Below are positions 1 to 44,373 of a DNA stretch of 44,373 nt, piece after piece. Both the position numbers and the translations under genes were made by a program. Under the pieces are notes generated by a model. The model searched no databases, was not told the DNA's origin, and worked only from the letters and a program-made list of their open reading frames with translations. The stretch spans positions 1 to 44,373 of IMG/VR virus record IMGVR_UViG_3300037237_000490; one strand, given 5' to 3'. Source of the DNA: a virus. How positions within the stretch are numbered: the first letter of the stretch is position 1; each line of letters starts with the position of its first letter.

Positions 1-1197
1 CTACCGCGGCTTTCGCTTTTTCACAGCCGGCGGAAAGAGCCACTTCCGCACGAACTTCGCCACGGCCTCGAGCCGCTCATCGGCAACGTGTTCGCGGTAC
101 GTGGCCGACATATCGCGTGCATCCGCCACGTGCCCCATGATTCGCGCCAGCGCCGCTTTATCGAGTGCTCCCTCGCCAACGGTTTGCAGCGTGTGGCGCA
201 GAGCGTAGAAGTTGAGCCCAGGCCGCTTGAGGCCGAGCTCGTCCAGCACCTTAGCGAACTCGTGGGACAATGGGCTGTTTCGGTGCGAATCCTCCCGCCA
301 CGGCCGCCCGTACTTGGTCACGAACAGCAGTTCACCGTGCTCCGGATCGGACGGGGCAGGGCGGGTGTCGATCGCAGCCTTGACCGCGGCGACCGTCTCG
401 GGCCACAGCTTGGCCCGCCGGGGCTCACCGGTCTTGGGGCGGGGGAAGTCCAGCCAGCCAGCTTTCAGGTCGACGTGTCCGAACCGCAACCGGGCGCAGT
501 CGCTGTTGCCCAGGCCGCAGTTGATGCCCAGCAGCACCATGGCCTTGATCTGCACGCCCACGGCGCCGAGGACCTTCACCAGTTGCTCACGGTCGAAACA
601 CCGCGGACCCTTCTCGGCCCGGGCGACGCGCAGATTCTTGGCGCTGGGGGGTTTGAAGCCGGCCCCAAACCGGGCGGCGTTCTCGAGCAGTTCGGACTCG
701 AACCCCCATCGGAACATCACACGAACCCGGGCGATCTCGTTCTTGAGGGTCACCAGGCCGCGGCCGAAAGCCAAGCTGGCCCGCAGGTGGGCGAAGTCTG
801 CGGGTGTCAGGTCTGACACCAGTCGGCGCCGCGTGAGGGTGTCAGCAACCCGCAAACAGGTCTCAAAATAGTCCTGCCACGATCGCTGCGCCAGCTCGCC
901 GTTTTCGACGGCAGTTTGCTTCTCGGCCAGGAACCGGTCGCACAGCTCTTTGACGGTGACACCCTCGGGCGCCTGACTATCGTCGAGGATGGGCTTGCGG
1001 CCGGCCCGGATGCCATGGCACTGCTCGTTCCAAACCCGTTGCGCCCGTTCACCATCGGGATCGTCGGCAATACTTCCCAGGTAGACGAACTGCCCTTTGA
1101 CCTTCTTGGCCCAGCGGCCCGACTGGTGGCGGAACGGGGGCTTGTCGACGGGCTTGGACTTGCCGGCGCGCTTCGCCGTGGTAGACTTTCCAGACAT
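1..1197 (-). CDS. Tyrosine recombinase / integrase-like protein, degenerate active site
   Basis: Member of the phage-integrase (tyrosine recombinase) family, 398 residues, a usual length. Residues 1-75 are basic and likely bind arm sites, about 80-170 form the core-binding domain, and 195-385 the catalytic domain. The catalytic boxes are altered. The box that normally carries the first Arg reads GINCGLGNSDC (224-234), with Gly where Arg is expected. Box II is YALRH (331-335), with Tyr in place of the usual His. A GH pair (355-356) and the nucleophile Tyr367 in ATYRE are kept. I recall this variant as typical of Planctomycetota integrase-like proteins. The ATG at 1197 follows GGAGGT at good spacing, and the stop codon is the first base of the window. 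It is transcribed away from the neighbouring tRNA-Met. It may belong to an element to the left of the window or to this phage. Activity is uncertain. Confidence 0.88.
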   Translation of the reverse strand: MSGKSTTAKRAGKSKPVDKPPFRHQSGRWAKKVKGQFVYLGSIADDPDGERAQRVWNEQCHGIRAGRKPILDDSQAPEGVTVKELCDRFLAEKQTAVENGELAQRSWQDYFETCLRVADTLTRRRLVSDLTPADFAHLRASLAFGRGLVTLKNEIARVRVMFRWGFESELLENAARFGAGFKPPSAKNLRVARAEKGPRCFDREQLVKVLGAVGVQIKAMVLLGINCGLGNSDCARLRFGHVDLKAGWLDFPRPKTGEPRRAKLWPETVAAVKAAIDTRPAPSDPEHGELLFVTKYGRPWREDSHRNSPLSHEFAKVLDELGLKRPGLNFYALRHTLQTVGEGALDKAALARIMGHVADARDMSATYREHVADERLEAVAKFVRKWLFPPAVKKRKPR

Positions 1198-1268
1198 AAC
1201 GCACCTCCGAAACAGGTGTCTTATGGGGCGCCCGTCGGCTGCAATCCGGCGGGTGCCATGCTTTTGAC

Positions 1269-1298
1269 AATGTAGCGGGTGTCAGCAACAGGTGTCAA
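1269..1298 (-). promoter_or_regulatory. Candidate promoter of the leftward recombinase
   Basis: Reading leftwards there is a perfect -35 box TTGACA (1298-1293) and a -10-like TACATT (1274-1269) with an 18-base spacer, about 70 bases before the start codon at 1197. GGTGTC motifs recur here (near 1210, 1279 and 1291) and again inside the gene near 802 and 837, so they might be arm-type binding sites. That part is only inference. Confidence 0.5.
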
Positions 1299-1354
1299 CT
1301 GGCCAAAAGCAAGGACTCTGGAAACAAACGCAAGTCATTAACACGAAACACTTT

Positions 1355-1428
1355 GGCGGCGTAGCTCAGTTGGTTAGAGCAGCGGAATCATAATCCGCGT
1401 GTCCGGGGTTCGAATCCCTGCGCCGCTA
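1355..1428 (+). tRNA. tRNA with CAU anticodon (Met, or Ile2)
   Basis: A full cloverleaf can be drawn: acceptor GGCGGCG with CGCCGCT (first pair G-T), D stem GCTC/GAGC, anticodon stem GCGGA/TCCGC with loop ATCATAA (anticodon CAT), and T stem CGGGG/CCCTG (last pair G-G mismatched) with loop TTCGAAT. Discriminator base is A at 1428. No CCA is encoded. The CAU anticodon means elongator Met or, if modified to lysidine, Ile. It lies between two tyrosine recombinase genes, so its 3' end is the obvious candidate attachment site. No second copy of the 3' half was seen in the window. Confidence 0.93.
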
Positions 1429-1530
1429 TTAGAAGCGATCCTGGGGCCTTCAGGAGGGTTTGCCGTCTACGGGTTTGCAGTTTTGACGTGCACAAAAAAC
1501 CGGGGCTCGCTGGCCGGCGTCGGGGTCGAG

Positions 1531-1555
1531 TTGTGCGGAACCAAAATCCGCACAA
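1531..1555. repeat. 8-bp inverted repeat near the tRNA
   Basis: TTGTGCGG (1531-1538) and CCGCACAA (1548-1555) are perfect inverted arms around a 9-base AT-rich spacer. Placed about 100 bp after the tRNA, it could be a recombinase or excisionase site. No function is shown. Confidence 0.4.
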
Positions 1556-1595
1556 GTCAAACCAGGCAATAAGGGAACAATAAACAATGGAAACT

Positions 1596-1670
1596 GGCCG
1601 GCCGGGCATCCTCTGAAAGCGTCGCCGCTTTTAGACCTACGGACGTTAGACACCTGTAGCCCGGCCGGCC
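1596..1670 (+). repeat. 75-bp structured direct repeat, copy 1
   Basis: Begins GGCCGGCCGGGC and ends with its exact inverse GCCCGGCCGGCC, giving a 12-bp outer stem. Inside are a hairpin AAAGCG-TCGC-CGCTTT and a weaker stem CTAC/GTAG (1637-1640 with 1656-1659). It is repeated 129 bp downstream at the same length. The gap 1429-1844 holds no convincing gene; these repeats are its main content. Confidence 0.75.
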
Positions 1671-1724
1671 TTTGAAGGTGACCGCGAACGTGGCGGTCTG
1701 TGGCGGGATCGGAGGACTCGAGTT

Positions 1725-1799
1725 GGCCGGCCGGGCATCTGCGAAAGCTTAGCCGCTTTTACAGCACTGGACTTCAGACATCTGTGGCCCCGGCCGGCC
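1725..1799 (+). repeat. 75-bp structured direct repeat, copy 2
   Basis: Same ends and same internal plan as copy 1: outer GGCCGGCCGGGC with GCCCCGGCCGGCC, inner hairpin AAAGC-TTAGCC-GCTTT, then CAC/GTG in the place of CTAC/GTAG. The outer stem here extends with AGTT/AACT (1721-1803). CTTCTTTTT follows, so this copy could also end a transcript. Parts of the loops differ while the pairing is kept. Confidence 0.75.
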
Positions 1800-1844
1800 A
1801 ACTTCTTTTTGCCGGCACAAGTTCGGCGGATTACGATTGACGGC

Positions 1845-2480
1845 ATGCGCACCCACACCCTGGCCTTCTTCCTCTCGGCGTCGATCTTCGGTTGCGACGC
1901 CGGCTCGACGGCTTCGCCGGAACTGGCGCGAGCTGTCCGCGAGCTTGATGCATTCCCCCCTTCGCAGCCGCCAGACGGCCCATCCGCCGCCGCGGCCGGA
2001 TCGAGCGAGCCGGGCGCCCAGACCGTCCTCGATACGCCTGCGCCCGAGGATGAGCAAATCAGGCAGGCGCGCTTTCTCGCGACGCCGGCCGACCTGGCGA
2101 GGATTCAACAGTTCGAGAGCAATCTGCGTGGCGGCCTCTGGAAACTGACGGCGGCCGACGCGCGGTTCTATCAGACGAGCCAAGCAGCGCCGCTTGTGCG
2201 CGAGGCTCTGTTACGCGCGGCCGAAAGCAACAGCGGCGGCGACCGCGGCATGGACGAGGCGGCCGATCTGATGGAGTTGACTCCGCGCGAGAAGATCGAT
2301 TTTGCACTCAGCGATCGTACGATGCGACGGACGCATGCCGACCTCGCTCGGCGCATTCACAACGGCGAAGAGCTGCCCCCCGACACCTTTCGCAAGCGAC
2401 ACCACGTCCACAATTTCTTCTCCCAGCGCATGCTGCGGGCCTATCTTCGACTGCGCGACGAGCAGCCAGTCGCGCGCTGA
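1845..2480 (+). CDS. Small predicted lipoprotein of unknown function
   Basis: 211 residues from the ATG at 1845. The N terminus MRTHTLAFFLSASIFGC has a short basic start, a hydrophobic stretch and a lipobox-like SIFGC, so the mature protein should be lipid-anchored at the Cys. A Pro/Ala/Ser-rich linker (about 30-70) leads to a charged, mostly helical C-terminal half with no domain I recognise. No strong ribosome binding site is visible. It sits alone between the 75-bp repeats and the second recombinase. It may be a host gene or a lysogenic-conversion gene; the sequence does not decide. Confidence 0.6.
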   Translation: MRTHTLAFFLSASIFGCDAGSTASPELARAVRELDAFPPSQPPDGPSAAAAGSSEPGAQTVLDTPAPEDEQIRQARFLATPADLARIQQFESNLRGGLWKLTAADARFYQTSQAAPLVREALLRAAESNSGGDRGMDEAADLMELTPREKIDFALSDRTMRRTHADLARRIHNGEELPPDTFRKRHHVHNFFSQRMLRAYLRLRDEQPVAR

Positions 2481-2498
2481 AAATCTTTCAACACGCAG

Positions 2499-2526
2499 TT
2501 GACAACTCCGCAACTCTCGTTCTAAT
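2499..2526 (+). promoter_or_regulatory. Candidate sigma-70-like promoter upstream of the second integrase
   Basis: TTGACA (2499-2504), a 16-base spacer and TCTAAT (2521-2526). It is about 420 bases before the integrase start at 2950, so it would give a long leader. The gap 2481-2949 has no convincing gene. Confidence 0.45.
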
Positions 2527-2592
2527 GGCCGCCGTCTGAAGATTCGGTGTCGCGCTTCGGCGCGGCTTGTAAAAGGCGGCGAGTATCTGAAA

Positions 2593-2643
2593 CACGGACC
2601 GGTTGCTAGCCGGTCATTCCCGACCATCTTGTCGGGCCGCGTG
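2593..2643 (+). ncRNA. Three-way-junction-like structure in the integrase leader
   Basis: CACG (2593-2596) pairs with CGTG (2640-2643) and encloses two perfect hairpins: GACCGG/CCGGTC (2597-2615) and CCCGAC/GTCGGG (2619-2636). It would lie in the long untranslated leader if the promoter near 2499 is used. It could control integrase expression, or be a DNA site. Function unknown. Confidence 0.35.
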
Positions 2644-2949
2644 TATCGGTGCCCGCTGAGAAGTTCATCGGTTATCGGTACGGCCGTTTGCCGCCTTGCT
2701 CGGCTGGCGGCCTGACATGTGGCTGTCGTCGACGTTCGGAGCGGCGCCGTTATCACTCAACGTCCGCCGCCCGCTCGTCGGCGCGCATGCCACGTTTTGC
2801 GCGGGAGTTGGCTATGCCTACGGGCTCACCGCTTTATCGAGGGTTTTTCGCGCCGTGGTCTGCGGCGCTTTTGTTCCCCACGGACGATCGCGGCTCGCGT
2901 GCTTTGTTGGACCTGCAGGAGGACAGCACGCCAGCCAAGGGGATTTTCT

Positions 2950-4056
2950 ATGTCGGTGCTACCTTCCCACTCTGCTATCCAACCGGCGACGATCAAGCTG
3001 TTCGCCGGCGATGCCAATCACTCGCCAACCGGGGCTCCCGGGAAACGCTCGGGCGCTCCGGGCTTGTCGCCACGGATGACGTTGGCGCAGTTCTACTGGG
3101 CCTTTTACCGGCCGATGGTGCTGGTTGCCAAGGGCGCGGAGAAACGCACGCTCGACGCCTACGATCAATCGATCCGCTACTGGCAGGAGCTCACCGAGGA
3201 TCCGCCGCTCGAGGACATCGACGACTTCCACATTGGCGGCTTTCTGACGGTGCTGGCAGCATTGCCCGGCCAGCGGCCCCGCGGTCGCAAAGACGCGCCG
3301 GCGCTGAGCCCCAACACGATCCGCAAGCACTGCACGCATTTGCAGGCCGTTGTCTATCGGGCCGGCCCGCGATCGCACGAACGCAACCGTCGCAAAGGGC
3401 AGGGGCTGATCGATTCGATTCCCTACTTCGAAAAACCGTCCGAGCGGGAAAAGCTGCCCGAGGACGATTTTTCGATTCCGGAGATCACGCTCCTCTTGGC
3501 CAACTGCGATGCCTCTCCGTCGCCGACCTACCTGGCGCCGGCCGAGCGGGCCATCTGGTGGCAGAACCTGTTCGTGTTCGACTTCAACGTCGGTTTGCGG
3601 ATCGGCAGTCTGACGCTGGTCGAGTGGGATCGGATCAAGCTCGATCCGAAGAAGGGCACCTGGTGGGTGACCGTGCGCGCCAAAGGGGGAAACGAAAAAA
3701 AGTCGTTCGTCAACAAGTTCGCGATGGCGCGGCTCGAGGCCATGCGCCCGCTGACGGGCCAGTATCCGCACGTGTTCCATTTCCCGCACACGCACAGCTG
3801 GTTGCAAGAGTGCCGACGGCGGATCATGCAAAAGGCCGGGCTGCCCGAGGAGCGGCGGTTCGGCTTTCACGGCCTGCGCAAGGCGATGTGTACCGAGGGG
3901 AGCGAGATCGATCCGCTGGCTGCACAGATGCAGGCCGGCCACAGCGATTTCAAAATGACGCAAACGCGGTACATCAACCCGAGCCGCGTGGCGAGCGCGA
4001 TGAGCCGATTGCCACAGCCCACGCTGCCCGGCAATCAAAAGCGTCTGTTCGAGTAG
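2950..4056 (+). CDS. int: Phage integrase, tyrosine recombinase with complete active site
   Basis: 368 residues. This is the enzyme most likely to insert and excise the phage. A long N-terminal region (1-45) precedes a core-binding domain (45-140), then the catalytic domain. The catalytic set is complete: Arg217 in VGLRIGS, a Lys near 245, His307 and Arg310 in HGLR, His331 in AGHSD, and nucleophile Tyr341 in TRYIN. The ATG at 2950 is chosen because AAGGGG lies just upstream; the reading frame stays open further upstream, but that part looks like random translation. A strong terminator follows at 4080. It lies 1.5 kb downstream of tRNA-Met, which suggests a tRNA attachment site. Confidence 0.92.
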   Translation: MSVLPSHSAIQPATIKLFAGDANHSPTGAPGKRSGAPGLSPRMTLAQFYWAFYRPMVLVAKGAEKRTLDAYDQSIRYWQELTEDPPLEDIDDFHIGGFLTVLAALPGQRPRGRKDAPALSPNTIRKHCTHLQAVVYRAGPRSHERNRRKGQGLIDSIPYFEKPSEREKLPEDDFSIPEITLLLANCDASPSPTYLAPAERAIWWQNLFVFDFNVGLRIGSLTLVEWDRIKLDPKKGTWWVTVRAKGGNEKKSFVNKFAMARLEAMRPLTGQYPHVFHFPHTHSWLQECRRRIMQKAGLPEERRFGFHGLRKAMCTEGSEIDPLAAQMQAGHSDFKMTQTRYINPSRVASAMSRLPQPTLPGNQKRLFE

Positions 4057-4079
4057 CCGCGACGCCGCGGTGGGCGATT

Positions 4080-4099
4080 AAAAACGCTCCGCGTTTTTT
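4080..4099 (+). terminator. Rho-independent terminator after int
   Basis: AAAAACGC (4080-4087), loop TCC, GCGTTTTT (4091-4098) plus one more T: an 8-bp stem whose right arm is the T tract. It starts 24 bases after the int stop and would work in both directions because of the A run on the left. Confidence 0.7.
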
Positions 4100-4111
4100 G
4101 GACAACAATAA

Positions 4112-4168
4112 CCCGCCGCGCGCCGCCGCTTACGTTAGCCCCGGTCGGATCGACGCGCGGCGGTTTTT
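4112..4168 (+). terminator. Second terminator-like hairpin
   Basis: CCGCCGCGCG (4112-4121) pairs perfectly with CGCGCGGCGG (4154-4163) around a 32-base loop and is followed by TTTTT. Together with the hairpin before and the one after, it insulates int from the early genes. Confidence 0.6.
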
Positions 4169-4190
4169 CGTCTTGTTCTATAGTGAACCG

Positions 4191-4243
4191 AAACCCGGCA
4201 GCTATCGAACGCCGGGAGGGCGGGAAACGCCGGACGGGTTTTT
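4191..4243 (+). terminator. Third terminator-like or attenuator-like hairpin
   Basis: AACCCG (4192-4197) pairs with CGGGTT (4235-4240) ahead of five T. An exclusive alternative, CCCGGC (4194-4199) with GCCGGG (4211-4216), uses the same left arm, so an attenuator is possible. The remaining gap to 4351 holds a weaker CGGG/CCCG hairpin with six T near 4293-4313 and no gene. Confidence 0.4.
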
Positions 4244-4351
4244 CTTAGTCGTTGGGCTCGTCCGCTCGCTCCAGGGTCCGTCGCGCACTGCGCGGGCCCG
4301 CTCCCGGTTTTTTCCCGTTGTTTGACCAACTCCAAAAGAAAGGAATCGACC

Positions 4352-4627
4352 ATGTCCTCAGCGACCCCAGAGCGGCCGGTGATCATTTGCACGGAGCATC
4401 GCGGAGTTTTCTTCGGTTATGCGACGGACACCTCGGGCGACAGCGTCCAGCTGAGCGGCGCCCGGATGGCCCTCTATTGGGCCACGACGCGCGGCGTGAT
4501 GGAGTTGGCCGAGGTGGGCCCGAATTCTCGCAGCAAGATTTCGTCGCGCGCCAACATTGAAGTGCGCAAGATCACCGCCGTCTTCGAAGTGACTCCCGCG
4601 GCTGTCGAGAAGTGGGAGGCTTGCTGA
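4352..4627 (+). CDS. DUF6948-like small phage protein
   Basis: 91 residues from the ATG at 4352, preceded by AAAGGA at 7 bases. The pattern VIICTEHRGVFFGYATD, then VQLSGARMALYW, then ITAVFEVTPAAVEKW resembles the small phage proteins grouped as DUF6948, which often read 'RTYSAGVFAGYL...ARRLWYW...VIPVT'. It is probably an all-beta protein. Such proteins are often followed in phages by a Gly/Ser/Tyr-rich repeat protein, as here. The stop overlaps the next start (TGATG), so the two are translationally coupled. Molecular function unknown. Confidence 0.7.
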   Translation: MSSATPERPVIICTEHRGVFFGYATDTSGDSVQLSGARMALYWATTRGVMELAEVGPNSRSKISSRANIEVRKITAVFEVTPAAVEKWEAC

Positions 4628-5130
4628 TGACCTGGCCCAACTATCTGCCGGTCTTGACGGTGGTTGACGTGCTCGACACGGGGGCCTGCATTGAGGAAGT
4701 CGCCAAGTGGGTTGGCGTGCACCGGATCATCGCCGGGGCGCCGTCGTTGTTTCCTGATCAGCAATGGATTCAACGCGCCGCAAGCGCGGACGGTGACGGT
4801 TACGGTGACGGTTACGGTTCCGGTTACGGTGACGGTTCCGGTTACGGTGACGGTTACGGTTACGGTGACGGTTACGGTTCCGGTTACGGTGACGGTTCCG
4901 GTTACGGTGACGGTTACGGTTACGGTGACGGTTACGGTGACGGTTACGGTGACGGTGACGGTTACGGTTCCGGTTACGGTTACGGTTACGGTTACGGTGA
5001 CGGTTACGGTTCCGGTTACGGTTACGGTTCCGGTGACGGTTACGGTGACGGTTACGGTTACGGTGACGGTTACGGTTACGGTGACGGTTACGGTTACGGT
5101 GACGGTTACGGCGGTGTTTCAGATTCATAA
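4627..5130 (+). CDS. Gly-Tyr/Asp/Ser dipeptide-repeat protein
   Basis: 167 residues from the ATG at 4627, overlapping the stop of the previous gene. The first 54 residues are an ordinary helical domain ending FPDQQWIQRAASA. The rest is 54 dipeptides of the form DG, YG or SG, then a short tail. Every repeat uses only GGT, TAC, GAC and TCC codons. That is unlike the GGC-rich genes around it and points to recent slippage or duplication. I recall similar N-terminal domains ('FPGDEEWIAAAANADGDG') next to DUF6948 proteins in other phages. The repeat part is probably disordered and may bind or phase-separate; its role is unknown. Confidence 0.75.
   Translation: MTWPNYLPVLTVVDVLDTGACIEEVAKWVGVHRIIAGAPSLFPDQQWIQRAASADGDGYGDGYGSGYGDGSGYGDGYGYGDGYGSGYGDGSGYGDGYGYGDGYGDGYGDGDGYGSGYGYGYGYGDGYGSGYGYGSGDGYGDGYGYGDGYGYGDGYGYGDGYGGVSDS
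4789..5112 (+). repeat. Hexanucleotide repeat array (GGTTAC/GGTGAC/GGTTCC)
   Basis: About 54 six-base units. Bases 4801-4860 and 4861-4920 are identical, so there is a perfect 60-bp tandem duplication inside the array. Near the end (about 5048-5110) an 18-bp unit GGTGACGGTTACGGTTAC is reiterated. The array keeps frame in units of six, so length changes would not break the protein. Confidence 0.95.
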
Positions 5131-5131
5131 T

Positions 5132-5158
5132 CGACGATCGCGGCAACCGCGATCGTCG
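5132..5158 (+). other. Perfect 12-bp hairpin after the repeat gene
   Basis: CGACGATCGCGG (5132-5143), loop CAA, CCGCGATCGTCG (5147-5158), starting two bases after the stop codon. There is no T tract, so it may stabilise the 3' end of the repeat mRNA or act as a protein site rather than as a simple terminator. Confidence 0.6.
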
Positions 5159-5200
5159 GCTCTGCCAGACGCAACCCTGGAATGATACAAGGGACGGCGG

Positions 5201-5464
5201 ATGAAACTTTTCGAGCCCAGCCAGCTGCAGGTCGCGCATTCCACGGCGGCCGAGAAAGCGCTGCGCGCTCGCGAGCGCGACATCCCGCCGTCCTTCGACG
5301 TCGAGACTGATCGGCCCAAACTGCGCGCCGCGCAACTGTTGGTCAGCCTACTGCATTGGTGCGACGCGGAAGAGGTGCTCTTCCACGACGCTCTGCTGCT
5401 CGCCGAGCAATGGTTTCTCGAGGACGTCGATGGAGGCCACTCCCAAGAGGGCGACCCCAAGTAA
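5201..5464 (+). CDS. Hypothetical small protein
   Basis: 87 residues, preceded by GGGACGG. The sequence is polar and helical, with a hydrophobic helix LRAAQLLVSLLHWCDAEEVL in the middle, and no recognised domain. It is the third gene in a tight rightward series of small early genes. The name hypothetical is the most that can be supported. Confidence 0.6.
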   Translation: MKLFEPSQLQVAHSTAAEKALRARERDIPPSFDVETDRPKLRAAQLLVSLLHWCDAEEVLFHDALLLAEQWFLEDVDGGHSQEGDPK

Positions 5465-5477
5465 AAAGGATTTTGCG

Positions 5478-5777
5478 ATGAGCGACTGGAAGGTGTGGAT
5501 CATCAGCGGCACCCTGCACGACGGCGTCATTTTCCGCTCGCGCATACGGCAAATCGATGCCGAGTCGGGCTCGCTCCACAGTTACGACCGGAGTGGGCAA
5601 GAAGCTATTTACCAGCGCGGCGAGTGGTTTGACGATGGGGCAGCCGCGCGCAGCGCCGCCGAGCGAAGGCTTCGCGAAGCGCGCGAGAATTTGCAGGACC
5701 AGATCAGAGAGCTTTCAGAGCGGGAGGTAACGTTCGTCGACGAAACAACCGCCCCAGGGAACGGGGACGGCGCGTGA
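5478..5777 (+). CDS. Hypothetical small protein with C-terminal coiled coil
   Basis: 99 residues from the ATG at 5478, which has AAAAAGGA upstream. An earlier in-frame ATG at 5430 would overlap the previous gene by 35 bases and has no good binding site. The N-terminal half (WKVWIISGTLHDGVIFRSR) looks like a small beta sheet. Residues 55-85 are a charged helix rich in Arg and Glu, probably a coiled coil. No known family recognised. Confidence 0.6.
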   Translation: MSDWKVWIISGTLHDGVIFRSRIRQIDAESGSLHSYDRSGQEAIYQRGEWFDDGAAARSAAERRLREARENLQDQIRELSEREVTFVDETTAPGNGDGA

Positions 5778-5843
5778 GGGAGGCCGGCCCGCAAGGAGGC
5801 GGGTCCGGCGGGTGAAGGACCGAAGCGTTCACGGAGACCGATC

Positions 5844-6293
5844 ATGTTTATTTCCGCCGTGCTGCGGCGCTTCCTGGCTCGCGCGGGCACGCAGTCGATC
5901 ATCAAGCTCGACACGGCCCTCGAGCTGCGGGACGAGCTGGCGCTCGAGGCCCCGCGCGTACCGCCCGGCTTCGACGTCATGCCGCCGCTGCCATTCCTGC
6001 CCCGCACGGGGCGCGAGGCGGCCGAGGCCATCGACGACGCCGAGGAGCGGGCCCTTGCGCTCGCGTGGCTCGAGGGCCGCGTGCGCGACAAGCTGCCCCC
6101 CGAGCTCGAATTCGTCGCCGCGGCCCACGCCCAACACGAAGCGGCCAAGATCGAGTGGCACGCCAGGCGTCGCGCCCAGCGCGAGGCCGCCTGGCGCTAC
6201 ACCTTGGCCGACGCGATGCTGGCCGAGCGAGACAAGAAACGCGGCGGCCAGCGGATCCACGATAGTCGCAACCACGACGGGCGCGACAGGTAA
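5844..6293 (+). CDS. Hypothetical protein, Arg/Ala/Glu-rich
   Basis: 149 residues, ATG at 5844 with GGAGA upstream. The N terminus MFISAVLRRFL is amphipathic. Residues 50-140 are a highly charged, Ala-rich helical region ending in a basic tail (KKRGGQRIH...), which could bind nucleic acid. It precedes the putative replication initiator by 18 bases and is probably in the same transcript. A helper role in replication is only a guess from position. Confidence 0.55.
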   Translation: MFISAVLRRFLARAGTQSIIKLDTALELRDELALEAPRVPPGFDVMPPLPFLPRTGREAAEAIDDAEERALALAWLEGRVRDKLPPELEFVAAAHAQHEAAKIEWHARRRAQREAAWRYTLADAMLAERDKKRGGQRIHDSRNHDGRDR

Positions 6294-6311
6294 ACCGCCA
6301 AAGGTTCAAGG

Positions 6312-7589
6312 ATGTTCGAATTACAGAGACAAGCTGGCCGCCCGATGCCGAGCCACGCGGAGCGCGAGGCCGAGTTGTTCGGCCCCGTCGAGTTACGGGC
6401 CTGGATGACGAAGGGCGGCCGCCGATTGCAGGCCGCGCCGCAGGCCGCCTATCGCTGGCTGGCCGCGCATGCCGAGCGGCTGCCGTCCGAGTTCGAGTTC
6501 AAGCTGGCCGACCTGGGCCGATGTTTCTTCGCCACCTCGAGTAGCACGTCCAGCGATTGGGTGAGCACGCTCGAGGGTGAGGGTCTGCTGGAGATCGTGA
6601 AGGGTCGCCGCGGCTCGGCCGGCGGCCTGTGGATCCGTTTGTACGACGTTCGCGAGCTGGCGGAAGTGCGGCGGGCACGGATCGACCCGCAACTTCAGCT
6701 GCCGATCGTCGAGGAGGCGGACCTGGTTCCGTTCGCGCCGAACCATCTTCAGAGTAGCACTCTCTACTCCGAAGATGGTTCGCCACTGGACGCTGCTCGG
6801 CCCGGTGCTAGCATGGTGGAAAGTGGCCACGCCCATCTTCTGAGTAGCCATCACTACTCCGAAGATGGTTCGGCCTGTGTCGCGGCGGGTGACCTTGCGC
6901 AGGTCCCGCTGGCGCTTGTCGGCGCTCTGAGCTTGCGTCTCGGCGAAGACTTCGTCGAGACGCATCTCGGACGCTGCCGTTGGGAGCTGGGAACCACGTC
7001 TAAGCTGTTGGTGCCCAGCGACTTCCAGCGCGATTACCTGCGCGATCACTGGCTCGGCGAGCTACGCGCCGCCGTGGCCGATTGCGGGCTGCCGCCTCTG
7101 GAACTGGCCGTCGATCCGTCGCTCTCCGGGAGGCTCGGCAAGCTTCGGAGTAGTGAGCGCTACTCCGAAGATGAAAGTGCGCAACAACCAACGTTGGTTG
7201 TTAGAAGCTCTTGTAGAGCTTCTAACCAACCAACCAACCAACCGAATTTTTCGGATCAGCGGGGGGAAAGCGGCGACCAGGCGGTCGCCGCGGCCGTTCA
7301 CCCGCTGTTGGCACGCGCCGCCGCGCTCTACGGGCGCATCGGCGATCCGACGGTGTACCGCTGGATCGCGATCGCCACGGTGGTGCTGGTCGCGGACGGC
7401 GTGGTGACCGCGGCCGACGTCGAGCGACTGCTGGCCGAGCGCGGCGGCGACTTCAACACGGCGATCAAGCAGCTGGCCGGCAGCCGCTGGCCCAAGATCG
7501 GCTGGTTCAAATCGCGCCTGCTGCGCGAGGGCATCAAGTGGAAACGTTCCTGGGATCGAGGCACGGCCTCAGAAAGGGAGCCGCGATGA
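6312..7589 (+). CDS. Putative replication initiator: winged helix plus DnaA-N-like domain
   Basis: 425 residues. Residues 40-115 look like a winged helix (FELADLGRCFF-type recognition, then a basic wing GRRGSAGGLWIRLYD). Residues 198-268 resemble DnaA domain I (LGEDFVETHLGRCRWEL, then KLLVPSDFQRDYLRDHWLGELRAA), a helicase-contact fold also seen in phage and plasmid initiators. The C-terminal 330-410 is a further helical domain. The segments between domains (144-157, 174-187, 276-289) repeat the peptide L-x-SS-x-x-YSEDGS. They are encoded by three large DNA palindromes, so the gene probably contains its own origin, as lambda O does. The last bases overlap the next start (ATGA). Similarity to DnaA is by eye; function is inferred. 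Confidence 0.65.
   Translation: MFELQRQAGRPMPSHAEREAELFGPVELRAWMTKGGRRLQAAPQAAYRWLAAHAERLPSEFEFKLADLGRCFFATSSSTSSDWVSTLEGEGLLEIVKGRRGSAGGLWIRLYDVRELAEVRRARIDPQLQLPIVEEADLVPFAPNHLQSSTLYSEDGSPLDAARPGASMVESGHAHLLSSHHYSEDGSACVAAGDLAQVPLALVGALSLRLGEDFVETHLGRCRWELGTTSKLLVPSDFQRDYLRDHWLGELRAAVADCGLPPLELAVDPSLSGRLGKLRSSERYSEDESAQQPTLVVRSSCRASNQPTNQPNFSDQRGESGDQAVAAAVHPLLARAAALYGRIGDPTVYRWIAIATVVLVADGVVTAADVERLLAERGGDFNTAIKQLAGSRWPKIGWFKSRLLREGIKWKRSWDRGTASEREPR
6741..6780. repeat. Origin-like 40-bp palindrome A
   Basis: AACCATCTTC-A-GAGTAG, spacer CACTCT, CTACTC-C-GAAGATGGTT. The arms are 17 bp with one mismatch. It lies inside the putative initiator gene. Confidence 0.85.
6831..6870. repeat. Origin-like 40-bp palindrome B
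   Basis: CCATCTTC-T-GAGTAG, spacer CCATCA, CTACTC-C-GAAGATGG. Same spacer length as A, with its centre exactly 90 bp from A. The right arm is identical to that of A. Confidence 0.85.
7137..7176. repeat. Origin-like palindrome C
   Basis: CTTCGGAGTAG, spacer TGAGCG, CTACTCCGAAG: 11 perfect inner base pairs and the same 6-base spacer. The outer right arm keeps GAAGATG; the outer left arm has diverged. Its centre is 306 bp from B. Confidence 0.8.
7183..7254. other. Palindrome cluster, probable part of the replication origin
   Basis: A perfect 20-bp palindrome AACAACCAACGTTGGTTGTT (7183-7202) abuts TTAGAAGCTCT-TGT-AGAGCTTCTAA (7201-7225, perfect 11-bp arms). Then come direct CCAA repeats (7226-7241) and CCGAA-TTT-TTCGG (7242-7254). 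The stretch is visibly more AT-rich than its surroundings. It encodes only the Gln/Asn/Thr/Pro linker of the initiator, so the DNA, not the peptide, seems to be what is conserved. Confidence 0.6.
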
Positions 7590-7873
7590 GCAACGCCTCC
7601 GCAGCGGCCATTGCGATCGCGCTAGAGCTCGCGGCATTTGTCAACGAGCGTCTGGCGAGGGTCGAGCCGGAATTCAGGAACGTGGGAGCGGCGATGCTCC
7701 TCGGCCCCTTTATTGGCACGGCCGTCGCCCTGGCCGCGAAGATCGACGGCTGCCCGGACGATGGCCAGCGCGCCCAACGGGCGTGCAAGGTTTTGAGCGA
7801 CGAGTTGGCCAAGCTGTTCCCAGCGATCGGCCTCGGGAAAGTCATGAAGATGCCCGCGACGGATCGCAATTGA
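7586..7873 (+). CDS. Hypothetical small Ala-rich protein
   Basis: 95 residues from the ATG at 7586, overlapping the stop of the initiator gene (ATGA) and preceded by AAAGGGAG, so it is translationally coupled to it. The N-terminal half is Ala-rich and moderately hydrophobic (AIAIALELAAFV, then MLLGPFIGTAVALAA). It could be a helical bundle or a weak membrane protein. No family recognised. Confidence 0.55.
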   Translation: MSNASAAAIAIALELAAFVNERLARVEPEFRNVGAAMLLGPFIGTAVALAAKIDGCPDDGQRAQRACKVLSDELAKLFPAIGLGKVMKMPATDRN

Positions 7874-7902
7874 CTCCCATCCCCAACCCTGAGGACTGAA
7901 CG

Positions 7903-10002
7903 ATGATCACGAAATCGAGAACCGCGACCAAACCGAAAACGGCCAAGCAGCTCGCCCGCGGCGAGCGGCCGCGCGAAGCGTCGGCCGAGACGGCACGAAA
8001 GGTCGCGGCCGCCAGGGAAATGCCTCCGCTGACCGACGCCGATCGCGAGGAGGCGCTCGAGGCGCTCTGGCGCGTGAAGCCGTCGCTGTGCCTCGACCTG
8101 CAAGCTTGCAAAACGTTGACGCAGGCGGCGCTACTCGTCGAACAGCAGCTGTTTTGGAATGCCGTTCCGCCCTGGTTCTACATGGAGGGGGCGGGAGTCC
8201 CCGGGATGAGTGCGATGGAAACAGGCGTCGTAGTTCGCGCCGCCGGGGGCGCCCGGATTGGCACGATCGATTGGGACGAGATCGCCGAGCACGCCCGCGA
8301 GACCGACGATCCGATCGATCGCGAAGAAGCCAACGCCAACGCCGGCGATCCCGAGGAGGATGACGAGGCCCAGGAAGACGACGACAGCGACGTCGAGACG
8401 GATGACGACGAGGAGGAGGCCAAGGTCAAGCCGGGTGCCAGGGCCGCGAAGGGCACTGGCACGACGAAGGCGGCTGCGAAGAAAGGCCCGTCGGCGGCGC
8501 CCGAGTTTCGCGAGTCGTCGGTTTCGCTGCACCAGGTCGAGCTGAGCCCCAACAACCCGCGCAAAGAGTTCAACCAGGCCGCGCTCGAAGAGTTGGCGGC
8601 GAGCATCCGCAGCGTCGGGCTGATCGAACCCATCGTGGTGCGACCCATCGGGCCAAATCGTTACGAGCTTGTCGCCGGCGAGCGTCGGCTGCGGGCTTGC
8701 AAGTTGGCCGGCAAGCACAGCGTGCACGTCCGCGTGGCCGAGATGACCGATGAGCAGGCCGACGAAATTCGGCTGATCGAGAACCTGCAGCGCCAGGACC
8801 TGTCGGCGATCGAGGAAGCCAACGGCTTCCAGCAGATGATCGCCCAGCATGGCTACACCCAGCAGCAGCTCGCCGCCAGGCTGGGCAAAAGCCAAGGGCA
8901 CGTGGCCAACCGGTTGGCGCTTTTGAAGCTCGGCCCGAAGTGGCGCGAGCGGATTATTTCGGGCGAAATGCCCAGCAGCCACGCCCGCGCGCTGATGAAG
9001 TATTCCAGCGAGCCAGCGCTGATGGGGGTCATCGAAGAGGCCATTTTATCCAAGGACAGCTTCGCGGGTATCGACCCTGATTTCGACGACTTCCGCGAGG
9101 ACGTCGACCGTGTCGCCCAGAACTTCACCAAGCCCATGACCGGCAAACACAGGTCAAGCGTCAGCTACAAGAAAGTGGGAATCTTCAAGCCGACGGTGGA
9201 GCAGCGCGAGCAACTCGGCATCGCCATGCTCGACGGCAAGGAGGTGGCCACCAACACGAAGTTGTGGACCGAACTGCAGACCGCGCACGAGAAGACGCTG
9301 GGCGCCAAATCCGATGGCAAAAAGAAGGGCAACGGGGGGGCCCCGGGACCGACGCCGGCTGAGCGGAAGGCCAATGAGAAGAAGAAGGCCGAGCAGCTCA
9401 ACGAGTGGGTCGGTAACTGGCGCGCCGATTGGCTGCGGACGATCCTGTCGCGAATGGCCGTCGAGAATCGCGACCTGGCGATGAAAACGATCGTGATGGG
9501 TCTGGCCCATGGCGTGCGCGTTCACGAGCAGGGCGACCGTGTGGGCGAGCTGGTGGAACCGCGGACGCCGGGCCTGATCAACGAGCGGGCGATCGCCGCC
9601 GACACGGTGAATGGCACGACTGAGGTCCTCGTGCAGCTCGCTGCCGATTGGCTGTGGGACGATTACCAGGCCAAAAGGGATCCCGGCAGCTGGAACGGTC
9701 GCACGCTAATGGGCGACGCCGTCGAGGCCCTGGCTGGCTTCGCGCGGGTCGACCTCGTCAAGGAGTGGCGCAGCAACCTAGCCGGCGATTTGACGCAGGC
9801 GTTTTTCAACCGTCACGACAAGGCTGCGCTGGTGACGATGGCGGATGCGTTCGGAGTCGACGTCCGCGGCGACGGACCGAAGAGCGAGATCATCGATTGC
9901 TTAATCACGCAGAGCAACACGAAACGTCATTTGCCCAACGCGATCAAACCGGTGGCCAGTCTCGCGAAGAAGGTCGGCAAGAAGGCCAAGCTGAAACGAT
10001 GA
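7903..10002 (+). CDS. ParB-family DNA-binding protein, long form
   Basis: 699 residues, roughly twice a chromosomal ParB. Residues 1-145 are a unique N-terminal domain, followed by an acidic linker (146-175). The ParB/Sulfiredoxin domain (about 205-300) has the start motif LSPNNPRKEFN and the nucleotide-binding GERRLRAC box (259-266). A helix-turn-helix, YTQQQLAARLGKSQGHVANRL in part (318-338), follows, then a long C-terminal extension (about 430-699) with a second charged region. No ParA gene is next to it, so true partition is doubtful. Phages often carry such proteins as transcription or genome-organising factors. CTP binding is known for the family; here it is inferred from the motif. Confidence 0.85.
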   Translation: MITKSRTATKPKTAKQLARGERPREASAETARKVAAAREMPPLTDADREEALEALWRVKPSLCLDLQACKTLTQAALLVEQQLFWNAVPPWFYMEGAGVPGMSAMETGVVVRAAGGARIGTIDWDEIAEHARETDDPIDREEANANAGDPEEDDEAQEDDDSDVETDDDEEEAKVKPGARAAKGTGTTKAAAKKGPSAAPEFRESSVSLHQVELSPNNPRKEFNQAALEELAASIRSVGLIEPIVVRPIGPNRYELVAGERRLRACKLAGKHSVHVRVAEMTDEQADEIRLIENLQRQDLSAIEEANGFQQMIAQHGYTQQQLAARLGKSQGHVANRLALLKLGPKWRERIISGEMPSSHARALMKYSSEPALMGVIEEAILSKDSFAGIDPDFDDFREDVDRVAQNFTKPMTGKHRSSVSYKKVGIFKPTVEQREQLGIAMLDGKEVATNTKLWTELQTAHEKTLGAKSDGKKKGNGGAPGPTPAERKANEKKKAEQLNEWVGNWRADWLRTILSRMAVENRDLAMKTIVMGLAHGVRVHEQGDRVGELVEPRTPGLINERAIAADTVNGTTEVLVQLAADWLWDDYQAKRDPGSWNGRTLMGDAVEALAGFARVDLVKEWRSNLAGDLTQAFFNRHDKAALVTMADAFGVDVRGDGPKSEIIDCLITQSNTKRHLPNAIKPVASLAKKVGKKAKLKR
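8956..8969. promoter_or_regulatory. ATTTCG-NN-CGAAAT palindrome, site 1 (inside parB-like gene)
   Basis: ATTTCG-GG-CGAAAT. It encodes part of IISGEM, a conserved stretch of the ParB helix region, so this copy may be due to coding alone. Confidence 0.4.
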
Positions 10003-10012
10003 AACGTGAGGC

Positions 10013-10099
10013 GCGGCGGCCCGGTCGGTGGGGTAGGGAGACGATCTGAACGAATGTCCCCACTCGACTCGTGGTCGAGCGACCGGGCGCCGCTTTTTT
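10013..10099 (+). terminator. Branched terminator or small RNA between parB and csrA
   Basis: An outer stem of about 14 bp (10013-10027 with 10080-10093, one bulged G) is followed by six T. It encloses GTGGGG/CCCCAC (10028-10033 with 10058-10063), whose loop carries AGGGAG, and CTCGAC/GTCGAG (10063-10079). It ends the parB transcript. The GGA in the loop, just before a csrA gene, could be a CsrA binding site. Confidence 0.7.
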
Positions 10100-10125
10100 A
10101 ATTGGGGGGTCAAGGAGGACTTCAA

Positions 10126-10302
10126 ATGCTCGTGCTCATGAGAAAACCTGGCCAGCAGCTGATGATCGGCGATATCGTCGTCACGCTGTTGGCCATCCGC
10201 GGCAACTCGGTCCGCGTCGGCGTGGAGGCCGATCGCTCGATCAACGTCCGCCGCGGCGAACTGGCGCCGCTCAACAAGCCGCAGCGGCCCGAGGCAGCAT
10301 AG
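10126..10302 (+). CDS. csrA: CsrA/RsmA family RNA-binding regulator
   Basis: 58 residues, the family's normal size. The sequence follows CsrA closely: MLVLMRKPGQQLMIGD at the start, the beta strand GNSVRVGVEA, and RRGEL in the place of the VHREEI box, keeping the Arg that contacts RNA. CsrA dimers bind GGA motifs in hairpin loops and block or stabilise mRNAs. The ATG at 10126 follows AAGGAGGA, itself a possible autoregulatory GGA site. A phage-borne copy could reset host translation or time phage genes. A strong terminator lies just upstream, so the gene has its own promoter or relies on read-through. Confidence 0.93.
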   Translation: MLVLMRKPGQQLMIGDIVVTLLAIRGNSVRVGVEADRSINVRRGELAPLNKPQRPEAA

Positions 10303-10459
10303 CCCGCGGCCTAGAGACCATGTGAGTGTCCCGAAGGAGGTGATGCCAATGAAGTGAGGCGAATAGGCAACCGATATTGGAGAAACCGAGCTGCCGCCAC
10401 GCTCGCGCCAGGCGACGTGAGCGGCGGCCGGCCTTTCACTTTCAAGGAGGAGTTTCCCC

Positions 10460-10807
10460 ATGCACTTTCGAGGACCTGACTACAACGCCGTCCGATCGCT
10501 GGTGATCTGGACGCTGGTCGATGCGGCCGTTTTTTCCACGCTGGGATTCGCGATGGGCATGTGGTGCTTTGGCTGCCGACCGCGCGTGCTCTACGCCCAG
10601 CCGACGCCCGCGATCATCGCCGGGGCCGCCAGCTACGTGCCGGCCGAGCCCGCGCCCGTCTTGGAACGACCCGTCGAGGAGCTGCCGGTGCCGCACTCGG
10701 TGGCCGACGACGAGCCGCCCGAGCCCCATGTCGAAGCGAAAGCACGTCTCATCCCCTCCGGCCATTTGGGCCCCGAGCAATCGCGTCTCAAGAAAGCGGA
10801 GAATTGA
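10460..10807 (+). CDS. Single-pass membrane protein, unknown function
   Basis: 115 residues from the ATG at 10460 with AGGAGG upstream. One hydrophobic segment (about 12-37, SLVIWTLVDAAVF then STLGFAMGMW) is followed by a Cys pair (CFGC) and a Pro/Glu-rich, probably disordered tail. The 157-bp gap before it holds a GC-rich hairpin (10393-10428) and an odd strong ribosome binding site ahead of a tiny open frame. Nothing tells its job; a small membrane-acting early protein is possible. Confidence 0.6.
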   Translation: MHFRGPDYNAVRSLVIWTLVDAAVFSTLGFAMGMWCFGCRPRVLYAQPTPAIIAGAASYVPAEPAPVLERPVEELPVPHSVADDEPPEPHVEAKARLIPSGHLGPEQSRLKKAEN

Positions 10808-10809
10808 TC

Positions 10810-11028
10810 ATGGCCGGCGTCTCGTTGGATACCGACTTCGCCGTGGCCTTCGACTGCGACTGCTCGGTCACGTTTTTCGCGGCTCATCAGTTTTCGGTCT
10901 CGCGACTGACGGCCTGCGCACGCCACAGCGGCGACGGGTTTCTCGACTTACGGGCGTCGCTCGCGCGCAGCGCACGCAAGGTGTTTGAAGATGTCTCAGG
11001 CGGCCGGCGAGTCGCCGGGGACATTTGA
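10810..11028 (+). CDS. Hypothetical small protein
   Basis: 72 residues, two bases after the previous stop, with GGAGAA upstream. The first half has hydrophobic beta-like segments (FAVAFDCDCSVTFFAAHQFSV in part) with two close Cys residues. The C terminus FEDVSGGRRVAGDI is encoded by the left arm of the 36-bp inverted repeat, so the end of this protein may have been created when that repeat arrived. Confidence 0.5.
   Translation: MAGVSLDTDFAVAFDCDCSVTFFAAHQFSVSRLTACARHSGDGFLDLRASLARSARKVFEDVSGGRRVAGDI
10987..11022 (+). repeat. Left arm of 36-bp inverted repeat
   Basis: Matches the reverse complement of 11766-11801 at 34 of 36 bases. Each arm contains a smaller perfect palindrome, CCGGCGA-G-TCGCCGG. 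The two arms flank exactly two complete genes. Confidence 0.9.
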
Positions 11029-11038
11029 AAGGAAAGAG

Positions 11039-11278
11039 ATGGCCGAGACGATCGACGTGCTATACGAGTGCATGGGCTGCGGGCACAAAGGATCCGTCGC
11101 GGTCAGCGGGCGCGAGTCCGGCGAGGACGTTGTCGATTGGGTGAACCGGGTCGCGCGCATCGTGCAATTCGACCACTCGTTCAAGCAGCCCTACTGCGGC
11201 GAGTGCAAGGTCGATCTCAAGATCCCGCTGTCCAAATACGACCCCGACGGCTGGATTGGAAAGGCGCCTTCCAAATGA
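11039..11278 (+). CDS. Small zinc-ribbon protein, first gene of the repeat-flanked cassette
   Basis: 79 residues from the ATG at 11039, with AAGGAAAGAG upstream. Two Cys pairs, YECMGCGH (10-17) and PYCGEC (about 56-61), fit a zinc ribbon that would bind nucleic acid or a protein partner. The gene begins 16 bases after the left inverted-repeat arm, and its stop overlaps the next start (ATGA). No named family recognised. Confidence 0.65.
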   Translation: MAETIDVLYECMGCGHKGSVAVSGRESGEDVVDWVNRVARIVQFDHSFKQPYCGECKVDLKIPLSKYDPDGWIGKAPSK

Positions 11279-11763
11279 CGACCCAGCGCGACTGCTCGGA
11301 TCGATTGACACCGCACCAACGGCGCGTTCTGGCGGCTCTTCTCGCGCTCGAGGAGAGCCACCATTGGACGTGGTGGACCCGCGACGCGATCGGCTACGTC
11401 GTAGGCGCCGGCGGTTTCCACGGCACCATCCAAATCAAAACCATCTCGATCTTAAAGCGGGCTGGACTCGTGCAGACCGAGCGCTCCTCGTGGAACCAGG
11501 CCACGCGTGACAAGGTCGGATGCAATTGCGCCTATTGGCATTGGGGACTGACAGCCGCCGGCCTCAAGGCCGCCGCCTCCGCGCCGGTTCGATGGCCCGA
11601 AGACGCGCTTGAGCGTGTACGGCGCTCAGACTGCTACGGGAACTTTGAGCCACGCGACGAGGACGAGGGGCCGCGCGGCCCGAATTGGGATGGCCACGAC
11701 GACGATGACGGCGACGGTGATCCGAGTCCGGTGCCCCGTCCCTCCGACCTGCTGCACCCCTGA
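11275..11763 (+). CDS. Winged-helix-like protein, second gene of the cassette
   Basis: 162 residues. Residues 10-85 read like a winged helix: LTPHQRRVLAALLALEE, then TRDAIGYVVG, then a recognition-type helix TIQIKTISILKRAGLV and a Trp-rich turn. The tail (120-162) is acidic, with runs of Asp. It may be a regulator working with the zinc-ribbon protein translated just before it. The stop is three bases before the right inverted-repeat arm. Confidence 0.55.
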   Translation: MTTQRDCSDRLTPHQRRVLAALLALEESHHWTWWTRDAIGYVVGAGGFHGTIQIKTISILKRAGLVQTERSSWNQATRDKVGCNCAYWHWGLTAAGLKAAASAPVRWPEDALERVRRSDCYGNFEPRDEDEGPRGPNWDGHDDDDGDGDPSPVPRPSDLLHP

Positions 11764-11765
11764 CC

Positions 11766-11801
11766 GTCACCGGCGACTCGCCGGCCGCCTGAGGCATCTT
11801 C
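11766..11801 (-). repeat. Right arm of 36-bp inverted repeat
   Basis: Inverted copy of 10987-11022 with two mismatches. The distance between the arms is about 740 bp, filled by the two cassette genes. Confidence 0.9.
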
Positions 11802-11838
11802 GTGCCCCGGCCCGGTGGCACAACAACGGATCATTTTC

Positions 11839-11852
11839 GGCGTAATTACGCC
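11839..11852. promoter_or_regulatory. 14-bp perfect palindrome upstream of the second CsrA-like gene
   Basis: GGCGTAATTACGCC, about 70 bp before the start at 11922. It is the size and symmetry of an operator. The regulator is unknown. Confidence 0.35.
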
Positions 11853-11921
11853 ACGCCGCCGCTAGCACCTTCGGCCAGCGTTTGGATTGTCGGCGTCGGC
11901 GGTGCGTAGTACATTCGGAAC

Positions 11922-12239
11922 ATGGGCAAGCCCACGCGATCGTCGCCGGCGGGGGGAGGGGGGGCGCAAGTCGTTTTGCGCCGCGACAAACCCGTTGGTG
12001 TGCAGATCGAGGGCATTGTGCTGCACCTGGTCGACGTCGGACGCAAGCAAGTCGAGCTGGTGGCCTCCGGCCCGCAGGGCACGCTGGTGCTCAAGAAGCG
12101 TTGCAAGCGGACCGGGAATCTTGTCTTGACTCTTGTCGGGGGAGGCTTCTATCCTTCGACCCCTGACGGGACGCCCGCAAGTGCGTCCAACGAGTCGGCT
12201 GCGGAAATGCAGACCGGTTCACGTTTACGAAGTGCCTAG
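11922..12239 (+). CDS. CsrA-like protein with extra tails
   Basis: 105 residues. Residues 15-60 align by eye with CsrA: VVLRRDKPVGVQIEG, then IVLHLVDVGRKQVELVASGP, matching the family's strand order and its '-QVRLGI-AP' strand, but without a clear RNA-contact Arg box. The N terminus has a glycine run and the C-terminal 40 residues are unrelated and low in complexity. The binding site before the ATG is weak. This would be a second, diverged CsrA-like gene 1.6 kb from the first. A chance resemblance cannot be excluded. Confidence 0.45.
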   Translation: MGKPTRSSPAGGGGAQVVLRRDKPVGVQIEGIVLHLVDVGRKQVELVASGPQGTLVLKKRCKRTGNLVLTLVGGGFYPSTPDGTPASASNESAAEMQTGSRLRSA

Positions 12240-12262
12240 CGGCCCAATTCCCTGGCGTTTGA

Positions 12263-12327
12263 AGCCCGGGCGTTGTCCGTCTCTGAGGTTGTTACCTCGG
12301 AGGCAGCCAGCGCCCGGGCTTTTTTTT
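12263..12327 (+). terminator. Strong rho-independent terminator
   Basis: AGCCCGGGCG (12263-12272) pairs with CGCCCGGGCT (12311-12320) and leads into eight T. A second hairpin GAGGT-TGTT-ACCTC sits in the loop. It marks the end of the early/replication transcript. Confidence 0.9.
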
Positions 12328-12359
12328 GCGCGCCGACGTCCTACCAGGCAATCCTATCT

Positions 12360-12845
12360 ATGGCCAACTCTGCCCAGCCGAAGAAAAAACCGCTGCCCGG
12401 CGGTTTGAGCGTGCTGCAACTCTTCGCGCTGAGTAAGGCGATTAAGGACGCGAAGGACTGGCGCGAGTTTCTGCCCGTGGGAGACGGCCAGCCGTTCGAC
12501 TTTGCCGTCCGTTTGAAGGGCAAGTTGAACGCCGCCAGCTCCCAGACTTCGAAGGTCAAAGTGCCGCCCGAGCTCGAAGCGGTGTTGGGCATCATGCTCG
12601 ACCTGGTTGACGAAGAGGAAGGCAAAAGGCTTTCCGATCAGATCGTCAACCGCTATGCCGCGATCGTCGACCCGGTTCGAAGCGAGGAGATCTCGCTGGG
12701 CGCCGGGCGCCGAGCTCGTGAGGTCGTCGCGTTGTTGACCGTCGAGAAGGATCAGAAGAAGGCCGGCAACGTGACGGTGACCGTCGACGTCGAGAAGGTG
12801 CCGCTCTCTGCCGTGAAGAAGCCGCCTTACAAGGGCCGCAAATGA
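12360..12845 (+). CDS. Hypothetical protein before the anti-CBASS gene
   Basis: 161 residues from the ATG at 12360; no good binding site is seen. A basic N terminus (SAQPKKKPLPGG) leads into a mixed region with PVGDGQPFDFAVRLKGKLN, a helical stretch LEAVLGIMLDLVDEEEGKRL and a Val-rich strand VTVTVDVEKVPL. No domain recognised. Its stop overlaps the start of the Acb2-like gene, so the two are produced together and may share a role in counter-defence; that is inference from position. Confidence 0.6.
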   Translation: MANSAQPKKKPLPGGLSVLQLFALSKAIKDAKDWREFLPVGDGQPFDFAVRLKGKLNAASSQTSKVKVPPELEAVLGIMLDLVDEEEGKRLSDQIVNRYAAIVDPVRSEEISLGAGRRAREVVALLTVEKDQKKAGNVTVTVDVEKVPLSAVKKPPYKGRK

Positions 12846-13123
12846 CGACCATTTATCTGCCGCCTCCCGAGGCGGTGCGCGACCTGGCCAACCGCTTTGT
12901 CTATCACCCGCCGATGGGCGACCAGGCTCAGCGGTACCAGCGGATCCGCGAGGCCGCGGGCGAGCTGGCCGAGCTGCTCAGCACGCTGTGCCCTCCATCG
13001 CGCGAGTTGTCGCTGTCGATTACGAATCTCGAGCAGGCGAGTATGTGGGCCAATGCAGCGATCGCCCGCAATGAGCGGCTGGGAGTCTTCGAGCCGGGCA
13101 CGGAATACCGAGCCAGCTTATGA
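12842..13123 (+). CDS. acb2: Acb2/Tad1 hairpin-domain protein, probable anti-CBASS sponge
   Basis: 93 residues. The central part RFVYHPPMGDQAQRYQRIRE, then LCPPSRELSL, then LEQASMWANAAIARNE is the pattern of the Acb2/Tad1 helical hairpin: a YHPP-GDQ-RY start and a C-terminal MWANAAIARNE. Family members of phage origin bind and hide cyclic oligonucleotide signals made by CBASS, and in part other signalling systems, so the host defence is not triggered. The start overlaps the previous stop (ATGA). Ligand preference cannot be read from the sequence. Confidence 0.82.
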   Translation: MTTIYLPPPEAVRDLANRFVYHPPMGDQAQRYQRIREAAGELAELLSTLCPPSRELSLSITNLEQASMWANAAIARNERLGVFEPGTEYRASL

Positions 13124-13169
13124 GCGCGAAACGGCTGCCTTAAAGCCCCGGACCTTTGAAGGACCAAGG

Positions 13170-13913
13170 ATGGTCGCACGAACAAAAAGTCGCAGCGGCG
13201 TTTCTCACGGCGCGAGTAGGCGCCTCCAGCATCAGCGGCGTTTTGACGCCACCGACGTCTATGTTCTCAATCGGTCGACCCTGGTCAACGATGGCGAGGC
13301 GCGGCTCGCCGTGTCGGCGGTGGCCACGCAGGTCTGGCGCGACTTCGCGCCCCGTTGGTACATCGACGCGCGGGTGATTTTCTTGGAGCGCGGCCAGAAG
13401 GTGCCCGAGGGGCGCCGCGTGATCGTGATCGTGGACAACTGCGCGGACGCCGCGGGCTGGCATACCCTCAGCAAGCAGGATAAGCCGTGGGGCATCGTCG
13501 CCGTGCAGCCCGAGCTCGATTCCGGCACGAACTGGACAGTGTGCTTGAGCCATGAAGTGCTCGAGCTGCTGCTCAACTCGTTCCTGGGAGTCGGCGTGTT
13601 GGTCGGACGCCGAGTAAAGGCGCTCGAAGCCTCTGACCCCTGCGAGGCCGACGAGTTCGGCTATTGGATTCGCGTGGGGCGCCGAAGGGTGCTGGTGAGC
13701 TGCTTTGTGACGCCCCGCTATTTCGAATTGACGGCCAGCGGCCCGTGCAGCTTCCCGCCGCACATTAAGCGACCCGGGCAGATTCTTCCCGGAGGCTACC
13801 AGGAGAGCCGCTACTTCCCGAAGGCCCATCGTAAGCGGATCCGGCTGCATACCGGCCGCGATCTTCCCAAGAGCAAAATCACCGTCGGCAGCCGCAAGTC
13901 GCGGCTCAAGTAA
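13170..13913 (+). CDS. Zincin-like metallopeptidase-fold protein
   Basis: 247 residues, ATG at 13170 with GAAGGA upstream. The core carries WTVCLSHEVLELLLNS, an H-E-x-x-E active-site helix, then SDPCEADEFGYWIRVG and VSCFVTPRYFE. This order matches a family of bacterial and phage proteins that I recall as 'SHE(L/V)LE...CD...Y.I.G..VS.FV.P.YF'. Family members are predicted metal-dependent peptidases with unknown substrates. The tails are strongly basic (SRSGVSHGASRRLQHQRR at the start, RKRIRLH near the end). It directly follows the Acb2-like gene, so a counter-defence or virion role is possible. Confidence 0.65.
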   Translation: MVARTKSRSGVSHGASRRLQHQRRFDATDVYVLNRSTLVNDGEARLAVSAVATQVWRDFAPRWYIDARVIFLERGQKVPEGRRVIVIVDNCADAAGWHTLSKQDKPWGIVAVQPELDSGTNWTVCLSHEVLELLLNSFLGVGVLVGRRVKALEASDPCEADEFGYWIRVGRRRVLVSCFVTPRYFELTASGPCSFPPHIKRPGQILPGGYQESRYFPKAHRKRIRLHTGRDLPKSKITVGSRKSRLK

Positions 13914-13940
13914 CCTCTCTCTACCCAGGAACCTCGACCC

Positions 13941-14450
13941 ATGAAAACCGTGACTCTCGTTCTCGCCCTGTTCAGCACCGCAATCGTCTGCCCGTTTGCC
14001 GCGGCTGACGTGCCCCCGGCCGTGACGACTGCTCTGACCCAAATCGATAACGACAACGCAGCGATGGTGGCGACCCAGTCGACCCTCACCGCATCGCAAG
14101 CCACGCTCACCGCCGCCCAGGCTGCTGTGCCGGCGATCGTTGCCGCTCAAGCCGACCTGGCCGCGAAGACCGCTGCCGTGGCTGCCTCGATGCCAGCCGG
14201 TCGATTCGGTGGTCGAGTCGGCAATAACGCGACAGTCCTAGCAGCTCGTTCCGCACTCGCTACCTCCCAGGCCGCTTGGCTGGGTGCCAACACCGCGGTC
14301 CCGGCCGTGGTCACTGCGCAGTCCAGTGTGACGACAGCGAGCCAAGCCGTCGCCACGGCCGCGCAGAAAGTCCGCACGGATCGGCAGGTGCTCGAGCAGG
14401 CTCTCGACGCGGCTTACGGCGCCCGAGGCATTCCCCGCGTCGGGTTCTAA
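13941..14450 (+). CDS. Exported Ala/Thr-rich helical protein
   Basis: 169 residues with a signal peptide (MKTVTLVLALFSTAIVCPFAAAD, cut after AAA about residue 22). The mature part is a long series of Ala/Thr/Ser/Gln heptad-like repeats (STLTASQATLTAAQAAV and similar) that should form a coiled coil. It resembles the smaller protein at 18088-18342 in composition. Outer-surface, virion-associated or spanin-like roles are possible; none is shown. Confidence 0.65.
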   Translation: MKTVTLVLALFSTAIVCPFAAADVPPAVTTALTQIDNDNAAMVATQSTLTASQATLTAAQAAVPAIVAAQADLAAKTAAVAASMPAGRFGGRVGNNATVLAARSALATSQAAWLGANTAVPAVVTAQSSVTTASQAVATAAQKVRTDRQVLEQALDAAYGARGIPRVGF

Positions 14451-14508
14451 GCGCAACGGCTCCTCCAGGGCCCGGCGAGCCGCCAGAACAAATTGGAGCG
14501 CCCTACTG

Positions 14509-15141
14509 ATGATCGCGGAAACCAATAGCTACCGGCAAATTCGGCAGCTCGTCAGAGACGGCGACCAGTTCCTGGCCCGCAATGGCGGCGTGATCGGCAG
14601 CGAGGCGCCGAGCGGCCACTCGCACTCTGGGGTCGTGTTTTGGTCGCGCGGCACGTTGACGGCGTTCGAATCGCGCGAGTTCATCGGCGCTCACTCGGTC
14701 TCCCTGTCGAGCCTGGTGCGCAAGTATCCGGGGCGCATTGACCTGTTCAGGCCGAACTGCATAGCCGCCGTGGCCTCGGTCGCGGCCGACTGGGCCGTGC
14801 GGATGGCCGGTCACGACTATGGCTATCGAAACGTGCTGGCCGCCTCGCTGCGTCATGGCTTCGTAGCTCGCCGCGCGGTGCGGTTCGCGATGCAGCGCCT
14901 CGGCTATCAGCCTCCCAATTTGACCGACGTCTCGCTGAGCGATTTTCACGAGCCCAAGTTTTGCGCCCAGGCCAACGTCTGGCTGTACCGCACCGCCCAG
15001 CTCGAGGTCTGTCGCGAGCTGGGCAATCTGGCCCCGGACGATTGGGATCCGTGGCCCGGCATCAATGAACGATATGTCGAGCCCTGGATGCTGTCCGGCG
15101 GCTCGTTCCGCTGCTACGCCCGCGGACTGCGGCACAGTTAG
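14509..15141 (+). CDS. NlpC/P60-like (YiiX-type) amidase, probable
   Basis: 210 residues. The His motif SGHSHSGVVFW (35-45) precedes the Cys motif PKFCAQANVWLYR (about 153-165), with AAVASVAADWAV and GHDYGYRNVLAASLRHG between. That order is typical of the permuted NlpC/P60 papain-like fold (YiiX/YebB type), whose members cut peptide or ester links in cell wall or lipids. No signal peptide is present. It may be a cell-wall hydrolase or lysis enzyme, but the substrate is unknown. Confidence 0.6.
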   Translation: MIAETNSYRQIRQLVRDGDQFLARNGGVIGSEAPSGHSHSGVVFWSRGTLTAFESREFIGAHSVSLSSLVRKYPGRIDLFRPNCIAAVASVAADWAVRMAGHDYGYRNVLAASLRHGFVARRAVRFAMQRLGYQPPNLTDVSLSDFHEPKFCAQANVWLYRTAQLEVCRELGNLAPDDWDPWPGINERYVEPWMLSGGSFRCYARGLRHS

Positions 15142-15173
15142 GAGTTGCGTGTGGCTGCTTGAAGGACGAAATC

Positions 15174-15187
15174 ATTTCGGCCGAAAT
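15174..15187. promoter_or_regulatory. ATTTCG-NN-CGAAAT palindrome, site 2
   Basis: ATTTCG-GC-CGAAAT in the gap before the thioredoxin-fusion gene. A further half-site CGAAAT lies one base before it (15167-15172), so three half-sites alternate here. Confidence 0.6.
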
Positions 15188-15235
15188 AATGCACCCTCAG
15201 CAACCCCCCAAATCGTCCCGCGAGGAGCTAGCCCG

Positions 15236-17143
15236 ATGACAAACTCGACACTTAAAACCGTCGCGCTAGCCTTCCTCGCGTTTATCTGCCTGGTCGGCAC
15301 TGCCGAGGCCCGTTGGCGGCGTTGCGTGCAGTGCGTGCCGAGGGCCGTCGTCCCGAAGCCGATCGACGAGGACACGGTCACGATGAGCGATGCCGACTTC
15401 CTCAAGCTACAAAAGGAGTATTTTGAGTGTCGCGAGCAACGAGCGGACTCGGAAGCTATCGTCCAAGTGCTCATGCGCGAGCTTGCGGACGTGAAGGCGA
15501 GCCGCGACGAGATTGGGGCGGCATGGGTTGAACTTGACCGACAGCGCGCGGCAAAGTCCGAGGAGGTCGAGACACTCGGCAAGGTTAACGAATCTCTTCG
15601 CGAGTACATCCAGGGGATTAGGGCCGGCGCTACGTACGAACGAGACGAGTACCGTCACGACTGCGAGCGGCTGAAAGGTAAGCTCGCTGCCGAGCAACGT
15701 CGCTCGAGCGAACTGGCCTTCGCCATGTGGGTCGGGCTCGCGGCCGTGGGCGTGCTCTTGATTTGCGCGATCAGGCTCGGGCGTTGCATGGGGATCGCTG
15801 GAATTGTCTGGGTCGTGTTCGCGGCCACTACGATCGCGTCCGCAGCCGATCCCGCGGTCCCCCACCCCGTCGCCTGGCGAGCGTGCGGATCGAATCAACG
15901 GACCGTCGATATCACCCGCGGCCTGTGGCTGCTCCGCTTCACGGCTCCCTGGTGCAAACCGTGCATCGCCAATCAACCCGACGTCAACATCGCGATCAAG
16001 TGCGGCGTGCATGTCGTCGACGTCAACGTGGACCAGTTCCCCGCCCTCGTCGCGAAGTACCAGGCGGAGCCGATCCCGAAGTTCGTACTCGTGTTCAACG
16101 GCCAGACCCTCGGCTATGCAAACGTGGCCATGAGTGCGGCCGATCAAGTTGCGTTGTGGAACATCGGCTGCGCCAGTGCGAACGGGATCAACAAGACGCT
16201 GGCAGATGCCCAGACGCAGGCACCGACCTCTGACACGGCCCCGAGCTTGCCGCCGACGTTCCAAGAGCCTGCACCCACGCAGTCGGCCAATACGACACCG
16301 CCTAATAATGGTTCGGCGACCGCTCCCGGGGCGATAACCGGCTCGACCCCGGTTGCCCCGGGAGCCTCTAACACTGCCGATACGACTGCCCCCCCGTGGC
16401 AACCATCGACCGTTGCGCCGCCAACAACCGCGCCGCTCGGCCCGCTCCCTCCGGCGGTAACTGCTGCGCCGCCTACAGCGACGGCCGCTCCATCAACGCC
16501 TCCCGTGGTCGTTGCACCGCCAGCGCCGACCGTGACTCTTCCCGGCGTTCCGACTAGCGGCCTTGTCGATGGGATTCTGCCTGCGCTAACGTCCCTCCTG
16601 GCTACGCTGGGTCCGACCGGAGCGGCGGCAGCCGGAGGGATTACCGCAGCCTGGGGCGCTCTCAAGACGGCTCAGGGGGCCGTGAACTGGCTCAAACGCA
16701 TACGAGGGTCTGGGCAGTCCGGCGGGGCGTCGGCGTCCTCCTCCTCGCAGGCGTCCTCGCCCGATGCCGCTGCCGCGAACGGAGGTTCCCAGCCGACTGC
16801 GGCGAACCCTTTTCCGGGGGCAACAACTGATGGCAGCGCAGCCGCTCCCGTCGCCACCACAAGCCCCGCCGCAGCCGTCAGCCCAGCCGACGACAGCGCC
16901 GGCACCGGCTTCGCCAAGGAGTACGGACAGCAGCTCATCGAGCAGCACACGCTCGCAGGACGCGACCCAGTATTGGACGCGACTCTCGGACGCGTTTACG
17001 AAGAGGAGATCGAGCAGCGATTGTCAGCCGGGAGCGGACAAGTGGCCCAAACGTTGACGGACCTACAGCAAACGGCACGAAGCCGTTTTTACGCGATTCA
17101 CCCGCCCGTCGTGAACACGGGCGCCAGTTCAGGAAGTCCCTAA
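15236..17143 (+). CDS. Exported coiled-coil / membrane / thioredoxin-like fusion protein
   Basis: 635 residues, ATG at 15236 with GAGGAG upstream. In order: signal peptide (1-25, ending GTAEA), coiled coil (about 55-160), transmembrane helix (163-180), a second hydrophobic stretch that itself looks like a signal peptide (185-204, ending ASAAD), a thioredoxin-like domain with FTAPWCKPC (235-243) and the typical IPKFVLVFNG strand, a long Pro/Thr/Ala linker (about 285-425), a hydrophobic Ala/Gly segment and a charged helical C terminus. It looks like two exported proteins joined. Thiol-disulfide exchange outside the membrane is likely from the CxxC motif; its use to the phage is unknown. Confidence 0.7.
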   Translation: MTNSTLKTVALAFLAFICLVGTAEARWRRCVQCVPRAVVPKPIDEDTVTMSDADFLKLQKEYFECREQRADSEAIVQVLMRELADVKASRDEIGAAWVELDRQRAAKSEEVETLGKVNESLREYIQGIRAGATYERDEYRHDCERLKGKLAAEQRRSSELAFAMWVGLAAVGVLLICAIRLGRCMGIAGIVWVVFAATTIASAADPAVPHPVAWRACGSNQRTVDITRGLWLLRFTAPWCKPCIANQPDVNIAIKCGVHVVDVNVDQFPALVAKYQAEPIPKFVLVFNGQTLGYANVAMSAADQVALWNIGCASANGINKTLADAQTQAPTSDTAPSLPPTFQEPAPTQSANTTPPNNGSATAPGAITGSTPVAPGASNTADTTAPPWQPSTVAPPTTAPLGPLPPAVTAAPPTATAAPSTPPVVVAPPAPTVTLPGVPTSGLVDGILPALTSLLATLGPTGAAAAGGITAAWGALKTAQGAVNWLKRIRGSGQSGGASASSSSQASSPDAAAANGGSQPTAANPFPGATTDGSAAAPVATTSPAAAVSPADDSAGTGFAKEYGQQLIEQHTLAGRDPVLDATLGRVYEEEIEQRLSAGSGQVAQTLTDLQQTARSRFYAIHPPVVNTGASSGSP

Positions 17144-17160
17144 TCAAGGAGGATTAGATC

Positions 17161-18027
17161 ATGGCCGCACCGATTGGGCTGACGCCCGGCAACCTCGGAG
17201 CCCCGGGTCAAGAACAGTTCGTCAATGCTCAGGTCAAGACCCGCAACTTCGCGCTGGAAGCGTACATCGGCTCGCTGATGCTCTTCCGATCGGAGTACCT
17301 CGGTGACGAGGCGTTGGAGACGCGAAACGGGTTCGACGACCCCACGATGTGGCACTACAAGGAGTGTTTGAACAAGGTCGACATGACCCGGCGTCTGATT
17401 ACGGACGTGGCCAACACGCTGATCGACGTCAAAGTGCTCTTCCCGGACCTAGACGGCCAGCAAGGCAACGTCGTGAATCAGGCACCGGGTGTGATCGGTG
17501 CCCAGGGCACGACCACGCAGACTCAAGTCCCAGTAGGTCCGGCGACCGGCCCGAGCCCGCAGACCAGCACGCCGGCTGCGGCAGGCACGACCGCCGCGAA
17601 CATGAGCGGCACGACCAGTGCTTCCCCGCTGGCGATTCGTCCGAACACGAAGCAGCCCTCGGCTCCCTTGCGTGATCTGGGTTATGCGCTCGACGGCAGC
17701 GATCCGAATATCCCGCTGTTGAGCCAGCTCAATATTCGCAACCCGCTGGCGAAGGTAGTCCTCGGCCTGATTGACAAGTCGATCATGGATGCCACGCGTT
17801 GCGAGGATCGCTTCCTGACGAGCTACATCACGCCCGAGACGAGCGTTCTGTTGTACGGCTCCTTGCAATCGTTGTGGGTCGGCATCAGCCAATACGGTGG
17901 TTCGGCCAATCGGATCACGATCGTGCAAGGCACGTTGCCAGGCGAAGAACCGCGCGGGCCGCAGTCGGCGATCAACTCGGCCGGCGAGGCGAAGGCGGCG
18001 ACGATGCAGGCAGCTCCGACCTCGTAG
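17161..18027 (+). CDS. Hypothetical protein with central low-complexity linker
   Basis: 288 residues, ATG after AAGGAGGATTAG. The N-terminal 100 residues (with LMLFRSEYLGDEALETRNGF) and the C-terminal 110 (ending with SLQSLWVGISQYGGSANRITIVQG) are folded-looking, joined by a Thr/Ala/Pro/Gln linker (110-165). No known family. It is transcribed with the fusion protein upstream (17 bases apart), so the two may act together, perhaps as a membrane or virion accessory. Confidence 0.6.
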   Translation: MAAPIGLTPGNLGAPGQEQFVNAQVKTRNFALEAYIGSLMLFRSEYLGDEALETRNGFDDPTMWHYKECLNKVDMTRRLITDVANTLIDVKVLFPDLDGQQGNVVNQAPGVIGAQGTTTQTQVPVGPATGPSPQTSTPAAAGTTAANMSGTTSASPLAIRPNTKQPSAPLRDLGYALDGSDPNIPLLSQLNIRNPLAKVVLGLIDKSIMDATRCEDRFLTSYITPETSVLLYGSLQSLWVGISQYGGSANRITIVQGTLPGEEPRGPQSAINSAGEAKAATMQAAPTS

Positions 18028-18087
18028 GGGAGGGGCAAGGGCCCATTTGAAACAGAAGCCACGTCACTACTCCAGGAGGACTGAAAA

Positions 18088-18342
18088 ATGACGCTGATTG
18101 AAGACCTAAACGCAGCCGTGACGACGTTGCAAGTCGACGCGGCAAACGCTGCCTCCTTGCAAGCTACCAAGGCCACGGCGGACGCGAACGTGACGACAGC
18201 GCTAGCGGACCAATCGGCGGCTGCCGCTGCACTGACTGGCCTACCGGCGCAACTCGGGGCTGATCAGGCTGCTGTTACCGCTGCCGCGCAAGCTCTGGTG
18301 AATTCGATTCTCTCGCCGCCGAGTGCAACGCCAGGGCAATAG
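18088..18342 (+). CDS. Small Ala-rich coiled-coil protein
   Basis: 84 residues, ATG with AGGAGGACTG upstream. Ala, Thr, Gln and Asp make up most of it (LQVDAANAASLQATKATAD) in a heptad-like order, suggesting a helical rod. Similar in make-up to the exported protein at 13941-14450 but without a signal peptide. Function unknown. Confidence 0.6.
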   Translation: MTLIEDLNAAVTTLQVDAANAASLQATKATADANVTTALADQSAAAAALTGLPAQLGADQAAVTAAAQALVNSILSPPSATPGQ

Positions 18343-18348
18343 GGACCG

Positions 18349-18570
18349 ATGCAAACCGTTTGGATTGTTCACGAGGATGAATGCTTTGGTTTCGGCGAAG
18401 GGTCGGGCCGAGTGCTACACGCGTGCCTCGACCGAGAAACTGCGGAGCGACTTGCTCAAGAGCATGTTGACAAGCATCCGGCGCGATTCCGCAATTCGAG
18501 CCGACACGGCGATGAGTGGAATCCAAACGGCGAATATACCGTGACGATTTGGGAAGAGCAGCTAGTGTGA
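18349..18570 (+). CDS. Small protein similar to phage 'VWxVHE' proteins
   Basis: 73 residues, starting 6 bases after the previous stop. The plan VWIVHEDECFGFGEGSGRVLHACLDRETAERLAQEHV, given here only as an outline (a strand, then an EAERLAxEH-type helix, then a Trp-rich strand near YTVTIWEE), recalls small phage proteins that start 'VWLLYHVHE...IGVYST...A'. No activity is known for them. The following 228 bases (18571-18798) hold no gene I can support. Confidence 0.6.
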   Translation: MQTVWIVHEDECFGFGEGSGRVLHACLDRETAERLAQEHVDKHPARFRNSSRHGDEWNPNGEYTVTIWEEQLV

Positions 18571-18798
18571 AGTGACTCGCTTAACCGGACGCAAGGATGC
18601 GAGCCGATGGGCGAGGATAACCAGGAAGGGTGTTTTCGACCCGGGACGGGAACGGATTCTGGCAACGCCTGCCATGTTTTACCAACACAACCAACAGAAA
18701 GAAGCTGGCGCCGTCGAACGGATTCGACCTTGCGGCAGGATGCCGGGCGCCGGCTAATTTTTTTGAGTCCCGTGAACTTTTACGAGGGAACAGTGCAG

Positions 18799-19062
18799 AT
18801 GGGCAGCAACTTGCGACGGCTCGAGCAGTTGGCCGAGCACTTCGAGGCCGGCGGCGATGCGCTGCTGGCGGCGGAATATGGCCTGCGGGCCGACGTCTGT
18901 CGAAAAAAGCTGTCCATGCAGCAGACGCGACCGACGCGTCGCAGCGACAGGGGCCAGCGGCAGCCGCTAGCCAATCTGCAAATCCTCGTCGCGGCAAGTG
19001 ATCGCTGGTTCCAAGCGATGCGCCGAGCGCGCAAACGCAGGTCGCAGTCCTCGAGTCCGTGA
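18799..19062 (+). CDS. Small basic helical protein
   Basis: 87 residues from the ATG at 18799 (GGGAA upstream). The same frame is open from 18607, but that part looks like random sequence. The N-terminal half LRRLEQLAEHFEAGGDALLAAEYGL is a clear helical hairpin. The second half is strongly basic (RPTRRSDRGQRQ, then RRARKRRSQ), suggesting DNA or RNA binding. A terminator follows immediately. Confidence 0.5.
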   Translation: MGSNLRRLEQLAEHFEAGGDALLAAEYGLRADVCRKKLSMQQTRPTRRSDRGQRQPLANLQILVAASDRWFQAMRRARKRRSQSSSP

Positions 19063-19066
19063 GCGC

Positions 19067-19111
19067 GGGGCGTTGGCGAGCCCAGGGACGGGTTCTCCAG
19101 CGCCCCTTTTT
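19067..19111 (+). terminator. Rho-independent terminator
   Basis: GGGGCGTTGG (19067-19076) pairs with CCAGCGCCCC (19097-19106) with one T-G wobble. The stem continues inward with mismatches to CCC/GGG around AGGGAC, then five T. It separates the accessory genes from the regulator-nuclease-terminase block. Confidence 0.8.
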
Positions 19112-19161
19112 CCATTCATCGTCCTACCACTATTTCCGGGAGAGGGTTCGAGGAGCGTGCC

Positions 19162-19452
19162 ATGGCTCGGCGGATTTCGGCCCACGAGGCGGCGGGCGCT
19201 CAAGCACTACTAGATCAGGGATGGCCGCAACGAGCGGTATCCGACGCGACGGGCATCTCGCGCTTCACCGTTTGGAAGATTGCCAACGGCCAGTGGTCGG
19301 CCAAGCGTTCACCGATTGAGCGGGAATCGATGCGGGGCGGACCATTCGTGCGATGCCGGACGTGCGGGGGCCTGGCGCAGATGCCCTGCAGGCTGTGCGA
19401 TGTACGTGCTTTAAAGGAACAGGCCAAGCAACAACCTCGGAGGACGCAATGA
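19162..19452 (+). CDS. HTH plus zinc-ribbon regulator, possible late regulator
   Basis: 96 residues, GAGGAG before the ATG. Residues 8-45 form a resolvase-type helix-turn-helix (EAAGAQALLDQGWPQRAVSD, then ISRFTVWKIANGQW). Residues 62-78 carry two Cys pairs (CRTCGG, then CRLC), a zinc ribbon. A strong terminator precedes it and the packaging genes follow, the usual place for an activator of late transcription. Its stop overlaps the nuclease start. Confidence 0.65.
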   Translation: MARRISAHEAAGAQALLDQGWPQRAVSDATGISRFTVWKIANGQWSAKRSPIERESMRGGPFVRCRTCGGLAQMPCRLCDVRALKEQAKQQPRRTQ

Positions 19453-20327
19453 ATTGGAAATCCTTAGCACCGGCCGACTGGCTGGTACGCGAGCTGCTCA
19501 GCTATTTGTTGCTGGTGCTGTTGATCTGGCTGCTTCTGACTGCGCTCGCCACGGCCAAGGAACCTGGCGAGACGGCCGCGCCGAGCAAAAAGTTGTTGGC
19601 CAAGTTTGCCCCGTATGGTTTTCCGACGGCGATCCGTGGCGCGGCGCCCAGCGTGCAATTCAATGGGGCGATCGCGTTTGAATATGATGCGCGCTCCGGC
19701 AATCCGGCTTGGACGATGGAGGTGCTGGAGCCGGGCACCGTCGGCGGCGGCGCAGACCACGCGGAGCGGAAGGATTCGTTTTGCTCCGACGATCGCGTGC
19801 TTAAGCCGTGGCGCACGACGACAGGCGATTATTTGCGAAGTGGTTGGGCCAAAGGGCACGCCGGCGCGTCGGGCAATTACAACGACCAGGCGCTGCAGGA
19901 TGAATCGTACAAGCTGACCAACATCTTCCCGCAAAACAGCGACCTCAACGAAAACTTCTGGGCGCGCGCAGTTGAAGATCGCGGTGTGCGGCGGCGCGTG
20001 CGCGATGAGGGGCTGACGGCGGTCGTCATGACGGTGCCGCTCTATCCAAACCCGCGAGGAGGGAAGGTCACGATCGACACGATCGGCGAACACGACGTGT
20101 GGGTTCCGGATCGCGTGGCAAAGTCCGTGTTGTTTGTGCGCGATCGCAAATGCGAATTCCCATTGACTTGGATTGTGGCCAACAAGCCAATCCCTCACGA
20201 CGCGCCGTCTCGAACGTATCGCGTGAGCGTGCGCGCGCTGGAGCTCGAAGCGCGGCGCGAGTTCTTTCCCGCACTCGATCCGGAAGAGGCCGCTCGACTG
20301 AAGACGGCCGAGCCGCGCGGGTTCTAA
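19449..20327 (+). CDS. Membrane-anchored DNA/RNA non-specific endonuclease
   Basis: 292 residues, coupled to the previous gene by ATGA. A hydrophobic N-terminal segment (15-36) would anchor or export it. The rest follows the Serratia-nuclease (beta-beta-alpha metal) family: DYLRSGWAKGHAGASGN (128-143), where His137 is in the place of the general base of DRGH, then LTNIFPQNSDLNENFW (156-171), with an Asn that binds the metal. It would cut DNA or RNA outside the inner membrane. Uses could be breaking down DNA of competing phages, nucleotide scavenging or lysis; none is shown. Confidence 0.82.
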   Translation: MNWKSLAPADWLVRELLSYLLLVLLIWLLLTALATAKEPGETAAPSKKLLAKFAPYGFPTAIRGAAPSVQFNGAIAFEYDARSGNPAWTMEVLEPGTVGGGADHAERKDSFCSDDRVLKPWRTTTGDYLRSGWAKGHAGASGNYNDQALQDESYKLTNIFPQNSDLNENFWARAVEDRGVRRRVRDEGLTAVVMTVPLYPNPRGGKVTIDTIGEHDVWVPDRVAKSVLFVRDRKCEFPLTWIVANKPIPHDAPSRTYRVSVRALELEARREFFPALDPEEAARLKTAEPRGF

Positions 20328-20330
20328 GTG

Positions 20331-20352
20331 GGCGCGCCCTAGCAGGCGCGCC
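20331..20352. other. Possible cos/pac-like site before the small terminase
   Basis: Two identical 8-bp palindromes, GGCGCGCC, six bases apart (CTAGCA between). They sit in the 199-bp gap directly upstream of the small terminase gene, where packaging sites usually lie. A cytosine run and CCTTGG-type symmetry follow near 20381-20394. Function inferred from position only. Confidence 0.35.
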
Positions 20353-20526
20353 AGAGGGTGACGGTCGGCGCGACCCCACCCCCCCTTGGGTCCTCCGACG
20401 GCCGATCGGAAGGCGCGCGGTTTGGGTGGCTCGTGGCTTACCCTCCTGACAGTTTCAAAATGCGTTCATCATCATCATGTTTGGCGGTCGCCGGCGGCCG
20501 AGGTTGCCCGCGCCGCAGGTTGGCCG

Positions 20527-21276
20527 ATGCTGATTTCCCGGTCGGAACTATGCGCGCGGCTGTCGATCGAAGCCAAGCAGCTGACCACCTGGCTGCGCGG
20601 CGGTCTGCCGTCGAAGGGCAGCGGCCGAGAGCGCCGCTTCAACGAGTCGGCGGTTCGCGCCTGGATGAAGGCCAAGGGCAAACCCTCGCCGCCGGAGACG
20701 GTGGTCTGCGTCGCGGCCGAGGGCACGTCGCCCGAGTGGGCCGGCGAGCCGATCGTGCACACCTGGTCCGAGGTGGCCGCGCACTTCGGCAGGGCCGAAC
20801 GGACAGTGGCCACTTGGATCAATCAGGGAATGCCGTGCCGCCGCGGTCGACCCGGCACGCGCGAGGGCGTGTTCCCGCTCAATTCGATTCGCGACTGGCT
20901 CGAGGGGCGCCCCACGTCGGGCGGCACTCCCGAGGACGCGACGAAGAATCAGGCCCAAACGCGTTTGACCCTGGCCAAGGCCGAGATGGCCGAGATCGAG
21001 CTGCGCGAGAAGCGCGGCCAGCTGGTCGAGGCCGACGAGCTCTGGCGGCGCCTTACCCGTCTGCACCACGAGGCCAAGGCTCAGCTCGGCCAGTTGCCGG
21101 CCCAGATCGTCAAGTGCTTTGGCGACAAGGCATCGCCCAAACTCCGCAACCGGATCCGCCAGGCAGTGCGTCGCACGGTCGACGAGGCCCTGATGACCTT
21201 GGCCCTGTCGTTCGACCGCGAAGCCCAGGACGCCGAATCCAACCCCGAGCCGCCGGCCGAAGATGGTAACCGCTAA
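20527..21276 (+). CDS. Terminase small subunit, Nu1/excisionase-like, two HTH domains
   Basis: 249 residues from the ATG at 20527; the frame is open from 20386 but that part is not protein-like. Two winged-helix 'DNA-binding protein' units follow each other: ISRSELCARLSIEAKQLTTW (3-22) and VHTWSEVAAHFGRAERTVATW (79-99), each followed by an 'L.G.P' turn as in Nu1. A coiled coil (about 145-180) and a helical C terminus would join TerL. It recognises the packaging site. The start of TerL lies inside its last codons. Confidence 0.82.
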   Translation: MLISRSELCARLSIEAKQLTTWLRGGLPSKGSGRERRFNESAVRAWMKAKGKPSPPETVVCVAAEGTSPEWAGEPIVHTWSEVAAHFGRAERTVATWINQGMPCRRGRPGTREGVFPLNSIRDWLEGRPTSGGTPEDATKNQAQTRLTLAKAEMAEIELREKRGQLVEADELWRRLTRLHHEAKAQLGQLPAQIVKCFGDKASPKLRNRIRQAVRRTVDEALMTLALSFDREAQDAESNPEPPAEDGNR

Positions 21277-23320
21277 CATCCAACTGCCGACTCTCGCCGC
21301 GCGCTTCCAGCGCCCGCTGGCCCGCGTGCTGGGCGCCGCAGGAGCCGCCTGGCGGCCGGTCGCTCCGCCTCCGACCGACGTATGGAGCGAACGCAACCTG
21401 ATGCTGCCGGCCGACACCTCGGCCGCGCCGGGGCCGTTCGATCTCAGCCGCCGCCCCTACTGGCGCGAGCCGCTGTCGCTGATGGATGATCCCGAGATCC
21501 ACTCCATTACGATCATGGGCGACGCCCAGGGCGGCAAGACCGTGGGCCTGATGGCCATGCTCATCAGCCGGCACACCTGCAGCCCCGCGCCGTCCATGCT
21601 GGTCACTCCCGACCAGGACTCGAGCCGCGAGCTCCGCGACAAGGTCTACGGAATCTGCGACGCCTCGCCGGCGATCGCCGGGCTCGTGCCTCCGCCGCGG
21701 CTGCGCAACGATCGCTCGATCGACCTGGGCACCATGCTGTGCTACCTGGCCTACAGCGGCAGCGCCCAAACCATGCGCGGCCGTCCCTGCAAGTTCGTGT
21801 TCGCAACCGAGGTCGACGTCTGGCGCGACGATCCCCGCCTCGGCGCCAGCGCTCAGCTGATCAAGGCCCGCACCAAAGCCTTCCGCGAGAGCGACTACAA
21901 AGTCGTTTACGAAAGCACGCCCACCGACGACGCCAGCACGATCGCCGCCCTCTATGCCCACAGCGATCGTCGCAAGTTCCACGTGCCCTGCCCGCGTTGC
22001 CGCCATTGGCAGGAGCTGCGGTTCTTCCCTCACACCCGGGGTCCCTATGGCGGCTGCGGCGGCGTGGCCGGCCTGGTCAACAAGCACGGCGCGCGACTGA
22101 CGCCGGCCAAGGCTCGGCGCGAGGCGTACTACCTCTGCGAAAAGGGCTGCCGCATCGACAGCGAAGCCAAGGCCGAGATGATCGTGGCCGGGGTCTGGGT
22201 GCCGCGCGGCCAGTCGATCGACGAGGCCTCGGGCGCGCCACGGCTCGTTGGCCGCCCCAGCCGCTCGCCGCGCAACGCCGGCTTTCAAATTTCGGCGCTC
22301 TATGCTCCCAACCTGTCCTTCGGCGACGTGGCCGAGGCCTTTCTGGAGCATCGCGAGAACAACCAGCTGCGCGCCTTCTTCAACAACTGGCTCGGCCTGC
22401 CCGACAAGGCCGCGGCCAAGCTGCCCCACTGGAAGAAGCTAGGTCAGCGACTGGCCTGGCAACACCGCCGCGGCACCGTGCCCGCCGAGGCTTATTTCCT
22501 CACCAGCCAGGCCGACGTGCAGAAAGACCGTAGCTATTACGGAGTGCGGGCCTGGGGCAACGGGCGCACCAGCTGGCTCGTCGATTGGGAATGCATCCCG
22601 AAGGACGAGCCAACCGTCGCCGAGCAGCGCGGCGGCGCGCCGATCGCCGGCGACCTGGCACGCTTGGAGCTGGAGGTGCTCGAGGCTCGCTTCCCGCTGG
22701 TCGGCAAAAACCCCTGGGGCCTGGATTTCTTGCCGGTGCGATTGCTGGGCGTCGACTGCAACTATCGCATGTTCGAAGTCCACAACTTCGTGCATCGCGC
22801 ACGCACCCGCTACGGCGATCGCGTCCGCGCCACACGCGGCGATCACAAGGTCGATCCGTCGCAGCTCTATCGGATGAACCGCGTCGATACCAACGCCCGC
22901 ACCGGTGAGCGTTACGAAGGCGGCCTCGAGCTGTGGGGCGTCTCGGTCGACGTCTTCCGCGAGCAGCAGTTGGCGCTCTTTGGCTATCCGCCGGCCGAGC
23001 CCGGCGGCTGGCGCCTGACGGCCGACGTGCTCGAGCTCGGCACAGACTACTTGCGGCAGATCGTCAACCAGGGCCCTCAGATCACCGTCTCGCCGGCCGG
23101 CAAGAAGGTCCGCCGCTGGGTCACGCGCGACCCGGCGCTCGGCGAGCATTATTGGGACATCGAAGTCCTGCAGCTCGCGCTCGCCCACATGATCACCGGC
23201 GGCGAATGGGATCTCGACAAGTTCGCACCGCCGGTTCCACCGGTCGAGCCGAAGGACGCAGCCGCGCATCCACTGTTGGCCGCGCGCGACAACATCGGCG
23301 AATCGTTCGCCGCCCGTTAA
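21263..23320 (+). CDS. terL: Terminase large subunit, GpA family
   Basis: 685 residues, the size of lambda gpA. Residues 60-80 read as the family's PFDLSRRPYWREPL entry, then Walker A GDAQGGKT (86-93), a Walker B-like strand FVFATEVD (178-185) and a zinc-binding pair with CPRC and CEKGC. The nuclease half carries LLGVDCNYR. It powers DNA entry into the head and cuts the concatemer. The start overlaps TerS by 14 bases in another frame. The gene is complete, with no missing key motif seen. Confidence 0.95.
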   Translation: MVTANIQLPTLAARFQRPLARVLGAAGAAWRPVAPPPTDVWSERNLMLPADTSAAPGPFDLSRRPYWREPLSLMDDPEIHSITIMGDAQGGKTVGLMAMLISRHTCSPAPSMLVTPDQDSSRELRDKVYGICDASPAIAGLVPPPRLRNDRSIDLGTMLCYLAYSGSAQTMRGRPCKFVFATEVDVWRDDPRLGASAQLIKARTKAFRESDYKVVYESTPTDDASTIAALYAHSDRRKFHVPCPRCRHWQELRFFPHTRGPYGGCGGVAGLVNKHGARLTPAKARREAYYLCEKGCRIDSEAKAEMIVAGVWVPRGQSIDEASGAPRLVGRPSRSPRNAGFQISALYAPNLSFGDVAEAFLEHRENNQLRAFFNNWLGLPDKAAAKLPHWKKLGQRLAWQHRRGTVPAEAYFLTSQADVQKDRSYYGVRAWGNGRTSWLVDWECIPKDEPTVAEQRGGAPIAGDLARLELEVLEARFPLVGKNPWGLDFLPVRLLGVDCNYRMFEVHNFVHRARTRYGDRVRATRGDHKVDPSQLYRMNRVDTNARTGERYEGGLELWGVSVDVFREQQLALFGYPPAEPGGWRLTADVLELGTDYLRQIVNQGPQITVSPAGKKVRRWVTRDPALGEHYWDIEVLQLALAHMITGGEWDLDKFAPPVPPVEPKDAAAHPLLAARDNIGESFAAR

Positions 23321-23336
23321 CCCAGGAGCCACCACC

Positions 23337-23699
23337 ATGGCCAAGCATCAGTACCAGCGTCCGAATGAAACGGATCCGGCCAAAAATGAAACGAACCTGG
23401 CCAAACCCGAGACGGGCGCGCCTGACAAGCCAGCGGCGCCTCTGGGCCTGCAGGCCGGCGCGCCCGACTCGGCCGAGACCACGCATGGGCGCCAGAACGC
23501 CGCCGGCAGTGAGCGACCGCGGCCCGAGTGTCCCTATTGCAAAATCCCCTGCGGCGCGGGCTCGACGCACGGCTATTTCACTTACTACTATTGCTCCAAC
23601 GAGGGTTGCACGTATTCAATCAAGGTGCCGCGGCCGCAGATGAAAAAGCAGCTGGAGCAGGACGCCGGCGACGACGCCCGCGGCTTTTCGGCGCGATAG
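23337..23699 (+). CDS. Small protein with C-terminal zinc ribbon
   Basis: 120 residues, AGGAG before the ATG. The first 60 residues are low-complexity, rich in Pro, Ala, Asn and Lys. Residues 62-95 carry CPYCKIPCG, then YYYCSNEGC, a zinc ribbon. It follows terL by 16 bases, so it may assist packaging or DNA handling. No family named. Confidence 0.6.
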   Translation: MAKHQYQRPNETDPAKNETNLAKPETGAPDKPAAPLGLQAGAPDSAETTHGRQNAAGSERPRPECPYCKIPCGAGSTHGYFTYYYCSNEGCTYSIKVPRPQMKKQLEQDAGDDARGFSAR

Positions 23700-23725
23700 A
23701 GCGGTCAAACGAAGGGGGGCAGACG

Positions 23726-24136
23726 ATGCGCACGATGGCCATCTTGGAGGTTTCCTGGGAATGCCAGATCGTCGAATTTATTTCGGGAGTGTTCTGCGAT
23801 CCGCAGGACATGACCGGCTCGCTGATCTCCGACGGAGAGCCGACGATGATCATTCCCGACGGATCGCTGGTTTTAGGCGTCACGTCGCCCTACGCGGGTC
23901 GCTTCGCCAGTTGCAACCTTTTAATTGCGCACCCGAGGCTGCGCGGCGTGCCCGACGGAGAAGAGCTGCCATTGCTCCTTGGCGCCCGCAGAATGATCGC
24001 CCGCGCCGATGAGGGCGACCCAGGCGGACCGGTCACCTCGATCCGCGAGCTCGCGGACAAGTACGGCATCACGATCAGAGCCGAACTCGCCGATCCGCCG
24101 CGCCAAACCTGGCGCGATCGTCCGCCGCTGTTGTAA
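23726..24136 (+). CDS. Hypothetical protein in the packaging module
   Basis: 136 residues from the ATG at 23726, GAAGGGGGG upstream. A beta-rich first half (MTGSLISDGEPTMIIPDGSL) is followed by a helix-containing half ending with a tail TWRDRPPLL. No recognised domain. Conserved position between terminase and portal suggests a small head or regulatory protein. Confidence 0.5.
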   Translation: MRTMAILEVSWECQIVEFISGVFCDPQDMTGSLISDGEPTMIIPDGSLVLGVTSPYAGRFASCNLLIAHPRLRGVPDGEELPLLLGARRMIARADEGDPGGPVTSIRELADKYGITIRAELADPPRQTWRDRPPLL

Positions 24137-24162
24137 ACCGACCTTTGATGAAAGGATTCGCG

Positions 24163-24369
24163 ATGGGCGACACTTGCTTTAACTGCAAATACTTCCGAGC
24201 CGCTGGCGGCGCAAAACAGGTTCCCCTCATCGGCGAGCCAGCGCCAGGACTCTGCGTCCGATTCCCGCCGACGATGATTGCCAATGGCCAGGGGCAGGCG
24301 ATCCCTGTTCCCACGCTCGCCATCTCCGAAGGCTACTGCGGTGAGCACCGAACCGGGCTGATCGTCTAA
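24163..24369 (+). CDS. Four-Cys small phage protein
   Basis: 68 residues from the ATG at 24163, AAAGGA upstream. Four Cys in the order CFNCKYF (6-12), GLCVRFPP (about 27-34) and GYCGEH (about 56-61) can bind one zinc or an iron-sulfur cluster. The 'C.NC.YF...G.C.R.PP...WCGEF' pattern is one I recall from many small phage and bacterial proteins of unknown role. The tRNA-Arg gene follows after 16 bases. Confidence 0.6.
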   Translation: MGDTCFNCKYFRAAGGAKQVPLIGEPAPGLCVRFPPTMIANGQGQAIPVPTLAISEGYCGEHRTGLIV

Positions 24370-24385
24370 GCCGACGGTCCTCCGA

Positions 24386-24459
24386 CCGCGCGTAGCTCAA
24401 CTGGACAGAGCTGCCGAGTTCTAATCGGCCGGTTGTGGGTTCGAGTCCCACCGCGCGAA
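24386..24459 (+). tRNA. tRNA-Arg (anticodon UCU), phage-borne
   Basis: Cloverleaf: acceptor CCGCGCG with CGCGCGA, so the first position is a C-A mismatch; D stem GCTC/GAGC; anticodon stem GCCGA/TCGGC with loop GTTCTAA (anticodon TCT); 5-base variable loop; T stem GTGGG/CCCAC with loop TTCGAGT; discriminator A. It reads AGA and AGG, which are rare codons in such GC-rich genes. It sits between packaging and head genes, so it is part of the phage. Confidence 0.9.
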
Positions 24460-24514
24460 ATCGCCCTACCCTCCAAACGCGCTGGCGGCTTTCCTAGCCT
24501 GCCGTCTCCCCTTC

Positions 24515-24528
24515 ATTTCGCCCGAAAT
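24515..24528. promoter_or_regulatory. ATTTCG-NN-CGAAAT palindrome, site 3
   Basis: ATTTCG-CC-CGAAAT, in the 190-bp gap between tRNA-Arg and the head genes, 121 bp before the gpW-like start. ATATTTCCC follows. Nothing else is recognised in this gap. Confidence 0.6.
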
Positions 24529-24649
24529 ATTTCCCTCGGTTTGTAAAAGCGGCCTGCGGATGAAGCTGCGCGCTCCCGTACTGTCGGACCTCTGGACGAG
24601 TTCTTCGCCAAGCCGATTTTTCTAGTCCACCGCTCGCCGAGGCCCCGCC

Positions 24650-24892
24650 ATCAACCCCCAAGACCTTCTCGATGCCGTCAATACCGAGCTGCTCAACCGC
24701 CTGCAAAACGGCGGCTATGCGGAGTACTCGGACGGAGATCATCGTTTCGTCGGCATGTCGCTGAGGGAACTGCGCGAGTTTCGCTCCGAACTGATGGCCG
24801 AGGTCGGCGCCGGCAGCACGTTCAGCTCGATCGTGCCGGTCGAGCAGCCAGGCCTGGGCGATCCCGGCCCGATTGGGCCGTACTGCTACTGA
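24650..24892 (+). CDS. gpW-like head-tail connector with a probable AUC start codon
   Basis: 80 residues if read from ATC at 24650. The text NPQDLLDAVNTELLNRLQNG, then HRFVGMSLRELREFRSEL matches the gpW-type connectors that precede portal genes ('DLL.AI...SL.EL...R..L'). The in-frame stop TAG at 24623 and the absence of any ATG, GTG or TTG before 24746 leave ATC as the best start; GAGG lies 7 bases before it. Starting at the internal ATG would remove the first helix. Either the codon is a rare natural AUC start or there is one base error. Confidence 0.65.
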   Translation: MNPQDLLDAVNTELLNRLQNGGYAEYSDGDHRFVGMSLRELREFRSELMAEVGAGSTFSSIVPVEQPGLGDPGPIGPYCY

Positions 24893-24917
24893 CATTCCGC
24901 TCGCTTTTCGGATCCGC

Positions 24918-26552
24918 ATGCGCACGCCCACCCCCGCCGAATTCGACGCCGCGCTCGAGGTCCTCGGCGCCGAGCCCCCCGTAGCGGCGGTTCCGGGCCA
25001 GGAGCTGGCGATCGGCTTCAACACCTCGACCAACTCGGGCACTAGCTACCACGGCGGCTCGATCGAGGCCCTCACCCGCAACTGGCTGCCGCGGCACCGT
25101 TCGGGCGACGACGCCCTGCGCGATAGCGCCTTCCTGCTGCACGCGCGCATCGAAGATCTGATCCGCAATGAGCCATCCCTCGAGCAAGCGGCTCGCGTGC
25201 TGGTCAAGCACATCATCGGCAAGGGCATTACGACCTTTGCCGCCGCGCAGGTCGGCCGCGACGAGGACGAGGAGTTCAACGACGAGAGCGATCTGCTGTT
25301 CGACGAATTCGCCGAGCTGGAGATCGACGCCGAGGGCAAGCACGCGTGGCCCGAAATGCAGTGGCACCTGCAGGAGCAAACGATCATCCAGGGCGATGGC
25401 ATCCTGCTGGAGTGCATGGACAACCGCCGCGGCCGCAGCGTGCCCATCTGTTGGCAGCAGCTCGAGGCCGATCAGCTCGACACCACCAAAAACTATCCGG
25501 CCGGCGCCGATGGCAACGAAAACCGCATTGTCCGCGGCGTCGAGCTCGACCGCCGCAACCGGGCGGTCGCCTACTGGATCTGGGACGCGCACCCTTACGA
25601 CTCGTCGAGCGGCTGGACTGCGCTAAGCAGCCGCGTGCCGGCCGCACGCGTCACGCACTATTTCGTGCCGTTCGGCAAACACTCGATGACCCGCGGCGTC
25701 AGCTGGTTCCATGCCCTGGTCCGTGCCACGCGCGATGCCGACTGGTTCGTCGGCAGCGAGCTTACGGCCGCGGCTTTGGGTGCGCTGCTGGTGATGGTCC
25801 ACAAAGCCGAAAAGCCCACGCAGGCCGGCCTCGGTTTCAGCGACCTGATGCCCGGCTCCGACCAGTTCGGCAATCCGCAGGTCAAGCTGGGGCCCGGCAT
25901 CAAGGCCACGATCGGTATCAACGAAGAGATCGAGATCGCCGAGAGCGTGCGGCCCAGTAAACAGGTCGGACCCTTCATGCAGTTCATTCGCCAGGAACAG
26001 GCGATGGGCACGGGGCTCAGCTATATCAGCTTCACCGGCGACTATAGCAACACCAGCTTCTCGAGCGCCCACGGCGCGATCAATGACGAGAGCGCCTACA
26101 TCGAGCCGCTGCAGGGCCGCGTCGCTCGCCGCGTCGTCTGCCCCGTGCGACGCCGCTGGACCGAAGTGGCCGCGGGCTACGGATTGTTCCGCAGCCTGTC
26201 GCCCGCACAGTTCGTCGCCCAGCGCCGACGCTGGCAGCGGCTGACCTACATGGGGCCCGGTCGCCGGCTGCTAGATCCCAATAAACAGCGCGAGGCCGCC
26301 ACCTCCGGCATGCGCGCGGCCCTCTCGGACCTCATTGGTGAGTGCGCCGCCGAGGGGCGGCACTGGAAGACCGTGATCCGCAATAAGGCCAAGGTCGAGG
26401 CCTACGCCCGCAAGATGAAAACCACCCTCGACTGGTCGAAAGGCGCGAGCGCGCCCGACGGCGCAGCCGCCGACGAAATCTTGCCGGCTGGTGCCAAGCC
26501 CGCGCGCGAGCCCGTGGCCGCGGGCGCCTTTGACGACACCGAACTGGAATAG
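24918..26552 (+). CDS. Portal protein, lambda gpB-type
   Basis: 544 residues from the ATG at 24918; the frame is open from 24873 but overlaps the upstream gene. Typical gpB-type features: an N-terminal LTRNWLPRHRSGDDALRDS-type segment, the helix EDLIRNEPSLEQAARVLVKHI, the clip/stem region with FHALVRATRDADWFVGSEL, and the C-terminal SYISFTGDYSNTSFSSA. Twelve copies form the ring through which DNA enters and leaves the head. It is followed after three bases by the capsid gene. Confidence 0.92.
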   Translation: MRTPTPAEFDAALEVLGAEPPVAAVPGQELAIGFNTSTNSGTSYHGGSIEALTRNWLPRHRSGDDALRDSAFLLHARIEDLIRNEPSLEQAARVLVKHIIGKGITTFAAAQVGRDEDEEFNDESDLLFDEFAELEIDAEGKHAWPEMQWHLQEQTIIQGDGILLECMDNRRGRSVPICWQQLEADQLDTTKNYPAGADGNENRIVRGVELDRRNRAVAYWIWDAHPYDSSSGWTALSSRVPAARVTHYFVPFGKHSMTRGVSWFHALVRATRDADWFVGSELTAAALGALLVMVHKAEKPTQAGLGFSDLMPGSDQFGNPQVKLGPGIKATIGINEEIEIAESVRPSKQVGPFMQFIRQEQAMGTGLSYISFTGDYSNTSFSSAHGAINDESAYIEPLQGRVARRVVCPVRRRWTEVAAGYGLFRSLSPAQFVAQRRRWQRLTYMGPGRRLLDPNKQREAATSGMRAALSDLIGECAAEGRHWKTVIRNKAKVEAYARKMKTTLDWSKGASAPDGAAADEILPAGAKPAREPVAAGAFDDTELE

Positions 26553-26555
26553 TCG

Positions 26556-29270
26556 ATGACCATCCGTTCCAAACGAAAACATCGCGTCCGTCGCGTCGTC
26601 GCCGCCGTCTGTGAAAACGGCTGGGCGATCGATCCGGCCAAGATGGCGCTGATCGTCGAGTTTCTCGAGATGCGCGCCGGCGGCTTCGAGCTCACGCCCG
26701 AGGAGATCGCCGCGCGAATCGGCGCCGGCGCCCGCGCGTCGCTGTTCGAAGACGATGACGACGACAGCGAGCTGGAGCTGATCAAGGGCGTGGCTGTGCT
26801 GCCGCTCTATGGCGTGCTCGCGCCGCGGCTGGACGGCATGATGGCCATCTCCGGAGGCACCAGCACGCAGCAGTTCGCCAGCGTCTTCAACGATGCGGTC
26901 GGTTCGCCCGAAGTGAAGGCGATCGTGATCGACGTCGACTCGCCCGGTGGCACGGTCGCCGGCGGCCAGGAATTGGCCGATCTGATCTACAACGCCCGCG
27001 GCAGCAAACCGATTCACTCGGTGTCGAATTCCCAGATGGCATCGGCCGCGCTGTGGATCGGCACTGGGGCCGACAAGGTGCACGTCAGCCATTCGAGCTC
27101 GACCGGATCGGTGGGCGTGATCGCCGTGCAGCGTGAAAACAGTAAGGCCCTCGAGAAGGCCGGCACCAAGTTCAACGTCATTTCCGCCGGCGAGCACAAG
27201 GCCGACGGCAACCCCTACGAGCCCTTGAGCGACTCGGCACGCGCCGCGATGCAAAGCCGCATCGACGACATGTACGACCTGTTCGTCGGCGCCCTGGCCC
27301 GCAACCGCGGCATCACCGCCGAGGCCGTCGAAGAGCGCTTCGGCCAGGGGCAGTCATTCGTAGCCGCCAAAGCGGTGGCCGCCGGCATGGCCGACGACGT
27401 GGCCACGCTCGACCAGGTGGTGCGCAGTCTGGCCAGCACGGCCGTCAGCGTGGCGATGCCCAAGTTTCCAACGTTCATTCTCGATCAACAACCCCCCGTA
27501 ACTATGCAGGAGGCACCCGCCGTGTGGGAACAACTTAGAGCGGCTCTCGTCGCGCAGGGATGCTGCGCCGCCACAGCCAGTGAGACCGAAGTCAAAGCCG
27601 TGGCCGCCGTATTCCTGGCCGGCCGCGGTCACAAGTTCACGTCGCCCGAAGCGGCGTTGGCGATCGTCAACTCGCCGCCGCCCGCGGCCGAGTCGGCCTG
27701 GTCGCCCTTGCGTACGGCGCTCGTCGCCCAACGCTTCTGCGCCCCCCACGCCAGCGACGAGCAGGTCAAGAGCGCCGCCAGCGTGTTCTTGAACGTGCGC
27801 GGTCAACAGTTCACGACGCCAGAGGCGGCGCTGGCGATCGTCAACGCATCGCAGGCCACCCCGCCGATCGTTGGCGCGTTCGTGCAGCCCGACGCGACGG
27901 CGGCAGCCCAGGCGGCCCTGGCCGGTGAGCGCGAGCGCGTCCGCAGCCTGCGTGCTCGCGGGCAGGCCCTCGGTATTTCGGCCGAAATCGTCGACGCCGC
28001 GATTGACGGCGGCCAGCCCGTCGAGGCGGCGCTTCTCAAGTGGACCGACAAGCTGGCCGACGGCTCGCCGCCGGTGACCCGCGGGCCCAGCGTGATCGGC
28101 TCGAACGTCGAGAACGTGTTCGTCGGCGCTTCCGAGGCCCTCTTCGCCCGCTCCTGCGCGATGGGCTCCAGCCGTCCGTTGCCGACAGCCCCCAAGCCCC
28201 AGCCGCTATCCGCCGCCGCCAAACCGTTCGAGCGGATGCACCTCTCGAATATCTGCAGCGCCGTGCTCGAGATGCGGGGCATTCGCTGCAGCTCGCTGAG
28301 CAACGAGCAGGTCGCGCAGCTGTATCTGAAAACCACGGCCAACGACTTCGTGCCGCTGGCCGGCCAGTTCGGCGAGCCCAGCTACAACACGCCGGGTCTG
28401 TACCCGAACCTGTTGAGCGCGCTGGCCAATAAGATCATGGATGCCGCGGCCCCGTTCGCGCCGGCCACCTATCGCCAATGGACCTACGAGCTGGAGCCGG
28501 TCAACGACTTCCTGCCGCGGACGATGATCGCGATGGGCGCCAGCGGTGAGCTGCCGTTGGTGAAGGATGGAGAAGACTTCACCCAGTCGTCGGTCGCCGA
28601 GGAAGCCAGTTTCATTGGGGTAGACAAATACGGCGACGAGTTCCTGATGACCCCCGTGATGATCGCCAATAACAATCTGCAGGCCTTCAGCGACATTGCC
28701 CAGGACAAGAGCATCGCCGGCGAGCTCACGCTCAATCGGCTGTGCGTCAACCTGTTGACCGGCAATCCGGCCTTGGTCGACAACATCGCGTTCTTTAACG
28801 CGAGCCATGGCAACTTGATTGCCGGCGGCTCGGGCGGAGTGGTCACCGTGGCCCAGCTGGGTCCGATGCGCCAGCTGATGCGCAATCAGACCTCTCCTGG
28901 CGCCAAGCGCAAGCTGTCGTTCCCGCCGGTCATCGCCCTGGTGCCGACAAGCCTCGAAACCGGCGCCGAGCAGGTCCTGCTGCCCTCGAACATGATCCCC
29001 CAGACCGACGCCAACGTGAACGTGTTCCGCAGCCGGATCCAGCCGGTGGTCGACCCGATGCTCGACGACGCCAGCACCCTGATTTGGTACCTGTTCGCGG
29101 ACCCGCGGATGGTGCGCACGATCGTGATCGCCTTCATGCAAGGCTACCAGGGCGGCGCGCGTCAGTCGTATTACAACCCCAAGAACCAGTGCCAAGTCTT
29201 CCAGATCGACTGCCGCTTTGCCGCGGCCGTGCGCAACTGGCGCGGAGCCGTGATGAACACGGGCAACTAG
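26556..29270 (+). CDS. Prohead protease (S49) fused to major capsid protein
   Basis: 904 residues. Residues 75-285 are an S49/SppA-ClpP-type protease: DVDSPGGTVAGG, catalytic Ser163 in SQMASAALW and Lys215 in AGEHKADGNPYEP. Residues about 325-440 hold two copies of a 50-residue unit (LR-ALVAQ--C, then VFL--RG--FT-PEAALAIVN), then a charged scaffold-like stretch. From about 540 onward is a major capsid protein (AKPFERMHLSNICSAVLEMRG, with TYRQWTYELEPVNDF). The fused form is known as 'prohead protease/major capsid fusion'. The protease should release the shell protein by self-cleavage. The site near 27975 in the linker is a copy of the recurrent palindrome. Confidence 0.92.
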   Translation: MTIRSKRKHRVRRVVAAVCENGWAIDPAKMALIVEFLEMRAGGFELTPEEIAARIGAGARASLFEDDDDDSELELIKGVAVLPLYGVLAPRLDGMMAISGGTSTQQFASVFNDAVGSPEVKAIVIDVDSPGGTVAGGQELADLIYNARGSKPIHSVSNSQMASAALWIGTGADKVHVSHSSSTGSVGVIAVQRENSKALEKAGTKFNVISAGEHKADGNPYEPLSDSARAAMQSRIDDMYDLFVGALARNRGITAEAVEERFGQGQSFVAAKAVAAGMADDVATLDQVVRSLASTAVSVAMPKFPTFILDQQPPVTMQEAPAVWEQLRAALVAQGCCAATASETEVKAVAAVFLAGRGHKFTSPEAALAIVNSPPPAAESAWSPLRTALVAQRFCAPHASDEQVKSAASVFLNVRGQQFTTPEAALAIVNASQATPPIVGAFVQPDATAAAQAALAGERERVRSLRARGQALGISAEIVDAAIDGGQPVEAALLKWTDKLADGSPPVTRGPSVIGSNVENVFVGASEALFARSCAMGSSRPLPTAPKPQPLSAAAKPFERMHLSNICSAVLEMRGIRCSSLSNEQVAQLYLKTTANDFVPLAGQFGEPSYNTPGLYPNLLSALANKIMDAAAPFAPATYRQWTYELEPVNDFLPRTMIAMGASGELPLVKDGEDFTQSSVAEEASFIGVDKYGDEFLMTPVMIANNNLQAFSDIAQDKSIAGELTLNRLCVNLLTGNPALVDNIAFFNASHGNLIAGGSGGVVTVAQLGPMRQLMRNQTSPGAKRKLSFPPVIALVPTSLETGAEQVLLPSNMIPQTDANVNVFRSRIQPVVDPMLDDASTLIWYLFADPRMVRTIVIAFMQGYQGGARQSYYNPKNQCQVFQIDCRFAAAVRNWRGAVMNTGN
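27975..27988. promoter_or_regulatory. ATTTCG-NN-CGAAAT palindrome, site 4 (inside capsid fusion)
   Basis: ATTTCG-GC-CGAAAT in the scaffold-like part, encoding ISAEI. It may be incidental coding. Confidence 0.4.
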
Positions 29271-29412
29271 AAAAACCAGACGCCTCTGGCGGCCGGCGTG
29301 CCTCTTGGAACCACCAGGCGCGCCGCTGCCGCCGGGGCGATGGAAATCGCCTTGGCGGTTTCCCAGTTCCTTCAAACCAGCCTTCAGCACATAGCCACCG
29401 AGGGTCACGAAC

Positions 29413-30114
29413 ATGTCGCTCGACGTCCTTTCACTCGATTATCGTTTCTACGGCATCGCGAAGCCGCCCGCCGTGGCCAGCGCCGCCGGAGGTCCCTGGT
29501 GCAGCAAGATCACCGCCGGCGGCTCGCCGACCATTTCAAGTGCGCTGGGCCTGATGAGCCTGGCGCTAGACAGCACGGTGGAAATTCAAAACCTCTGCCT
29601 GTACTGGGGCGACGACCTGGCCCTCACGATTGGCCAGATCGTTTCGCTTGACATCTGGGCCAGCGTGAGCGCCGCCCTGAATGGCGTCATCACCGCCAGC
29701 TTTGGGTTGGCCAGCGCTCGCAACGATGCGATCGCTTCGATTTCCCAGTACCTGCTGTTCCAGCTGAACGGCAACAACAACTTGTCCGCGCTGTCGAAAG
29801 ACGGCTCGCACAACGTGGCGGCCACGGCCACCGGCCTGACGCTCTCGACCACGATCCGCAGGTTTTCGTTCGACCTGGCCTCCGGCGTGCTCACGCAAAG
29901 CGCGCCCAACCTCTCGCTGGGAGGCTCGGCCAACGTGCGCGTCGCGGCCGAAAACAGCCAGGGCCTGGCGCGGACGGTGCTCGCCAGCACGCCGGTCAAC
30001 ATGAGCGGCTACACCGGGGGCCTGCAACCGTTCTTCCAGCTCCAGAAGACCAGCAACGCCGCCGTCGGCACGCTGAACCTGCAACGGATGCTGATCCGCT
30101 ACAAGCAAAACTAA
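29413..30114 (+). CDS. Predicted head decoration or structural protein
   Basis: 233 residues, ATG at 29413 with GAGGGT upstream. It is beta-rich with many Ser, Ala, Leu and Asn residues, in an orderly series of strands, and no recognised motif. Directly after the capsid gene, so it is probably a shell decoration or cement protein. The 142-bp gap before it begins with GCCTCTGGCGGC and contains GGCGAT-GGAA-ATCGCC, resembling the start and one hairpin of the repeated element found later. Confidence 0.55.
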   Translation: MSLDVLSLDYRFYGIAKPPAVASAAGGPWCSKITAGGSPTISSALGLMSLALDSTVEIQNLCLYWGDDLALTIGQIVSLDIWASVSAALNGVITASFGLASARNDAIASISQYLLFQLNGNNNLSALSKDGSHNVAATATGLTLSTTIRRFSFDLASGVLTQSAPNLSLGGSANVRVAAENSQGLARTVLASTPVNMSGYTGGLQPFFQLQKTSNAAVGTLNLQRMLIRYKQN

Positions 30115-30118
30115 AGAG

Positions 30119-30206
30119 GCCTCCGGCGGCCCGCGAGCCGCGGGGGGCGGTGTAAGAAATCGTACATCGCCTGTCGCGGCGTCGCGACCGCCCGCCGCGC
30201 AGGCGC
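30119..30206 (+). repeat. Duplicated multi-hairpin element, copy X
   Basis: Begins four bases after a stop codon. Elements: GCCT...AGGC and GGCGG...CCGCC closing stems, CCCGCG-AGC-CGCGGG, GGCGGTGTA/TACATCGCC (loop AGAAATCG) and GTCGCG-GCGT-CGCGAC. The last 48 bases match copy Y at 46 positions, and the first hairpin block is identical over 26 bases. Confidence 0.85.
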
Positions 30207-30231
30207 TTTCCCTTTCCTCGTTTGGTTTCTC

Positions 30232-30615
30232 ATGTCCTTCGCCGACGCCCGCAAAAGCAACTTCTACAACGCGGTCCTCGGTGGCCGCTTCGCCGAGGAA
30301 GTGTCGTTGCGCATTGCCGGGCAGCCGGACCGGACGCTGTGGTGCACGTTCTCGATCACGGCGTCGGACGAGAAGGCGCCGATCATGGAACGCTCCATCG
30401 AGCGGGCCGTGTTCCATTGCGGCCGCGACGAGTCGAACGAGCTGGGGGGCATCGCCGTGGCCGTCCGCGGGATGACCGTCTATCGCGCGGCCGACGACGT
30501 AAACGAGTCGGCCTGGACTTGGGTGAACGTGGTCGTGAAGCAGACCGATTACATGTACGCGCTGGAACTCACGCGGTCGGTGCCGATCGCGATGGGCCAG
30601 CGCAGCCGAGCGTGA
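30232..30615 (+). CDS. Hypothetical head-tail joining protein
   Basis: 127 residues, ATG at 30232 without a strong binding site. It has strands SLRIAGQPDRTLWCTFSI and IAVAVRGMTVY and a C-terminal basic tail. The location between capsid and tail genes is that of head-completion proteins. No family recognised. Confidence 0.6.
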   Translation: MSFADARKSNFYNAVLGGRFAEEVSLRIAGQPDRTLWCTFSITASDEKAPIMERSIERAVFHCGRDESNELGGIAVAVRGMTVYRAADDVNESAWTWVNVVVKQTDYMYALELTRSVPIAMGQRSRA

Positions 30616-30619
30616 GCAC

Positions 30620-31141
30620 ATGACCGAAACCGTCCAACCGCCGCAGACCGGGCCGCTGTCGACGCCGTTCGCCAAGCTGGCGACGATGATCGCCAACTCG
30701 CCGACCTACCAGGCGCGCGTCGGCGTGACGGATGATCCGAACGCGGCGGACCGCTGCCTCGAGAAGATCCGCTGGCCAGTGCTCGAGCCGGGGGAGGACG
30801 TCCGCAACTTTTTCCCGGCGATCGTGCTGGTGATGGAAGACCGCTTTCAATTCGCAGAGGTCTCCGGAGGCGGTCAAAACTATCTGCGTCCGAGCGGCTC
30901 CATCGGGCTGTTGATCGCTGAGAAGACGGCCTTTGACGGCAGCCGCCGCGCCGGGTTCATCGACATTCTGAACTACATCGGCGGCCTGCTCTCCGACCTG
31001 GCGGCCGTCGCCGGCCAGAGCTCTCAGCTTTCGATCGTTGGCATTCGCCAGGTGATCCCGCCCGGGCTGTGCAGCCTGGCGGAAGAAGCCAGCGGACCGG
31101 GTCCCTATTTCGAAGCGGCGTATGCCGTGGATTGGAACTGA
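30620..31141 (+). CDS. Hypothetical tail-completion or neck protein
   Basis: 173 residues, four bases after the previous stop. An alpha/beta protein with LATMIANSPTYQARVGV, FFPAIVLVMEDRFQF and a C-terminal FEAAYAVDWN strand. The size and the place in the operon fit a neck or tail-terminator type protein. Evidence is positional. Confidence 0.6.
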   Translation: MTETVQPPQTGPLSTPFAKLATMIANSPTYQARVGVTDDPNAADRCLEKIRWPVLEPGEDVRNFFPAIVLVMEDRFQFAEVSGGGQNYLRPSGSIGLLIAEKTAFDGSRRAGFIDILNYIGGLLSDLAAVAGQSSQLSIVGIRQVIPPGLCSLAEEASGPGPYFEAAYAVDWN

Positions 31142-31145
31142 GCCC

Positions 31146-31664
31146 ATGCCGATCGGCATTTTGCCCGTCATCGTGCGCGTCACCGAGAGCCCGCCCTGGA
31201 CGGGGCGCCAGCAGGAGCATGATCGCATCATGCGCGTGTCGCACCAGGTGCAGGGCGAGCAGTGGTGCCGAGAGATGCTGCCGCTGCACTTCGAGCACGA
31301 GGCGCACGGCCGCTACGGCTACCAGCAGCGCAAAGATTCGACGATTAGCCGCAAGCTCAACGCGGCGAAACATGGCCGCGCACTGCCCGGCGCGAACGAC
31401 CTGATTTTCTCGGGCGTGATGAAGGCTGCGGTGCTCGGCTACCAGAACCTCAAACCGCGGGGCGGCGGCGTGAGCGTGCTGATGTACGGGCCCAAATACC
31501 TCTGGATGTTCAACAAGCGGGAAGGCCAACCGGACAAGGCAGCGGAGATCACGCGCGTCACGGGCCAAGAGACGAGCGAATTGGAAAAGACGCTCGACGA
31601 GCAATATCACATCGGCGCTAACGCCATTAACCAAACCGTCACCACGGTGATCGGTTCCCCCTAA
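31146..31664 (+). CDS. Hypothetical minor tail or neck protein
   Basis: 172 residues from the ATG at 31146; an earlier in-frame ATG at 31122 overlaps the previous gene. The pattern HFEHEAHGRYGYQQR, then GANDLIFSGVMKAAVL, then VSVLMYGPKYLWMF looks like the gp10/minor-tail proteins, with a basic N-terminal helix, a hairpin and a hydrophobic strand. Probably part of the head-tail connector. Confidence 0.55.
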   Translation: MPIGILPVIVRVTESPPWTGRQQEHDRIMRVSHQVQGEQWCREMLPLHFEHEAHGRYGYQQRKDSTISRKLNAAKHGRALPGANDLIFSGVMKAAVLGYQNLKPRGGGVSVLMYGPKYLWMFNKREGQPDKAAEITRVTGQETSELEKTLDEQYHIGANAINQTVTTVIGSP

Positions 31665-31688
31665 GGGGACCGCAAGGAGTAGCGCACC

Positions 31689-32612
31689 ATGGGCGTCGCC
31701 AATATTTCCTACCTGCACGGCATCCATTTCTCCAGCGGCGCGTTTCTGTCGGAGCTCGACGACGCCACGCTGGAAAGCAACCAGATGGAGTATGCCGAGT
31801 TCGCCGCCGGCTATCCCGATCCGCTGTTCCTCGGCACCCACGGCTCCAAGATCGCGCTGGCCTTTCCCACCAAGCAGATCGCGACGCTAGTCGGCCTGGT
31901 CGGCGCCACGTTCGCCGTCGACCTGTCAGGCGGCAACACCGATCTGTATTACAAGCACGGTCTCGATCTGGGCGTCCGCGACGCGGACGCTAACACGGAC
32001 CACCAGCGGTTTCGACTCGCCAGCGGCATGATGTATCTGTCGGGCATTTCGGTGCAGCACCAGCAGCTGGCCGTGGCCACCGCGCGGATCGTGCCGATCT
32101 TCGCCGGTACCAACCCGCCGATCGTGCCGGCCGGCAGCGTGGCGCTGACGGGCACACCGGCCGCGGCCGAGTTCTTCACGCTGGGCCCCGTCGAGATCAA
32201 TGGCACCGTGCTCAACGGCGTCTCGGGCTGGTCGCTCGACTTGGGCGTCCAGGTGCTCGAGCTCTCGAGCGGGGGCGAGCTCTATACCACGTTCTGCGGC
32301 GTGCAGTCGCGGCAGCCGGTCTTGGAAGTCACCACGCTCGAGGTCGGCGCCTGGGACACGTTTGGCACCGACGGCGCCGCGATTAGCGCGAATGTCGTGG
32401 CCTACCTGCGCAAGAAGGCGATCGACGACGGCATGGTCGCCGACGGCACCGCCGCGCATGTTTCGGTCACGGCCGCGGCCGGCCGCATCGTGGTCGTCAA
32501 CTCGCGCGGAGGCGGCAACACACCAGCGCAGACGTCGCTGCGGATTCCGATTCGCACCACGGCGGCTGGCACGCCCACGGTGGCAATCAATACGGCCACG
32601 GCAGTCACGTAG
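31689..32612 (+). CDS. Probable tail tube (major tail) protein
   Basis: 307 residues, GGAG upstream. Beta-rich with a C-terminal Ala/Thr/Gly region; the order (after neck proteins, before the chaperone and tape measure) is that of the tail tube protein. A C-terminal domain with SLRIPIRTTAAGTPTVAI is repetitive and may be surface-exposed. No motif proves the assignment. Confidence 0.55.
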   Translation: MGVANISYLHGIHFSSGAFLSELDDATLESNQMEYAEFAAGYPDPLFLGTHGSKIALAFPTKQIATLVGLVGATFAVDLSGGNTDLYYKHGLDLGVRDADANTDHQRFRLASGMMYLSGISVQHQQLAVATARIVPIFAGTNPPIVPAGSVALTGTPAAAEFFTLGPVEINGTVLNGVSGWSLDLGVQVLELSSGGELYTTFCGVQSRQPVLEVTTLEVGAWDTFGTDGAAISANVVAYLRKKAIDDGMVADGTAAHVSVTAAAGRIVVVNSRGGGNTPAQTSLRIPIRTTAAGTPTVAINTATAVT

Positions 32613-32638
32613 ACAGGGAAGGTAGGAGGCAGCCGCAC

Positions 32639-32863
32639 ATGTTGAAACCGATGCAAGTGGGCGACGAGATCACGGCCGAAGATCCGCGCGGCTGGCAGAC
32701 GAAGCTGACGGTCGCCGGCCAGCACGGCGAACTGTTCTGTGCAGTCAACGACCGGCAGGAACTGTACATCGTGCTGGAGGACGGCCGGCTGTGCGTGCTG
32801 ACGCCGGTCGGCCAGGTCATCGGCTGCCGGCCGCACGCCAGTCTCAGCCAGATCGCAAACTGA
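32639..32863 (+). CDS. Small beta-rich protein
   Basis: 74 residues, GGAGG upstream. Likely a small barrel (VGDEITAEDPRGWQTKLTVAG, outline only). It sits between the tail tube and small helper genes, so it is probably a minor tail or chaperone-like protein. Function unknown. Confidence 0.55.
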   Translation: MLKPMQVGDEITAEDPRGWQTKLTVAGQHGELFCAVNDRQELYIVLEDGRLCVLTPVGQVIGCRPHASLSQIAN

Positions 32864-32867
32864 ACCT

Positions 32868-32881
32868 ATTTCGAGCGAAAT
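32868..32881. promoter_or_regulatory. ATTTCG-NN-CGAAAT palindrome, site 5
   Basis: ATTTCG-AG-CGAAAT. The next bases are AAAGGAGACCCC and the ATG at 32894, so the palindrome touches the ribosome binding site. The two central bases and the following AA are the same at site 6. Confidence 0.7.
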
Positions 32882-32893
32882 AAAGGAGACCCC

Positions 32894-33304
32894 ATGGCCA
32901 ATGCACTGGAGCCGACCGGAGTTACCGGGCCGAGCGACGCCGAGGAGCTGGCCGCCGCGCGGCACGCTACGGCCAAAGCGCTGGCGATCACCGAGAGCGC
33001 CGCGGGCGCCGTCCTCGACCATTTTGACCCCACGCAGATCCAGCGACTGGTCGCGGGCGCCAAGCAGTCCGACGTGGCCCTTCGCCGCGCGCAGATCAAA
33101 GCGGGCTTGGCCTGGAACTGGGCCGAGATCGCGATCGGGCAAGCGCGCGACGCCACGGCCGCCGTGGCCCAGCTCGCCGCCGCAGCCGCCCCGGCCCCCG
33201 ATTCGAACACGCAATCGGCAGCGCCCGCGCCAGCCGCGGCGGTTCCGGATCCAGCCGCCGGTACCGGGCCCGACGTCGCGATCGGCGCGGCCAAGGGCGC
33301 CTAG
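32894..33304 (+). CDS. Ala/Pro-rich small protein
   Basis: 136 residues, AAAGGAG 7 bases before the ATG. Helical first half (ALDHFDPTQIQRLVAGAK-like) and a Pro/Ala/Gln tail that is probably disordered. Starts just after a copy of the recurrent palindrome. Function unknown. Confidence 0.55.
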   Translation: MANALEPTGVTGPSDAEELAAARHATAKALAITESAAGAVLDHFDPTQIQRLVAGAKQSDVALRRAQIKAGLAWNWAEIAIGQARDATAAVAQLAAAAAPAPDSNTQSAAPAPAAAVPDPAAGTGPDVAIGAAKGA

Positions 33305-33342
33305 ACCCAATTTTCCAACCCTTACCCTCCGAGGAAATCGCA

Positions 33343-33684
33343 ATGAACGAGTTAGCCGTAGGTAGCAGCAAGAAACTGACCCTCGCGCCCCACTTGCCCG
33401 ACGGCACCGACGGCAACGTCGACGGCGTGCCGACTTGGGACCGCAGCGACCTGACGGTGGCCACGCTCGCGGTGGCCGAGGATGGCATGAGCGCCGCCAT
33501 CACCGGCAAAGCCGAGGGCCCGGTGACCGTCAAGGTCACGGCCGTCGTCGATCTCGGGACCGGCGTGCACACCCTCACGCGCTCGATCGACTTCCAGGTC
33601 ACGCACCCCGAGGCTAGCGGCATCTCGATCGACGTGAGCGACGAAGGTTCGGGCGCTGGCTCGGGTGCGGTGGCGCAGAAGTAA
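33343..33684 (+). CDS. Small Ig-like (BIG-type) structural protein
   Basis: 113 residues, GAGGAAA upstream. The fold pattern LTVATLAVAEDGMSAAITGKA, then GPVTVKVTAVVDLG, is that of a small bacterial Ig-like domain found on phage tails and heads. Likely decorates the tail tube or head. It ends in a Gly/Ser tail. Confidence 0.6.
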   Translation: MNELAVGSSKKLTLAPHLPDGTDGNVDGVPTWDRSDLTVATLAVAEDGMSAAITGKAEGPVTVKVTAVVDLGTGVHTLTRSIDFQVTHPEASGISIDVSDEGSGAGSGAVAQK

Positions 33685-33691
33685 CCAAGAT

Positions 33692-33793
33692 GCCTCCGGC
33701 AGCCCGCGAGCCGCGGGGGGCGGTGTACGGAGTTCCTCGGAAGTCTTCGTACATCGCCCGTCGCGGCGTCGCGACCGCCCGCCGCGTAGGCGC
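33692..33793 (+). repeat. Duplicated multi-hairpin element, copy Y
   Basis: Second copy of the element at 30119, starting seven bases after a stop codon. Same hairpins, but the third stem is lengthened by CG/CG pairs and carries a longer, partly paired loop (33729-33749), and the copy ends GGCGCTTTTT, a possible terminator. Lies between the Ig-like gene and the tail chaperone gene. Confidence 0.85.
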
Positions 33794-33829
33794 TTTTTAA
33801 GCCTTTAACCTAAAAGCCTATTTCCCACC

Positions 33830-34576
33830 ATGGCCGCTCCGATCTACTTCTTCCCAAAAACGCGTCCCGACGCACTCGTCGCCGGCGATCGACTGCGCGA
33901 GCGTGTTCTTGCCGAATGGGGAGCAGCGCACGCGTTCCTCGGCATCACGAGCATCCGAGCGCAGACCAGTTTGAACGAGTTGTCGGGCAAAGGGCCCGGC
34001 GGTCAGTCGGGCACGCTGCTACAGGTGATTCCGCCGGGCGAACCGCCCATGCGGATCGGTTTCTATCCAGATCATCAGGACTGGCACGAAGCGCCGGCCG
34101 GCTGCCGCGCGTGGGTGGGCATCGACCGCGAATACTCCCCGCGGCCGGCGGACCTGGTACGCGTCGCCGACCCGGCGGGGCACAACGTGCAGCTGGGAGA
34201 CGGCCACACGTGGAAGGTGCCGATCATCAGAGAGCCCTTTAATAAGGAGAGCGCCGGGCGCAGCCAGCTCACGCGTGATTTTACTTTCGACAGCTCGGGG
34301 CGCCTGGTCTTCGTACGCCAAAGCAGCGATGACCGGCTGTGGGAACTGTCGGGCGTCGCCTGGGACCATTTCTTCGAACGTGAGAAGCAACCCACGCTCG
34401 ACATGGAGGAGATGGTCGAGCTGATCCTCGGCGCCCTGGCGATCAATTATCGCATCGGCAAGCCCGAGGCGCAGCTGCTGCGGCTATTCAACACAAAGAC
34501 CTGGAGTCCTGCCGTCGAGGCGATTTTGGATACCGCGTTCGTCGACGATGTCCTCGCTGCGCAAAAAAAAACCTGA
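33830..34576 (+). CDS. Tail assembly chaperone, short form (gpG-like)
   Basis: 248 residues ending QKKT. The gene lies directly before the tape measure gene, the constant place of the gpG chaperone, which coats the tape measure during tail assembly. The final codons CAA AAA AAA ACC are part of a nine-A run (34563-34571), a classic slippery site. The first 130 residues resemble an added N-terminal domain; the C-terminal 80 (DMEEMVELILGALAINYRIG) are the helical chaperone part. Confidence 0.72.
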   Translation: MAAPIYFFPKTRPDALVAGDRLRERVLAEWGAAHAFLGITSIRAQTSLNELSGKGPGGQSGTLLQVIPPGEPPMRIGFYPDHQDWHEAPAGCRAWVGIDREYSPRPADLVRVADPAGHNVQLGDGHTWKVPIIREPFNKESAGRSQLTRDFTFDSSGRLVFVRQSSDDRLWELSGVAWDHFFEREKQPTLDMEEMVELILGALAINYRIGKPEAQLLRLFNTKTWSPAVEAILDTAFVDDVLAAQKKT

Positions 34577-34625
34577 CAAGCCTAGGCAGCCGGCACCTCG
34601 AGTCCCTCGCCTGGTGCCGCGGCCT
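34563..34625 (+). promoter_or_regulatory. Minus-one programmed frameshift site with downstream hairpin
   Basis: A nine-A slippery run (34563-34571) is followed by a stem AGGC/GCCT (34584-34587 with 34622-34625) and CGGCACC/GGTGCCG (34591-34597 with 34613-34619). It sits where lambda-like phages slip between G and GT. Confidence 0.8.
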
Positions 34626-34725
34626 GCGACGGAACCATCGCCCGAGCCGGGCCGACCTATGGATCGCGCTCGCCGAAAGCCGACGCGCGACCGCGACCAC
34701 AAATAATTATTTCGTAATTCGCTGA
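34570..34725 (+). CDS. Frameshift extension of the tail assembly chaperone (GT-like part)
   Basis: After a -1 slip in the A run the frame stays open for 51 codons (34570-34722) to the TGA at 34723, ten bases before the tape measure start. The added tail reads LESLAWCRGLRRNHRP, then WIALAESRRA, the Trp- and Arg-rich type found in GT extensions. It has no start codon of its own; it is made only as a fusion with the gene at 33830 (about 298 residues in all). Confidence 0.72.
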   Translation, partial: NLTSLGSRHLESLAWCRGLRRNHRPSRADLWIALAESRRATATTNNYFVIR

Positions 34726-34734
34726 GAACCTATC

Positions 34735-36351
34735 ATGGGCGTCATCCGCACCGACTTTGAAAGCGATCCGTCCAAACTGATCGCCGCTTATCAGCAGCTT
34801 TACCAGGCCCACATCAAGATGATGGGGCAAATGAGCGCCGCGGCTCAGCAGTCAAAAAAGCACCACGACGAGGCGATGCACTTTGCGCGCGAACAGGTGG
34901 GCGCGCTCACCGGCATGGCGACGGGTTTATTTACGGTCGAGAAGGCGGTTGAGTCGGTTGCCGAGTCGTACAACCAATGGCAGGAGCGCATCGAGAAGGC
35001 CGGTGCGGCGCAAAAGGAGGTTAACGAACTGATTCTGCGCGGCATCTCCTTATCGGGTCAAGCGCAGCACACGGTCGCGATCCGGGAAGGCCTTGCCAAA
35101 TTTCATGGTCTGCCTCCTGCCGAAGCGGCGCGTGCCTACGAAGCGGCCCACGCAGGCGCGCCGCTCGAAACGAGCTGGCAACGGAAGGTAGAAATCGCGG
35201 GGAAGGCCGGATCTGCCATTCGTGGTTTGGCCGTCGGCGCCGACGTGCCGCAGTTCGTGCAGCGCGTCGCCCAGGTCAGCACGCTCTTTCCCGGCCGTAG
35301 CGTCGAAGACGTCATCGACATCACGCGCGTATCCGAACGCATGCTCGGTAAACACCAGGACAAGTTTTTCGGTGACAAGAAGTTTGCCGCGCTGCACAAG
35401 CTTTTTAACTCGGGCGCTTTCGGCAGCCCCGAGGAGGCTATGGGAACGGCGATCGTCGCCACCGATCGCGCCCCGGAACTTATAAGTGGCTTCGCACAGG
35501 CCGTCGAAAAGCAGACGGAGCGGCCGCATGGTCACGCGCTCCGAAGCGCGCACGGTCGGGGCTTGCTCGCCCTCTCGAAAGGGAAGACGCCCCAAGAGCG
35601 CGCGCGCATTATTCGCGAAAATCCCGAAGCGGCGTCCGCCGCCGGCCTGGAGGGCGCGACGAGATTTCTGTGGGTCGAGGGCGCCAATGTAGGACGCTCA
35701 TTAACTTCTGAACACGGCGTCCTGGCGGGGGAGGCCCGCGCGCTGGCAGCCGATCGCGAGGGCCGCCAATTGCAATCGGCGCAGCACGAGGCCGACGAGC
35801 TGGCGCGCGCCAAGCGATCGCGGGGGTTCGGTGAAGTCGAAAACCGGCAGGACACCGCGGCCAAGATCTTCGAGACCCATCTCGAGTCCTCGGGGCTAGG
35901 TAATGGCATCGGCGGCGCTGTCTCCGAATTCATGCAACGCCGGCGATGGGGGCTGGCAATCTTGAGCGGTTATCTGAACCAGCACCAAACCAACCGTGAT
36001 CCGTATTACGCCGCGTTGAAGGGATACGGAACCGGCAGCGGACCTGATCAGGCCCAGGAATATTTAGAGACCCGCAATCGGGTCGAGGGCTATCGGATTC
36101 TCGACGACAGTGGCCGGCCGACCCTGGCCGCTGGATTGGCTGGGGAAATCGCGTCCCGGCGCGGCAAGCCGCTTTCGGAGGCTGAGCGGGGCGTGATGAA
36201 AACCGCCGACGAGACAGGAGCCTTTGATCATATCAAGGATTTGAAGACGGCGACGCAGGAGCAGACGGTAGTCCTGCGCGAGATCGCTCGCATGCTCAAT
36301 CCAAACATCCCCGGCGGTCCGGCGGTCGTGAACAGTGAAAACGAAAGGTAG
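34735..36351 (+). CDS. Tape measure protein, short
   Basis: 538 residues. Mostly long amphipathic helices with a hydrophobic early segment (LTGMATGLFTVEKAVESV) and coiled coils, the typical layout for tape measures. It follows the frameshifting chaperone gene by ten bases. At about 1.5 angstrom per residue it would give a tail near 80 nm, which is an estimate. Sets tail length and is ejected at infection. The ATG lies just after TAATTATTTCG, an AT-rich patch. Confidence 0.72.
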   Translation: MGVIRTDFESDPSKLIAAYQQLYQAHIKMMGQMSAAAQQSKKHHDEAMHFAREQVGALTGMATGLFTVEKAVESVAESYNQWQERIEKAGAAQKEVNELILRGISLSGQAQHTVAIREGLAKFHGLPPAEAARAYEAAHAGAPLETSWQRKVEIAGKAGSAIRGLAVGADVPQFVQRVAQVSTLFPGRSVEDVIDITRVSERMLGKHQDKFFGDKKFAALHKLFNSGAFGSPEEAMGTAIVATDRAPELISGFAQAVEKQTERPHGHALRSAHGRGLLALSKGKTPQERARIIRENPEAASAAGLEGATRFLWVEGANVGRSLTSEHGVLAGEARALAADREGRQLQSAQHEADELARAKRSRGFGEVENRQDTAAKIFETHLESSGLGNGIGGAVSEFMQRRRWGLAILSGYLNQHQTNRDPYYAALKGYGTGSGPDQAQEYLETRNRVEGYRILDDSGRPTLAAGLAGEIASRRGKPLSEAERGVMKTADETGAFDHIKDLKTATQEQTVVLREIARMLNPNIPGGPAVVNSENER

Positions 36352-36354
36352 CGC

Positions 36355-36774
36355 GTGGCAATCGTAACCAACAGCATTGGCAGCTTTGCATTTATCGAAC
36401 TGACCGGCCAGCCTGGCTCGGTCGTCAGTTCGATCGGCATGGCGACGCGCGCCGGCGTTGACGGTGTCACGCTGTCGGACGAGGGCGAGCGCGGGCGTCC
36501 GTTCATTCTCCGCAGCAAGACCGACGTCGAGGACCTGGAGAGCGCGTGGCTCGAATACGCCGGCTATCGCGAGCTGGTGGGGGGCGATCCGCAGGACCTG
36601 ATCTATCAAGATCTCGACCTGGCCAGCCTCGACGGCATCGCAGGCTTTGCGGTGACCGACATTGGCATGCCATTCATTCGGGCCATCGGCGGAGGATCTG
36701 GCGGCCTGCGACCCCCCAGCCTCGCTTACCTCGAGTGCGACTGGACCCTGGTCGCCATCCCTAACGAAGAATAA
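36355..36774 (+). CDS. Distal tail-like small protein
   Basis: 139 residues from a GTG start at 36355, AAAGG six bases upstream, three bases after the tape measure stop. Beta-rich with IGSFAFIELTGQPGS and a C-terminal strand ECDWTLVAI. Position after the tape measure is that of distal tail components. No motif proves it. Confidence 0.6.
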   Translation: MAIVTNSIGSFAFIELTGQPGSVVSSIGMATRAGVDGVTLSDEGERGRPFILRSKTDVEDLESAWLEYAGYRELVGGDPQDLIYQDLDLASLDGIAGFAVTDIGMPFIRAIGGGSGGLRPPSLAYLECDWTLVAIPNEE

Positions 36775-36785
36775 GGAGCCTGAAC

Positions 36786-37283
36786 ATGGCCTCCACGATC
36801 AGCACGACATTTGCCGCGTCCCTCACGACGGCCGAAAGCTTGGACCCGGCCTACACGCCTGGCGTCAACACCCGCAAGCTCACGCACAACGCATTCGACC
36901 AAAAGTTCTCGCTCAACGGCACCACGACTCCGGCCGTCTCGATGATCAGCGAGCGAACCATCTCGGTCAGCGGGTCGGGGACGATTGATCTGACCTCGAT
37001 TCCGACGACGCTGGGCACGGAAAGCGCTGCCGGGCTGCATCTGATCGGCATTCGCATCGTCAATCTGGGCGCGCATGCCTTCACGCTGATCACCAGCGCC
37101 GGCGCAAATCCCTACGCGATCGGCGGCATCACGCTGTGCGCCGAGCCGATGACGGGCTCCTTCCCCGGCTTCTGCTTGAACTTTTTTGGGAGCGCGCTGG
37201 GGGTGATCGGCGCCGGCGCGAAAACCCTCGACTACGCGTTCAATACTGCCGACGTCGCCGAGCTCACCATGATCTTGGGATAG
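36786..37283 (+). CDS. Hypothetical tail structural protein
   Basis: 165 residues, AAGGAG upstream. Beta-rich, with ISTTFAASLTTAESLDPAY and a Gly/Ala-rich core; no known family. Member of the run of short tail genes after the tape measure; likely virion component. Confidence 0.55.
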   Translation: MASTISTTFAASLTTAESLDPAYTPGVNTRKLTHNAFDQKFSLNGTTTPAVSMISERTISVSGSGTIDLTSIPTTLGTESAAGLHLIGIRIVNLGAHAFTLITSAGANPYAIGGITLCAEPMTGSFPGFCLNFFGSALGVIGAGAKTLDYAFNTADVAELTMILG

Positions 37284-37328
37284 CAAGAGCCGCCGCCCAT
37301 CACCAACCACTAACGACCGAGGTCCCCC

Positions 37329-37646
37329 ATGTCAGGCGTAGCGATTACCGACGACAACACCAGCAACTTCCGCGCCGGGAGCAAAGCCGTTGGCACGGCG
37401 GCGGTGCAGATCACGGCCACCAGCGTGAAGGTCACGCGCGGCGTGCAAGTGCGCGCCGACGACGGCAATACGGACAAGATCTACATCGGCCCGAGCGCCC
37501 TGGTGACCGCCGGCATCGCCACGCCCGCGACCGACGGCTACAAGCTCGCTGCCGGCGAGCACACGCTCGTGCCGATCGATGACATTTCCAAAATCTGGTT
37601 GATCAGCGGGTCCGCCAGCCAGGCCATTTCGTATCTGGCGGTTTAG
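37329..37646 (+). CDS. Small beta-rich virion protein
   Basis: 105 residues, GAGGTCCCCC before the ATG. Alternating strands (VQITATSVKVTRGVQVRA, then IYIGPSALVTAG), suggestive of a small jelly-roll or sandwich like phage fibre or decoration proteins. It immediately precedes the large candidate receptor-binding gene. Function unknown. Confidence 0.55.
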   Translation: MSGVAITDDNTSNFRAGSKAVGTAAVQITATSVKVTRGVQVRADDGNTDKIYIGPSALVTAGIATPATDGYKLAAGEHTLVPIDDISKIWLISGSASQAISYLAV

Positions 37647-37693
37647 AGCCGCCGCCTTGCGCGAAGGATCGCCGACAAAGGCGTCTTATCGAA

Positions 37694-39544
37694 ATGACGA
37701 CTATCGCCCAAATCCTGGCAATCTACAAGCTCGGGCTCTTGATCCCCACCGATGGGACTGGCGCGTACCACGAGAGCTACGACATCCCCGGCGGCTCCAC
37801 GGGCGTTGGCGGCTTTACCGCGCCTTCCAACGCGAAGTACATCGGGCAAATGGTTTGCCCCGCACCCCCTGGCTGCTACACCGCCGGCCAATATGTCGGG
37901 GGCACGATCCCTGCACTTCTTAGCACCGACCCAGGCAGCAACAGCTGTGCGATGTTTCAGTTTGGCACAAATGAAGCTGCCGCGACCGGCAATGCCAGTG
38001 CTGTGCGGGTGAACAACTCCAATAAGGCAATTACGTTTCATAAGAATGCGGCGTGGTCGCTGTTGTTCCGTATCGGCTGTACGTCGTTTCCAACCTCGGG
38101 CGCTGTTGTGCTTGGGAATAGCGACGGCGCAACAGGAGCAGGTCACTCCGGTCTGTTGCTCTCGTTTGCCAACGCGTCAGGCCAACTGCAAATGGCTCTG
38201 GCTGACGACACCGGCACGCTGCAATTGAACTATGGCGGCTCGGCCAACACGACCATCACCACCAACTCCATGTGGGCCGTGATCTTGACCTACGCTGGCG
38301 GACCAGCCCCGGTTAATTGGACTCTGGTGCCATATTCGGCTGGCGTGCCGCAAACTGGCACCCAGCAAACTGATGCTACGAGTAACGTCCGCAACACGAC
38401 ACCCACGACAGATGCGTTTGGGAACTTCACGCTGGGAGTCAAGTGCAACACAACGAACGACGGGGCATCCAACCCGTTCGCCGGCTTTATTGGTGATGTG
38501 GTTGTGGTCAATGGTGTCGTAACCTCGCAGAACATCACGGACTACCTCAATTACCTCCCGGCTCAGAACACAGCCGCTAACACCAGCGGAAATTTTGTGG
38601 TCAATGTGGGGCCCACTGTTATGGGGTTGGTTGGTACCACATCCGGTGCGATGCTGAACCCCAAAGACATTCCGATGGGGCATCGGCATTTCGACTTCAG
38701 CAATAGCGAAGCGACTGAGACCTTTACCGACTCCAATGACATCCCCATCACGCCCACGGTTCTAACTACTCCAGCCACGGCTAACGGGGCTAGTGTAGGC
38801 ACCGTAATTAATGTCTTGGAACGCTGGATGGGGCTGCCGAATTGTGCCCTGCAACGTGACTATCGAAGTGTGGCCAGCGCGGGGAACGTGGGGTCTGCTC
38901 TCCCTACGCTCGCTACCAACTCATTCAAGACGAACATGACCTCGCTGGCATTAGCCGGCACTACCAGCACCAACACGGGACTTGCCAACAGCACGGGCGA
39001 GCAGATTGGCACATCCAATACGGGTGAGTCTGAGCACGTTTGTGGTGATGCTACGTTCTATCTGGTTGCCAACAACATGAACGCCAGCAACGGCAGCAAG
39101 TTCATCGGCAACTCTGTTGGTGGGCTCACAATTAACACGACCGCCCAGTGTGTTGTGTTGTTTGCCAATTCAGTAAATGGCTCATTTACGAGCAATGTTT
39201 CGTTGCGGCATCCCACTCAGTACTTTAATGCAATAGTCATTCGCAAGCGCTCCAACCAATTCACTACCTACCGAATCAATCCTGCCGGCGCTGTGCTGAC
39301 TACAAGCGTATCACTCACCCATGACGTGTACATGGGCCTTGATTACATGGGTGTTGCTCCTGGCGGCACCACCAACGCTCTGGGCAACATCTGGAAGTTT
39401 GGCGTCTACGCAGCGGACATTGGAGACACCAACGCCAAGGCGCTGATATTGGGATTGGAAAACGGCGGCAAGCCCTCTCTCATCCTGCCGGGCGCTGGCG
39501 GAGGCCTCCACTTCCAACTCGGCCGGCGGTTTGGCCGCGGCTAA
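37694..39544 (+). CDS. Probable receptor-binding tail protein with LamG/concanavalin-like domains
   Basis: 616 residues. Two beta-sandwich-like parts (about 90-280 and 325-600), each with 'SLLFRI..TSFP', 'FIGDVVVVNGV' or 'FKFGVYAADIG' signatures of LamG-like sugar-binding folds seen in tail fibres. The codons are clearly less GC-rich (many AAC, ACC, ACT, TTT) than those around, as for receptor-binding genes that are exchanged between phages. It ends with a Gly/Pro/Leu tail. Host specificity is inferred. Confidence 0.65.
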   Translation: MTTIAQILAIYKLGLLIPTDGTGAYHESYDIPGGSTGVGGFTAPSNAKYIGQMVCPAPPGCYTAGQYVGGTIPALLSTDPGSNSCAMFQFGTNEAAATGNASAVRVNNSNKAITFHKNAAWSLLFRIGCTSFPTSGAVVLGNSDGATGAGHSGLLLSFANASGQLQMALADDTGTLQLNYGGSANTTITTNSMWAVILTYAGGPAPVNWTLVPYSAGVPQTGTQQTDATSNVRNTTPTTDAFGNFTLGVKCNTTNDGASNPFAGFIGDVVVVNGVVTSQNITDYLNYLPAQNTAANTSGNFVVNVGPTVMGLVGTTSGAMLNPKDIPMGHRHFDFSNSEATETFTDSNDIPITPTVLTTPATANGASVGTVINVLERWMGLPNCALQRDYRSVASAGNVGSALPTLATNSFKTNMTSLALAGTTSTNTGLANSTGEQIGTSNTGESEHVCGDATFYLVANNMNASNGSKFIGNSVGGLTINTTAQCVVLFANSVNGSFTSNVSLRHPTQYFNAIVIRKRSNQFTTYRINPAGAVLTTSVSLTHDVYMGLDYMGVAPGGTTNALGNIWKFGVYAADIGDTNAKALILGLENGGKPSLILPGAGGGLHFQLGRRFGRG

Positions 39545-39573
39545 GCGGATCGTCAACAGCGAAGGATCGCACC

Positions 39574-39867
39574 ATGGAAGAGATCGAACTCTGGCTTAAA
39601 GGCGCCGGCCAGGTCGGCATCCCCGCGGCGCTGCTGGGCGCCGTGTTCTACGGCCTCTGGCAGATTATCAAGTGGTCCGGACGCCGGCTCGATCGCTTGG
39701 TGAGCGCGCACGCGCGGCTCATGCGCACGCTGGCCCAAAACGACACGCGGCACGCCGTCGCCGCCGAGGCCTCGGCCGGTGGCCACCACACCACGCAGGA
39801 AAAGCTGGAGAAGGTGCACGACGACGTGCGTGCGATCAAGGGCGCCGTCTGCAAAACGGCCGCCTGA
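39574..39867 (+). CDS. Small membrane protein, holin-like candidate
   Basis: 97 residues. One hydrophobic helix (GIPAALLGAVFYGLWQIIKW, about 15-34), then a basic segment and a coiled coil with EKLEKVHDDVRAIKGA. One membrane helix plus a charged tail is seen in some holins or antiholins, but such proteins are also used in tail-membrane contacts. Situated among tail genes; no endolysin next to it. Confidence 0.5.
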   Translation: MEEIELWLKGAGQVGIPAALLGAVFYGLWQIIKWSGRRLDRLVSAHARLMRTLAQNDTRHAVAAEASAGGHHTTQEKLEKVHDDVRAIKGAVCKTAA

Positions 39868-39868
39868 T

Positions 39869-39882
39869 ATTTCGAGCGAAAT
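39869..39882. promoter_or_regulatory. ATTTCG-NN-CGAAAT palindrome, site 6
   Basis: ATTTCG-AG-CGAAAT, 17 bases before the ATG at 39900. The neighbourhood TATTTCGAGCGAAATAAA matches that of site 5 over 18 bases. Confidence 0.7.
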
Positions 39883-39899
39883 AAAACGCGACGCCCCCC

Positions 39900-42110
39900 A
39901 TGGCCGAAACCCTCACCTTCAGCACGCCCGACTCGCCGCGGATCGTCCCCGCGCGCACAGTCTACGTACGCGCGAACTGGTTCGACGACTGGGAGGAGAT
40001 CGACTACCTCTACTGCGAGAGCGTCACCTTCGCCGCCAGCCCCGGCATGGGCCGCGCGCAGCTTGTCTGGCGCTACGGCCGCGTGCAGCAAGCCGGTACC
40101 AGCAGCTACGACGTGTTCGAGCGTCTCGACAAGCTGCGCTGGTATGTGAAGGTCGCGATCGACCAACCCAATTACGAGTTGGAATTCGGATCCGGCGGCC
40201 TCAGCTGGTACGGCGTGCTCGAGCAGGACGCCTCGGAGCTGCGGGGACTGCTGGCCGAGGGGCAGCCCTCGGGCAAGCAGACGCTCACGGCCTTCGGCCT
40301 CGATATCATGCTCGAGCGGCACGTGCTGCGGCAGAGCACGGTCGAGGCCTCCGACGGCAGCGAGTCGACCGTGGCCCGCGGCATCGAGTTCAACCATCGG
40401 GCCCAGCTCGACGGCCAGGAAAAGGAAGAAGCCCCCAACCGCTCGAACGAGATGGGCGGCCTCGACGCCTACATTTTCGCGAACGACCTGACGAGCGCGC
40501 AATTCTGGTCGTCGCTGGACGCGGTGAACTACCTGTTGACCTACCAGGCGCCAACCGACGACATGGGCGGCATCGAAATCACCTGGGAGCTCGCCGAGGG
40601 GCTGTTCGTCAATGAGCTGCCGAACCTCGATCAGCCCCGGAAGGCCTGCCACGGCCGCTCGCTCCGCCAGGTGCTCGACGAGCTGATCGATCGCCGCCGG
40701 CTGCTGGGCTATACGATCGACGTCAGCGAGGGCTACGAAGGGGGCGACGTCATCCAGGTGGTGCCGTTCACCTTCACCGCGACCGACATTGAGCTCGATG
40801 ACTTCACCGTCTCGGCCAACATTGCGCAAAAGGCCCTCGTGTTCGACAACGACAGCGGCCTGAAGGCGGCCGTGCTTACTAACACCACGAAGGATGCCAT
40901 CGACCAGGTGGTGGCCAGCGGGGAGCGGGTGGTCGCCTGTTTCACCCTCCGCGCGGCCGACGAGGAGCTGGTCGAGGGCTGGAGCGACGCGCAGCAGGGC
41001 GTCTACGAGACCGGCGCCAGCGAGGTGGCCGAATATGCCGGCGACGATCTTTACGTGAAGGAAAAGCTCAACGAGATCGCCCGCAAACAAGACTCGGTGA
41101 AACGGGTCTACGCCGCCTTCACGCTGCCGCCCGATTGGGACGGCACCGTCGACGAGGGTACGCCTTACTTCCCCGACCCTAGCAATGAAGACGAGCCGAC
41201 GCCGTTCTACCAGCCCCAACTGCGCTTTCTGCACCACCTGCCGTTCAAAAGCGATCACGATTATTCCGAGGATCCGGCCGTCGACAACACGCCCGAGGGC
41301 GCCCGTTGGGAATATCGCCCGCTGCTGGCCATGATCGCGCTGCCCGACGACTCGGGTCGTTACGCGAAGCTGCACACTCTGTCGAGCCAGGTCGAAACGC
41401 TCAACAATCTGATTGACGGGCCCGGCGACGACCAGCTTATTCCAGGCTGCGAATGGAGCGCCGAGGTACGGCCGCTCGACGATGCTCCCGGCGCGATGAT
41501 CACTGTGCATGGCGCGCCGCAGCACGTGCTGGCTGGCGAGGACTTTACGCCGCTCGACGATGATCCGGCCGTCCAGTCTCCCCAGGACTGGCAGGAGATC
41601 GTGCTGACGGTGGCGATGGAAATCGATCTTCACGTCGAGTCCCGCTGGCCGACGGATGATGACCTGACGGATACCCAGGTAGTGCGTCGGCTGATTGTGG
41701 ACCTGGGCGACGAGTTCAAGCAGCACTACGTAGTGCCGGACACCATCTGGGACGTCAAAGAAGACGGCACCCTGCAAACTACAGACGGCGGCTTCATCCG
41801 TGACGACTCGGATGCGCTCGGGCGCGTGGCCCGCGTGGCCTACGAGTGGTACGCCGTCGAGCGGCAGAGCATCAAACTGCAATTCGCCTACATCACGGTC
41901 CGCCTGGTGGTGGGCGATCTGATTACCACGATCGGCTCCGACGAAAGCGAAGAGCAGATCAACTCCGTGGTCACCAGCCTGCGGTTTGATTTCCCGGAGC
42001 ACGAGGGGGTCACACCCGCGGGCGTGCTCACCACGATCACCACCGGCTTCGCCGAGTTGGATCCGTCGCACCTGTTGTCGCACGGCAAAAGCGGCCGAGT
42101 CCTGAACTAG
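39900..42110 (+). CDS. Large tail hub or baseplate protein, probable
   Basis: 736 residues. The order of strands and the acidic composition (WFDDWEEIDYLYCESVTF, MGGLDAYIFAND, GRSLRQVLDELIDRRRLLGYTIDV) are like the hub proteins that close the tail tip. The C-terminal third has repeated 'TVAMEIDLHVESRW'-type strands. No peptidase motif seen. The gene is placed after the receptor-binding and membrane genes and before tip proteins. Confidence 0.55.
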   Translation: MAETLTFSTPDSPRIVPARTVYVRANWFDDWEEIDYLYCESVTFAASPGMGRAQLVWRYGRVQQAGTSSYDVFERLDKLRWYVKVAIDQPNYELEFGSGGLSWYGVLEQDASELRGLLAEGQPSGKQTLTAFGLDIMLERHVLRQSTVEASDGSESTVARGIEFNHRAQLDGQEKEEAPNRSNEMGGLDAYIFANDLTSAQFWSSLDAVNYLLTYQAPTDDMGGIEITWELAEGLFVNELPNLDQPRKACHGRSLRQVLDELIDRRRLLGYTIDVSEGYEGGDVIQVVPFTFTATDIELDDFTVSANIAQKALVFDNDSGLKAAVLTNTTKDAIDQVVASGERVVACFTLRAADEELVEGWSDAQQGVYETGASEVAEYAGDDLYVKEKLNEIARKQDSVKRVYAAFTLPPDWDGTVDEGTPYFPDPSNEDEPTPFYQPQLRFLHHLPFKSDHDYSEDPAVDNTPEGARWEYRPLLAMIALPDDSGRYAKLHTLSSQVETLNNLIDGPGDDQLIPGCEWSAEVRPLDDAPGAMITVHGAPQHVLAGEDFTPLDDDPAVQSPQDWQEIVLTVAMEIDLHVESRWPTDDDLTDTQVVRRLIVDLGDEFKQHYVVPDTIWDVKEDGTLQTTDGGFIRDDSDALGRVARVAYEWYAVERQSIKLQFAYITVRLVVGDLITTIGSDESEEQINSVVTSLRFDFPEHEGVTPAGVLTTITTGFAELDPSHLLSHGKSGRVLN

Positions 42111-42136
42111 CCGAGCCTCCTCGCCGATTACCTCCC

Positions 42137-42961
42137 ATGGCCAAATCATCCCCAGCAGACCGGATCGCAGATCTCGAAGCCGAGCTGTCCCGGCTGCGCG
42201 CGGAGTTCCAAGCGCTTCGCAAGAACGCGCCAGTGCTGCGGCCGCCGCTAGGACTTCGCCTCGCGCGGACGGCCGTCGACCCGGCGGACGATACCTACCC
42301 TGAAGAAAGCGACACTCCCAACACGTATCCGATCATTTTTCTCGACGGCACCTACGACCAGGAAGCCGGAGATCAGGCGCCGGAATGGACCGATCGGCAG
42401 AGCGACGCCCTGGCCGTTGCGCAAAACATTGCGCCTCCGGGCCACTATCCTTCTGAAGGTCAAATCGTCGCGGTCTGGTTCGATAATGGCCGCTGGTGGT
42501 TTGAATACTTCCGCGTCAGCCGTCGGTTCAAATGCCTGTTGAACGGCGCGCTCCATAAGAGCGATACGTCGGCCACGATCGACGGAGTGACGGCGCTCGA
42601 TGACAACGACTATGTACCGTCGCCAACGTCAGCCTCCAACTATCTGGCACTAGACGCGCCCAACGATGCTACCGGCTTCATCACCGAAATTTGGTCGTCG
42701 GGTGAGGCGACCTATATCCTCGACGCGCTATCCAACCACTTTGCGCGGATCATCTACGGAACCCTGGGCGGCACGCTCGGCGCAGGGGGCAGCGTGAGTT
42801 GCACCGTCACAGGTGGACGCGACGGCGTGAGTCCTGGAAGCACGGTCACTGTCTTCTCGGACGAAAGCCTGTTCACAGGCGTCCTCGGTAAGAAGTTCAA
42901 GGCTTACTACAGCCCAGAAGACAACAAGTATTATTTCTTGTGGGTTGAAGGCACCTGCTGA
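42137..42961 (+). CDS. Tail tip or fibre protein with N-terminal coiled coil
   Basis: 274 residues. N-terminal coiled coil (RIADLEAELSRLRAEFQALR) probably for trimerisation, then beta-rich domains (GQIVAVWFDNGRWWFEYFRV; GTLGGTLGAGGSVSCTV). It is coupled to the next gene by ATGA overlap. A trimeric attachment or tip role is likely from structure; no motif confirms it. Confidence 0.55.
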   Translation: MAKSSPADRIADLEAELSRLRAEFQALRKNAPVLRPPLGLRLARTAVDPADDTYPEESDTPNTYPIIFLDGTYDQEAGDQAPEWTDRQSDALAVAQNIAPPGHYPSEGQIVAVWFDNGRWWFEYFRVSRRFKCLLNGALHKSDTSATIDGVTALDDNDYVPSPTSASNYLALDAPNDATGFITEIWSSGEATYILDALSNHFARIIYGTLGGTLGAGGSVSCTVTGGRDGVSPGSTVTVFSDESLFTGVLGKKFKAYYSPEDNKYYFLWVEGTC

Positions 42962-43491
42962 TGACGGCCCAGAACTGCCTACAACACATCATGCCGTGCG
43001 GATGCACTGCCCCTCCATGCACTGCGGACACAGACTGCTGCGTATCGTTTCCGTCTCAAATGGACATCACGCTTCCCAATGCGTGGACCAACCACACGTG
43101 TGTCGGCTGCGTGGTCGGGGGGCGCACCTACACGGCCTCTAACAACACTACGATCTCAGGGTGCGCAACATCCGTTTTAGTACCGAAGTCCAATTATTAC
43201 GTCTACCAGTCCCCGTCCGCGATTTGCACAGTCAGCGGCGTGCCAGTTTTCTTGACTCAAATTTTGTCCTTTGGCTGCGGCGCCGGCGTCTGTTACCTGG
43301 GACTGAGCGTGCAGATTGGCTCGGTTGGCAGCGGGGCATGCGACCAATATCACTATCTTTTCACAATGCCCTCGTCATTGGCCGACTGTCTAACCACTAC
43401 GTGGATGCTTGCATTTCAGACAAGCAGCATCGGAATCGGGTACTGCAATTTTAACTCCGCTGCCGGCTCGGTCTCGGTCGTCAAGCACTGA
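42961..43491 (+). CDS. Cys-rich tail-tip-associated protein
   Basis: 176 residues with about 15 Cys, many in pairs at the start (NCLQHIMPCGCTAPPCTADT) and throughout. It has beta-like strands and no signal peptide. It is coupled at both ends to its neighbours by overlapping start/stop codons. Cys may form disulfides in the mature virion. The codon mix is less GC-rich than the hub gene. No family recognised. Confidence 0.55.
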   Translation: MTAQNCLQHIMPCGCTAPPCTADTDCCVSFPSQMDITLPNAWTNHTCVGCVVGGRTYTASNNTTISGCATSVLVPKSNYYVYQSPSAICTVSGVPVFLTQILSFGCGAGVCYLGLSVQIGSVGSGACDQYHYLFTMPSSLADCLTTTWMLAFQTSSIGIGYCNFNSAAGSVSVVKH

Positions 43492-43889
43492 TGCACTGCC
43501 CCTACGAACCGCATCCAGACGGGACATTCAAATGCCCGATGTGCGGTGACATCGCCCAGCGAATCACGCTGCGTGTCTGCGCGATGCCGATGCACGGCCC
43601 TCCGCGGCCACCAGCGCCATCCATTTTCAAGAAGATGGCTCGGTTTAGCGTGGACGCAATCAAGCACGTTGCCGCCGGATCGCCGACCTGCACCCAAGAG
43701 CAGATCGACGCGCGACTGACAATCTGTCGTGCCTGTCCGGGGAACTTCTATGTGCCGGACGCTGACAACCCCGAGCTGGGAAGCTGCTCGAACTGCGGTT
43801 GTTTGATCGGCCGAGAGCAAAAGTTTCTCAACAAGCTCGGCTGGTCAGACCAAGAGTGCCCGATCGGGGCTTGGCCAAGATTGAGCTGA
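43491..43889 (+). CDS. Double zinc-ribbon protein at the end of the tail operon
   Basis: 132 residues. First ribbon CPYEPHPDGTFKCPMC (3-18), second ICRACPG then GSCSNCGCLIG and CPIG near the end. The 'C..C....NKL.W..Q.CP.G.W' ending is a pattern I recall from small proteins that follow tail genes in related phages. It could bind metal, DNA or a tail-tip partner. Its start overlaps the previous stop. Confidence 0.6.
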   Translation: MHCPYEPHPDGTFKCPMCGDIAQRITLRVCAMPMHGPPRPPAPSIFKKMARFSVDAIKHVAAGSPTCTQEQIDARLTICRACPGNFYVPDADNPELGSCSNCGCLIGREQKFLNKLGWSDQECPIGAWPRLS

Positions 43890-43932
43890 AGACGGAGAAG
43901 GCGACGGCCGCAGCCCGCTCTGCCCGGACTTC

Positions 43933-44145
43933 TCAGCGTCGGCCGACTGACGAGACGTCCGGTCGACCGGCCGGTTCCGCGTGGTAAGCGTCGACCTGCG
44001 ACGAGTCGCACACTACCGCCATTGGCGCAGGCACATCGCGGCAGCGATGCTGCATCAATGCGATCGCCTCGCCTGGCGTATCGGCTTCGATTTCTCCCAA
44101 ACTGACCTGCTTGATGAGCTGGCCATAGACGACGAATCGCGGCAT
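43933..44145 (-). CDS. Hypothetical small leftward protein
   Basis: 70 residues from the ATG at 44145, GGAG about ten bases upstream. A beta strand MPRFVVYGQLIKQVSLGEIEAD (outline) and a helix GEAIALMQHRC suggest a small alpha/beta protein. It is downstream of the zinc-ribbon gene on the same strand, convergent with the tail operon. A 43-base gap separates the two operons with no clear terminator. Confidence 0.5.
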   Translation of the reverse strand: MPRFVVYGQLIKQVSLGEIEADTPGEAIALMQHRCRDVPAPMAVVCDSSQVDAYHAEPAGRPDVSSVGRR

Positions 44146-44169
44146 CGCCGGGTTCTCCAAACAATTTGC

Positions 44170-44373
44170 CTACCGCTGGTTCGTTTCGAGCTCGCCCGTG
44201 CGCCGATCAAGCGCGACCACCGTACCATCTAGGAAGCGACTGACTTGGAAATCGGCCGAGTTGTGCCGCTTACACAAGAGCAGCGGATCGCGGCGATCGC
44301 CGCATACGGCGATCATCTCGAGTTTCCATGTCTGGAGCGGCACCGAAGGGGCGCCACAGACCGCGCAGGTCAT
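44170..44373 (-). CDS. Small zinc-binding leftward protein
   Basis: 67 residues whose start codon is the last base triplet of the window. Cys motifs MTCAVCGAP (1-9) and VCGDRRDPLLLCKRH can bind one zinc. Leftward, first gene of the short right-end operon. No family named. Confidence 0.55.
   Translation of the reverse strand: MTCAVCGAPSVPLQTWKLEMIAVCGDRRDPLLLCKRHNSADFQVSRFLDGTVVALDRRTGELETNQR

Follow-up and report, generated by a model that had tools for sequence, protein, structure and literature searches.

In a virus record of 44,373 nucleotides (the whole stretch of DNA that we analysed, hereafter the window), a cluster of palindromes within one gene is probably the theta-type replication origin of the phage, located where its own initiator gene encodes linkers. 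What we observed is anatomy: repeats that exceed chance and do not depend on the encoded peptide, and an AT-rich stretch. From this we infer the origin function of the cluster. The window carries terminase, portal and capsid genes, an integrase, CsrA and a ParB-like gene, and comes from a temperate phage. A planctomycete host is likely, because genes related to its integrase and ParB genes occur on pPLIM01, a circular, prophage-like plasmid from Planctopirus limnophila. The gene that holds the cluster accounts for 2.9% of the window sequence. The features are as follows, with the strand given for coding parts.

6312 to 7589, plus strand: candidate gene for the replication initiator (425 aa), an open frame in which GC3 is high either side of the linkers
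6739 to 6782: dyad 1, putative initiator-binding iteron; 19-nt arms with one mismatch and a 6-nt spacer, CGAACCATCTTCAGAGTAG-CACTCT-CTACTCCGAAGATGGTTCG
6833 to 6868: dyad 2, putative iteron; 15-nt arms with one mismatch and a 6-nt spacer, CCATCTTCTGAGTAG-CCATCA-CTACTCCGAAGATGG
6867 to 7136, plus strand: DnaA-domain-I-like coding part (about residues 195-270); fold matches, PF11638 below cut-off, shuffle-tested alignment
6934 to 6964: additional palindrome, unrelated in sequence to the dyads, TGCGTCTCGGCGAAG-A-CTTCGTCGAGACGCA
7143 to 7170: dyad 3, putative iteron nearest to the AT-rich stretch; 11-nt perfect arms and a 6-nt spacer, CTTCGGAGTAG-TGAGCG-CTACTCCGAAG
7183 to 7202: longest perfect palindrome of the window, 20 bp, AACAACCAACGTTGGTTGTT
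7183 to 7252: AT-rich stretch, putative unwinding element; (CCAA)n run and the start of CCGAATTTTTCGG, GC3 0.36
7200 to 7226: hairpin with 12-bp arms and a 3-nt loop, GTTAGAAGCTCT-TGT-AGAGCTTCTAAC, overlapping the 20-bp palindrome
7903 to 10002, plus strand: ParB-like gene (ParB_N and HTH_ParB), downstream of the putative initiator gene

The three dyads with a common consensus, CATCTTC-N-GAGTAG, on which the original prediction was built, are indeed present, each with a 6-nt spacer and all within the 425-aa gene. At 0 to 2 mismatches the half-site occurs six times in 44 kb, every time in this gene, and the consensus is found within two mismatches nowhere else in the window. The half-sites fit it, with one exception: in dyad 3, the outer part of the left arm is degenerate (AAG for CAT). 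The spacers are constant in length and variable in sequence. The centres lie 90 and 306 bp apart, as had been stated, and both distances are multiples of 3. Dyads 1 and 2 jointly form a 42-nt inverted repeat (6737-6778 / 6833-6874). The perfect 20-bp palindrome reported downstream also exists, and its position could be fixed at 7183-7202; it is a candidate for a second type of site or for a ParB site. The inverted repeat described behind it is real, although its arms measure 12 bp and not 11. The tail was correctly called AT-richer: at 58.6% AT, the 70-mer 7183-7252, which abuts dyad 3, ranks second in AT content among the non-overlapping 70-mers of the window. The palindrome at 6934-6964, inside the DnaA-I-like coding part, had been overlooked.

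Scanning the window for interrupted palindromes returned six strong ones, five of them in this 1.3-kb gene. When the gene's own codons were redistributed among identical amino acids (300 synonymous shuffles), palindromes of equal strength appeared 0.06 times on average and once at most, against the five observed, while 49 other viral loci held at most 2 such palindromes per 1-kb stretch. Folding z-scores were -8.7 and -6.8. Since synonymous shuffling destroys the palindromes, the peptide does not force them, and selection acted on the DNA and not on the peptide. Codon use points the same way: GC3 is 0.84 in the N-terminal part and 0.87 in the C-terminal part, drops to 0.50-0.56 in the dyads and the interval between dyads 1 and 2, and reaches its lowest value in the tail. 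The simplest reading of this unusual codon use is a constraint at the DNA level.

From N- to C-terminus, the putative initiator consists of a winged-helix-like region, linker 1, a DnaA-domain-I-like domain, linker 2 and a helical C-terminus. Between the N-terminal part and the folded domain lies an unstructured stretch, modelled with low confidence, that contains dyads 1 and 2. A second unstructured stretch holds dyad 3, the 20-bp palindrome, the hairpin, the CCAA run and the AT-rich stretch. Low GC3 together with low model confidence marks these dyad-bearing stretches as predicted linkers, in keeping with the suggestion that the dyad-encoded peptide (SS-x-x-YSEDGS) is a linker, here one flanking a folded domain.

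Residues about 195-270 are the sole well-modelled part of the 425-aa protein. Their top Foldseek matches were DnaA domain I of B. subtilis and M. genitalium (E 0.025), and their best VIA matches DnaA domain I of H. pylori and B. subtilis (2wp0, Z 6.3; 4tps, Z 6.1). Unrelated ribosomal-protein folds follow closely (Z 6.0), so that the fold alone is not decisive for DnaA domain I. At the sequence level, Pfam DnaA_N (PF11638) matched with an E value of 0.006, under the family cut-off, and the score of the alignment to E. coli DnaA domain I was attained by 6 of 2000 shuffles. Both proteins have the core PxxFxxD[WY]xRDxxL, the phenylalanine of which occupies the place of F46 in E. coli DnaA, a DnaB contact (PMC5448010). 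The DnaA-N-like part of the original prediction thus has support from the fold and weak support from the sequence, and we hold the presence of a DnaA-domain-I-like fold with moderate confidence. The winged helix is a lead. Its secondary-structure order (helix, strand, helix, helix, strand, strand) is indeed that of a winged helix, and is the sole basis for it, in a model of low confidence (pLDDT 39). Confidence is low both for the whole-protein model and for that of the N-terminal part. No winged-helix or O-like chain was prominent in the fold search with the whole-protein model, a negative that carries little weight, and no curated family scored above cut-off for the 425-aa protein.

If the cluster is an origin, the N-terminal winged-helix-like region would bind the three dyads as dimers, with one subunit per arm. 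The bound initiator would strain the adjoining AT-rich stretch 7183-7252, where the palindromes and the CCAA run may assist strand opening. The DnaA-domain-I-like module, the helical C-terminus or both would then recruit the host replicative helicase. Dyad binding, strand opening and helicase recruitment are predicted steps of this mechanism. Among the window proteins scanned, we recognised neither a replication helicase or primase gene nor a P-like loader gene, and the only Walker-A motif that the coding strand yielded belongs to the terminase. As no helicase or primase was recognised among these proteins, recruitment from the host would be necessary if the 425-aa protein is the initiator. 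This is also the weakest step of the proposed mechanism, because, according to a review (PMC5448010), E. coli is the only organism in which DnaA domain I has been shown to interact with the helicase.

Several observations bear on the location of the origin. GC skew, which had been proposed as a check, turns close to the left end and again around 21 kb, near the cluster but not at it. The third-position GC skew of plus-strand genes is about 0 to the left of 21 kb and about -0.15 from there to the right end. The change at 21000-21300 coincides with the start of the terminase gene, a border between gene modules. We therefore do not take this skew as proof, since it fits an origin in the left arm but also a module border. 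No DnaA box was found in the cluster; the window has one DnaA-box-like 9-mer, at 5494, which is fewer than expected by chance. It also counts against an origin that the palindrome 6934-6964 lies in the domain-coding part and not in a linker, and that the nearby ParB gene offers an alternative reader of the palindromes.

The latter makes for the strongest rival, as the ParB gene lies only 0.3 kb away: the palindromes could be partition or loading (parS-like) sites for a ParB/Noc-like protein encoded downstream, with their host gene incidental. ParB proteins read palindromes near their own gene. The downstream protein has ParB domains (ParB_N, E 3.9e-25; HTH_ParB, E 3.4e-21), its top NCBIfam match is Noc, under the family cut-off, and the perfect 20-bp palindrome has the gapless geometry of the parS type. 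This palindrome could serve ParB even if the three dyads do not. The dyads themselves, with a 6-nt gap and arms of 11-19 nt, differ from the gapless 16-bp parS, and no canonical parS was found within 3 mismatches, although the ParB here may have another specificity. The window also lacks a ParA-like Walker motif, and the palindrome list of pPLIM01, which bears ParB, contains no such dyads. Partition sites would account neither for the AT-rich stretch nor for the position of the palindromes in linkers, and we consider this reading unlikely.

We give a low probability to a purely regulatory role, in which the palindromes would be operators or RNA hairpins controlling the gene (by autorepression, transcript cleavage or attenuation) and no origin would be involved. 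Operators are typically palindromic, and the single strands form strong hairpins. However, the palindromes lie 430-900 bp inside the gene, neither a promoter-like site nor a T-run terminator is found at them, and no Rfam family was matched. It is very improbable that they are copies of a small selfish element inserted in frame, like the palindromic elements that enter genes of Rickettsia in this way (PMC10969869). All three copies do share a reading frame and encode a hydrophilic linker peptide, but they measure 28-44 bp, against about 150 bp for the Rickettsia elements, and all of them sit in one gene and not in several unrelated ones. Beyond this gene, neither the window nor 2.9 million viral contigs nor 84,980 genomes yielded a copy, and the AT-rich stretch would again be left unexplained.

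Compared with known systems, the proposed origin resembles in layout that of phage lambda. In the lambda ori, initiator-binding repeats with dyad symmetry and, after them, an AT-rich tract lie centrally in the O gene (PMC7466680), a layout that the present cluster shares. The cluster had been called lambda-like, and the layout, iterons and an AT-rich tract within a gene, agrees with this. The protein family does not: neither the whole 425-aa protein nor its parts matched a phage replication protein O domain in Pfam or PHROGs, and we therefore consider the likeness one of layout and not of family. It had also been pointed out that the sites are inverted here and direct in lambda. This contrast is smaller than claimed, because each lambda iteron is itself an imperfect inverted repeat of 19 bp (PMC7466680). 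The differences are rather that the dyads are longer (28-44 bp), number three where lambda has 4-6 iterons, lie far apart (90 and 306 bp), are split around a domain and accompany a DnaA-domain-I-like module.

The RepA_N plasmid pSK41 offers a second parallel. Its central sites lie within rep, in DNA that encodes the linker between the DNA-binding and host-interaction domains, and deletion of this linker is tolerated when ori is supplied (PMC5703833). The N-terminal part of the 425-aa protein does not match the RepA_N domain (pfam06970) in Pfam at E values up to 10, neither Pfam nor PHROGs assigns the protein to RepA_N, and the present gene differs in its long dyads, its two linkers and its C-terminal part. 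Unlike both lambda and pSK41, it has two sites in linker 1 and one, together with the AT-rich stretch, in linker 2. A third likeness is to the RepA origin of PLE1, a Vibrio cholerae satellite, which has three iterons, semi-palindromic and about 30 bp long (PMC8263062). The PLE iterons, however, are in non-coding DNA, and the proteins have no family match in common. The present case merges features of lambda, pSK41 and PLE1, and adds long dyads, wide spacing and the split around a folded domain. The layout of an origin inside an initiator gene is known from lambda and some plasmids; here it occurs in a protein without detectable relatives.

pPLIM01 (NC_014149) has, besides the related integrase and ParB genes, a CsrA gene, as in the window. 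It also encodes a 342-aa candidate initiator (26606-27634), whose linker-coding DNA likewise contains a palindrome, together with CCCGGGTATCAC repeats. There is no BLAST match between the two candidate initiators and the repeat sequence differs. As the two proteins do not align, we treat pPLIM01 as an analogy for layout and not as homology. This plasmid (1-37010) carries terminase, portal, capsid and tape-measure genes and is thus a phage-plasmid. A 39-bp palindrome follows its ParB gene (33488-33526).

Relatives of the 425-aa protein were sought in viral, phage and plasmid collections. No homologue was found in viral contigs with the whole protein, the N-terminal part or the C-terminal part, nor among phages or plasmids, nor in 34 virus records sharing the DUF6948 gene; such scans depend on short exact peptide matches or on similarity that BLAST detects, and distant relatives can therefore escape them. 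The dyad pattern was likewise absent from the 2.9 million viral contigs and the 84,980 genomes. A relaxed pattern returned one lone AT-richer contig without related genes, which we took as a chance match. Searched against phages, the cluster DNA gave short weak matches only, and no integrase relatives were found in genome contigs.

We tentatively raise the possibility, which we regard as doubtful, that the protein represents a new family of phage initiators. Such an initiator would lack the AAA+ engine and have its DnaA-domain-I-like module between two linkers, the DNA of which makes up a split origin of long dyads; it would bind sites to either side of the DNA for its own helicase-recruiting domain. 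If the cluster is an origin as proposed, a phage, probably of a planctomycete, would join the small set of replicons with an origin inside the initiator gene, and linker-coding DNA would be suggested as a recurrent home of origins. A phylum with poorly known phages would gain a defined candidate origin and initiator, useful for vectors, and the system would test whether a DnaA-domain-I-like module recruits the helicase outside DnaA.

Other features of the window were noted. At the left end (1-4056), two tyrosine integrases on opposite strands flank a tRNA-Met (1354-1429). Host DNA or a second element may be present there; no attL/attR repeats of at least 14 bp were found at the tRNA-Met. Tandem 12/18-bp units (ACGGTT/ACGGTG) occupy 4789-5111, in an ORF encoding Gly-Tyr-Gly-Asp repeats, and are followed by a 27-bp palindrome (5132-5158). 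A dispersed GC-rich palindromic repeat (AAGATGCCTC-GGCGGCCGGCGAGTCGCCGG-like) occurs on both strands, at 10987-11022, 11766-11801, 30114-30154 and 33687-33727. Two of its copies precede a 50-nt stretch that is 96% identical between them (30160-30209 and 33747-33796). A large ORF with a central thioredoxin domain (15065-17143) lies between the early and late phage genes, and a tRNA-Arg (tct) is located within the phage structural region (24386-24459).

Follow-up and report, generated by a model that had tools for sequence, protein, structure and literature searches.

Six dispersed palindromes in a phage genome as probable loading sites for the phage's own ParB-family protein

The window analyzed here is the whole of a 44,373-base stretch from a virus record (IMGVR_UViG_3300037237_000490), with genes for integrases, a terminase, a portal and a protease/head fusion protein, and with an open reading frame whose sequence marks it as a ParB-family gene. 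The palindrome ATTTCGNNCGAAAT occurs in it as exactly six exact copies, starting at 8956, 15174, 24515, 27975, 32868, and 39869, just as a preliminary description of this DNA had listed them, and 100 dinucleotide shuffles of the window contained none (mean 0.00, maximum 0). The features concerned are as follows.

7903..10002, + strand: parB-like gene, 699 aa (PHROGs, Pfam, and PDB matches; motif scan)
8794..9045, + strand: HTH_ParB domain of the parB gene, with Q/R/K/S at Caulobacter ParB positions 173/179/184/201 (Pfam boundaries, alignment, rule of PMC7383237)
8956..8969, no strand: site 1, ATTTCGGGCGAAAT, inside parB, codons I352-S-G-E-M (exact match)
15174..15187, no strand: site 2, ATTTCGGCCGAAAT, intergenic, 48 bases 5′ of the likely start at 15236 (exact match)
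24515..24528, no strand: site 3, ATTTCGCCCGAAAT, intergenic, downstream of a tRNA-Arg (exact match)
27975..27988, no strand: site 4, ATTTCGGCCGAAAT, within the protease/major-head fusion gene 26556-29270 (exact match)
32868..32881, no strand: site 5, ATTTCGAGCGAAAT, in the 30-base gap between genes 32639-32863 and 32894-33304, adjoining the ribosome binding site (exact match)
39869..39882, no strand: site 6, ATTTCGAGCGAAAT, in the gap between genes 39574-39867 and 39900-42110 (exact match)

Allowing up to 2 mismatches returned the same six sites, with 1.6 expected by chance, and there is therefore no tail of degenerate copies. As a dispersed palindrome, ATTTCGnnCGAAAT is the window's highest ranking, with 6 copies against 0.0005 expected. 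The flanks of the six copies differ from one another. Four sites are wholly intergenic in a window that is only 11% intergenic (P = 0.0019 for at least 4), and 2 lie inside genes, at 8956 in parB and at 27975 in the fusion gene. The four had been described as lying 12 to 120 bases ahead of gene starts; their intergenic position and the 12-base distance (32868) were reproduced, and site 39869 ends 17 bases from the next start and site 15174 ends 48 bases from its likely one, or 53 if the gene-table start of 15241 is used, but for 24515 the next listed gene is 344 bases away and not 120. A small gpW-like frame, read by eye only, lies nearer to 24515 and may explain the older figure.

The product of ORF 7903-10002 matches phrog_3264 (E 9e-42) and, above the Pfam cut-offs, PF02195 (E 3.9e-25) and PF17762 (E 3.4e-21); its relatives in the PDB are Spo0J, Noc, ParB, and KorB chains, with E values down to 1e-39. 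The predicted layout is an N-terminal extension, a ParB_N CTPase domain (residues 207-296), an HTH_ParB domain (298-381), within which site 8956 falls, and a long C-terminal extension. The CTP-binding motif of ParB proteins has the form GxxRxxA, and here it reads AGERRLRA; the ParBs of two relatives introduced below, pPLIM01 and G380, deviate from GERR with GHTR. A search for the C-terminal dimerization domain returned zero Pfam matches in the C-terminal half, and a single-sequence AlphaFold model of the protein alone was poor (mean pLDDT 43). For the 425-aa ORF upstream of parB, no relatives were found in the phages searched or in four genomes.

The palindrome has the same 14-bp length and layout as the binding sites of ParB and Noc, whose published cores are GTTTCAC-GTGAAAC for parS and ATTTCCC-GGGAAAT for NBS (PMC7383237). 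In the comparison reported there, parS (TGTTTCAC-GTGAAACA) and NBS (TATTTCCC-GGGAAATA) differ at bases 1 and 6 alone, and the rule given is that Gln173 reads A1 and Arg201 reads C6, with Lys at 179 or 184 being permissive (PMC7383237). Canonical chromosomal ParBs carry Arg173 and Gly201; the window protein carries Q173, R179, K184, and S201, and at its sites base 1 is A and base 6 is G. The A at base 1 thus fits the published rule, since the window ParB has Gln173, and from Ser at 201 a C at base 6 is not expected and is indeed absent. By sequence the sites belong to neither published class: ATTTCGNN agrees with the NBS core at bases 1-5 and then has G at base 6 with base 7 free, whereas from the parS core it differs at bases 1 and 6, and the protein itself departs from the Noc residue set (Q173, K179, K184, R201) at position 201.

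Single-protein scans of viral contigs with the ParB, the terminase, and a 736-aa protein recovered, as close relatives of the window, only an identical 9.9-kb piece, and a two-sequence profile search of viral contigs gave no matches. With no close relative found, only the parB site among the window's sites could be traced in other elements. Among full-length ParB relatives, the closest (29% identity) is encoded by pPLIM01, a phage-like plasmid of 37 kb from Planctopirus limnophila with a circular plasmid record. It has eight copies of ATTTCNNNNGAAAT and zero one-mismatch copies, while the 5.5-Mb host chromosome has nine. The planctomycete MAG G006 contains two elements. C124 is akin to pPLIM01 and likewise has eight sites; C42 carries three exact ATTTCGNNCGAAAT, genes for a terminase and a portal, and a ParB with residues Q, R, K, and T. 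Every pPLIM01 site has its counterpart in C124, with no change in any of the 80 fixed bases, while flank identity is 0.80-0.91 around seven of the sites and 0.41 around the other. G380 and G112 came from a search of 392 Planctomycetota genomes, and in both of them exact ATTTCNNNNGAAAT is scarce (ten in G380, of which one is 20 kb from parB; a single copy in G112, far from parB). For these two a looser pattern, ATTNCGNNCGNAAT, was chosen post hoc after inspection of near matches, with the genome-wide count as the check: in G112, 11 of the 20 matches genome-wide fall within 42 kb around parB, with one further site in parB, and in G380, 6 of 20 fall within 31 kb from parB onward. Two more ParBs, G241 and G006 C56, were examined and excluded as chromosomal in type.

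A second search, of 397 genomes from the class of G328, yielded 15 further long ParBs, eight with sites and seven without. Six of the 15 have at least 3 sites in the surrounding DNA: G480 (8 ATTTCGnnCGAAAT), G755 (5 ATTTCCnnGGAAAT), G582 (4 in the region fetched, and 6 in the element when the whole genome was scanned), G587 (3 and 4 likewise), G543 (3), and G658, in which 8 sites have the form [GA]TTTCCnnGGAAA[TC] and residue 173 is not Gln; the two short G650 contigs have the parB site only. No such sites accompany the long ParBs of G679, G668, G746 (both), G576 (both), and G620. Five of these seven lack Gln173; G668, a 10.8-kb contig, and G620, where the parB gene is cut by the contig end, have it. 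Genome-wide counts of ATTTCNNNNGAAAT, with those in the element in parentheses, are 23 (8) for G480, 31 (6) for G582, 6 (4) for G587, and 23 (5, plus 3 on a separate contig) for G755. Genes for a terminase, a portal, or a head protein are present in the G480, G112, G582, and C42 elements. Overall, sites are far denser in the elements than in the chromosomes of the relatives' hosts. The preliminary description had set as refutation that the motif be equally common across the host chromosome with no relation to phage genes, or lack conservation at homologous gaps of related phages; in our scan of the relatives' hosts and of related phages the motif was rare in chromosomes and recurred in phages, including at a homologous position, and on these terms the idea of a phage-specific site survives.

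Among 80 viral ParB loci, a dispersed multi-copy palindrome rose above threshold in only four (L085, L108, L118, L125), with other sequences, and none had two copies of ATTTCNNNNGAAAT. The parB codon site discussed below is present in L084 and L085, but their complete records contain just 1 and 2 sites. Of further phage records with a ParB, VarioGold has 3 GTGCAGAnnTCTGCAC and Yong-DA, which also has a ParA, 5 GTTCAGAnnTCTGAAC; no convincing site was seen in the yong2, ctl617, and Doggs records. A scan of viral contigs for ATTTCGAGCGAAATAAA returned five contigs of 37-45% GC with one site each per whole record, which we took as chance.

Gln173 is present in all 14 elements with ATT-type sites (the window, C42, pPLIM01, G380, G112, G755, two in G650, G543, G480, G587, G582, L084, and L085), and Arg173 in 35 of 35 chromosomal ParB controls, comprising 26 loci chosen as short-frame matches (L046-L071) and 9 from the second genome search; among these, L069 has chromosomal residues although its open frame is 703 aa long. 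Base 6 tracks residue 201 only loosely. Ser or Thr at 201 goes with G6 in seven elements (the window, C42, G380, G112, G650 C58, G543, and G587, where one of four sites is uneven), with exceptions in G582 (C or T), L084 (A), and G650 C163 (a mixed site); the other pairings are Ala with mostly T in pPLIM01, His with G in G480, Phe with G in L085, and Arg with C in G755, which has R201 as in Noc together with ATTTCC sites.

The site inside parB is the one for which homology can be followed. The codons that spell it in the window also spell it in C42 (VISGEIS) and pPLIM01 (VISGEIT), and again in G755, both G650 contigs, G543, L084, and L085; this conservation spans proteins with only 25-29% identity to the window's. 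G380 and G112 have variants at these codons (ITGGI, ATTACGGGCGGAAT, and IAREI, ATCGCGCGCGAAAT), each like the other sites of its own element. Scored as outer base pairs, 5 or 6 of 6 are found in 4 of 5 elements of the first set (G112 has 4 of 6), in 4 of the 15 second-set ParBs (G755, both G650 contigs, and G543), and in 0 of 35 controls, where the maximum is 4. In the viral set plus five phage records, 85 were examined and 80 could be scored, 2 of them with 6 of 6 pairs (L084 and L085), in a set that is biased because the scan patterns favored the ISGE peptide. Over ten genes of the window, 21% of isoleucines are encoded by ATT and 32% of glutamates by GAA. For 8956 at least, conservation at these codons in relatives shows the earlier suggestion of chance at the two coding sites to be wrong. 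Taken together, the relatives support a link between this ParB type and the site.

The sites are also regularly spaced. Nine phage-type elements with long ParA-less ParBs and at least 4 sites each, that is the window and eight relatives found via Planctomycetota (pPLIM01, G112, G380, G480, G582, G658, G755, and G587), have 4-12 matching sites apiece, and their gaps, 55 in all with a median of 4.5 kb, are more even than sites placed at random would give (individual P 0.0003-0.076; Fisher p 3e-11). In this test the outer sites were fixed for linear elements, C124 was excluded as syntenic with pPLIM01, and G112 and G380 entered on the post hoc pattern, G112 with its one-mismatch parB site.

The best account treats the six palindromes as sites of the parS/NBS type, at which the ParB-family protein that the phage itself encodes at 7903-10002 would load, and we give it a probability of roughly 0.9. 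That estimate draws on the ParB domains, the layout of the site, the pairing of base 1 with Gln173, the co-occurrence with long ParA-less ParBs, the parB codon site, and the spacing. Counting against it are the seven long ParBs without sites, two of which have Gln173, the loose tie of base 6 to residue 201, the low site numbers of L084 and L085, the post hoc pattern for G112 and G380, and the GHTR form of the CTP motif in pPLIM01 and G380. A single protein recognizing all copies had been proposed before, and the phage-encoded ParB fits that role. Coincidence, or a repeat family with no function, deserves next to no credence: the shuffles gave 0 copies, the flanks of the six differ, and the site is conserved in relatives. 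A hairpin recognized in transcripts, the second reading offered at the outset, is scarcely more credible, for although a 5-bp stem closed by a 4-base loop could form from the palindrome, none of the six sites folds better than shuffled sequence (z −1.08 to +0.55). The other reading offered then, of conventional operators at which a phage repressor or activator other than ParB acts on the promoter of the next gene, draws on the four intergenic sites, three of them within about 50 bases of a start. It is nonetheless improbable, as the sites run across early and late genes at regular, genome-wide spacing, and 2 of 6 are inside genes and not at promoters, one being conserved at the parB codons; two others (32868 and 39869) occupy gaps of about 30 bases in a packed run of late genes, and base 1 varies with the ParB helix.

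A true partition centromere, in which dispersed parS sites and ParB would segregate a plasmid-like prophage with the help of a host or unseen ParA, merits more thought. The circular record of pPLIM01 speaks for it, as does phage N15, which likewise has several separate inverted-repeat centromere sites (four; PMC7205306). The ParA family PF13614 gave 0 matches in the window, with a positive control in 14 of 14 genomes, and none inside the elements of G328, G006, G480, G112, G380, G582, and G587. The ParA-binding motif, [LFI]G[KR]G[LFI] in the form given in PMC12704722, is found in 0 of 20 long ParBs, the window's included, as against 31 of 35 chromosomal controls. Because neither a ParA gene nor the motif was found, ParA-driven partition by the window ParB is disfavored as the less likely course; moreover, the G112, G380, and G582 elements sit inside multi-megabase contigs, where partition of their own would be unneeded. 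We therefore regard a centromere as unlikely, if clearly less so than operators.

If the palindromes are loading sites, ParB dimers would bind each of them, and the bound protein, by homology with ParB and Noc, would close as a CTP-dependent clamp and slide a few kilobases. With sites about 3-9 kb apart, sliding clamps could cover the whole phage genome. With less confidence, such a coat might serve genome organization and regional control of expression as in Noc, KorB, and VirB, or the marking of phage DNA, more probably than ParA-driven partition. The parB gene would thereby carry its own loading site, and feedback on its expression is possible. A more ambitious proposal, to which we give slightly under even odds, is that planctomycete phages have a clamp system without ParA: ParB would load at regular sites, coat the genome, and so label the phage's DNA as self, whether for expression, replication, or protection, with the address hard-wired into the HTH codons and with sites and helix diverging together. 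If true, parB and its address would travel together, and co-divergence would separate phage sites from host parS.

So far ParB clamps have been described chiefly in the segregation of chromosomes and plasmids; the present phage group seems to use them without ParA, from sites at regular intervals along the genome. The elements form a natural test of the ParB/Noc specificity rules (A1 with Gln173; C6 with Arg201), P. limnophila with pPLIM01 offers a cultured model for an orphan phage ParB, and a predicted binding site within the codons of its own reader would be an unusual evolutionary coupling of protein and DNA. In our limited literature search we found no report of the phage arrangement as a whole (A1/G6 site, genome-wide regular spacing, no ParA, parB codon site).

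Several known systems share parts of it. Chromosomal ParB-parS has the ParB_N and HTH_ParB domains, the TTTC....GAAA core, and multiple sites, and one B. subtilis parS even lies within spo0J; the window differs in Gln173 and Ser201, in having no parA and no ParA-binding motif, and in sites that are genome-wide and not near an origin. The P1 partition system has a ParA partner. In N15 as in P1 the ParB is phage-encoded, and N15 has its four separate inverted repeats, but it works with the ParA partner SopA (PMC7205306). The site sequences of both phages differ from the window's. Orphan ParBs of mobile elements, surveyed in PMC12704722, are phage and plasmid ParBs without the ParA motif, often with extra domains; in the text of that survey available to us, no DNA sites for orphan phage ParBs were seen described. 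KorB of plasmid RK2, with its OB operators, and VirB of Shigella are ParB-like CTP sliding clamps that control expression of a mobile element over long distances (PMC11790492). KorB works with KorA. The KorB and VirB operator sequence differs from the window site, and we know of no regular spacing of their sites. Noc is about 280 aa long; the window ParB has 699 aa with long extensions, is phage-encoded, and has regularly spaced sites on a phage genome, one of them in its own codons. The sites themselves depart from NBS at base 6, which is G and not C, and in leaving the central pair free. For the rest, Noc of Bacillus subtilis shares the ParB family, Gln173, A1, and the same 14-bp core spacing (PMC7383237), genome-scattered sites with CTP-dependent spreading (PMC8429893), and the absence of the ParA-binding motif (PMC12704722). 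ParB, parS, and NBS are thus already known, as are orphan ParBs on mobile elements (PMC12704722), and what seems to be new is the combination of an A1/G6 site type, regular phage-wide spacing, the lack of ParA, and a putative site fixed in the parB codons.

The left end of the window may come from the host or belong to a second element, and its first 4056 nucleotides hold a tRNA-Met flanked by two integrase genes, one on each strand:

1-1197, minus strand, integrase gene
1354-1429, tRNA-Met, between the two integrase genes
2719-4056, plus strand, integrase gene

Repeats of several other kinds lie further in. The 425-aa ORF upstream of parB, for which PHROGs and Pfam searches gave no family match, contains three long imperfect inverted repeats (6743-7173), and two strongly folding intergenic elements, 81% identical to each other, are perhaps terminators or structured RNA:

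4790-5111, tandem array of ACGGTTACGGTGACGGTT (repeat unit 6/18/42 bases; some 27 copies at 12 bases each)
6752, 6842 and 7148, inverted-repeat centres GAGTAG n6 CTACTC, within the 425-aa ORF
10988-11020, partial copy of the folding element
11763-11800, partial copy of the folding element, inverted
30114-30209, intergenic, folding element, copy 1 (fold z -3.1)
33687-33796, intergenic, folding element, copy 2 (fold z -5.2)

Dispersed repeated sites are also found in other ParB-bearing records. The Planctomycetota-search genome G755, which encodes a long ParB, carries three further ATTTCCnnGGAAAT sites on a separate contig, C390 (at 5883, 10115 and 16235), and this contig is perhaps a second phage of the same kind. 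L085, a viral contig with a long ParB, has GTGGGTTnnAACCCAC at 8584, 13206, 13318 and 17778, with a spacing of about 4.6 kb for most, in addition to the palindrome at the homologous parB codons. Seven copies of CGAACGnCGTTCG are spread regularly over 1389-14269 of L125, a viral contig with a different ParB-like gene; one lies within that gene, where its offset matches the one in the viral contig L108. Variovorax phage VarioGold has a 771-aa ParB-like gene and three copies of GTGCAGAnnTCTGCAC in its genome, one of them within that gene.
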